A stretch of 32,840 nt of DNA, taken from the NCBI GenBank assembly GCA_029880245.1, contig JAOUOR010000017.1, forward strand, positions 1 to 32,840, written 5' to 3'. Source of the DNA: Alphaproteobacteria bacterium (GTDB taxonomy: Bacteria > Pseudomonadota > Alphaproteobacteria > Micavibrionales > Micavibrionaceae). The notes under the pieces were generated by a model. That model was not told the DNA's origin. It made no database searches and saw only the letters and a program-made list of their open reading frames with translations. Position numbers and translations under genes: made by a program. This document shows positions 1 through 32,840 of the stretch, in pieces (within the stretch, counting starts at the first letter, position 1; the number at the start of each line of letters is the position of its first letter).

Positions 1-1793
1 AACATTTCATCAACGACCAGGCCGCAAAGTTGCTGCATACCGTCATAGGGTTTGTCATAGCCCGGCGGCGTTGTTAGAAGAGTCAGAAGCTCCACAAGAT
101 AACTTCGTTCATCCGGCAAGGGATATCGGCAACCAAGTTGTGTGTCGAAGGGGTTAATCGCATATTGGTGCGCCATTTGCAGGCGGAAATAGGAGGCTTC
201 ATGCTGACGTTTGAGGGGCAGGGCCTCTTTGACAAGTGAGATCAGCCCTGAGGATGACGGACCAATATCGATTACTGCGACATAGGGCAGTTTGCTTAAG
301 CCTGGAGTTAAACATGTTCCGAAATTCAGTGTATTTAAAAGCACGGATTTACCACCGCCAGGTTGCGCGAAAATTAAATCAAACCAAGTGGTTGTCAAAG
401 TACTTCCTGTTTGATACGGCCAGATTTTTCCATCAGGCGTTCTGAAGAGCAAAGCGCCCTCTTCAAACGGGCTGGAGGGTCTTTGCCAAGGTAATAGCTT
501 TAATATTTCAAGCATTGGGGCTATACCGCTTGGTGCCGTTCCGCCACAATGAATACCCATTGCAGATGACATGACGCAATCAAGAGGATCGCCTGAAAAT
601 TCACTAACCTGACAATATCCCCAGCTTTCCAATGACTGCAAAAGAACAGATAGCCTGTCTAAAATCTGGTCTTTTTGACTTATCTTGCACCATGTGGCGA
701 AAGATACGCGGATTTTGACGACAGGCTCGCTGCGTGCCAGAGTAGTTAAGCTCTCCAATGAATATTTGATGAGTTTATTTGCTGAATTTGTAGGCCCTAA
801 TAAGGTTGCTGCAAATGTACGCATCGCCACAGCCGAAGCTCCTCCACCTTCAATCAGGAAGGATATACGAAACGGGATGTCGGCTTCGACGAGACGGTTA
901 AGTAAAACCGGGAAAGGTGTTGCGTCCATAGGGCCGAGTGTCATGTCGGCTCCGGCCCATAACAAATTTCCAATTCGAACGACAGATTTTCCAAGAACTT
1001 TTGCATCTGCCGCTGTAAGTTGGTCGGGTAGTTTCGGCCATAAAATATCCGACATATCGACAGTGCTTTTGGGCGCTCTGGGCGGGATAGGGTCTCCCGG
1101 CAGACAGGCGCGCCAGTGCTCATTGGCATGATCGGGGAATAAATTGTTTCGTACAGCTCTTAGCGCATCATGAACTTCTAATATATTGCATTCCACACTT
1201 AGCTCATCCAAAGAAGAGACCATAGCATTGATAAAGCTCTTGTGACGGGTTCTTAAAGGTTCCAGAATGCCTATTGGCATTTGTGCGTTTGGGGCATTAA
1301 ACCAGTTTTTTGCATCTTCTTTAGCTTCCTCAGCCGCTCTTTTCACTTCGTTTTTTGTAAGGCAAGATGGGCGTGTCCAAAGAACAAAATATGATTCTTC
1401 ATGTGTAAGAAATCGTTCAAGGTGATTAACTTTTTCTTCAAACACATCGTCAAGATCCATCCCTATATTTCTTGCGGTTGTACGGGAAGGGGCGATACCG
1501 GATTCCAATGTTGCACGAATTCTATCCGGGTCGCGGGAAAAATAGATCTGCATGGCATGACCTATACGGTCAAAGCGTGAACCAATTTTAATATTAGCAG
1601 AGTTCACAATGTTTTCGAACTCGTCATCCCCTATGATCTGTTTGCTTCCTTCGACTTTAACATATGTTACGAGCGAGCCGTCAGCGGCCACGAGCGTTGT
1701 GTCGTTCTCCATTGTTTCAAGGTTAATAAACGAAGAAACTGATTGTCTCAGGGCCTTTTGAAAGGGGGCAAGTAATTTATCTGCGTAGCTCAT
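1..1793 (-). CDS. dotO: DotO/IcmB-family T4BSS ATPase (VirB4-like), C-terminus beyond window
   Basis: About 597 N-terminal residues are visible, beginning MSYADKLLAP, and the frame stays open to base 1. I translated this by hand from the reverse strand. A Walker A box lies at about residues 476-483 (AQPGGGKS, lysine 482), preceded by TTWFDLIF and followed by a DIGPSSSG stretch, as in VirB4/IcmB-type ATPases. The first Walker A glycine is replaced by alanine. The family (IcmB in Legionella, TraU in IncI plasmids, both about 1000 residues) is an inner-membrane-associated ATPase that energises the type IVB channel together with DotB. Its position directly after dotN matches the icmJ-icmB order. 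A 168-nt AT-rich gap separates it from dotN, so it may have its own promoter. No strong Shine-Dalgarno precedes the ATG. The Walker B region is outside the window. Confidence 0.9.
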   Translation of the reverse strand, partial: MSYADKLLAPFQKALRQSVSSFINLETMENDTTLVAADGSLVTYVKVEGSKQIIGDDEFENIVNSANIKIGSRFDRIGHAMQIYFSRDPDRIRATLESGIAPSRTTARNIGMDLDDVFEEKVNHLERFLTHEESYFVLWTRPSCLTKNEVKRAAEEAKEDAKNWFNAPNAQMPIGILEPLRTRHKSFINAMVSSLDELSVECNILEVHDALRAVRNNLFPDHANEHWRACLPGDPIPPRAPKSTVDMSDILWPKLPDQLTAADAKVLGKSVVRIGNLLWAGADMTLGPMDATPFPVLLNRLVEADIPFRISFLIEGGGASAVAMRTFAATLLGPTNSANKLIKYSLESLTTLARSEPVVKIRVSFATWCKISQKDQILDRLSVLLQSLESWGYCQVSEFSGDPLDCVMSSAMGIHCGGTAPSGIAPMLEILKLLPWQRPSSPFEEGALLFRTPDGKIWPYQTGSTLTTTWFDLIFAQPGGGKSVLLNTLNFGTCLTPGLSKLPYVAVIDIGPSSSGLISLVKEALPLKRQHEASYFRLQMAHQYAINPFDTQLGCRYPLPDERSYLVELLTLLTTPPGYDKPYDGMQQLCGLVVDEM

Positions 1794-1820
1794 ATTAATT
1801 CTTTTTGCAGTATCTAGTTT

Positions 1821-1850
1821 ATTATAATTAAGCAGGGATTAAACATTAAA
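1821..1850 (-). promoter_or_regulatory. Possible promoter upstream of dotO
   Basis: On the minus strand a perfect TATAAT (1821-1826) is preceded, after 18 nt, by TTTAAT (1845-1850), a weak -35 match. It lies 28-57 nt upstream of the dotO start, in the only sizeable gap between dotN and dotO. This is motif matching in AT-rich DNA, so it is only a candidate. Confidence 0.25.
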
Positions 1851-1944
1851 GAGATAAAACATAATATAGCCTAGAAATTCTAATTCGTATAGAAAACATG
1901 ACAAAAAAGTATTTTTTTTATAGGTACGAAAAAATCACGGATAT

Positions 1945-1958
1945 TGCCCCGTGGGGCA
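1945..1958 (-). terminator. Short GC-rich hairpin after dotN, possible terminator or attenuator
   Basis: TGCCCCGTGGGGCA is a 14-nt perfect palindrome located 4 nt past the dotN stop codon. Read on the minus strand, a run of T follows about 14 nt later. The stem is short and the T-run is displaced, so it may only attenuate read-through into dotO or protect the transcript end. Confidence 0.35.
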
Positions 1959-1961
1959 TCA

Positions 1962-2672
1962 CTATGCTTGTATTTTGTGGTAGATGTCGAACCATTTTTG
2001 AGGTGTTTTACCTCCAAAAGGCCCGTCTTTAGAACGCCAATACGCCAGCATCTGAGGAAATTGATTAAATTCTAGATCAGCTTCTTTTACGATTCTGCGA
2101 TCCAGAGGGAAGAGACGTAACCCTTCCAGCTTTTTTTCTCTTTGTGCGTAATGATTGTCATTCAAATAATCTTTAAGCACAGTAGAAAGGATGTAAGGGT
2201 CATCCGTGCCAATTCTTTGTCTTACGACATCGCGTCTTTTCATGAGTGAGTCCAGTGCTCTACGTGATGCATCTGCTATAGGGCCCTGTGAAATGCGGGC
2301 AACATATATGGCTCTGGCCATATGGTGCAGATCACTTTGCGCGATTTCAGGCAACCAGAGTAAAACACCTGAGCGCATTTTGCTGACTTCTTCTATATGA
2401 AAACATTGATGGCAGAATATACAGACAGTCTTTAAGTTGTTCTCAGACCTGTCATTGGAATTACCATTTTTAAAAAGAACATCTTGATATTTTTTTGATT
2501 TAAACCCGCAGCAATTACAGACGTGATCGTCTTTTTCAAAAATTTTATTTTTTTCTTCTTTTGTCAGAGGTTTGCTTTTTCCAGCAGAAATGGAGCCGGA
2601 TTTTCCGGCTCCATTTTTTATAATTTTTCCAGTTGGTCTGGAAACACTTAAAGTTATGGACATTAAATCCAT
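1962..2672 (-). CDS. dotN: DotN/IcmJ-family protein with HNH-like zinc fold
   Basis: This 236-residue protein has a treble-clef-like cysteine and histidine set. CNCCG (Cys52, 54 and 55) is followed by CIFCHQCFH (Cys84, 87 and 90; His88 and 92). A helical region beginning LLWLPEIAQSDLHHM follows. Legionella DotN/IcmJ (about 208 residues) has an HNH-like zinc fold without nuclease activity and belongs to the DotL/DotM coupling complex that recruits substrates. The IncI counterpart is TraT. The gene starts 14 nt after dotP and precedes dotO, the icmD-icmJ-icmB order. ATG at 2672 is used; a second Met three codons in is an alternative start. A basic, glycine- and serine-rich N-terminal tail (residues 15-35) adds to the usual length. 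Motifs and synteny agree well. Confidence 0.85.
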   Translation of the reverse strand: MDLMSITLSVSRPTGKIIKNGAGKSGSISAGKSKPLTKEEKNKIFEKDDHVCNCCGFKSKKYQDVLFKNGNSNDRSENNLKTVCIFCHQCFHIEEVSKMRSGVLLWLPEIAQSDLHHMARAIYVARISQGPIADASRRALDSLMKRRDVVRQRIGTDDPYILSTVLKDYLNDNHYAQREKKLEGLRLFPLDRRIVKEADLEFNQFPQMLAYWRSKDGPFGGKTPQKWFDIYHKIQA

Positions 2673-2686
2673 ACTTATCTACTTAA

Positions 2687-3079
2687 TTAAAGTGTGTTGA
2701 ACTGAACAGCGTTCAACTGAGCAGCAGAAGAACCAAGACCAGCAGTACCTGATGTTACGAACATGGCTTCATAGATAATTGGAAGTGCGAATAATGCACC
2801 ACCAGCGGCCAAACGCATTGCACCATCTTTAAGAGGTGTCTGTGTTGGGTTTTCAACATGGTCTTTGATTTTCATGATACCAAGAACACCAAGAAGAATA
2901 CCGAACAGATATGCCAGAGCTGAAAGCAGAGCAGGCAATGCTGCGATAGAGTCTGTGATGTTAGATGCAATAGAACCGAAGTTGTTACCAGCCTGTGCTG
3001 AACCAGCAGAACCGGCAACCATACCTGCAGTCATAGCCGCACCGAGTTTATAATAAGAAAGTTGTGTTTTTTTGAACAT
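2687..3079 (-). CDS. dotP: DotP/IcmD-family small inner-membrane protein
   Basis: This 130-residue protein has an N-terminal signal peptide, with predicted cleavage after AQA at about residue 30. One copy of a two-helix unit follows at residues 45-106: LPALLSALAYLFGILLGVLG, then KIKDHVENP, then RLAAGGALFALP. IcmD/DotP in Legionella is of similar size (about 130 residues) and is a polytopic inner-membrane component of the Dot/Icm system. The same unit is repeated several times in the gene immediately upstream (3194-4834), so the two probably arose by duplication. A very strong Shine-Dalgarno and a 114-nt AT-rich leader suggest that this small protein is made at a higher level than its neighbours. 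Confidence 0.8.
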   Translation of the reverse strand: MFKKTQLSYYKLGAAMTAGMVAGSAGSAQAGNNFGSIASNITDSIAALPALLSALAYLFGILLGVLGIMKIKDHVENPTQTPLKDGAMRLAAGGALFALPIIYEAMFVTSGTAGLGSSAAQLNAVQFNTL

Positions 3080-3085
3080 AAGTGT

Positions 3086-3093
3086 TCCTCCTC
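3086..3093 (-). promoter_or_regulatory. Strong ribosome binding site of dotP
   Basis: GAGGAGGA on the minus strand, 6 nt before the ATG at 3079, is nearly a full anti-16S complement. It is clearly stronger than the sites I can find for dotG, the dotF-like gene or dotN. This fits a small membrane protein needed in many copies. Confidence 0.65.
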
Positions 3094-3193
3094 TAAATTT
3101 ACCAATAGTTACTTACTTGATATATTTACTATAACAGGCTTGTCTTATTTTTGCCACATTTATTTTATTTTATTTTCGTTATTTTTCAATGCC

Positions 3194-4834
3194 TTAAGAA
3201 AATGCGACACCGAAAGCTGTAATACCGAGTGTGTTTTGGATGGCATTAAGGAGCGGCCCGAGATTAACAGCAAGCGCGCCGCCGATAATATGAGTCATAG
3301 CTACCATTATCGAAGATTGCTGCTGACCTTCTGCAACGCCCCTTATGATAAATAGGCCCCGCACAAAGCTGATAATTCCAATAATAAACATAAATCTGAG
3401 AACGGCATTAATGACGTGATATGTGGCTCCGGTTTCTGCGGCAGTCATGCCCCCAGCATATTTTAGGGTTGCAGTTGTGTTCGTAAAGGGACTTCCGAAT
3501 AAAGTTTCCGAGGCGGCCCGTAAAATGACGTTGGCTGACATGAGCAGACCTGCAATCACAAACGTTGTCACGGTGCCAATGCCGCCAGGGCCGCGAGGGC
3601 CTTCCTGTGCCGATTTAATTAATCTTGAAATGCCGATCATAACCAGAATAAGACCTGCGACAAAGCAAAAGTAATTTAATACAACATGTAGCGGCCCTTG
3701 AATATCGGTCATTAAACAGCCCATGGCTTCTTCCAGAGAATTATTGGGGCCGCAGGACAAAGCCGTAGTCGTTGTAAATCCGGTATTTGTACCAGCTAGT
3801 GTAAAGCCGGCCAGGGTGACAGGTGTCAATGAGATTTGTAATGTTGCCCCAACAAAAGGCATTGCGAAAAACGCGCCTGCTGCCAATAAGCGCATAACAC
3901 CTTCTGATAGTTTTGTTTGCATCGGGCTGAGGACATGATCGCGTATTTTTAAAATACCCCATAGGCCCATGGCCAAACCTATCAAATAAGAAAGACCCGA
4001 TAGAAACATAGGTAAAGAAATTGTATTCGCCATGCTTCTACATATGACAGTACCAAGCGTGGCTGATAATGAAGTGGCACAATCTGGAAGCCAACCGCCG
4101 GTTTCTGATGAGTTTAACATAGACCAGATATTAAATGTGCTGACCAAAAATCCAGCTATGCCCAGATTGCCACCGGTGATTGTAGTATACATGGCCCGAA
4201 ATACGGTGGGGAGGGCAAAAAGTGCGCCGGCAGTTAGTAACCGTATGACAGGCTCTTTCAGTTTGACCTGATCCGGTTCGTCGACATGTTCCTTGATGCG
4301 CAGGACACCGCTTATGGCCATGATAATACCCAGCAAATAACTAAGCGCAGAAACTAAAGCCGGCACATCATCGGTAAATATATCTATATTGATCAAAATA
4401 GAATCAAAATTTGTCCCTAATGAAGCAAGAGCACTTAATATGCCTAAAGCCCCAAAAACGTTGTTCATCATCGCCGAACTGTTGTCTGTCGGGTCGAAAG
4501 TCATTGCTCCGCCGCCACTAATTGTGTTTGTTGCGGCTTCGAATACAAGAGGCAGCGAAAAGAGGAAGCCCCCGACCAAGAGCCGTATAATTCCCTTTCT
4601 TAAGGGCGGTCTGGCTGTTTCCGGCATTGTAGCATGTTCCAGAATTTTAAAAATCCCCAGAACGCCAAATAATATACCCATTAAATAGGCAAGAGCGGAG
4701 GCTAGAGCCGGTAAATCCCTAGAAGAGTCAACCATATTCTCCGCTAAATCTTCTACGCCGAGCTGGGCGTAGGCAGGAGATCCCAGAAGGAGTGCCAATA
4801 AAAAAACTGAAAAGACAGAAATATAATGCCTCAT
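3194..4834 (-). CDS. DotE/IcmC-position membrane protein made of tandem IcmD-like repeats
   Basis: This 546-residue protein has a signal peptide (cleavage near AYA at residue 23) and many membrane segments. Three clear copies of the two-helix unit seen in DotP/IcmD lie at about residues 39-101, 155-216 and 272-332. Each has the pattern LPALxSALxYLxGI, an I(L)KI/RI-[KEL]-[ED]H-[VA] loop with a downstream proline, and then a GxxRLLxxGxxFxxP helix. Two degenerate copies follow at about 377-441 and 472-535. Legionella IcmC/DotE, which occupies this operon position, is only about 190 residues. I infer an inner-membrane component, either a fusion of several IcmC/IcmD-type modules or a repeat-expanded DotE. 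Connecting segments are glycine- and threonine-rich, and some carry cysteine pairs (251/265 and 361/373). The start has a good AGGAAG site. Confidence 0.7.
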   Translation of the reverse strand: MRHYISVFSVFLLALLLGSPAYAQLGVEDLAENMVDSSRDLPALASALAYLMGILFGVLGIFKILEHATMPETARPPLRKGIIRLLVGGFLFSLPLVFEAATNTISGGGAMTFDPTDNSSAMMNNVFGALGILSALASLGTNFDSILINIDIFTDDVPALVSALSYLLGIIMAISGVLRIKEHVDEPDQVKLKEPVIRLLTAGALFALPTVFRAMYTTITGGNLGIAGFLVSTFNIWSMLNSSETGGWLPDCATSLSATLGTVICRSMANTISLPMFLSGLSYLIGLAMGLWGILKIRDHVLSPMQTKLSEGVMRLLAAGAFFAMPFVGATLQISLTPVTLAGFTLAGTNTGFTTTTALSCGPNNSLEEAMGCLMTDIQGPLHVVLNYFCFVAGLILVMIGISRLIKSAQEGPRGPGGIGTVTTFVIAGLLMSANVILRAASETLFGSPFTNTTATLKYAGGMTAAETGATYHVINAVLRFMFIIGIISFVRGLFIIRGVAEGQQQSSIMVAMTHIIGGALAVNLGPLLNAIQNTLGITAFGVAFS

Positions 4835-4910
4835 TATGTCGACTTCCTTTTTTTTACGTTACATAACATTACAGCATAATTTACGTATAAACTGCAAATA
4901 TTTCCTTACT

Positions 4911-4930
4911 TTTTATGAAATTTTATGAAA
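4911..4930. repeat. Tandem 10-bp repeat (two copies) in an intergenic gap
   Basis: TTTTATGAAA occurs twice in immediate succession, followed by a partial third TTTT. It sits in the AT-rich 118-nt gap between the dotF-like stop and the dotE-like start. It may be simple-sequence drift; no function is evident. Confidence 0.5.
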
Positions 4931-4952
4931 TTTTGTGTTTTGCACTGCAATA

Positions 4953-6212
4953 TTACTGGCTTACAGAGCCGATTGAGCCTTTGACGACCCATTTTCCATT
5001 GATTTTGGAAATAGAGGTGATTCGTCCAATTCCGGGTACAAAATAGCCCGTTTCCACGGATTTAGTCTCGCCGGATTTTTTATTATACAGGACAGCACTT
5101 CCATTTTGTGCGGAGCGCAAAGCCCAGTCTGTCGCTTTATATTTACTAACCGGTTTTTGTGTGTTTTCGGGCTCTGATTTTGTCACTTTTTCGCTTGAAA
5201 CCACGGTTTGTTGTGGTTTTACTGTTTCTTTCACAGGTTCTTTCATCGCAGCAGGTTCTGGCGGAACTTCAATAATTTTTTCCTCCGAAACTTTCTGGGT
5301 CGTATCGGAATCTATTTGTGTTGGTGCTTCGACAGTCGGTGCAGGTACTATAGGTGCTTGTTCGTCCTGTTTTACGGGAGTATCAATAGCGGGCGTAATA
5401 TTTGTCTCTTTTACTGTCTTTGTATTTTCTTCCTTGAGATCAGTTGGAAGAGCGCTATGCTCTATTTCTGTTTTTTCGAGCATTACGTCTTCTTCCAAAG
5501 AAATAAGACCTTCTGATGGTGAATCTTGCACTGCAACAGTCTCATTTAATGTCTCGGAGCCCAGTTCAATTGAAGGTACATCAGGCGTTGGTGTATCATT
5601 TTCAGAAACTGACGGAATATCATCAAAAGGGGATACTGTGTCCGAAAATGGCTCTTCTGTTGGAATGGTTGGTTCCAGCTGGGCAAGTGTGGTGTTTTCA
5701 ATGGCGGCGGCATCAGGCATAGGGGTTAGCACACCCGGATCATTGTTAATTGCAGGTATATCTGCGATCGGATCAGCAGGATTTGCGTCGAATGCGGGAA
5801 TCTCCTGAGCTATATTATTGTCTGGTTGTGCTGTGATTGATTCCGTATCCGGATTTGTTGTCTTATCAAGAGCATTTTGAGTATCTTCCGGCATAACATT
5901 TTGTACAACAGGCGGATAGGAAACATCTGTAGATTGTTCACTGCTAAGTGTATAAAAATAAGCACCGCCGCCAGCCCCTCCCACTATAAGCAGGATCAGA
6001 ATCATTTTTGAACCGCCTGATGATTTCCGCTTTTTTGGGGAGGGTTCTAAATTTTCATCTTCTATATTCGTATTGTCGTCTGAGAAGTTCTCATCTTCCT
6101 CATCCAACCAGTCTTCATCATCTCCGGCCCATACTTCATCTTCGGCTGAATCGTCCATAAGATCCAGATTATCCAGAGAGTCATCATTTTCAGGCTGCGT
6201 GGGGTTATCCAT
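4953..6212 (-). CDS. DotF/IcmG-position bitopic envelope protein with PilP/GspC-like C-terminus
   Basis: This 419-residue protein has an acidic, probably cytoplasmic N-terminus (about 1-60, rich in Asp and Glu) and a basic stretch PSPKKRKSSGGSK. One membrane segment follows at about 71-88, then a long Pro/Glu/Thr-rich and apparently disordered periplasmic region (about 95-350). A compact C-terminal domain (about 358-419) carries WALRSAQNGSAVLY, VETGYFVPGIGRI and GKWVV. That last pattern resembles periplasmic PilP/GspC-type modules that bind secretins (inference). The topology and the place between dotG and the dotE-like gene match DotF/IcmG, an inner-membrane protein that connects the core complex. 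Legionella DotF is about 270 residues, so this one has an enlarged linker. The start lies 13 nt after dotG and has no clear Shine-Dalgarno, so translation may be coupled. Confidence 0.6.
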   Translation of the reverse strand: MDNPTQPENDDSLDNLDLMDDSAEDEVWAGDDEDWLDEEDENFSDDNTNIEDENLEPSPKKRKSSGGSKMILILLIVGGAGGGAYFYTLSSEQSTDVSYPPVVQNVMPEDTQNALDKTTNPDTESITAQPDNNIAQEIPAFDANPADPIADIPAINNDPGVLTPMPDAAAIENTTLAQLEPTIPTEEPFSDTVSPFDDIPSVSENDTPTPDVPSIELGSETLNETVAVQDSPSEGLISLEEDVMLEKTEIEHSALPTDLKEENTKTVKETNITPAIDTPVKQDEQAPIVPAPTVEAPTQIDSDTTQKVSEEKIIEVPPEPAAMKEPVKETVKPQQTVVSSEKVTKSEPENTQKPVSKYKATDWALRSAQNGSAVLYNKKSGETKSVETGYFVPGIGRITSISKINGKWVVKGSIGSVSQ

Positions 6213-6224
6213 GATTCAAATAAA

Positions 6225-7478
6225 TCAGATATCACTCTCTTCGTCAATGACCGGCGAAGTAAATAATACGCCCATAGGTGTTCCAGCACGTATTATGACG
6301 GTTGGCTCAACATCGGCGATATCATCTATAATTTCAGTAATTTCATCGGCGGCTTCCTCGATACCGGTTGCAACTTCCTGATCATTATCCGGCTCGCCTG
6401 TGCTTTCAACAACATTATCGCCTGAAACAATCACAGATGTTCGACCTGTCTCTGCTATGGCTCCGGCCATACCGCCTATAAAGGCAGATGCTGCGGGCAA
6501 AACAATTCGCTTGAAATAATGATTATTAACATCTGTAGCCATTCCAGCCAAAGTCGTATCCGGATCCAGCATTATGGCGCTAATTGGAACATCTTTTCCA
6601 TCAACCACAGCTGTTGTAAAGTTTACAACCAGATATTTATCTTCCTGAACTGTGAAGCTACCCATCATGCGGCTACCTTTTAGCGGCCCTGTTAAAAGAA
6701 GAGCCATAACGGGACCTTCTATGTCAGAGTTTGCTTCGAGCAACATTTGCGCATATTCAATTGTACCTGTCGGGATAATAATGGTTTCTTCAGTCTCTTC
6801 CTGAAACGCGCCTCCACCGTTACCATTAGGCGTAGGTCCTGCGCCGGGGCCGGTTCGTCCGGTTGTGTCATCGTCTTCGTAGTCAACCATACCGATATAA
6901 GTAAATGTGGCTTTTTCTGCGCGCCGTGTCAAAACGGATTCCATTTGCTTGCTCATAGACTCCGAGAGATTCTTGATCGCTTCGTTTTGTTGTTCTGAGT
7001 CAAGAACTGTAACGGCTTCCACGGATTGTCTTTCTCTCATTTCCCGTTCAACGCGCTCTTCTTGAATACGTCGCCATTTATGGAGAGGGTCTTCCTCTTC
7101 TTTCTTTTCCTCCGGCAATGTCAGACGCTCTTCCGGTGATTCTATAGGAACGGGAATAGCACTTTCTCCTGTTTGGATAGCTCTTTCCAGTTCATCTTCG
7201 TTTTTTTGTTCTACGGCCTCTACATAAGCAGGTGTTGCTTCATTTGTCCCTGGTGGCGCAGTAACTTTAGAGCCTTTAGGAATACTAGACGGGTTTTCTA
7301 CTTCTGCCGCGCCTCCAAAAAACCATGCTATTAGTATGATAACGCCCACGGCCAGAACAACAATCCCGACTTTAGCAGCAGGATTTGTTCTGATTACATC
7401 ACCCAGACTCGACTTTTGGACAAATTCATCGAATTCTCCGTCCGAGCCGATAATTTCTTCATCTAGATCATCATTCAT
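6225..7478 (-). CDS. dotG: DotG/IcmE (VirB10-like) core-complex protein
   Basis: This 417-residue protein has an acidic cytoplasmic N-terminus and one membrane helix at about 36-55. A charged, Glu/Arg-rich coil follows at about 95-190, including KWRRIQEERVEREMRERQ. The C-terminal half (about 235-415) is VirB10-like: a PTGTIEYAQMLLEANSDIEGP segment, then GPLKGSRMMGSF, then DPDTTLAGMATDVNNHY, and finally RAGTPMGVLFTSPV. In the family this domain forms part of the outer-membrane ring while the helix anchors the protein in the inner membrane. Legionella DotG (about 1050 residues) carries a large pentapeptide-repeat region that is absent here; this one is closer in size to IncI TraO. The start overlaps the end of dotH by 8 nt, which suggests translational coupling. 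The order dotI-dotH-dotG is canonical. Confidence 0.9.
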   Translation of the reverse strand: MNDDLDEEIIGSDGEFDEFVQKSSLGDVIRTNPAAKVGIVVLAVGVIILIAWFFGGAAEVENPSSIPKGSKVTAPPGTNEATPAYVEAVEQKNEDELERAIQTGESAIPVPIESPEERLTLPEEKKEEEDPLHKWRRIQEERVEREMRERQSVEAVTVLDSEQQNEAIKNLSESMSKQMESVLTRRAEKATFTYIGMVDYEDDDTTGRTGPGAGPTPNGNGGGAFQEETEETIIIPTGTIEYAQMLLEANSDIEGPVMALLLTGPLKGSRMMGSFTVQEDKYLVVNFTTAVVDGKDVPISAIMLDPDTTLAGMATDVNNHYFKRIVLPAASAFIGGMAGAIAETGRTSVIVSGDNVVESTGEPDNDQEVATGIEEAADEITEIIDDIADVEPTVIIRAGTPMGVLFTSPVIDEESDI

Positions 7479-8517
7479 CTAACATATCCTCATCAGTACT
7501 ACTCGCAGAAAGATAAACACGCATCATACGGCCTTTATCCGACAAAAGAACAACCGGTGTTTCTTCAAGGGCATACACTTTTGTACCATCGGCAGATGTA
7601 ACAGAGCTATCCCATGCAGGGGAAAGTAGTGCCAAAGGCGTTCTTACATAAGTCATACCATTGTAAATATAAGCTGTAGTGCGCCCGTCTGTTCCATTGA
7701 CATCAAGAATTTCAGCATCTTGTGGTATGACACCGCTCAACGCCAAGGACATGTCTGAATCACCTGCGGTCAGTTTGATTCCCGAATCAATAAGAGGTGT
7801 TTGTGCATAGGGCCCGTTTTGGGGAATAATGGCATCAAATCTATAATGAACTGAATCGCGTGCTGTTTCCAAAGTAAATACGACGGGTGTATCGAGGCCG
7901 ACGAGACGCATTGAAACATTACCATGCGCAAATTCTTTTTCCGGTGAAATTCTTACCATATTAGTGAAGTCTCTTGGGCTCTCCTCTTCAATCAGGAAAT
8001 CTCCAACCCAACTCATATCTTCAATTGGCCATGGCTTTCCTGTGTTATCCAGTATGCTTAGTGACGTCACATAACCAAAAGACAAACGTATCACTGGTGC
8101 AGGACTGCCCGGATCAAGGGATAAGTTTTCTACAAGAGATATGGGTCTTGGATAAGGATATACAGGGGTATTGGTGGATTCAATCGTCCGGTCATAGCGC
8201 TCCAATAACTCTCTTATTTCAGATGGCTTTAGGGGGAGCATTTTGTCCATGGCGCTTTTGAAAGCTTCTCGTCTAAAGTCCTGCTCTAGCTCTTCAGACG
8301 TTTTTTCAAATTGCAATCCACCAGTATCAAAATCAAAAACATCCTTAGTATCGCTATCAGGCTCTAGGGGGACTTCGTCGAGTTCGGACGGCAAGCCATC
8401 TTCTTGTGCAAAAACAGGCGCCGGTAAGGCCATAATGCCTACACAAACAACAAATAGCCCAATATATTTTAAAAGTGAGGACGAATGTCCGTGTGGAAAA
8501 CTATGTTTGTATTTCAT
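7471..8517 (-). CDS. dotH: DotH/IcmK outer-membrane core protein
   Basis: This 348-residue protein has a signal peptide ending near VFA (residue 37) and no lipobox. The middle and C-terminal parts match the DotH/TraN family: an acidic spacer, a helix ending MLPLKPSEIRELLERYD, then PYPRPISLVENLSLDPGSPAP, then a beta-rich region with SFGYVTSLSILDNTGKPWPIED. DotH joins DotC and DotD in the outer-membrane ring of the type IVB core, and its C-terminal part contacts DotG. Length is close to Legionella IcmK (about 360). It is encoded 118 nt downstream of dotI and overlaps dotG by 8 nt, the family's standard arrangement. Confidence 0.9.
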   Translation of the reverse strand: MKYKHSFPHGHSSSLLKYIGLFVVCVGIMALPAPVFAQEDGLPSELDEVPLEPDSDTKDVFDFDTGGLQFEKTSEELEQDFRREAFKSAMDKMLPLKPSEIRELLERYDRTIESTNTPVYPYPRPISLVENLSLDPGSPAPVIRLSFGYVTSLSILDNTGKPWPIEDMSWVGDFLIEEESPRDFTNMVRISPEKEFAHGNVSMRLVGLDTPVVFTLETARDSVHYRFDAIIPQNGPYAQTPLIDSGIKLTAGDSDMSLALSGVIPQDAEILDVNGTDGRTTAYIYNGMTYVRTPLALLSPAWDSSVTSADGTKVYALEETPVVLLSDKGRMMRVYLSASSTDEDMLDE

Positions 8518-8635
8518 GAATCCTATCTAACCCAGATACTCTAAAACTAAGCAAGTCTACTACGTAAAAATATAAATGTCACGCATTATCAACACGATGT
8601 GGAAAATAATGCAAGCAAATGATTCAGAAAAAAAG

Positions 8636-9355
8636 TTAACCTGATCTTGCGATCCATTGTTCAATGCCTACCCCATTTGGACTTTCAAGGCGTGGAACTC
8701 TAACGACGACAACGGTTATCATAAGACCAGTATTCTCTGAGTTCGCACCGGATTGATAGGTTAGAGCCAGAGGAATTTCCACTACCCATTGCCAGCGACC
8801 AGCGACCACTCCCTCTGATCTTAAAATAGGAGCGCCCTTTGGTGCAGCGCTCAGAACTTGTTGATGCGCCTCCATCATCTCAATGATACGTGACCTGTTC
8901 AGGGCTTGAGTAAAGCTCTCCCATCCCCGTTTTGTAAAGTTTCGAGAAGATTCTTGCAGGCGTCTGCGGTAATCGTTGAACCCAAAGGTCATAACTTCGG
9001 TCGTTGCTTGCGCTACCCATGACATCAGGGCGGGTGTACTCAAATTCGGTTGACCCAAGGGAACCATTGGCATTAGTCGCCCGTCTTCAGTTGTTGCAAA
9101 ATAGAAATGCTGTGGCTGGTGGATATGGACGACGTAGAACATAACAGCAATCAGCCCGAAAATGACCAATGTTTGCAGCAGAGCCATTTTCAGCAGGCTT
9201 CTGTATCCATCACGGTAAAATTCATTTCTTATAACAACGGTACCAAGACCCGACGTATCTTGTTCATCTGTCTGGGGTGCCCCGCCTGTCTTGGTCTGAG
9301 GAGGTGTTGCAATTGGTTTTGTGCTTTGTCCTATTGTGCTCTTTTTTTTCAGCAT
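8636..9355 (-). CDS. dotI: DotI/IcmL inner-membrane protein
   Basis: This 239-residue protein has a hydrophilic Pro/Thr-rich cytoplasmic head (about 1-50) and one membrane helix at about 57-80 (LLKMALLQTLVIFGLIAVMF). The periplasmic domain contains the family-typical FATTEDGRLMPMVPLGQPN, MSWVAQATTEVMTFGFNDYR and a terminal VVVVRVPRLESPNGVGIEQW. DotI (IncI TraM) forms an inner-membrane subcomplex with DotJ in Legionella; the domain is VirB8-like. It heads the minus-strand dotI-H-G operon and is divergent from the five-paralog cluster, with about 207 nt between them. The ATG at 9355 is used because a nearby upstream ATG runs into a stop after three codons. Confidence 0.9.
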   Translation of the reverse strand: MLKKKSTIGQSTKPIATPPQTKTGGAPQTDEQDTSGLGTVVIRNEFYRDGYRSLLKMALLQTLVIFGLIAVMFYVVHIHQPQHFYFATTEDGRLMPMVPLGQPNLSTPALMSWVAQATTEVMTFGFNDYRRRLQESSRNFTKRGWESFTQALNRSRIIEMMEAHQQVLSAAPKGAPILRSEGVVAGRWQWVVEIPLALTYQSGANSENTGLMITVVVVRVPRLESPNGVGIEQWIARSG

Positions 9356-9562
9356 TCCATGATTTCCGGTACGTTGTAAAATATCATTATGAACTCAGAT
9401 ATTTAAAGACTATATCTATATTACAATAAATTTGTAACAAAAAATTAAATTTAACAATAGAGATATCTAATCTTTTTTCTAATTAGAATTTTATGCTCAT
9501 TAAAGTTTGATCTTTTCTCGCAAATATTGCATCATTAAGGCTGTTGATCAAATGGATAGTTG
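9356..9562. promoter_or_regulatory. Divergent promoter region between dotI and the paralog cluster
   Basis: This 207-nt AT-rich spacer must hold start signals for both directions. For the plus strand, TTGATC (9507-9512) and CATCAT (9530-9535) are separated by 17 nt, a modest sigma-70-type match. For the minus strand no pair is convincing. Short inverted motifs (AGATAT...ATATCT near 9400-9420 and a palindromic AGATATCT near 9460) could be operator sites. None of this is strong. Confidence 0.35.
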
Positions 9563-11059
9563 ATGATTGGATATATTAGGTCTCGCATTTCTGTGTGTTT
9601 TAAAGTCCGGCTGCGTTTCATTGCGTGCGCAATAGTTTTTTCATGTTTATCTTTCTCTGCACATATAGATACTGCACAGGCTTCTTGTGGGTGTACTGCC
9701 GGTACGTGTTCTACAGCAGATTGTGCGGGTGCAACAGTTCAGCTTCAACAGTTGCATCAGCAAATTAGACAAAACACAAATAATAATTTTGATAATGATT
9801 TGTCGGCTTTTCATAGCTGGATGATCAATGATTTTCTGGGGCCTCACATTGTTCCTGCTGTTGCCGCTATGTTAAGCCAACTAAATGCTGTGGGTATGCA
9901 GTATGTTGAGGCTGTGGGTATGTTTATGGATGCCAGATTGCAGCTTGAGACGCAAAGACTTAATCAAAAACTTAAATATGAAGCCCATAGGGATTATACG
10001 CCGAGCGATGATTTTTGTTGGTTTGGTACTAATGTCCGAAGTCTTGTAGGCAGTGAAACCAGAGCTGATTATAATGCTTTGGGGCTTTCACGGTTGTCAC
10101 TTGACAGATATATTGGTGCTTTCGGAGTATCGGGGGATTCTGATGCAGATGCGGATTTGAGTGGGCGCTGGGAGCTTTTTGTCAAAACAAATTGTGATCG
10201 ATATGACAATAATAATTTAGGCAAGAATGTAGCGGGTGTTAATATTCGTACCGGCCTTGAATATGCTTGTGACCGTAACCGGAATTATAATGCCAGTGAT
10301 AATGATATTGGCGCGGTAGAAGCAAAACATATTAATCGTGATATTGATTTTACCAGATTGGTTGATGAACCACGGACAATTGATGTTGACTTTACGGACG
10401 CGACTTTGGATTCGACAGACACTATTTCTATCTTTACGGCTCAAAACGAAGATGAAATAGATGTCATTCAAATGCAGAAAAATTTATATGGCCATAGATT
10501 GCCCAGAAGAGTTGTCAGCAGGCAGGCTGCTGCTAAGGGGACTACTCAAAAAGCTTATATTGGGATCAGGAATGTGCATGCGAAGCGGAATGTGGCGGAG
10601 GCAAGCTTTAATGCAATTATAGGGCTAAAATCTTCGGGATCAGGTATGAAACACAATCTTGTATCTGGTGGCGGGCCTGAGGATGAGGTTTTTCAGACTC
10701 AAAGATATATGGCGGCCATTATAAGGGAAATTCTCCCTGATGATACCGGGTCTTTGGCAAGTCTGGGGTCTAAAATCTATGAGTTGATCGGGTTTAATCC
10801 CAGTTATTATTCCCAGCTTGAAGTTCTGGCCAAGCGCATTTATCAAAATCCGGATTTTTATGCATATTTATATGATAAACCGGCCAATGTTGCTCGTAAG
10901 AAAGTGGCAATGAGGGCTGTTGAATTAATGGTAGATCGGGAAATTTATGAAAGTCAGCTCCGCCGTGAGATGCTTGTGTCAGTTTTGTTGTCAAGTAAGC
11001 TCATGCCTGAATATGTGAAAGTAAACGAGTTTTTAACCGAAGCAACCGGGACGAAATAG
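9563..11059 (+). CDS. Exported cysteine-containing protein, paralog 1 of 5 (family not recognised)
   Basis: This protein of about 498 residues has a signal peptide ending near AQA; the mature N-terminus is cysteine-rich (SCGCTAGTCSTADC). Blocks shared with the next four genes are: an MFMDARLQLETQ helix; AHRDYTPSDDFCWFGT; NCDRYD; ACDR; NRDIDFTRLVDEPRT; NLYGH; a NVAEASFNAIIGLKS segment; and a C-terminal NPSYYSQLEVLAKRIYQNPDF followed by YDKPANVARK. Three cysteines in the body align in all five copies. I do not recognise the family. It is exported, probably periplasmic or surface-located, and first in a run of five, divergent from dotI. ATG at 9563 is preferred over the TTG at 9560, since GGA lies 6 nt upstream. 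A role linked to the type IVB apparatus is only inferred from location. Confidence 0.85.
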   Translation: MIGYIRSRISVCFKVRLRFIACAIVFSCLSFSAHIDTAQASCGCTAGTCSTADCAGATVQLQQLHQQIRQNTNNNFDNDLSAFHSWMINDFLGPHIVPAVAAMLSQLNAVGMQYVEAVGMFMDARLQLETQRLNQKLKYEAHRDYTPSDDFCWFGTNVRSLVGSETRADYNALGLSRLSLDRYIGAFGVSGDSDADADLSGRWELFVKTNCDRYDNNNLGKNVAGVNIRTGLEYACDRNRNYNASDNDIGAVEAKHINRDIDFTRLVDEPRTIDVDFTDATLDSTDTISIFTAQNEDEIDVIQMQKNLYGHRLPRRVVSRQAAAKGTTQKAYIGIRNVHAKRNVAEASFNAIIGLKSSGSGMKHNLVSGGGPEDEVFQTQRYMAAIIREILPDDTGSLASLGSKIYELIGFNPSYYSQLEVLAKRIYQNPDFYAYLYDKPANVARKKVAMRAVELMVDREIYESQLRREMLVSVLLSSKLMPEYVKVNEFLTEATGTK

Positions 11060-11072
11060 CAGGAATATAGAA

Positions 11073-12530
11073 ATGTTTTGGAACAAAGAAAGAATTAAAA
11101 CTGAAAAAAGGAAGGGCTTTAAAAAGTTTCTTCTTGTTTTCGTTTTGATTTTTGCTCTATCCGGATCAGTTATAACTATCCCGCAGAAACAGGCAGAAGC
11201 AACGTTTTGTATTCCTTGTTGGGCGTGTGGATTTACTGATTGTTTCTTTTTTGCTTTGGGCGTTGAAGCTCTGCAGGAATTTGTTTTTACACCGTTGATT
11301 GAGCAGTTAATAGAATATCATATGAATTATGAGGAAAGGTGGATCGTTAGCGTTTTCTTCGAGGAATTATGGGTTAAGGCTCTGGCCGAGATGACGAATT
11401 ATCTCAGTGCGTTTGCTATGGATCAGGTCTATATGGTTGGAACATTTTTTGATGCCAAGGCACAACTCGAAACGCGCCGCTTGTTTTATAAACTGAAGGC
11501 AGAGGCGCATAAGGATTATTATCCGAGTGATGATTTTTGCTGGTTTGGAACCAATGTCAGAAGTCTTGCGGCTTCTGAACAACGCGCGCGACTAAATCAT
11601 GTGGCTTTATCTCAAAGGTCTTTGCGGCGCAGGCTTGGTTTTGCTGATCTGGCTTCGGCGGAATTAAATATCAAGGAAAAAGAAGCTAGATGGAATCAGT
11701 TTGTGGATACGTATTGTGATCCTAAGGATAATGGTTGGAATACAGTAGGAGGCGGTTTGGACCTGGCTTGTGACCGCGATGGGCCGGGCGGATCTGCTTT
11801 GGCCGGAGCAACGCAACCTTATCGTATGAACCGTGATATAGATTTTACGAGGCTCGTAGATGAGCCCAGAACGCTGGATGTTAACTTTCAGGTTTTGAGT
11901 GCTGCTGCACCTCCAGCACCGCCTTTGCCAAAAGAGGATGATGAAGATGTTCTGGCGATGGCAAATAACTTATATGGTCATAAATCTCTTACAAGGCAAA
12001 TGTCCCGTCAGGCTTTGGCAAAAGATACCGGGAAAAAATTATATTTATCGCTACGTAGCGTTGCGGCAAGACGGGGCGTAGCAGAAAATAGCTTTGATGC
12101 GATTATAGGAATGAAGTCCAAGGGCACGAACGGGCTGGCTCCGGGAGTTGCGGATACGGGACGTTTTATGGCATCGGTCATTCGAGAATTGATGGTTCCC
12201 GTTACAAATCCGCCTGACACAGTGGCAGCTGTTGCTCAGTTCGAACAGGAAGTCCTGAATGTGCTCGGCGAAAATCCGAGTTATTATGCCCAACTAGAAT
12301 TTTTGGCGAAAAAGATATACCAGAATCCCGAATTTTTTGCGAATTTATACGATACACCAGCAAATGTTGATCGAAAGAGCGTTGCGATGAAGGCCATCGA
12401 GTTAATGCTGGATCGTGCTTTGTATGAGAGCGAGATAAGGCAGGAAATGCTGCTTTCTGTGTTGCTTTCGAATGAACTTCGTAATGAGTTTAATGCGATT
12501 AATACAGATATTGCCGGTAGTGGCGGTTAG
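11073..12530 (+). CDS. Exported cysteine-containing protein, paralog 2 of 5
   Basis: This 485-residue protein has a basic N-terminus, a hydrophobic signal segment (about 17-36) and probable cleavage after AEA. The mature end carries FCIPCWACGFTDC. It is most like paralog 1: both share DYYPSDDFCWFGTNVRSL-type and DIDFTRLVDEPRT blocks, so these two probably come from the latest duplication. Other family blocks are FFDAKAQLETRR, YCDPKD, ACDRDG, NLYGHKSLTRQMSRQAL, GVAENSFDAIIGMKS and NPSYYAQLEFLAKKIYQNPEF. The start lies 13 nt after paralog 1, with AGGAATATAGAA upstream of the ATG, so the genes are co-transcribed and probably coupled. An alanine- and proline-rich linker sits before the EDDEDVLAMANNLYG block. 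Function unknown. Confidence 0.85.
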   Translation: MFWNKERIKTEKRKGFKKFLLVFVLIFALSGSVITIPQKQAEATFCIPCWACGFTDCFFFALGVEALQEFVFTPLIEQLIEYHMNYEERWIVSVFFEELWVKALAEMTNYLSAFAMDQVYMVGTFFDAKAQLETRRLFYKLKAEAHKDYYPSDDFCWFGTNVRSLAASEQRARLNHVALSQRSLRRRLGFADLASAELNIKEKEARWNQFVDTYCDPKDNGWNTVGGGLDLACDRDGPGGSALAGATQPYRMNRDIDFTRLVDEPRTLDVNFQVLSAAAPPAPPLPKEDDEDVLAMANNLYGHKSLTRQMSRQALAKDTGKKLYLSLRSVAARRGVAENSFDAIIGMKSKGTNGLAPGVADTGRFMASVIRELMVPVTNPPDTVAAVAQFEQEVLNVLGENPSYYAQLEFLAKKIYQNPEFFANLYDTPANVDRKSVAMKAIELMLDRALYESEIRQEMLLSVLLSNELRNEFNAINTDIAGSGG

Positions 12531-12552
12531 ATTGTGATTAAATGGTAAATTT

Positions 12553-13980
12553 ATGCGCGTAAAGTACAACAGAAAGAAAAAAAGTTTTAAGACCGGCCTT
12601 TGGATAGGCTTGATCTTGGCACTTTTCTTTATGCCTCAAACTGTGAAGGCTTGCTGTTCTTGTGTGGCCACTATAGCCGCTTGGCAAAGTATGGTATGGA
12701 AAGAAGCCGAAAATGATTTTGATAAAAAAATAAATCAAGAATTTCTTGACCTTGAGCGGTTTCTTGTGCGGGATTTATGGGCAGCGCGTATTTTGCCTGT
12801 TATGATGAGAAGTGCCGAACAATTGACGGTGGTTGCTATTCAGCAAGCCATGATTATTGGAACGTTTTTTGATGCATCTATTCAAATGGAGACACAATTA
12901 TTACTTCAGGAAATAAGGGCTAAAGCGCATAAAGACTACCATCCTAGTGTAGGGATGTGTGAATTCGGATCCTTATCCAAAAGTATAGCTGTTTCCGAGC
13001 GCAGAGGTGAGCTGACCTCAGTTGTGTTAAGTCAGCGTTCCCAAGACAGGCAGTTGGGACATATCAACACAACGGGTATGTATGGGGGGGATCTCGATAA
13101 GGTTTATGACTCGGAAGGTCAGGTTATGAAGTCGAACAGGTTAATCCAGTTCGCAACCTTATTTTGCAATGAATATGACCGTAAAAACGGGCTGGCTAAT
13201 ATTTGTCAGGCTGTTGCCTGGTCGGGGCTTAGTATACAGGACAAAATGCGCATTAACAAAGATATCGATTATTATAGCCTCATGGAGGAGCCGTGGACGT
13301 TGAAAATAAACTACACGAATAACCAGATTACAGATACTTTGCCTTCGCCGCCCATTAGTAATGAAGATGAGGAACATGTGATGGCCATGGCCAGTAATTT
13401 GTTTGGATATGATTTGTTTGTGCGTATCCCGCCGCGTCATATTGTCAATAAACCGGAAAAATTGACCGAGTTGCATAGAGCCTATATGGATATGCGTTCT
13501 ATTATCGCCAAAAGAAGTGTCGCTGAGAATAGCTTTAATGCAATTGCAGCCATGAAAAGTGAGGGAAATCTTTTGATTAATCCATCAGCTCCGCCGGATA
13601 CATTGCCTCATAGTGCTAGAATATATATGGAACACGTTCTAACAGAACTGGGTGTGGATGATGTGAATTCTGATGGTAGCACACAAGATGAGATTCTTGC
13701 CATGATGGGGGAAAATCCAAGTTATTATGCCCAGATGGAAGTTTTGACAAAAAAACTATACCAAAACCCGGATTTCTATACCAATCTTTACGATAAACCT
13801 GTGAATGTCGAAAGAAAAACTACGGCCATGCAGGCTATAAAACTTATGCAGAAATTTGATATGCTCAAAAGTGTTTTACGTGACGAAGCAACGCTTTCGG
13901 TCTTGCTGGAATTGGCTGTTATGGATGTTCAGGACGAAGTAGAAAAGCAGATCGAAAACATAGATGTGAGTGCGGAATAA
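12553..13980 (+). CDS. Exported cysteine-containing protein, paralog 3 of 5
   Basis: This 475-residue protein has a lysine-rich N-terminus, a signal segment (about 16-32) and a cut near VKA, giving a mature end with CCSC. Family blocks are IIGTFFDASIQMETQ, AHKDYHPSVGMCEFGS, FCNEYD, NICQA, NKDIDYYSLMEEPWT, EDEEHVMAMASNLFGY, VAENSFNAIAAMKSEG and NPSYYAQMEVLTKKLYQNPDF. Before the last block lies VDDVNSDGSTQDE, a degenerate counterpart of the Ca-loop-like motif in paralog 5. It forms a sub-pair with paralog 4 (HPxVGxCEFGS, QKFDxLKS, and a similar C-terminus ending DVSA-acidic). The ribosome site is weak. The gap to paralog 2 is 22 nt. Function unknown. Confidence 0.85.
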   Translation: MRVKYNRKKKSFKTGLWIGLILALFFMPQTVKACCSCVATIAAWQSMVWKEAENDFDKKINQEFLDLERFLVRDLWAARILPVMMRSAEQLTVVAIQQAMIIGTFFDASIQMETQLLLQEIRAKAHKDYHPSVGMCEFGSLSKSIAVSERRGELTSVVLSQRSQDRQLGHINTTGMYGGDLDKVYDSEGQVMKSNRLIQFATLFCNEYDRKNGLANICQAVAWSGLSIQDKMRINKDIDYYSLMEEPWTLKINYTNNQITDTLPSPPISNEDEEHVMAMASNLFGYDLFVRIPPRHIVNKPEKLTELHRAYMDMRSIIAKRSVAENSFNAIAAMKSEGNLLINPSAPPDTLPHSARIYMEHVLTELGVDDVNSDGSTQDEILAMMGENPSYYAQMEVLTKKLYQNPDFYTNLYDKPVNVERKTTAMQAIKLMQKFDMLKSVLRDEATLSVLLELAVMDVQDEVEKQIENIDVSAE

Positions 13981-13992
13981 GAGAAAAAACAA

Positions 13993-15324
13993 ATGATGGT
14001 GTATGTAAGAAAGATACTGAAAAAAATGCTATTGACCTCGTTGGTTGCGGCAAGTCTTTCCCTGTCGCCATTGCCTTCGCAAAGAGCATGGGCGAGTTGT
14101 TGTGGTTGTTGTAGTTGTATTGATTTGGTCACAACAGATGCTGGTTACTGGGCTCAAGATGTTATAGCTATAAATATGCATATTTTTACCACTTTACTTT
14201 TGAACCGTCAGTTATGGTGGGATTATGCGTTTTGGCAACAGGAAATGCTACCGGTCTTCATGAATATCGGTGAGCAAATGTCTGCTGTGGGAACGCAGCA
14301 GGTTATGATTATCGGGACCTTTATGGATGCCTCTGAAATGATGGAAACACAAAGAATGCTTCAGGAAATGCACGCTAAGGCTCATAAGGATTATCACCCT
14401 GCGGTGGGACTTTGTGAATTCGGTTCACGTATAAAGAGTCTTGCCGCTACGGAAAGAAAAACTGAGATTAATGCTTTGGCCTTGAGTGAACGTTCGATTG
14501 ACAGATTGCTTGGTAATACGGCAGTAGCAGCGGCAGATGGCCCGCGTGCTGATGTTCGCTATCGTTTTCTTCAGTTTCAAACGCAGTTTTGTGATGTTTA
14601 CGACGAGGGGTATGGTCTGGATGCCTTGTGTCCTCAACATAAAAATATGGGCGCCTTGACACTTCCTCAAAGAGAGCATCTGAATGCTGATATTGATTAT
14701 GCCCGGACACTTCAAAATCCTCTGACGGTGAATTTGGATATGACTGATGGTACAAATATTAATAATCAGGAAAGAGAGCTCTTTGCCCTTGCCAGCAATT
14801 TATACGGCTATGACAGTTTTCACAGATTTAGCCCGGAGGCTTTGCAAAATGATCCTAATTTAGGGTTATCGCCAGCACAAAATACTTATCTTGATCTAAG
14901 GTCTGTTGTTGCCAAGTCTAATGTTGCCGAGAATAGTTTTAATGCTCTTGTTGCTATGAAAAGCGAGGGCACAGATGGATCTTTTAATTTTCTTGAGGCC
15001 TATCTGGAAAAGCTGGGTATTACAGATAGTACCGAGCTAGAGCGTTATCTGGGTGAGAATCCGAGTTATTATGCCCAGATGGAAATTCTGACTAAAAAAG
15101 CCTATCAAAGTGCAGAGTTTTACACGAATTTATATGACAAACCTGCGAATGTGGAGCGTAAGGGCGTAGCAATGCAGGCAATTGGTCTGATACAGAAATT
15201 TGATCTTTTGAAAAGTTATTTGCGCACCGAGTCTTCTTTGTCTGTGTTGTTGGAACTGAGTGTTGCAGAACTGCAAAATGAAATAGAGGATGCTATTAAC
15301 GCCTTTGATGTGAGTGCGGATTAG
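13993..15324 (+). CDS. Exported cysteine-containing protein, paralog 4 of 5
   Basis: At 443 residues this is the shortest of the five. The signal peptide ends near AWA, and the mature N-terminus is SCCGCCSC, the densest cysteine cluster of the set. Conserved blocks are MIIGTFMDASEMMETQRM, AHKDYHPAVGLCEFGS, FCDVYD, LCPQ, NADIDYARTLQNP, NQERELFALASNLYGY, SNVAENSFNALVAMKSEG and NPSYYAQMEILTKKAYQSAEF. The variable loop before the NPSYY block is shorter than in paralogs 3 and 5. The start is 12 nt after paralog 3, with AAGAGA upstream; ATG-ATG at the start makes the first or second Met possible. The C-terminus is acidic. Function unknown. Confidence 0.85.
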   Translation: MMVYVRKILKKMLLTSLVAASLSLSPLPSQRAWASCCGCCSCIDLVTTDAGYWAQDVIAINMHIFTTLLLNRQLWWDYAFWQQEMLPVFMNIGEQMSAVGTQQVMIIGTFMDASEMMETQRMLQEMHAKAHKDYHPAVGLCEFGSRIKSLAATERKTEINALALSERSIDRLLGNTAVAAADGPRADVRYRFLQFQTQFCDVYDEGYGLDALCPQHKNMGALTLPQREHLNADIDYARTLQNPLTVNLDMTDGTNINNQERELFALASNLYGYDSFHRFSPEALQNDPNLGLSPAQNTYLDLRSVVAKSNVAENSFNALVAMKSEGTDGSFNFLEAYLEKLGITDSTELERYLGENPSYYAQMEILTKKAYQSAEFYTNLYDKPANVERKGVAMQAIGLIQKFDLLKSYLRTESSLSVLLELSVAELQNEIEDAINAFDVSAD

Positions 15325-15333
15325 TCAAAGAGT

Positions 15334-17313
15334 ATGGTGAAGAAGAATATGAAAACACAAGGACAAGAAAGAAAATGGATATTACCATCCGTTGTGGTGG
15401 GCTTTGTGGCTGTTTTACTATTGGGAGCGGTTTTATCTTTTTCTTTTAATGGGCAGATGAAAATTAGGTTAAGCGGATTTTCTCCGGATACGGAAATTGC
15501 CTATAAAATTTTAAATAGCGATAATGAGGTTCTTGATTATAGACATGATAAAATTGATTCTTCGGGTGATCTGGTTTTGTCACCGCCGACCCGGGTTACG
15601 GATCAAGACGAAGCACTAATATATGATCTGGATATTAAACAGCCTGCTGATGAGTTTTCTGAAAATGCCAAATCTTTAAACATGATTTTAAAGCTTAAAC
15701 CGAGAAATGAGGGGCTATATTTTTCAGGGCAAGGTTTGTCAGAATATTCTGATATTACAATTAAAAAGGGTGATAGTTCCAAGAGAGCCAGAGCGGATTG
15801 GGCAGGTAAATTTTACGAGGATTTTAAAGGGTTTGATCTCTCAAAAGATAAAGGATCTCCTATAGAGTTGGCGTTTCAGGGTTTTAATGTAGCGGATGAT
15901 GCTTCATTAGGAGAAACACCAAAAGTCGAGGTATATTATGATAGCATCACTGGCTTTTTGAGCTATTTCTACCCTTTTGGAACAAGTAGCGGTTCAACAC
16001 AGGCGCAAAGAGATCAGTGGGCTGCAGCACTTTCTGATATGACGCGTGAATTTTCTGCTGTCATGGTTTTACAAACTGCGATAATAGGCTCATTCTTTGA
16101 TGCGGAAACGCAAATGCTTGTTCAAAGGAAACAGCAAGAATTACGGGCAAGGGCCCATAAGGATTATCATCCAAGTGAGCAAATGTGCCGTATAGGGACA
16201 TTCATGCGCAGTGTTGCTCATACTGAAAGAAAGAGTAATCTCACAAAAGCAATTTTGAACAGAGCCTTGCTTGATGAATATCTGGGTGTACAAAACAGCA
16301 GTGCAGAAAGCGGTCCCCAAACTTCGGTGGTTGCGCGTATCGAGCAATTCAGAAGAAAATATTGTGATCCCCGTGATAATAGCAGAAAACTTGATGGCTT
16401 TTGTATCATAAATACCAGCCTGACAGCTGCGCAACAGCTCCGAGCACGGGCGCGCCACAATAAGGACATTGACTATACACGCACATTGGACAGCAAGTTA
16501 ACGCTGGATATTGATTATTTTGATGTGGCAAATACAACCGAAGATGAAGAGGATGTTTTAGCGCTGGCTAAGAATCTGTATTCATCTGAAGTTTTTGTAA
16601 CACCGACAGTTCTTAGCATGGAAAAAGATTTGCGGGTGCAATATAGATCAAGAAGCTATGCAGCTAAGCAAAGCGTTGCACATAGCACTTTCATAAATCT
16701 TGTCGGTATGAAGGCCTTGGCACCTGCAGGACAGCCTGGTACAAATCCGGCATCTTTTCCTGATTTACCCATACAATTCCGTTATACTGAACCATATACA
16801 AATCCGCCGGCAGGAACACCGAATTTAGGGAATTCGGGGACATTTACGCCGAGTTTGACGACGCCTGCTAATGCCAGACCTTCGCCGCCATATTATAGGC
16901 CTTATCATAGTCCGGCTTTGACCGAGGATTCCGGGTGGGCCTATATGAAGGCGTTGCTGCGGGAGTTTGGTATTGATGATACGGATGGGGATGGTTCGAC
17001 AGATGATGAAATTGACCAGATTCTTGGCGTACGGCCAAGTTATTATGCTCAAATGGAAGTGTTAACTAAAAAAATCTACCAGCATCCCAATTTTTTCACC
17101 AATCTTTATGATAAACCGGCCAATGTAAAGCGTATTGGGGCTTCGATTGATGCGATTGCATTGATGCATTTAAGGGATCGTTACGAATCAATGCTTCGCC
17201 GCGAGATGATTGATGCCGTTCTTGTCGAACAAGGGCTGCAAAAACATGTGGATGCTGTTAATGCGCGGATTTCTTCTTCGACGGGTATCCCTCCAGCTTT
17301 TAGAGAAGATTAA
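15334..17313 (+). CDS. Membrane-anchored paralog 5 of 5 with large N-terminal extension
   Basis: This 659-residue protein differs from its sisters. Residues 15-37 form an uncleaved-looking membrane anchor. Residues about 40-225 are a region with no counterpart in paralogs 1-4 (strand-rich by eye, including IRLSGFSPDTEIAYKILNSD), and the N-terminal cysteine cluster is missing. The family core starts at about 226: IIGSFFDAETQMLVQRK, AHKDYHPSEQMCRIGT, YCDPRD, GFCII, NKDIDYTRTLDSK, EDEEDVLALAKNLYS and RPSYYAQMEVLTKKIYQHPNF. A proline-rich insert (about 470-525) precedes an acidic DDTDGDGSTDDE loop at 548-559, which resembles a calcium-binding loop. ATG at 15334 is used; the ATG at 15349 is a fair alternative. 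It might tether the soluble paralogs at the inner membrane (inference). Function unknown. Confidence 0.82.
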   Translation: MVKKNMKTQGQERKWILPSVVVGFVAVLLLGAVLSFSFNGQMKIRLSGFSPDTEIAYKILNSDNEVLDYRHDKIDSSGDLVLSPPTRVTDQDEALIYDLDIKQPADEFSENAKSLNMILKLKPRNEGLYFSGQGLSEYSDITIKKGDSSKRARADWAGKFYEDFKGFDLSKDKGSPIELAFQGFNVADDASLGETPKVEVYYDSITGFLSYFYPFGTSSGSTQAQRDQWAAALSDMTREFSAVMVLQTAIIGSFFDAETQMLVQRKQQELRARAHKDYHPSEQMCRIGTFMRSVAHTERKSNLTKAILNRALLDEYLGVQNSSAESGPQTSVVARIEQFRRKYCDPRDNSRKLDGFCIINTSLTAAQQLRARARHNKDIDYTRTLDSKLTLDIDYFDVANTTEDEEDVLALAKNLYSSEVFVTPTVLSMEKDLRVQYRSRSYAAKQSVAHSTFINLVGMKALAPAGQPGTNPASFPDLPIQFRYTEPYTNPPAGTPNLGNSGTFTPSLTTPANARPSPPYYRPYHSPALTEDSGWAYMKALLREFGIDDTDGDGSTDDEIDQILGVRPSYYAQMEVLTKKIYQHPNFFTNLYDKPANVKRIGASIDAIALMHLRDRYESMLRREMIDAVLVEQGLQKHVDAVNARISSSTGIPPAFRED

Positions 17314-17382
17314 GCATTATTATTGGCATTTATCTTGCATTGTATTTCTTAAGTAAAAGAATTATGTGCAAGGATTGTTACT

Positions 17383-19779
17383 ATGGGACTATCAGGACTG
17401 GATTCCGCCCTTTCGGGCCTAAGAATATACCAACAACAAATTGATATAATATCGAATAATGTTGCGAATGCCAGTACTGAGGGCTTTACAAGGAAGATTT
17501 TGCCGCAATCTACGCAGGTTGTTGCCGGCAAATCTGTTGGTGTTTTGGGTGAGACGATTATTCGGAATGTAGATTTGCGGGTACAGCGGGATTTATGGAC
17601 CCAGATTAGTGATGTCGGGTTATATGGTGTGCAGGCAAGCTACTTACAACGTATAGAGCAATTTCACGGATCTCCGGACAAGGCTGTCTCTGTTGCTGCG
17701 GAAATATCCAGATTGCGCGATAGTTTTGCGGCTCTGGCGAATTCGCCGGATGATCAGTTTTTGCAAACGGAAGTTGTAAACCAAGCCGTTGATACAGCAG
17801 ATAAAATCAGAGAATTGTCGGATTTTATCTTGACGTTGCGTAATGATGCGCAATCAGAAATGGATAGTGTTGTTACGAGTATTAATGACTTATTGGTTCA
17901 GATTGCTGAACTGAATTCTGAAATCGGATTTTCACAGGCGGCAGGGCAAACAACAGCGGCGGCTGAAGACCTCAGGGATCAGTCAATCAAAGAATTATCG
18001 GAATTCATAAGCCTTAGCACGTTTAGGCGCGGAGATGGTGTCATGATTATCCAGACACTAGAAGGGGTTGAATTGGCTTCGAATCAGCCCAGTCTTCTGA
18101 CATTCAGGCCAACACCTGTATCTGCAACGACGTATTATCCTGATACGGCTGCTGGAATTTTTGTTGGTGATCCAACAAAAACGCCCTCGGCAATTGATAT
18201 TACGGAGCGTAATTTAGGCGGGAAGCTTGGCGGCCTTGTTAATTTGCGGGATGATATCTTTCCTAAACAAACGGCGCAAATAGATGAGCTTGCTCATAAG
18301 ATGGCACTACGTTTTGACGCACAGGGTTTAAGACTCTTCACAGATCCAACGGGGGCTATTCCACCGGATACTCCTCCTGATACTTCAACAATTCCGGTGA
18401 CGCCTGTGCAATATGTCGGTTTTGCTTCGGCTATACAGGTCAACCAGTTTGTTGTTAACGATCCAAACTTATTACAACAAGGCACATATGGCGGATCATT
18501 GCCCTCAGGGGCCGGAGATGTTGTTTCCCGCGTGATTGAACATGTTTTTGGTGATATTAATTTTCAGCTTATAGAGAATACGGATACGGCGACTTCGGTT
18601 GATATAAGGGCAGCGGCAACCGGCGGGACGACTTTACAAGAATGGCTTGGTTTGCGCTCTAGTAATACAGTGCTTAGTACAACAAGTCTTGCCAGTTTTG
18701 CCACTATGGCTGATGTGCTTGCGGCAGGCGGGCCTGATGTCTTTGGTAGCGGTGCGGCTGAGACGGATCAGTTTATTATTCGCTTTGATGATCCGGATAT
18801 TGGTGGCGGGCCATATGATGTTGAAGTTGATCTGGATTCAATTCCGGCTTCCGGCGCAACAGCTGCTCATAATCTTATGAATTATATTACAGCAGATGCT
18901 GATTGGTTCAATATTGTCACGGATTTTGGTGGGAGTGTTTCTGTGGGGGCGAATGGTGAATTGGTCATCGATAGTCGTAGTAATATTGAAATCGTTCAAA
19001 GCCCTGTAGAGCCTATATCTGATACGGGTATGGCTTTTATCGGGCTTGGATTTGGTTTGTCGGAGGCGCAGGACCCGTATTTCGATGTGCAAGTTGGCAA
19101 TGCCAATGCTATAAGAATTGCTCTTGAGCCTACAGATACAGAAGTCGAACTTCTGGCCAAGCTTAATGCCATAGATGGTTTGGCTGCGCAAATAGATGCA
19201 GATGGGTTTTTATCCTTGAGGCCGGGCAATGACTTTGTTAATCCGGATTTTGGTGGAACGATCAATATTATTGGCGGTCCGTTTTCGGTAAATGCGGCTA
19301 CGCTTGGAGGTACTGCTTTAGGACGGACTACGCTTGATGATGATGCAAATATCATTGGTGCTTTATTTGGGACATATCAAGACCTTGGCGGGGGTGTGAT
19401 CGAAGGATATTCACCTATTACTGATCGGCTTTATCAATCGGAAACTGAAGCAGGAAGCGGTGTATTTCAATCTTTCCGTTCCTCTCTTTTGGGACAGGGC
19501 ACCCTTGACATAACGAAAATTAGTCAGGGTTTAACGATTGAAGATTACGCGCGGAAAATTATTAATGAAAATGCACAGGAATTGGCTTTGCTTGAGTCCA
19601 GAAGAGAAGATGCGGAGACATTAGAGATACTTTTGACACAGAGTTTTTTGGATCAATCTTCAGTTAATTTGGATGAAGAATTGGGTTTTTTGATTGTGGT
19701 TCAGACTGCTTATGCGGCGTCTGCACGCGTAATTAGTGCGGTTGACCAGATTTTCCAGGAGTTACTGGATGTTGTTTAA
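17383..19779 (+). CDS. flgK: FlgK, flagellar hook-associated protein 1
   Basis: This 798-residue protein starts with the diagnostic axial-protein N-terminus (LDSALSGLRIYQQQIDIISN, then NVANASTEGFTRK). It ends with the matching C-terminal helix (SVNLDEELGFLIVVQTAYAASARVIS, then AVDQIFQEL). These ends pack together as the D0/D1 coiled coil at the hook-filament junction. The central region (about 240-680) is longer than in enteric FlgK (about 547 residues), implying extra surface-exposed domains. There is no signal peptide, as expected for export by the flagellar type III pathway. AAGGA lies about 10 nt before the ATG. It starts 69 nt after paralog 5 on the same strand, so it could share a transcript with the unknown cluster, or be driven from the short gap. 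Confidence 0.95.
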   Translation: MGLSGLDSALSGLRIYQQQIDIISNNVANASTEGFTRKILPQSTQVVAGKSVGVLGETIIRNVDLRVQRDLWTQISDVGLYGVQASYLQRIEQFHGSPDKAVSVAAEISRLRDSFAALANSPDDQFLQTEVVNQAVDTADKIRELSDFILTLRNDAQSEMDSVVTSINDLLVQIAELNSEIGFSQAAGQTTAAAEDLRDQSIKELSEFISLSTFRRGDGVMIIQTLEGVELASNQPSLLTFRPTPVSATTYYPDTAAGIFVGDPTKTPSAIDITERNLGGKLGGLVNLRDDIFPKQTAQIDELAHKMALRFDAQGLRLFTDPTGAIPPDTPPDTSTIPVTPVQYVGFASAIQVNQFVVNDPNLLQQGTYGGSLPSGAGDVVSRVIEHVFGDINFQLIENTDTATSVDIRAAATGGTTLQEWLGLRSSNTVLSTTSLASFATMADVLAAGGPDVFGSGAAETDQFIIRFDDPDIGGGPYDVEVDLDSIPASGATAAHNLMNYITADADWFNIVTDFGGSVSVGANGELVIDSRSNIEIVQSPVEPISDTGMAFIGLGFGLSEAQDPYFDVQVGNANAIRIALEPTDTEVELLAKLNAIDGLAAQIDADGFLSLRPGNDFVNPDFGGTINIIGGPFSVNAATLGGTALGRTTLDDDANIIGALFGTYQDLGGGVIEGYSPITDRLYQSETEAGSGVFQSFRSSLLGQGTLDITKISQGLTIEDYARKIINENAQELALLESRREDAETLEILLTQSFLDQSSVNLDEELGFLIVVQTAYAASARVISAVDQIFQELLDVV

Positions 19780-19815
19780 TATATTAAAGTGAATGAGTGA
19801 AAAGGATATAAAATC

Positions 19816-21009
19816 ATGGCAGGTGTTTCGACTTTGGGTCAGGCATTACGGCAAATAGAGAATATTAAAGCTCAGCAAACGGCGTTTTCCGAGCTTTCCG
19901 TGCAGCTTGCAACCGGCAAAAAATCAGAGAATTTTTCGGGACTTAAGACAGATGCTCTGACATCTTTGAGAGCGCGCGATGGTGTGGAGTCTCTTGATAC
20001 GTATTTGAATAATATTTTGAAGGCTAATATACGCATTGAATTAATGCTTGATACAATAGAAGAGCAACAGGCGCAAACTTCAAATTTGGCTGATACGCTT
20101 TTGGCTTTTGTTCAAGAAGGTGGTCATCAGGAAGGTGACGATGTGGTTTATGATGATCCTGCCACTACGGTGATTGAAGAAACAGTTGTCGGTAAAACAT
20201 CGGCGAGACCAGATATTGATTTTCGTAATCTTCAGAATCAAGCTGAAAATCTGTTCGATTTTATGGTGGATCTACTCAATACCAAAGACGGGGATCGCTA
20301 TATTTTAGCGGGATCGGATAGTTTTACCAAACCAATTACGGATTCAGGAACGCTGGATGCGGCGGTTAGTACGCTTTTGACATCATGGAAAAACGGAACG
20401 ATTACCACAGATGAGCTTATCGCTGATATCAATGACAGGGATGCCTTAAGCGGCAATCCTGATGCTCTTACAGATACAATTATCGGCTATTCTTCTTCTT
20501 TAAGCTCTGGCAATACCGGTGATGTTTTTGTCCGCGTCGATGATGATAAAGAGCTGAAATATACGGCTTTGGCCAATGAAGATCCATTTAGAAATATTAT
20601 GGTGGCTTTGGCTGTTCTTAAAAACGATACTTTGCCGCCTGTGTTGGATGTCTATGAGAACGGGGTTTTTCCGGGCATACCGGATGAATTAGGAGCTCCT
20701 GGGGCCGATAAGAATGAGATGCAGGATAATTTTTACCGACTTTATAATGAGATTGTGAAAATGGTTGTGCATGCTATTGATGATGTGGATGAGGTGCGCT
20801 TTCGTTTGGAAACAACGAGGGCTCAAGCTGCCGAAACAAAAGAAAAACAGATATTGCAAAAGAACTTTTTGCTCACGACTATTTCTAATGTTGAGGATGT
20901 GGACATCAATAATGTTGCTGTAAAATTACAGGCTGTTCAGACCCAGCTCGAAACTTCCTATAGGGTAACAGCCATCACCAGCCAGCTTAGTCTCGTGAAT
21001 TTCCTGTAA
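19816..21009 (+). CDS. flgL: FlgL, flagellar hook-associated protein 3
   Basis: This 397-residue protein has the flagellin-like N-terminal helix (LGQALRQIENIKAQQTAFSELSVQLATGKK) and a middle NLFDFMVDLLNTKDGDRYILAGSD segment typical of FlgL/flagellin. The C-terminal helix (VKLQAVQTQLETSYRVTAITSQLSLVNFL) completes the pattern. With FlgK it forms the junction on which the filament grows. It is 36 nt downstream of flgK, the usual flgK-flgL pair. No other flagellar gene is in the window, so the pair is detached from the main flagellar cluster or at its edge. It converges on the TcpQ-domain gene, with a large inverted repeat in between. Confidence 0.93.
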   Translation: MAGVSTLGQALRQIENIKAQQTAFSELSVQLATGKKSENFSGLKTDALTSLRARDGVESLDTYLNNILKANIRIELMLDTIEEQQAQTSNLADTLLAFVQEGGHQEGDDVVYDDPATTVIEETVVGKTSARPDIDFRNLQNQAENLFDFMVDLLNTKDGDRYILAGSDSFTKPITDSGTLDAAVSTLLTSWKNGTITTDELIADINDRDALSGNPDALTDTIIGYSSSLSSGNTGDVFVRVDDDKELKYTALANEDPFRNIMVALAVLKNDTLPPVLDVYENGVFPGIPDELGAPGADKNEMQDNFYRLYNEIVKMVVHAIDDVDEVRFRLETTRAQAAETKEKQILQKNFLLTTISNVEDVDINNVAVKLQAVQTQLETSYRVTAITSQLSLVNFL

Positions 21010-21013
21010 AACC

Positions 21014-21112
21014 TTATAGTCATTCCCATTTATTTTACACAAGGCATGAGGCATATAAAACATAAGCGAGCAACGAATAACGCTGTGTAAAAATAAAGCG
21101 AAACGACTATAA
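21014..21112. repeat. Long imperfect inverted repeat, MITE-like or bidirectional terminator
   Basis: The left arm (21014-21040, beginning TTATAGTC and ending TTTTACAC) is nearly the reverse complement of the right arm (21085-21112, beginning GTGTAAAA and ending GACTATAA). The arms are about 27 nt, with a short mismatched patch in the middle, and enclose about 44 nt. The element fills almost all of the 115-nt gap between the convergent flgL and TcpQ-domain genes. Its size and well-matched outer ends resemble a small non-autonomous transposable or palindromic repeat; it could also end transcription from both sides. Without a genome-wide comparison the choice is open. Confidence 0.6.
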
Positions 21113-21124
21113 TAGGCAAGGGCG

Positions 21125-22774
21125 CTATTTTACAAAAAGTGTTACACCGCTATCAGTTTCAACCAGATCATAATCAAGATTTTTAACTGTGTCTTGATCA
21201 AAGAGTATCTTTAGAGCATTACCAAAAGTTCCATTGATCAGGACATTTTGTTTGAGTGTTATTTTTTTGTCGGCTTGCCAATCAAGTTTTACATCAAGTT
21301 CTGAGCTCCATTTTTCAAGCAAGGCTTTGACATTGTTTCCGCTATTGGCATTCCAGACGTGCATTTTTGAATTGACGCGGGCGAGCGTTGTCTTTTGCTC
21401 TGTTGGAAGAGGGGCTTCTTTTGCCTTATTTTGCGCAGGAGATGGAGGAGGATTAAATGTTATATCTTCCGTATAAGGTTCGGTCTTAGTTTCAGGCATT
21501 GCTTCAAGCATAGGCATTGGCTCTTCTATTTCTTCTTTCATAGCCATTTCATCAACAGGGACTTTCATTGGAGCGTCCTGTTTTTTCGCAATTTTAATTG
21601 TCTCTGGATCCGAATCTTTTTCACCCATGACCTGCTTTATGATTTCATCTTGCGTTGATTCCACTTTGCCCGGATCAAGAATGACTTTGCGAGATATGGA
21701 TGATGTTTCATGTCCGGATGTCTTCGGCTTCGTCTCTTCCATAGAGTTTTCCGGTTTGGCGCTACTGGCAAGCATCTTAGGCTGAGTTTCAGGCTCTTTT
21801 ACTTCTGCGACAGGCTCTGGAATTTTTTTAACAGGTGTTATTATTTCGGGAGGCGCTTTTTTTATTTCCGGAGCGGATTGTATGATGGGCTCTTCTGATT
21901 TGTTTATTTCCTGCGGGGTCTCTTTGTAAATATGCAGTCTATTTCCCTTGATGTTATAGGAAATTCCTATGGGCGTTAAGGTCGAGGTTAAAACGTCATT
22001 CCAAGGTTTTTCACCTTCCCAAGAAACTTTTTGCCCCAGATTAATATCTTTACCGATAGAATAAGCATATTTTGAGGGTACAATTTGCCTTAGAGCCAAA
22101 ACCAGCGGCATATCAGACCCGAAGCCCTCAATGACATCGAATGTTTCAGTTGCGCTCCAAACGATCTTCTCGGCTTTTGCTTCGGGTGTTTCTTTTCCAG
22201 CGCCGGTTACAAGATCTTCGGCGTTCAGATCATCAAGGCTTTTTTCAGGATCGGAGGGTAGAATAACCGGCGTTAGATCAGCTGATGCGGAATTACTTGC
22301 GGCTTCATTGCCCATAGGAAAAAGGTCAACTTTTACTGCTTTTGTCTTATGTGTATTTGTTGCGGGTTCTACCACGTTTACTACGGGTGGGGGAGATTCT
22401 TCTTCTGGTTTTGGCTCTGCTATAACGGGCGGTGCTTGCTCTTCTTGCGCGGCAGGTATTTCTTTATCCGGCGTTAGGACCTTAATTTTCAATTTTGGTT
22501 TTTCGTTGGATTTGTCAATGACAGGCGGCAGTGATTTGTCAGTGACATGTGGAAGGTTTTTCATTATATTTTGAGGATCATCACCAAGCATTCCTTCATT
22601 CGCAGGATCAACCGGAACTGGAGACATTTTTTGTGGAGCAGGGCGCACAGGCTCGGGCGGAGGTGTCCATTCAAAGCCAGCACGAGTTACGCTCGCTCCA
22701 GCGCCTAGTAATAAGGATACAAGGGTTATAAGGCATGAGGAGTGCAAAAGTTTCCTGAATCTTTTAATGGGCAT
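21125..22774 (-). CDS. Secreted protein with STN-like and TcpQ/PilL-like domains
   Basis: This 549-residue protein has a signal peptide (hydrophobic about 12-27). A long Pro/Glu/Lys-rich linker (about 35-200) precedes an STN-like lobe at about 205-285 (MPLVLALRQIVPSKYAY, then VSWEGEKPWNDVL, then GNRLHIYKE). A second low-complexity linker (about 286-465) leads to a C-terminal TcpQ-type lobe at about 474-549 (HVWNANSGNNVKALLEKWS, then LDWQADKKITLKQNV, then FGNALKILF). TcpQ/PilL proteins help secretins or pilus machinery assemble in the outer membrane. Its position downstream of icmT matches the slot of traL in IncI plasmids, but I see no basis for calling it TraL. A role with the DotD/DotC/DotH ring or with the pilin-like genes is inferred. 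AGGAG lies 6-8 nt before the ATG. Confidence 0.72.
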   Translation of the reverse strand: MPIKRFRKLLHSSCLITLVSLLLGAGASVTRAGFEWTPPPEPVRPAPQKMSPVPVDPANEGMLGDDPQNIMKNLPHVTDKSLPPVIDKSNEKPKLKIKVLTPDKEIPAAQEEQAPPVIAEPKPEEESPPPVVNVVEPATNTHKTKAVKVDLFPMGNEAASNSASADLTPVILPSDPEKSLDDLNAEDLVTGAGKETPEAKAEKIVWSATETFDVIEGFGSDMPLVLALRQIVPSKYAYSIGKDINLGQKVSWEGEKPWNDVLTSTLTPIGISYNIKGNRLHIYKETPQEINKSEEPIIQSAPEIKKAPPEIITPVKKIPEPVAEVKEPETQPKMLASSAKPENSMEETKPKTSGHETSSISRKVILDPGKVESTQDEIIKQVMGEKDSDPETIKIAKKQDAPMKVPVDEMAMKEEIEEPMPMLEAMPETKTEPYTEDITFNPPPSPAQNKAKEAPLPTEQKTTLARVNSKMHVWNANSGNNVKALLEKWSSELDVKLDWQADKKITLKQNVLINGTFGNALKILFDQDTVKNLDYDLVETDSGVTLFVK

Positions 22775-22931
22775 AATTTTCTCCTGATGTCCTTAATCCA
22801 TATGAGTGCTTTTTCAGGGCACAACAAAGGACAAAATAATTTAAACTCAAACAAGGATGAGATTAAGCTGAAAATCCTTAAATTTCAAGCCCTAAGAAGA
22901 TAAAGGTAATATATTTTAAACTTGTATCAGA

Positions 22932-23231
22932 TTAACCGTAGTCAATAAATCGGTGTTTTTGTACCCCTAAAAGACCTGAGCGCTTGCGGCCAACCATCCA
23001 TGAGCGGAAAGCCCTTAGGGCGGAAGGAAAACGGAGGCCTTTGTTTTCAAAGAAACGAAATACGTAGAAAATTATGAAGCTAATGATAATTGTCGACCAA
23101 CGCAAATAAAACAACCATACGGGAACGAGCAAGGCACATCTCCCATCAAAGCTGAGGAAGCGAACGGTTCGCATGGTATCACGCCAATGCCAGTTCATCT
23201 TTGCTTCGAGGTTTTCGAGTTCTTTTACCAT
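22932..23231 (-). CDS. icmT: IcmT/DotS-family membrane protein
   Basis: This 99-residue protein begins with a short charged leader, then the family-typical WHWRDTMRTVRFLSFDGR. A hydrophobic segment pair (about 33-60, ALLVPVWLFYLRWSTIIISF) follows, and then a basic ALRAFRSWMVGRKR tail. IcmT (Legionella, 86 residues; TraK in IncI plasmids) is a small inner-membrane Dot/Icm component. The dotD-dotC-dotB-icmT order equals traH-I-J-K of R64-type plasmids. The first ATG has AAGGA about 7 nt upstream and is preferred; the Met at residue 12 would bring the length closer to Legionella IcmT. The identification rests on a short motif plus exact synteny. Confidence 0.85.
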   Translation of the reverse strand: MVKELENLEAKMNWHWRDTMRTVRFLSFDGRCALLVPVWLFYLRWSTIIISFIIFYVFRFFENKGLRFPSALRAFRSWMVGRKRSGLLGVQKHRFIDYG

Positions 23232-23303
23232 AAAAATTCCTTGGTTGCGTCAATTTTACAATAGAAAGACAGCATACATTATAATAGCATAAAAATGAAG
23301 ATA

Positions 23304-24461
23304 TTATGAACCGGTGCTGGAGGATAAAACCAGATAAGAATGGCGATCAATCTGACCAGCCTCATAGGCGATCTCGGCCGAAGTCTGCATGCTTTGGCCA
23401 TATTGAGGGAGCATTCTTGTGATTTCATTGGCCCATTTTGTAAAATGCATATCCAGTAATCTTTCGCGAACATCATCAGGAAATTTCATCCACTCCCGTA
23501 CACCACAACGTCCACCATTAACGCGAGGAACAAGGGCTTGTGTAACAATCAGACGAAGGGTTTCTACAAGTGCGGTTGCGCGTTCCTCCCGCTCATCCAT
23601 TTCATAAGCAGAAATCATCCGTGAAACTGTGTTGGCAACACCCAGAGTGTGAGTTGTTGTATAGACGGCGTGACCTGTTTGTGAGGCTTCGATGGCGGCA
23701 TTGATGGTTTCCCGGTCACGGGCTTCGCCAACGAGGATAATTTCTGGTTTGCGCCGAAGGGCGTTACGCACACCCTTGGCAAAATCCGGCAGGTGCCTTG
23801 GTATTTCTGTCTGGGAAACCAAAGAGCGTGGGCTTTTAATCGAGTCATAAACATATTCAATAGGTGATTCGTAGGTTAGCATTTTGCCGCAGCCTCTCGG
23901 GCGTTCCAGTAGCATACGATTACCGGCGGCCAGCAAGGTACTCTTTCCTGATCCGGTTGGGCCTGTGACCACTACCAAGCCTTGTCGAGGCGCCCAGTTA
24001 TCGATGATTTCCTGCTCGATACTCAAATCTTTCATAGTGGGTGGATCGCTTGGAAGTGTTCGCATTGTAATCTGAGCGCCATCGCGGCCTTTTGATAGAA
24101 TTGCTGTGATGTTTACACGAAAGCGAATACGCGTATAGCGGTCGGGGCGGATTTCATAGGATACGTCAAGATCTTTGGCTGAAGCCAAACGGGCGCGTGC
24201 CTCGGGTCCATAGAGTTTTTCAAGGAAAACGCCTATATCGGCAGCATCAATTTCCCGAAATGTTCCAGGATAAAGATGCCCGCTTATATCGTTATAAACA
24301 GGACGATCACTTTGAATTGTAATATCGGACGAACCTTGTTTTACGCACCAGAGGAGGAAGTCATCCACATCATCTTGCGTAAACCTATTTGGCTCGTCGG
24401 GCCAGGTCTTCGCATGATCATCTTCAGCTTTGACAAGGCTTACCGGCTTGCGGGTTTCCAT
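23304..24461 (-). CDS. dotB: DotB, T4BSS traffic ATPase
   Basis: This 385-residue protein is close to Legionella DotB (377). It is a PilT/VirB11-type hexameric ATPase. Walker A is GPTGSGKS at 167-174. An Asp box lies near TYESPIEYVYD (about 196-206). Walker B is in the EIILVGEARD segment (about 240-249). The His box is TGHAVYTTTHT (262-272). The N-terminal domain (about 25-140) includes the SSDITIQSDRPVY typical of the family. DotB binds the inner-membrane complex through DotO and powers secretion. The start overlaps dotC by 22 nt, implying coupled translation. The canonical box has GEMRD; here alanine replaces methionine, a conservative change. Confidence 0.95.
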   Translation of the reverse strand: METRKPVSLVKAEDDHAKTWPDEPNRFTQDDVDDFLLWCVKQGSSDITIQSDRPVYNDISGHLYPGTFREIDAADIGVFLEKLYGPEARARLASAKDLDVSYEIRPDRYTRIRFRVNITAILSKGRDGAQITMRTLPSDPPTMKDLSIEQEIIDNWAPRQGLVVVTGPTGSGKSTLLAAGNRMLLERPRGCGKMLTYESPIEYVYDSIKSPRSLVSQTEIPRHLPDFAKGVRNALRRKPEIILVGEARDRETINAAIEASQTGHAVYTTTHTLGVANTVSRMISAYEMDEREERATALVETLRLIVTQALVPRVNGGRCGVREWMKFPDDVRERLLDMHFTKWANEITRMLPQYGQSMQTSAEIAYEAGQIDRHSYLVLSSSTGS

Positions 24462-25291
24462 TGTTTAGTTTCCGTGATAAGCGTAGGTACTCCGGTTATT
24501 TGCACAGCCCGGTCACCTATGCGCATTTGATCACCACGGCCTGTTACACCGCGGTCGAGTTGAAGAGCGTATGGCGGTGAAATCATACCTTGTGCTAAAA
24601 GCAGACGGTAACGTACCATACCCTCGAAATCTGTTGTTAATCTGGCAAGATCGCGCTCGAAAATTTCGTTAGCCTGAGAATAGCCATGATCCCAACCAAT
24701 CTTAATATGTTTATCCCATTCAAATTGTTCTTCCTCGTTTTGGGGCAACAGAATATCAGGCGGCGGAATGACTTCGCCCCATTCGCGTTCCAGATATTGG
24801 CGCCACATTCTAGGGGCAGAAACAATCTTGGCGTTACGCACAATATCATAAATTCTGTCTGAAACAGCAGCCGTCTGACCGCCTATATCAATGATCATGG
24901 CGTTTTGTGATTCAGAAATAATCGGTGGCTCGATCATAAAGCCTGAGGGCGCTGCGACTAGAAGCTGTGCAAAATTGAAAACACTATCAAGATAGCGCTC
25001 ACGGGTTTTAAGCTCCTTACGGATTTCATAGGTGCGTTTGGCTAATCCTCCACGCGCTCCAAAAGATGTAGCGGCTTCACGGACTGCATCAAGGCGTATA
25101 TCCAGAGGCAATGTGTTTTTAATGAATTCGCCCTGACCTTTGTAGGTCATAAGGGTCTCCATATCTACCGGCTCCATATCAATGTCGACTATTGGCTCTT
25201 CGGATTCCACGGGCAGGCCAGCATATCCTTTTTGATAAGGCGCTGGGAAAATAAGTATTGTCAGGATAAAAAACGCAAAAAATTTCCGCAT
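24440..25291 (-). CDS. dotC: DotC outer-membrane core protein, without lipobox
   Basis: This 283-residue protein carries DotC hallmarks: VREAATSFGARGGLAKR, FNFAQLLVAAPSGFMIEPP, PRMWRQYLEREWGEVIPPP, and NEEEQFEWDKHIKIGWDHGYSQANEIFERDLARLTTDFEGMVRYR (given here only as a landmark region, about 184-228). With DotD and DotH it forms the outer-membrane ring. Legionella DotC (about 303 residues) is a lipoprotein. Here the N-terminus has a hydrophobic signal (about 4-18, then GYAG) but no cysteine, so it is likely cut by signal peptidase I and not lipidated. Only 3 nt separate it from dotD, and it overlaps dotB. The family assignment is firm; the processing claim is an inference from sequence. Confidence 0.92.
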   Translation of the reverse strand: MRKFFAFFILTILIFPAPYQKGYAGLPVESEEPIVDIDMEPVDMETLMTYKGQGEFIKNTLPLDIRLDAVREAATSFGARGGLAKRTYEIRKELKTRERYLDSVFNFAQLLVAAPSGFMIEPPIISESQNAMIIDIGGQTAAVSDRIYDIVRNAKIVSAPRMWRQYLEREWGEVIPPPDILLPQNEEEQFEWDKHIKIGWDHGYSQANEIFERDLARLTTDFEGMVRYRLLLAQGMISPPYALQLDRGVTGRGDQMRIGDRAVQITGVPTLITETKQWKPASR

Positions 25292-25294
25292 GGT

Positions 25295-25828
25295 TTAGAT
25301 ATCCCCTTCTGGACCGGCAAGCCCTGAGTGCGGTGCATAATAGATTTCAACCATTTTGTTGCGGGCATCAACCTTAACGTCGCCACGCATGCCAAGTTGT
25401 AAACCAAGATCACGGAATGCATCAATTACGGGGGAATTCTCAAGATCAAGATATACAACAGCTTCGACAGCAGGCTTACTACCCATGACCACAAAACCAT
25501 ATCCGGCGCGATCAGCCAAAGTTTTTGCAATAGGCTCAATTGGACCAACCCAGTTTACCGTTACAGCTCGGCGTAGTTCAATGGGCGCATTATCTATCGG
25601 TGCCATAGGCACATTCGGTGTTTTTGCGCGCTCAACAGAGGCGAGTGTTTCCAGAGCAACTGAAGCGCGATTTGCTGATTCGGCAAGCATGGCCGAGACT
25701 TTGTCCGGGGATGCCACAAGCTGTGGGCTTCCTCCGCTGAAATTCGGATTGGACGATGTTCCTGAATAAGTACAGCCAGAAACAAACAAAATGCTAAGGA
25801 AAGAAGTAGTAAGAAGTTTACGTGACAT
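25295..25828 (-). CDS. dotD: DotD outer-membrane lipoprotein
   Basis: This 177-residue protein has a lipoprotein signal: hydrophobic residues, then LFVSGC with Cys19 as lipidation site. A Ser/Gly/Asn-rich spacer follows. The secretin-N1-like domain (about 85-170) is typical of DotD: TVNWVGPIEPIAKTLADRAGYGF, GSKPAVEAVVYLDLEN, then DAFRDLGLQLGMRGDVKV. DotD binds DotC and anchors the ring in the outer membrane; the IncI counterpart is TraH. I chose the ATG giving MSRKLL rather than a TTG eight codons upstream, because it places the signal peptide at the very start and has AGGG upstream. It heads the dotD-dotC-dotB-icmT run. Confidence 0.92.
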   Translation of the reverse strand: MSRKLLTTSFLSILFVSGCTYSGTSSNPNFSGGSPQLVASPDKVSAMLAESANRASVALETLASVERAKTPNVPMAPIDNAPIELRRAVTVNWVGPIEPIAKTLADRAGYGFVVMGSKPAVEAVVYLDLENSPVIDAFRDLGLQLGMRGDVKVDARNKMVEIYYAPHSGLAGPEGDI

Positions 25829-25875
25829 AGTTATTTTTACCCTACAAGCCAATAAGACAATTAAGCCTTTTATAA

Positions 25876-25904
25876 ATACTAGACAATATTGATCAGTAAA
25901 TCAA
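25876..25904 (-). promoter_or_regulatory. Candidate promoter of dotD-dotC-dotB-icmT
   Basis: On the minus strand TTGATT (25899-25904) and TAGTAT (25876-25881) are 17 nt apart, each matching the sigma-70 consensus at four of six positions. The -10 element lies about 48 nt before the chosen dotD start. This is the best pair in the gap between dotD and the transglycosylase gene, but AT-richness makes chance matches likely. Confidence 0.3.
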
Positions 25905-26023
25905 GAATAAGTGCAAAATAATTATCGCATGGGAACAAAATTTTGTAATTATATGTGCTTTGTATCCCGTTATTCTAAAGTGTATGATATTTCCATACTC
26001 ATTTTTATTATCGTGTATAATGT

Positions 26024-26440
26024 CTAGCGACCTGTTTTTATTAGACCATTTTCATACATTATGTCAAGAACACGTTGTTTATATTTCATTCCGTAACGGG
26101 GCGTTCTCGAATGATAATGCTGCAAGGCCTGCGATAGGCTTTGTGTCTCATTGATGTGGTTACGCAAAATCCAGGCTGCAACTTTTGTATTTATACAGGC
26201 ATCATCGCGCACCATTTTATGGGCTTTGTCTTCGCTTACTTTCCATCGTTTGGCAAGTTCGGGGAGCCAGACTGTATTTATTTGCATAGGACCAAGATCA
26301 TGTGAGCCGTTTTCATTGGCAACTTCCTGCCCTATTTTGCCACCTTCTGCCTTATATATGCCAACCATTAAGGCGGGCGGCACGTTATAAGTCTGGGAAG
26401 CCATCATCAAACACGCAGCAATAATTTTGGTTGCGGACAT
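26024..26440 (-). CDS. Lytic transglycosylase, SLT domain only
   Basis: This 138-residue protein consists almost entirely of a soluble lytic transglycosylase fold. ALMVGIYKAEGG contains the catalytic glutamate (Glu32), followed by ENGSHDLGPMQINTVWL (the GxMQIN motif at 50-55) and a later ALQHYHSRTPRYGMKY segment. Such enzymes cleave peptidoglycan with 1,6-anhydro product formation and open a path for secretion systems and pili (VirB1-type role). It lies upstream of dotD on the same strand, about 195 nt away. A stop codon immediately precedes the ATG, so it cannot be extended, and no convincing signal peptide precedes the domain. Export would need a non-standard route or an uncleaved N-terminal helix. 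Confidence 0.85.
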   Translation of the reverse strand: MSATKIIAACLMMASQTYNVPPALMVGIYKAEGGKIGQEVANENGSHDLGPMQINTVWLPELAKRWKVSEDKAHKMVRDDACINTKVAAWILRNHINETQSLSQALQHYHSRTPRYGMKYKQRVLDIMYENGLIKTGR

Positions 26441-26565
26441 CTAAATTATTTCCATTTGTCTTTCTATGCTCAAACACGAAATTGCGGACAGGATTAAATC
26501 ATATTTCCATGTCGTTTTGTATCGTTTTGTCAACTTTATTTCTGTTATCTGTATTTTTTATTTTT

Positions 26566-28262
26566 TTAGGATGTTTTGTCAAGTTCTTCGTTGACAATTT
26601 CTTTGCGTGAAAGTTTTCCGATCATAGTTTTGGGTAAGGGTTTCTCGCGAAACTCTATGCGTTTGGGGATTTCCATGGGCGAGATTTTGTCTTTAAGGAA
26701 TTCTTTTAAATCCTGCGCGCTTAATTCTCGCCCTTCTTTAAGTTTGATCCATGCTTTGACGATCTCCCCGCGTTGTGGGTTGGGCAGGCCTGCAACGATA
26801 CATTCTTCTATATTGGGATGTTTATAGATAGCTTCTTCGACATTGCGGGGATAGACGTTATATCCATTGGTGATGATCATGTCTTTGATTCGGTCAACGA
26901 TAAAAATATAACCTTGTTCGTCCATAATAGCTATATCTCCTGTATGAAGCCGCATATCACCTTCTTTGGTCTGGCTCATGGTTTGCTTTGTTTCTTCCTT
27001 GTTTTTCCAATAGCCTTTCATAACTTGCGGGCCGCGAATACAAAGCTCACCTTTTTCTCCCAGAGGCATTGGCGTGATTCTATCTTCGGGATCTAGTATT
27101 TCGATAATTGTACGCGGGAAAGGCAAGCCGATCGATCCGGCCTTGTTTTCACCTTTGACTGGATTTACGCAGGCTACGGGCGAGGATTCACTTAATCCAT
27201 AGCCTTCTATCACAACGCAGCCTGAATGGGCTTCGAAGGTTTTTTTGACTTCTACAGCTAGAGGTGCCCACCGGAGAGGCAATATTTTAAGGAAGATAAA
27301 TCGTATTTTTTGAGTAAAGGCGTGTTGTTAATTGCATTATAAATGGCGGGCACAGCCGGAAAAAAATCGGGCTTCTTTTTGTGTATGACTTTGAGGGTTT
27401 CTTCGAGTTCGAAACGTGGCAATGCGATAATTTCAAGGGCATTAAGCACACTAAAATTCATGACGGCAGTCATGGCAAAGACATGAAAGAAGGGTAAGAC
27501 GCCTAGCATTTTATCTTCGCCTTCCTTGATTTCGGTAAACCATAATTTAGCCTGCATCGTATTTGTGTAGATATTGGCATGGGTCAACATGGCACCTTTG
27601 GGTAAACCCGTTGTGCCGCCAGTATATTGCAAAACGGCAAGGTCTTCTGTTGGGTTAATGTCAATAGGAGTAAAATTGCCGATATTGTCGGTTATATTAT
27701 TGTAATGAATAATGCGTTTATCGGCTTTAATTTTTGCCAGTTCTTTGCCCTTTATTAGAGGAAAAAGCCAGTTTTTAGGGAAAGGCAGGATTTCTTTAAA
27801 TGGACAGATAACAACGTGTTTCAGGCGTGTATTATGGAGCATCTTATGTATTTTATCATAGAGCATGGCTATATCTGCTGTTATGATCAAATCGGCTTCA
27901 CTATCTTCGATCAAGGTTTCAAGCTCTTCTTCTGCATAAAGCGGATTTAGATTAATGACGGTCGCGCCGCTCATTAATATGGCGTAATACGCGATTAGAT
28001 AATAAGGTGTGTTTGGTAAAAATAGTCCTATATGTTGGCCTTTTTGAATGCCATGGTCCTGTAGGCCCTTGGCTAGCTTGCAGGCTGATTTGTAAATTTG
28101 AAACCACGTATATGTCTTGCCCAAAAAGTCAAAGGCAGTGCTGTCTGGATATTTTTGTGCCGTATCGGCTAGCATCTCGTAAACCGGTTTTGGTGTAATT
28201 TCTCTGTGCCAGTCTACATCGTCAGGATAGTTTTTTAGCCATGGATAAAGGCATTTTTGCAT
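26566..28262 (-). pseudogene. Long-chain acyl-CoA synthetase (FadD-like), split by a frameshift
   Basis: Two overlapping reading frames together make one AMP-binding enzyme of about 565 residues. The first (27258-28262, 334 residues) has the N-terminal domain with the P-loop-like YTGGTTGLPKGAMLTH and ends in LSSLKYCLSGGHL. The second (26566-27282, 238 residues) continues VEVKKTFEAHSGCVVIEGYGLSESSP, then GELCIRGPQVMKGYW, LHTGDIA, VDRIKDMIITNGYNVYPRNVEE and the catalytic-lysine tail PKTMIGKLSRKE. A single missing G on the coding strand in the C-run at 27267-27269 (expected GGxGGGGCA) would restore CLSGGAPLAVEVKK. All core motifs are intact, so this is either a very recent inactivation or a sequencing error in a homopolymer. 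The enzyme activates fatty acids to acyl-CoA for beta-oxidation or lipid synthesis. Confidence 0.88.
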
Positions 28263-28323
28263 ATTTATGTATGTTCTCCGTTCTTTGTAATCTCTGTATG
28301 TTTTTCACGTTTATATCTACATT

Positions 28324-28345
28324 ATAACATTGCTTGTAATGTTAT
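28324..28345. promoter_or_regulatory. Perfect inverted repeat, operator-like
   Basis: ATAACATT-GCTTGT-AATGTTAT is an 8-6-8 perfect palindrome in the 215-nt gap between the divergent acyl-CoA synthetase gene and the cold-shock gene, 62 nt upstream of the synthetase start. Its form suits a dimeric repressor of the TetR or GntR type. Fatty-acid genes are often controlled this way (inference). No regulator gene is in the window. The rest of the gap shows nothing definite. Confidence 0.45.
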
Positions 28346-28477
28346 TGCATCGGAAATAATAAAAGGGTCTAGATTTTTATAAAATTTTCAGGCATTATGT
28401 CAGAATATCTGGATGGCAGTTCTTGCCGGACAATTTAGCATTATTTTCAATTTATCAAGTAAACAGGGCATCGAGCT

Positions 28478-28987
28478 TTGCAAAATTCTACACAAATATC
28501 AGTTTCTGAAGAACAACTCCGAACAGTTAAAATGCATCTTAAATGGTTCAACGGGACAAAAGGTTTCGGCTTTTTGGTTCCGGATGTGGGCGATTATGAT
28601 GCGTTTTTACACATTACAACCCTTCAGCAGGCCGGACTTCATTCCATCGGTGAGGGTGCAATTTTAATGTGTAAAGTTTTTGACAGCCCCAAAGGGTGTC
28701 AGGTCCGAGAAGTCATAGAGGTTTTGGATAAAGGTGTGATGAGCACTATGCCGGAGGTGGATGAGGAAACAGGCACTGTTGCAATGGGCGGTATTGTTAA
28801 GTGGTATAAGCCTGAAAAAGGCTTTGGCTTTATTATTCCAGATGATGGAATGAAAGATGTATTTATCCATAAAACCTTGCTTGATAAGCTGGAGCTGGAG
28901 AGTTTAGAGGCTGGACAGCGTGTTCGCGTAACCTTGAAATTTGTTGATAAGGGACGTGAAGCTGTTGATCTTACGGTTTTAGGATAG
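28478..28987 (+). CDS. Double cold-shock-domain protein
   Basis: This 169-residue protein has two cold-shock domains. The first is at about 20-85, with HLKWFNGTKGFGFLVPD (RNP1 KGFGFLV) and DAFLHI (RNP2). The second is at about 103-168, with IVKWYKPEKGFGFIIPDD (RNP1 KGFGFII) and DVFIHK (RNP2). An acidic linker separates them. Such proteins bind single-stranded RNA or DNA and melt mRNA structure. The two-domain form is common in alphaproteobacteria, whereas enteric CspA has one domain of about 70 residues. The frame starts with TTG, which has CAGGG several nt upstream. An ATG 18 codons later would begin just before the first domain but lacks a Shine-Dalgarno, so the start is uncertain. It stands alone, with 109 nt before the pilin-like genes. 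Confidence 0.9.
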   Translation: MQNSTQISVSEEQLRTVKMHLKWFNGTKGFGFLVPDVGDYDAFLHITTLQQAGLHSIGEGAILMCKVFDSPKGCQVREVIEVLDKGVMSTMPEVDEETGTVAMGGIVKWYKPEKGFGFIIPDDGMKDVFIHKTLLDKLELESLEAGQRVRVTLKFVDKGREAVDLTVLG

Positions 28988-29087
28988 TATTCCTTTTCTG
29001 TGCTAAATTACCTTGTATATCCTTAAAAGTTTCATAAAATTTTAACTAAATTCATGTTAATCTTAATGTGATTGTAATTGAGTTTTT

Positions 29088-29091
29088 GGAG
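29088..29091 (+). promoter_or_regulatory. Ribosome binding site fixing the TTG start of prepilin 1
   Basis: GGAG lies 5 nt upstream of TTG at 29097. The first downstream ATG in frame falls inside the pilin hydrophobic helix and would remove the leader peptide, so the TTG start is well supported. Confidence 0.65.
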
Positions 29092-29096
29092 TAATT

Positions 29097-30404
29097 TTGA
29101 TTAAAAACAAGCGTTTAGTTAAAGAAGAACGTGGGGTTACAGGTTTTTTAGCCTGTAATGCTGGTTTTTCGCTGCTTGAAGTAGCTATAGCGCTCATGAT
29201 TCTCGGGATGATTGTCACCCCTTTATTGGCAACTTATAATGCCACTATTGTCAAGGATCGGCTTAGAGATACACGCGGTAAACTGGCGAATATCGAAGGT
29301 TCTATAAATCAGTTTTTTAATGCAGGTAATGGTGCTTATCCCTGTCCGGCAAGCCTTATTATTGGTGAGGGAAATGCCGCATACGGTATAAGCGGAGATT
29401 GCAGTGTTTTGGCTGATCTTACGTTATGCGCTGATAATACATGGAGAGTTTCGGGCGGTGCGGGGTTTTGTGTAACGTCCTTTAACCCGTTGGATGCGGT
29501 TGTGATTGGTGCAGTGCCCTTTGGGAATTTGCAGATGAGCCAAATGGATACGATTGATGTTTGGGGAAATAAGATTTTATATGCTGTGACGTATGATCAA
29601 ACAGTTCCAGCCAGTTTTCAAGATCATGTTGGCGCTATTGATCTGATAGGTCTTGATCCGGACGATAATAATTTGACTAAAGTTATTACTGCTCCGGAAA
29701 TAAATACCCCTGCCGATTTCTTTCTGGTCTCTTTTGGAAGTTCTGGAGACGGTGCATATACCAAAGATGGTGTATTAGTTTCAAACTGTATGAATAACCT
29801 GACCAGTAATGATTTTGAAAATTGTAATTTTGATAGACGATTTATGAATGATGTTCATCCTGAAAACCGGAGCGCTTCAGGTGCTAGAAGTTATGCGCCC
29901 GGACCTAGATTTTATGATGATATTACACGGTATCAAGTATCATTGCCTGAGAATTTATGGTTTCCTCATGTTGATTTTACAAATCATATTGTAACCCTGG
30001 CCACGGATGTCGGTATTGGGACAACTAGTCCGACGGAAAGTCTTGATGTGGTGGGAAACATAAGGGTGGATGGTAATATTAAATCCGATGTGATTTGTAA
30101 TTCTTCTTCGGAATGTTTTGATCCTGAGATTATCACCGGAACGCGGCCAGAGATGCTGTGTAATGAACTATCCGGCGATTTTAGAGGAGCGGTCAGTATA
30201 GCAGAAAGTCGCTTAAAATGTAATACAGCCGTTAAGCCCGATGGTTCTGGCAGCTTTGTGCCTGTTGACTCAAATGGTGTTATTATTGTTGTTCCAGTAG
30301 GTACAAATGACAACGAATTTGATGTTATTGATTGTAGAGATACAGGTCAATTACTGAAAGGTTTTGCATCCAATGGAGATCCGATATGTGTTTTGCCCAA
30401 TTAA
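29097..30404 (+). CDS. Prepilin-like protein with tail-fibre-type C-terminal segment
   Basis: This 435-residue protein has a 23-residue basic leader ending NAG, then FSLLEVAIALMILGMIVTP. That is a type IV prepilin/pseudopilin N-terminus with Phe at +1 and Glu at +5, for PilD/GspO-type cleavage. A YPCPA motif follows the helix (81-85), and cysteines recur through the globular part. At about 302-325 lies VGIGTTSPTESLDVVGNIRV, a motif common in phage tail-fibre and S74-type stalks and unusual on a pilin. The C-terminus is Ser/Asp/Val-rich with paired cysteines. It is about three times longer than ordinary pilins, which suggests a minor tip pilin or adhesin like PilV of IncI thin pili (inference). 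The next gene overlaps it by 19 nt and shares the N-terminal 200 or so residues in pattern. Confidence 0.8.
   Translation: MIKNKRLVKEERGVTGFLACNAGFSLLEVAIALMILGMIVTPLLATYNATIVKDRLRDTRGKLANIEGSINQFFNAGNGAYPCPASLIIGEGNAAYGISGDCSVLADLTLCADNTWRVSGGAGFCVTSFNPLDAVVIGAVPFGNLQMSQMDTIDVWGNKILYAVTYDQTVPASFQDHVGAIDLIGLDPDDNNLTKVITAPEINTPADFFLVSFGSSGDGAYTKDGVLVSNCMNNLTSNDFENCNFDRRFMNDVHPENRSASGARSYAPGPRFYDDITRYQVSLPENLWFPHVDFTNHIVTLATDVGIGTTSPTESLDVVGNIRVDGNIKSDVICNSSSECFDPEIITGTRPEMLCNELSGDFRGAVSIAESRLKCNTAVKPDGSGSFVPVDSNGVIIVVPVGTNDNEFDVIDCRDTGQLLKGFASNGDPICVLPN
30375..30378 (+). promoter_or_regulatory. Ribosome binding site of the second prepilin-like gene
   Basis: GGAG lies 7 nt upstream of ATG 30386, inside the end of the preceding gene. 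It supports the overlapping start and translational coupling of the two pilin-like genes. Confidence 0.6.
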
Positions 30405-32840
30405 TAAATAAGAAAAGCAGACATATTCAAAGGCGCTGTGATGATGGATATTCTCTCATAGAGCTGGCTATTGCCTTGGTCATAATCGGGTTGGTGATTG
30501 TTCCGGCTATTACTTTGTATCGGGTACAGGTTGTGCAGGAGAGGATTGATAGAACAGAAGCCGCAGTGAATAGAACAACAAATGCGATTGGTGGGTTTCG
30601 ATCGGTTTTTGGACGCTATCCTTGCCCTGCGCCTCTTGATGCGCCGCGCGGGGACGTAAGGTACGGGCTGGAAGATTGTACGCTTGGGACATTTGGATCA
30701 TGTGTGGGTGGTACTTGTACAACTGCAAGTAACCGTATTGGGATCGGGGAAATTTTGATTGGCGCTCTACCATTTAAAACTCTCAATATGCAAGAGTTTG
30801 AAGCCTATGATGCGTATGGGAGCAGACTTGTTTATGGTGTGACTTATAGACTGACTAATGTCGGCACATTTGATATGGGAGCTGGCGGTATAACTATTCT
30901 GGATAAAAATGGCGATCAAATGACAGATATAGAGGATTCGGCGCATTTTACGGTTATAAGCTATGGTGAAGATCCGGTGGGGGCGTATTCCAGAATGGGT
31001 GAAGAGTCTTCTGATTGTGCGGGTACCGGTCTTGAAATTCAAAATTGTGATATGGATGAAACTTTCGTTTTCGGGGAAATCGAAGATGGTTTTGATCACT
31101 ATATGGATTTTTTCAGCTCGGTTACAACATCGGAATGGCAGATATCGGAAACAGATGCCGGAGATATCCATGTTCGAAATGCTGCGAATATTGCGATTGG
31201 CGCAAGTCTGGTGGATGACCCTGATACAGCAAGTGATGATTTGTTGCTCTCGGAAAGCGCTGCTGTGAGGTCTACATCTGCCGATGAAGGTAGAATCCGC
31301 GCGCGGCAGAATTTTTTATCGGGGAATTTGTGTGAATATGATGCGACAAATCCATCGGTGGATTGTTTCTCGCCATCTTTAATCGGAGGGCAATTGCAAG
31401 ATGTTAGCGGTGTATATCAGACAAGCGCCATAGGTGTTGGTATGAGTTGCGGTAACGAGTTTCTGGTCGGTATCCAAAATGGCCAGCCTGTTTGCTCTTC
31501 CGATGTTGTTTTGACTTGTCCGGCGGGAGATTTTTTAGTCGGTGTTAATAGCAGCGGCGAGATTATCTGTAATTCCCAGCCTATTGAATGTAATGATACC
31601 GACGTGGTTTCATGGTGTGGTGATACAGTGACTATTCCGGCGACTTATGATGGTGGATATTCTGTGACATATTCGGGGCAATGTTACAAAACACCGGATT
31701 ATGATAGCGCATATTTTGCATCGACAGTTCCGGGTAAGTCTTTTACTGAAGTTGCCGATATGATAGATGTCATTAATAATGAGTCCAGAACACAAGTGGA
31801 TTGTAATGCAGGCAACACCGGTTCGCAAATCAGGGAAACATATCAATGTAATGCCGGAACATTTAGTCATATTCTTGCTCATGAAAAAGGTTACCCGTGG
31901 AGTAGCCATGTGGGCAACATTACACAAGGCTGGCCACTGGCAGGACCTAATACACAGCCTTATGAGCCTTATGGGGGGTCTTTAGCGCCTTCCGGTGCGA
32001 ATGATTGCTGGTGCCGTGAAGATTATAGGGCGAGTCAGATACCATGCGGTGCTAATATGACAGGTAATATAACAACAATTGCAAAGCACAGCTGTCCACA
32101 GACCTATAATTGGTTTCAGGGAATTTATAATGATACAAGTAATTGTGTCTGTCAGCCGGGAACATCTGTTCAATATAAGAGTTGTGCGAGTTATTATTAT
32201 ATGGTTAATGGCACGTCCGGTTTTGGCTTGTCCGGTATTGTGACGTTAACTTACGATGTTACATGTGTTGATAATAAGCCGGTAACCAGCGCTAGCCCGA
32301 TTGCGGTGGATGCATCGCAATGTGCTTGTAATGTTTCATCCTTTTATCCATATGTGTGGGAGATTCCTTGCCCTACGGGAACGACCAATAATTTTACCTG
32401 GAGCTGGCCGGGTCTGGGGTCACAAAATGCTGTAGGTAAAAGCAGCATTTATGTCTCTAATTGTGTATGTCCGGGGACAACAACGGGCGGATTACCTGAT
32501 CCTTATGAGTGTACATCTGGTTTGTATAGCCCGATTCCGGCCTGTACGTGTGATAGTTCATTGAAGACTACGGAAACTCTTGCTTGTCCGGCGGGACTAA
32601 CAGGAGGAGGTTTGGTTTATGAAAAAGAATGGGATTGTAGTCTTAATGGCGGTGCGGGTGGCTGGGAGCCTCAATCAGGCTGGACGTTGGTTGAAGATAA
32701 ATGCAGTGCGTGTGGCTGGCAGAAACCATCTGGTCCATCTGAATTTAGAGAAGAGCCAATTGGTCAGCTTGTAGGGTCCACATGTAGTTGCGGGTCAGAT
32801 CCATCGGCTTGCCGGGATTACGCATCAGGCGGCTATAATG
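30386..32840 (+). CDS. Giant cysteine-rich prepilin-like protein, C-terminus beyond window
   Basis: I translated this frame by hand: it is open for at least 818 codons to the window end. A 21-residue leader ending in Gly is followed by YSLIELAIALVIIGLVIVP, a prepilin helix with Glu at +5. YPCPA (78-82) and LIGALPFKTLNMQEFEAYDAYG parallel the preceding gene, so the two are paralogs. A short IHVRNAANIAIGASLVDD region takes the place of the fibre motif. From about residue 370 onward the protein is rich in Cys, Gly, Ser, Thr and aromatic residues. I count about 42 cysteines in the visible part, with recurring CxC modules (CWC, NCVCQPG, QCACN, NCVCPGT, ACTCD, TCSCG). It is probably a surface adhesin presented through a type IV pilus or pseudopilus, cross-linked by disulfides (inference). 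Confidence 0.8.
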   Translation, partial: MCFAQLINKKSRHIQRRCDDGYSLIELAIALVIIGLVIVPAITLYRVQVVQERIDRTEAAVNRTTNAIGGFRSVFGRYPCPAPLDAPRGDVRYGLEDCTLGTFGSCVGGTCTTASNRIGIGEILIGALPFKTLNMQEFEAYDAYGSRLVYGVTYRLTNVGTFDMGAGGITILDKNGDQMTDIEDSAHFTVISYGEDPVGAYSRMGEESSDCAGTGLEIQNCDMDETFVFGEIEDGFDHYMDFFSSVTTSEWQISETDAGDIHVRNAANIAIGASLVDDPDTASDDLLLSESAAVRSTSADEGRIRARQNFLSGNLCEYDATNPSVDCFSPSLIGGQLQDVSGVYQTSAIGVGMSCGNEFLVGIQNGQPVCSSDVVLTCPAGDFLVGVNSSGEIICNSQPIECNDTDVVSWCGDTVTIPATYDGGYSVTYSGQCYKTPDYDSAYFASTVPGKSFTEVADMIDVINNESRTQVDCNAGNTGSQIRETYQCNAGTFSHILAHEKGYPWSSHVGNITQGWPLAGPNTQPYEPYGGSLAPSGANDCWCREDYRASQIPCGANMTGNITTIAKHSCPQTYNWFQGIYNDTSNCVCQPGTSVQYKSCASYYYMVNGTSGFGLSGIVTLTYDVTCVDNKPVTSASPIAVDASQCACNVSSFYPYVWEIPCPTGTTNNFTWSWPGLGSQNAVGKSSIYVSNCVCPGTTTGGLPDPYECTSGLYSPIPACTCDSSLKTTETLACPAGLTGGGLVYEKEWDCSLNGGAGGWEPQSGWTLVEDKCSACGWQKPSGPSEFREEPIGQLVGSTCSCGSDPSACRDYASGGYN

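What the first reader, a model, noticed from the sequence alone, without database searches (positions are those of the whole stretch)
1..26440. Dot/Icm (type IVB) secretion locus with IncI-like gene order on an apparently alphaproteobacterial chromosome
Ten components are recognisable by motif (dotO, dotN, dotP, dotG, dotH, dotI, icmT, dotB, dotC, dotD) plus two position-based ones (dotF- and dotE-like). Reading the minus strand, the order dotD-C-B-icmT then dotI-H-G-F-E-P-N-O matches IncI tra (traH-I-J-K, traM onward) better than the scattered Legionella regions. Flagellar, fatty-acid and cold-shock genes nearby argue for a chromosome. Whether it is conjugative or an effector exporter is open; DotL, DotM and DotA are not in view.
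Basis: partly seen in the sequence, partly recalled or inferred. Interest (0 to 1): 0.75.

Follow-up and report, generated by a model that had tools for sequence, protein, structure and literature searches.

The report
Dot/Icm secretion machine in Micavibrio-type bacteria
A whole order of small, partly bacteria-eating bacteria (Micavibrio and relatives) carries on its chromosome a Legionella-type injection machine whose two gate proteins have been multiplied into families, which points to an overlooked tool for attacking other cells, although its targets are not yet shown.

Summary
HMMs confirm DotB, DotC, DotD, DotG, DotH, DotI, DotN, IcmT and a DotE/TraQ-type protein; DotO, DotP and DotF rest on weaker or comparative evidence. 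The contig begins inside dotO. The host is a Micavibrionales bacterium. DotM, DotL and three DotA genes lie elsewhere in the genome. DotO, DotM and DotA occur in 55-57 of 58 relatives, dotO in one syntenic copy, so this is a vertically inherited chromosomal system, not a plasmid. A MOBP relaxase and VirB-type genes lie on other contigs. The linkage of dotDCB-icmT with dotI...O is IncI-like, but DotB groups with Legionella, not with IncI/K/L/M plasmids (99/99). Profile chains identify them as remote IcmX/TraW (VirB5-like) homologues. In Legionella, DotA and IcmX form the pentameric gate; in the window's family there are three DotA and about two to six IcmX-like genes. One complete genome with the full set matches Micavibrio aeruginosavorus, for which a 2011 paper reported no type IV system. 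Most likely it is a contact-dependent exporter, plausibly into prey, with a paralogue-built gate. Substrates and targets are unproven.

The parts
3..1793 (-). dotO (icmB/traU, VirB4-type ATPase), 5' 597 codons; gene cut by the contig start
   Evidence: full-length syntenic homologues of about 1000 aa in 56 of 58 relatives; weak TIGR00929; 26-43% to TraU/DotO on plasmids
1962..2672 (-). dotN (icmJ/traT), HNH-like zinc protein of the coupling complex
   Evidence: NF038221 4e-27
2687..3079 (-). dotP-like (icmD/traR) small double-TM protein
   Evidence: position; DUF6750 0.026 below cut-off; 39-46% identity to three modules of the next gene
3194..4834 (-). dotE/traQ-like protein built of three DotP-like modules plus a C-terminal TraQ module
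   Evidence: NF033883 TraQ 1.5e-14; DUF6750 5e-6; internal modules
4953..6212 (-). dotF-like (icmG/traP): one TM helix, acidic/proline-rich middle, conserved C-terminus
   Evidence: position between DotG and DotE; conserved C-terminus order-wide; no HMM match
6225..7478 (-). dotG (icmE/traO, VirB10 type), short IncI-like length
   Evidence: NF033900 6e-49, NF033884 TraO 3e-28; PF03743 2e-11
7471..8517 (-). dotH (icmK/traN) outer-membrane core
   Evidence: PF12293 3.6e-71
8636..9355 (-). dotI (icmL/traM) inner-membrane protein
   Evidence: PF11393 1.2e-63; NF038072 over cut-off
9356..9559 (.). AT-rich divergent intergenic region between dotI and the IcmX-like array
   Evidence: sequence read; no promoter tested
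9560..11059 (+). IcmX/TraW-like paralogue A (hydrophobic N-terminus, Cys-rich)
   Evidence: family alignment; profile link to IcmX/TraW; orthologue group A
11073..12530 (+). IcmX/TraW-like paralogue B
12553..13980 (+). IcmX/TraW-like paralogue C
13993..15324 (+). IcmX/TraW-like paralogue D
15334..17313 (+). IcmX/TraW-like paralogue E with N-terminal extension
   Evidence: its group also holds one G033 and one G035 copy (SH-aLRT 93)
17383..19779 (+). flgK (hook-associated protein), conserved neighbour
   Evidence: PF22638 6e-33; next to the array or dotI in several families
19816..21009 (+). flgL (hook-associated protein), conserved neighbour
   Evidence: PF00700 2e-6
21125..22774 (-). secreted protein with a C-terminal TcpQ domain, candidate extra outer-membrane component
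   Evidence: PF10671 1.8e-8 over cut-off; syntenic in relatives
22932..23231 (-). icmT/traK
   Evidence: NF038220 1.1e-19 over cut-off
23304..24461 (-). dotB (traJ) secretion ATPase
   Evidence: TIGR02524 7e-115 against TIGR02525 TraJ 1e-72; tree
24440..25291 (-). dotC (traI)
   Evidence: PF16932 8.3e-77
25295..25852 (-). dotD (traH) lipoprotein
   Evidence: PF16816 1.1e-29; NF033882 5e-25
26024..26440 (-). SLT lytic transglycosylase (VirB1/TrbN-like)
   Evidence: PF01464 1.4e-7; NF010463 TrbN 1.8e-25

Best explanation
The locus is the main cluster of a complete, chromosomal, vertically inherited type IVB (Dot/Icm-lineage) secretion system of Micavibrionales. Shown: apparatus genes here (DotB, C, D, E/P, F, G, H, I, N, O and IcmT), with DotM, DotL and three tandem DotA genes elsewhere in the genome; near-universal conservation in the order; five tandem paralogues at 9560-17313 that share remote homology with IcmX/TraW. 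Inferred: DotO and DotB power it, DotL-DotM-DotN recruit substrates, DotC-D-G-H form the outer-membrane core, and a DotA-IcmX type protochannel opens on contact with a target cell. In the window's family that gate can be built from three DotA and about two to six IcmX-like subunits, so it may be heteromeric or come in several versions. The likely purpose is contact-dependent export of protein into other cells, most plausibly bacterial prey, rather than conjugation.
For: Apparatus HMMs. DotM NF033890 1.8e-42 and DotL-type NF041447 7e-118 adjacent on G000:C34. DotO in 56 of 58, DotA in 57 of 58 and DotM in 55 of 58 relatives across seven families, with syntenic clusters. Three tandem DotA in almost every genome of the window's family; a single match in most genomes of f2 and in some of f3, f5 and f7, with more matches or fragments in others; the family-1 DotA set is one clade, 100/99. 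IcmX link: divergent members against TraW/IcmX score 55.8, E 1.6e-6, against a maximum of 21.9 in 30 column shuffles and about 16 for reversed profiles; an ORF in the TraW position, just before DotA, in genome G344 is the top hit of the array profiles (2e-10, 3e-13) and, after the TraW and IcmX rows themselves, of the TraW/IcmX profile (4e-8). Legionella DotA and IcmX sit in 9ngy and 9nh0 with 10 chains each over two entries, and a review describes them as a pentameric protochannel (PMC12857230). Relaxase hit only on another contig, C25, and VirB-type genes on C7. DotB tree with Legionella 99/99. G033, a single 2,458,610-base contig carrying the main cluster, three DotA and DotM-DotL, has ORFs of 559, 501 and 2859 aa at the places where M. 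aeruginosavorus ARL-13 has GMV0092 (559), GMV0093 (495) and GMV0107 (2892).
Against: No substrate, chaperone or target was found; the search for IcmW was empty and had no positive control. A T4BSS can move DNA, and the genome does hold a MOBP relaxase on C25. The f1 array matches TraW/IcmX only through intermediates, not directly (Prob 0.8%). Many genomes of other families show no array match, so they either lack these genes or have ones too divergent to see. Predation is documented for M. aeruginosavorus, not for the uncultured members.
Confidence: 0.6

Rival explanations
1. It is a conjugation or DNA-transfer system (an IncI-like element fixed in the chromosome) that still moves DNA, possibly mobilising elements such as the one on C25.
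For: The linked dotDCB-icmT...dotI-O order and short DotG resemble IncI. DotL-type NF041447 is named for conjugative TrbC. A MOBP relaxase is in the genome.
Against: No relaxase hit in the window; the one PF03432 hit lies on C25 with its own VirD4-like gene and there is a VirB-type set on C7. One syntenic copy across an order is unlike a mobile element. DotB is of the Legionella branch.
Confidence: 0.15
2. It is an exporter aimed at eukaryotic cells such as protists, as in Legionella, rather than at bacterial prey.
For: The closest characterised relatives by DotB phylogeny act on eukaryotes (plus own knowledge).
Against: The cultured member is an epibiotic predator of bacteria (PMC3189940), and the system is kept across the order.
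Confidence: 0.15
3. The five tandem paralogues are not gate subunits but secreted substrates or surface adhesins that merely sit next to the system.
For: Divergent operon, diversified tandem copies with hydrophobic N-termini and Cys-rich starts, no Pfam or PDB match.
Against: Profile link to TraW/IcmX with a bridging ORF next to DotA; no separate IcmX/TraW was found in the six genomes tested; positional orthology over two genera.
Confidence: 0.25

Closest known systems
[quoted passage not shown]
   Same: DotA, B, C, D, E, F, G, H, I, L, M, N, O, P and IcmT homologues; DotB phylogeny; DotI..O gene order; a DotA-IcmX type gate
   Different: dotDCB-icmT linked to the rest; short DotG; fused DotE/DotP modules; three DotA; several IcmX-like genes; a TcpQ-domain protein and flgKL inside; IcmW not detected (uninformative test)
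IncI1 (R64-type) tra/trb conjugation system
   Same: traH-I-J-K and M-N-O-P-Q-R-T-U order; short TraO-like DotG; TraQ-type module
   Different: no shufflon, primase or relaxase in the window; chromosomal; DotB clearly outside the IncI/K/L/M clade; traW/traY counterparts multiplied and moved
T4BSS cluster in another alphaproteobacterial genome (G344, L216)
   Same: same components with icmT, DotI-O, and a linked IcmX/TraW-like ORF and DotA
   Different: one IcmX-like ORF and one DotA in IncI-like positions in the 20 kb seen; DotO only 36% identical

Membership tests
Type IVB (Dot/Icm, MPF_I) secretion systems | DotH/IcmK, DotI/IcmL, DotC and DotD core proteins | tested here: met
   PF12293, PF11393, PF16932, PF16816
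Type IVB (Dot/Icm, MPF_I) secretion systems | DotB and DotO ATPases | tested here: met
   TIGR02524 7e-115, below the equivalog cut-off; DotO by homology and synteny, cut in the window
Type IVB (Dot/Icm, MPF_I) secretion systems | DotL-DotM-DotN coupling complex | tested here: met
   DotN in window; DotM and DotL on C34; DotM in 55 of 58 relatives
Type IVB (Dot/Icm, MPF_I) secretion systems | DotA/TraY | tested here: met
   three copies in G000; profile of the family matches Legionella DotA 9ngy at 1.8e-127, though the profile holds DotA/TraY rows too
Type IVB (Dot/Icm, MPF_I) secretion systems | IcmX/TraW | tested here: inconclusive
   direct search empty and direct profile comparison negative; remote homology of the array through intermediates
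Legionella-type effector exporter | IcmS/IcmW adaptors | tested here: inconclusive
   IcmW search empty without a positive control; IcmS not searched
IncI conjugative system | linked relaxase and oriT | tested here: not met
   PF03432 hit only on another contig, C25; oriT was not searched
IncI conjugative system | DotB/TraJ groups with IncI-type TraJ | tested here: not met
   Micavibrionales group with Legionella, 99/99
IncI conjugative system | location on a plasmid | tested here: not met
   single syntenic copy in almost every genome of the order; G033 is one 2.46 Mb contig

The most novel reading that the evidence does not exclude
A type IVB machine has been turned into a weapon for bacterial predation, and its homopentameric DotA-IcmX gate has been replaced in the Micavibrio family by a heteromeric gate made of three kinds of DotA and up to about six kinds of IcmX-like subunit.
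Probability: 0.3. Interest if true: 0.88.

Novelty: new variant of a known kind. Interest (0 to 1): 0.7.

Why it matters
How Micavibrio-type predators damage their prey is unknown, and the ARL-13 genome paper reported no type IV secretion system (PMC3189940). A conserved Dot/Icm machine in nearly every genome of the order supplies a concrete, knock-out-testable candidate. The three DotA and several IcmX-like genes bear directly on how the recently solved DotA-IcmX gate is assembled and gated. I found no paper in the held library that links Micavibrio or Micavibrionales to a type IVB secretion system; the library is incomplete.

Tried and rejected
Pfam, NCBIfam, PHROGs, PADLOC and PDB sequence searches with the array proteins gave nothing usable. 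Thin IcmX/TraW profiles against the array gave nothing, and the large f1 profile against TraW/IcmX gave 0.8%; only divergent members and a bridging ORF linked them. IcmW was not found, without a positive control. Search terms 'dot icm' do not match 'Dot/Icm', so one search shows nothing. The hits for Micavibrio plus 'type IVB' lead with a paper on type IVb pilins; I did not open all eleven. Rejected: a plasmid or recent mobile element, and an IncI-clade origin of DotB. In one search only large ORFs were printed around 85-125 kb, so gene order between the landmark ORFs was not checked.
Full report
WHAT IS THERE. The window is the whole of contig C85 of a 2.15 Mb genome. On the minus strand it carries a type IVB secretion cluster: SLT transglycosylase, dotD, dotC, dotB, icmT, a TcpQ-domain protein, then, after a plus-strand block, dotI, dotH, dotG, dotF-like, dotE-like, dotP-like, dotN and the first 597 codons of dotO, cut by the contig start. 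HMM support is strong for DotB, C, D, G, H, I, N and IcmT, moderate for the DotE/TraQ module, and by position and conservation for DotF, DotP and DotO. Several equivalog models score below their curated cut-offs (DotB, DotD, DotG, DotN), as expected for a divergent branch.

WHOSE IT IS. The nearest named relatives are Micavibrio sp. and Alphaproteobacteria MAGs. NCBI files Micavibrio under Bdellovibrionota, but the genome collection groups the window with genomes titled Alphaproteobacteria, and I follow that.

CHROMOSOMAL AND VERTICAL. DotO is found in 56 of 58 relatives over seven families, almost always one copy, DotM in 55 of 58 and DotA in 57 of 58. The cluster is syntenic in genomes of several families, including single-contig ones, although in some f7 genomes it is split. 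DotH also occurs in 16 of 385 genomes sampled from the class, including the window's own and three more of its family, and the others show the same dotI-to-dotO order where enough sequence was held.

MISSING PARTS FOUND. DotM, a 198-residue protein and DotL are together on G000:C34, and the same trio is in G009 and G033. DotA is on C124 (two) and C99 (one) in G000, in contexts that look contiguous by comparison with G009. A PF03432 relaxase lies on C25 with recombinase-like and VirD4-like genes, and VirB-type genes lie on C7, so conjugation genes form a separate set.

THE TANDEM FAMILY. Between dotI and flgK five plus-strand paralogues (33-48% identical to each other) fill 9560-17313. They form five positional orthologue groups across two genera, so the duplications are old. 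The full f1 profile does not match TraW/IcmX (0.8%). Divergent members from families f2 and f7 and from G014 match the f1 profile at 99.9%, E 7e-37, and match a profile of nine TraW and one IcmX at Prob 90, E 1.6e-6, score 55.8 over 378 columns, against at most 21.9 in 30 column shuffles and about 16 for reversed profiles. A combined profile scored lower, 37.3. In genome G344 an ORF immediately before DotA, where TraW would be expected, is the best hit of the array profiles and scores 4e-8 with the TraW/IcmX profile. I take remote homology to IcmX/TraW as likely, about 0.75, not proven. E-values in these local searches refer to small ORF sets.

THE GATE. The PDB holds Legionella DotA and IcmX with ten chains each over two entries, and a review describes them as a pentameric protochannel that opens for translocation (PMC12857230). 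In the window's family almost every genome has three DotA genes; one genome, G035, gave none, which I did not resolve. In other families the number is often one, but several genomes of f3, f4, f5 and f7 gave two to five matches, some of them fragments of one gene. IcmX-like copy number in the window's family runs from two to about six by matches. So a gate of mixed subunits, or several gates, is possible. This is inference.

IncI OR DOT/ICM. The linkage dotD-C-B-icmT plus dotI..O is shared with IncI. The dotI..O part is also the Legionella order (own knowledge). DotB of Micavibrionales joins Legionella at 99/99, apart from five plasmid TraJ at 97/93, with PilT-like rows as outgroup; only one Legionella sequence was available and branches are long.

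MICAVIBRIO AERUGINOSAVORUS. G033 is one contig of 2,458,610 bases. ORFs of 559, 501 and 2859 residues at 85-108 kb match in size, order and place GMV0092 (559), GMV0093 (495) and GMV0107 (2892) of strain ARL-13; I did not compare sequences, as none of ARL-13 was at hand. The size differs from ARL-13 (2,481,983) and agrees, from memory, with strain EPB. G033 has the cluster, at least two array genes, three DotA and DotM-DotL. The ARL-13 paper states there is no evidence of a type III or IV system; if ARL-13 is like G033, that was missed.

FUNCTION. Shown: an apparently complete, conserved machine. Inferred: export on contact, most plausibly into prey bacteria. Not shown: substrates, chaperones, expression, targets. 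The flgK-flgL neighbours, conserved in several families and in two genomes outside the order, fit but do not prove joint control with the motile attack phase.

LIMITS. The held paper library is partial. Many counts come from draft genomes, where matches can be fragments.

Noticed in passing
window 26566-28262 (-): An acyl-CoA ligase (AMP-binding) gene is split into two overlapping frames, 27258-28262 and 26566-27282, each matching complementary parts of PF00501: a frameshift in the genome or an assembly error.
   Followed up: no
window 29097-32839 (+): Two large proteins, 435 aa and 818+ aa, with prepilin-type N-terminal methylation motifs; the second runs off the contig.
   Followed up: no
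window 3194-4834 (-): One protein holds three DotP-like modules and a TraQ-like module; in G047 (L061) similar modules occur as separate short genes.
   Followed up: partly
window 17383-21009 (+): flgK and flgL sit inside the secretion locus in several families and next to dotI in two genomes outside the order (L206, L215).
   Followed up: partly
window 1962-2672 (-): DotN shows weak similarity to HNH nucleases of IscB and ZorE (1e-3 range).
   Followed up: no
L236 (G009:C2 586774-587598) and L235 (G033:C1 393432-394205): A protein with a prepilin-like N-terminus directly follows dotL in both genomes.
   Followed up: no
L222, Methylorubrum extorquens AM1 megaplasmid: A DotO homologue 43% identical to the window's, on a megaplasmid typed MPF_I, without other window-gene matches in the 42 kb seen.
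   Followed up: partly
L059, G000:C7: A separate VirB-like gene set with a PF12696 coupling-protein fragment lies on contig C7 of the same genome.
   Followed up: partly

Follow-up and report, generated by a model that had tools for sequence, protein, structure and literature searches.

Up to five genes for an IcmX/TraW/VirB5-type component in the type IVB secretion locus of Micavibrionales, and a possible mixed pentameric tip

In type IV secretion systems, contact with the target cell is made by the VirB5/IcmX component. Legionella IcmX and DotA are pentameric (PMC12857230, PMC12624023), and a review equates TraW with IcmX and VirB5, all of them pentamers, and TraY with DotA and VirB6 (PMC12624023). 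In the Trw system of Bartonella, which is of type IVA, VirB5 (TrwJ) was found to be tandemly multiplied together with VirB6, a situation also met in Micavibrionales as described below; the Trw copies diversify fast, are unstable in number and are thought to serve host-specific adhesion (PMC2883598). A stalk component was multiplied in other Alphaproteobacteria, too, with five VirB6 paralogs (RvhB6a-e) in Rickettsia (PMC2653234) and four in Anaplasma (PMC7648143). However, in these organisms VirB6 and not VirB5 is multiplied, the system is vir-type, and Rickettsia is devoid of virB5 (PMC2653234, PMC7648143). In the genome paper of 2011, no sign of a type IV system was reported for Micavibrio (PMC3189940), and a later survey noted type IVB systems in seven marine members of the Micavibrionales (PMC9418006). 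In the open-access literature searched, neither IcmX multiplication, a five-gene ceiling nor DotA multiplication in Micavibrionales was found to be described.

The DNA analysed here, called the window below, is a stretch of 32,840 nucleotides from a genome of the Micavibrionaceae (GCA_029880245.1, contig JAOUOR010000017.1). It carries five adjacent genes of one family together with the following neighbours:

3194-4834, minus strand: TraQ/IcmC-like membrane protein with internally repeated segments (NF033883 1.5e-14, under its cut-off)
6225-7478, minus strand: DotG/IcmE (TraO, VirB10-like; PF03743 2.3e-11, NF033900 6.4e-49)
7471-8517, minus strand: DotH/IcmK (TraN; PF12293 E 3.6e-71)
8636-9355, minus strand: DotI/IcmL (TraM, VirB8-like; PF11393 E 1.2e-63)
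9560-11059 (TTG at 9560, ATG at 9563), plus strand: paralog 1 (class A), exported IcmX-like protein, 499 aa, orthogroup 1
11073-12530, plus strand: paralog 2 (class A), exported IcmX-like protein, 485 aa, orthogroup 2
12553-13980, plus strand: paralog 3 (class B), exported IcmX-like protein, 475 aa, orthogroup 3
13993-15324, plus strand: paralog 4 (class B), exported IcmX-like protein, 443 aa, AlphaFold model matches IcmX of 9ngy
15334-17313, plus strand: paralog 5 (class C), membrane-anchored, two Ig-like beta domains (about 41-181) and an IcmX-like helical core, 659 aa
22932-23231, minus strand: IcmT/TraK (NF038220 70.2 bits, over cut-off)
23304-24461, minus strand: DotB-type ATPase (TraJ; PF00437 5.4e-34)
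24440-25291, minus strand: DotC (TraI of IncI; PF16932 8.3e-77)
25295-25852, minus strand: DotD (PF16816 1.1e-29)
26024-26440, minus strand: lytic transglycosylase (PF01464 1.4e-7), linked to DotB/C/D in the groups f2 and f6 as well

To the left of the five genes and divergent from them lie DotI, DotH, DotG and the TraQ/IcmC-like protein with a small relative, and to the right FlgK and FlgL are followed by a TcpQ-domain protein, IcmT, DotB, DotC, DotD and the transglycosylase. As dot genes stand on both flanks, the cluster is embedded between the two halves of a type IVB locus. The type IVB set present in the window's genome comprises DotB, DotC, DotD, DotG, DotH, DotI, IcmT and DotA. A first-pass annotation, made from the letters alone, had implied a functional link of the five genes with a type IVB system, and this link is now strongly supported by their place between DotI-DotH-DotG and DotB-DotC-DotD, one or the other linkage being kept across the order.

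The five open reading frames are separated by 13, 22, 12 and 9 nt. They share a core of about 440 residues that can be aligned end to end in all five. Identity to copy 1 is 29-43%, and 60 columns are invariant, three cysteines among them; the conserved blocks listed in the first-pass annotation all fall within these columns. That annotation had also called the genes tandem paralogs, which was confirmed: a profile built from the five sequences and searched against their own genome recovered each copy with E < 1e-180, so that the paralogy is far beyond chance. The signal peptides that had been proposed for copies 1-4 were again read from the sequence, ending in AQA, AEA, VKA and AWA and followed by cysteines. 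In place of a signal peptide, copy 5 has an N-terminal transmembrane helix (16-35) that does not look cleaved and a beta region of about 150 residues. Copies 1-4 are thus predicted to be exported to the periplasm, and copy 5 would be held by its N-terminal helix.

Searches of Pfam and NCBIfam with the five proteins yielded no credible family, a sequence-profile search of the PDB no credible match and a tblastn search of a plasmid collection no match. An IcmX identity had been put forward as a hypothesis ahead of the structure searches, based on gene context and on papers describing the DotA-IcmX pentamers (PMC12857230, PMC12624023, PMC12981334). An AlphaFold model of copy 4 (pLDDT 88.7, 129-sequence alignment) was compared by Foldseek with 350,542 PDB chains, and the sole credible match was 9ngy_AP1 (probability 1.00, E 1.9e-3), the next one having a probability of 0.05. 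The model of copy 5 matched the same chain at 0.99 with its helical part, below matches mostly to Ig-like folds that were found by its N-terminal beta region. Entry 9ngy is the DotA-IcmX protochannel of Legionella, in which DotA is a molecule of 1048 residues (chain FP1, ten chains over two entries); from the title of the entry and the chain lengths we infer that the 417-residue AP1 is IcmX. Whole-chain TM-scores to IcmX were low (0.30 for copy 4 and 0.21 for copy 5, at 10-11% identity), which may be no surprise for helical multi-domain proteins of elongated shape at such identity, and the Foldseek match of a predicted model is by itself not proof.

A second line of evidence came from sequence intermediates. 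The single-copy relative in genome G427, found by the family profile with E 1.3e-15, matched the NCBIfam model of TraW (NF033888) with E 3.3e-5, under the curated cut-off, and hhalign gave 81% over about 200 aligned columns for a widened family profile against TraW. Decoys reached 0.4% at most (17 other Tra/Trb/Pil proteins, 18 window proteins and five shuffles of TraW). The window proteins alone gave no direct HMMER match to TraW, and their homology to it runs through these intermediates only. Gene order agrees with it: in G427, a VirB4/TrbE-like ATPase (E 9e-4, weak), the family member and DotA follow downstream of DotI-DotH-DotG, which is the TraU-TraW-TraY order of IncI plasmids. From fold, TraW homology and synteny, we identify the five genes as a divergent family of the IcmX/TraW/VirB5 type. 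The first-pass annotation had been unable to link them to a named family, a statement overturned by the IcmX fold, the match of the G427 protein to TraW and that of the widened profile. The Legionella protein, like the family, is an exported helical type IVB protein (417 residues in the solved chain). However, it is the product of one gene and forms a homo-pentamer that sits atop the pentamer of DotA (VirB6) as the distal section of the channel, whereas Micavibrionales have up to five diverged genes whose products share about 10-11% identity with it. Likewise, TraW of IncI plasmids, which adjoins TraX-TraY and shares profile-level homology with the family, is a single copy on a conjugative plasmid, unlike the arrays seen here.

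Signal peptides and cysteine-rich ends could also be read as marks of exported effectors or enzymes of the system that are no part of the machine. Against this stand the IcmX fold and the TraW homology, the gene order beside DotA and the presence of the family together with DotH throughout the order, and the reading is largely refuted, with hardly any probability left to it.

A genome-wide DNA scan identified 51 loci, nearly all in genomes labelled either as Micavibrio or as unnamed Alphaproteobacteria. The first profile, at its sensitivity, detected the family in 126 of the 142 genomes of the order, and DotH was found in 132 of the 142. Where the contig reaches far enough, the cluster usually adjoins DotI, DotH and DotG. 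In the groups f1, f3, f5 and f7 the family stands beside DotI, and in f2/f6 it comes after transglycosylase-DotD-DotC-DotB-IcmT-TcpQ. Outside the order just two of 385 class-wide genomes had it, G242 with four tandem copies and G427 with one; DotH was found in 16 of the 385, including all six with a family match. G230, a further member of the class, has a single copy beside DotI.

The number of family genes is one in outgroups and rises to two, three, four or five. Single copies accompanied by a single DotA were found in two f5 genomes, namely between DotI and FlgK in G121 and as a 419-aa open reading frame beside DotI in G118 (hhalign 96.5%), and two copies with one DotA in G140 (f7) and G008 (f3). 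Within f1, two copies were found in G046 and G047, three in G021, G026, G065, G100 and G101, four in G059, G069, G073, G092, G095, G104 and G105, and five in the window and about 20 other resolved genomes. The f2/f6 genomes nearly always have five, as four tandem genes and a remote one. Five copies were thus reached in deeply separate lineages, these counts resting partly on genes that were merged, by inference, across contig ends. Among the genomes resolved, none with six or more copies was found. Twelve genomes with six or seven raw matches had been candidates for more than five; the surplus matches proved to be pieces of one open reading frame or contig-end splits, and each of these genomes resolves to five.

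Whether growth in copy number stops at five was assessed with a birth-death test on a DotG-DotH-DotI tree of 49 loci. The log likelihood was -41.5 with a cap at five, -58.0 uncapped and -57.9 with a cap at six. Because the cap had been set at the observed maximum, each of 200 data sets simulated under the uncapped fit was likewise capped at its own maximum. The gain of 16.6 log units for the cap at five was equalled in none of the 200 (the largest gain was 4.7), and none of them had at least 29 of 49 tips at its own maximum; the ceiling was picked after seeing the data, and this bootstrap corrects for the choice only within a simple homogeneous birth-death model with uniform rates. This model makes a strong, though not final, case for a ceiling at five.

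Tandem arrays are prone to duplication, and a copy number ranging from one to five might simply reflect neutral duplication of a tolerant subunit, for dosage or redundancy, without any special assembly. This is very improbable, since orthologs of each position are kept from genus to genus with a mean identity of about 55%, the number stops at five, and the neighbouring DotH was never duplicated in the order.

The individual positions kept one-to-one orthologs in nine f2/f6 genomes and, within the window's clade, in up to 15 loci, and each of 41 loci contributes one member to the orthogroup of copy 5 (C). All copies from f2/f6 fall into a single clade (0.998), which comprises five orthogroups and stands apart from the f1 copies, except for one poorly placed sequence of G057. 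A grouping of copy 5 with the remote f2/f6 gene as one ancient class was therefore unsupported. Within f1, separate origins were found for copies 1/2 and 3/4 of the window's clade, for the four front copies of the clade formed by L035, L038, L043 and L047 and for those of L041 and L045. Paralogs resemble one another within lineages, which could be due to repeated duplication or to gene conversion among neighbours, the latter mimicking part of the separate arrivals at five. Over the same 78 genome pairs, the mean identity of orthogroups 1-5 was 0.53-0.56, as compared with 0.54 for DotG, 0.64 for DotH and 0.77 for DotI. The five orthogroups hence diverge at the pace of DotG and faster than DotH and DotI.

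These rates bear on the idea that each paralog forms a homo-pentamer of its own, giving several types of tip for different target cells, as proposed for TrwJ of Bartonella. There, trwL and trwJ-trwI-trwH (VirB2 and VirB5-6-7) are tandemly multiplied and tied to host-specific adhesion (PMC2610397, PMC2883598). The position of VirB5/IcmX at the exposed end of the machine, the multiplication of DotA (VirB6) in Micavibrionales too and the Ig-like domains of copy 5 would suit such variant tips. However, in Bartonella the other components of the machine diversify much more slowly than trwJ, whose copy number varies and whose orthology is hard to trace (PMC2883598). Neither such faster divergence nor an unstable copy number without clear orthologs is seen in the Micavibrionales family, whose five orthogroups are one-to-one and keep the pace of DotG, though DotH and DotI diverge more slowly. 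Nor would a ceiling of five genes in separate lineages be expected, and variant tips are regarded as unlikely, though they keep a real share of the probability. The first-pass annotation had left a choice between different subunits of one assembly and diversifying exported factors; the former is the better fit to the one-to-one orthologs, equal rates and five-gene ceiling.

DotA is multiplied as well. By means of TraY from an IncI plasmid, three long DotA open reading frames were found in the window's genome, all over the DotA_TraY cut-off: a tandem pair that ends one contig and a third that begins another. In f1, a tandem of three, sometimes of four, is usual, one is found in f5, f7 and f3, and one to four in f2/f6. 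In the DotA tree, copy 1 is old and copies 2 and 3 arose by repeated local duplication. Thus, DotH is single throughout the order while both pentameric stalk components, the IcmX-like protein and DotA, were multiplied. A one-to-one match between the number of family genes and that of DotA was rejected, as most f6 genomes have five and a single DotA and f1 genomes two to five with three or four DotA.

The old copy of DotA and its younger companions have a parallel in the family, where class C forms a distinct, old clade within f1 whose members usually have an N-terminal anchor region of their own, and where in many genomes each class is represented once, giving exactly three copies. Classes A, B and C might then represent two or three rings stacked or used in sequence along a longer channel, for example with copy 5 as a membrane-anchored ring at the base and copies 1-4 as segments further out. 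We consider this improbable, because it leaves unexplained that the total stops at five where the class structure differs between lineages.

Places in a mixed ring are the simplest account, because of the ceiling of five, the fixed orthologous positions and the equal evolutionary rates. The multiplied IcmX/TraW/VirB5 component is proposed to co-assemble as a hetero-oligomeric tip, with at most five genes, of a chromosomal type IVB system, for which we see an even balance of chances. The fuller proposition, that the tip is a pentamer of up to five position-specific products, repeatedly evolved from one, and that fivefold symmetry sets the gene ceiling, is put forward tentatively, at a shade under even. 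An IcmX-like gene was duplicated in Micavibrionales, and in this proposal the copies have become non-interchangeable, each ring position being filled by at most one gene and subunits being repeated where genes are fewer. The five genes of the window would build a hetero-pentameric channel tip, in which copies 1-4 are secreted to the periplasm and copy 5 stays in the inner membrane and adds its Ig-like domains. The tip would dock on DotA, for which this genome has three paralogs in tandem, and channel opening would drive it towards the contacted cell. The pentamer, for which the five-gene ceiling is indirect evidence, its mixed composition, the position-specific roles and delivery into a target cell are all inferred. 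Micavibrio is a bacterial predator, and bacterial prey would be the obvious candidate for the target. If the proposal is true, it would be a rare case in which gene number appears to read out ring symmetry, and distinct gene products in place of a homo-pentamer would let genetics probe each ring position separately. A near-universal type IVB system is placed at the centre of the order of Micavibrio.

Since many genomes carry two, three or four copies, a working system does not require all five.

Downstream of the five tandem IcmX-like paralogs lie FlgK and FlgL (17383-21009), and both genes also follow the cluster in most loci of f1, the Micavibrionales family that includes the window's genome, as well as in the families f5 and f3; in f6 they are found near the cluster. 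The association of flagellar hook-associated genes with the type IVB locus is a long-lived linkage. A TcpQ-domain protein (21125-22774) is encoded beside IcmT, DotB, DotC and DotD, and its counterpart adjoins the IcmX-like cluster in the families f2 and f6. At 26566-28262, the gene for a long-chain AMP-binding enzyme (fatty acid CoA ligase) is broken into two overlapping frames, which probably reflects a frameshift or a sequencing error.

Nearer the start of the window, a protein with paired CxxC motifs (1962-2672) was judged HNH-like by eye, and a Pfam search with it gave no match. Many members of the order have it conserved in their type IVB locus, with about 70% identity within the window's clade. 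The TraQ-like protein at 3194-4834 seems to be made up of three membrane segments resembling IcmD/TraR, with a TraQ-like end after them, and its length differs greatly from genome to genome. The small product of 2687-3079 looks like one further membrane unit of this type.

DotA/TraY, the VirB6-like channel partner of IcmX, is present in three or four paralogs in most of f1. The window's genome carries three in tandem, divided between two contig ends (L063:3-2918, L064:77-2953 and L064:3044-6103). In three well-assembled genomes with three DotA genes (G064, G103 and G106), neither DotH nor the IcmX-like family was found, reflecting either a joint loss or genes missing from the bins. Genome G123 (L118) has four DotA paralogs, and only one IcmX-like gene, remote and long, was found. 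In G242, a member of the class outside Micavibrionales, four tandem DotI-like genes (L136:8233-11152) occur in addition to four tandem IcmX-like genes.
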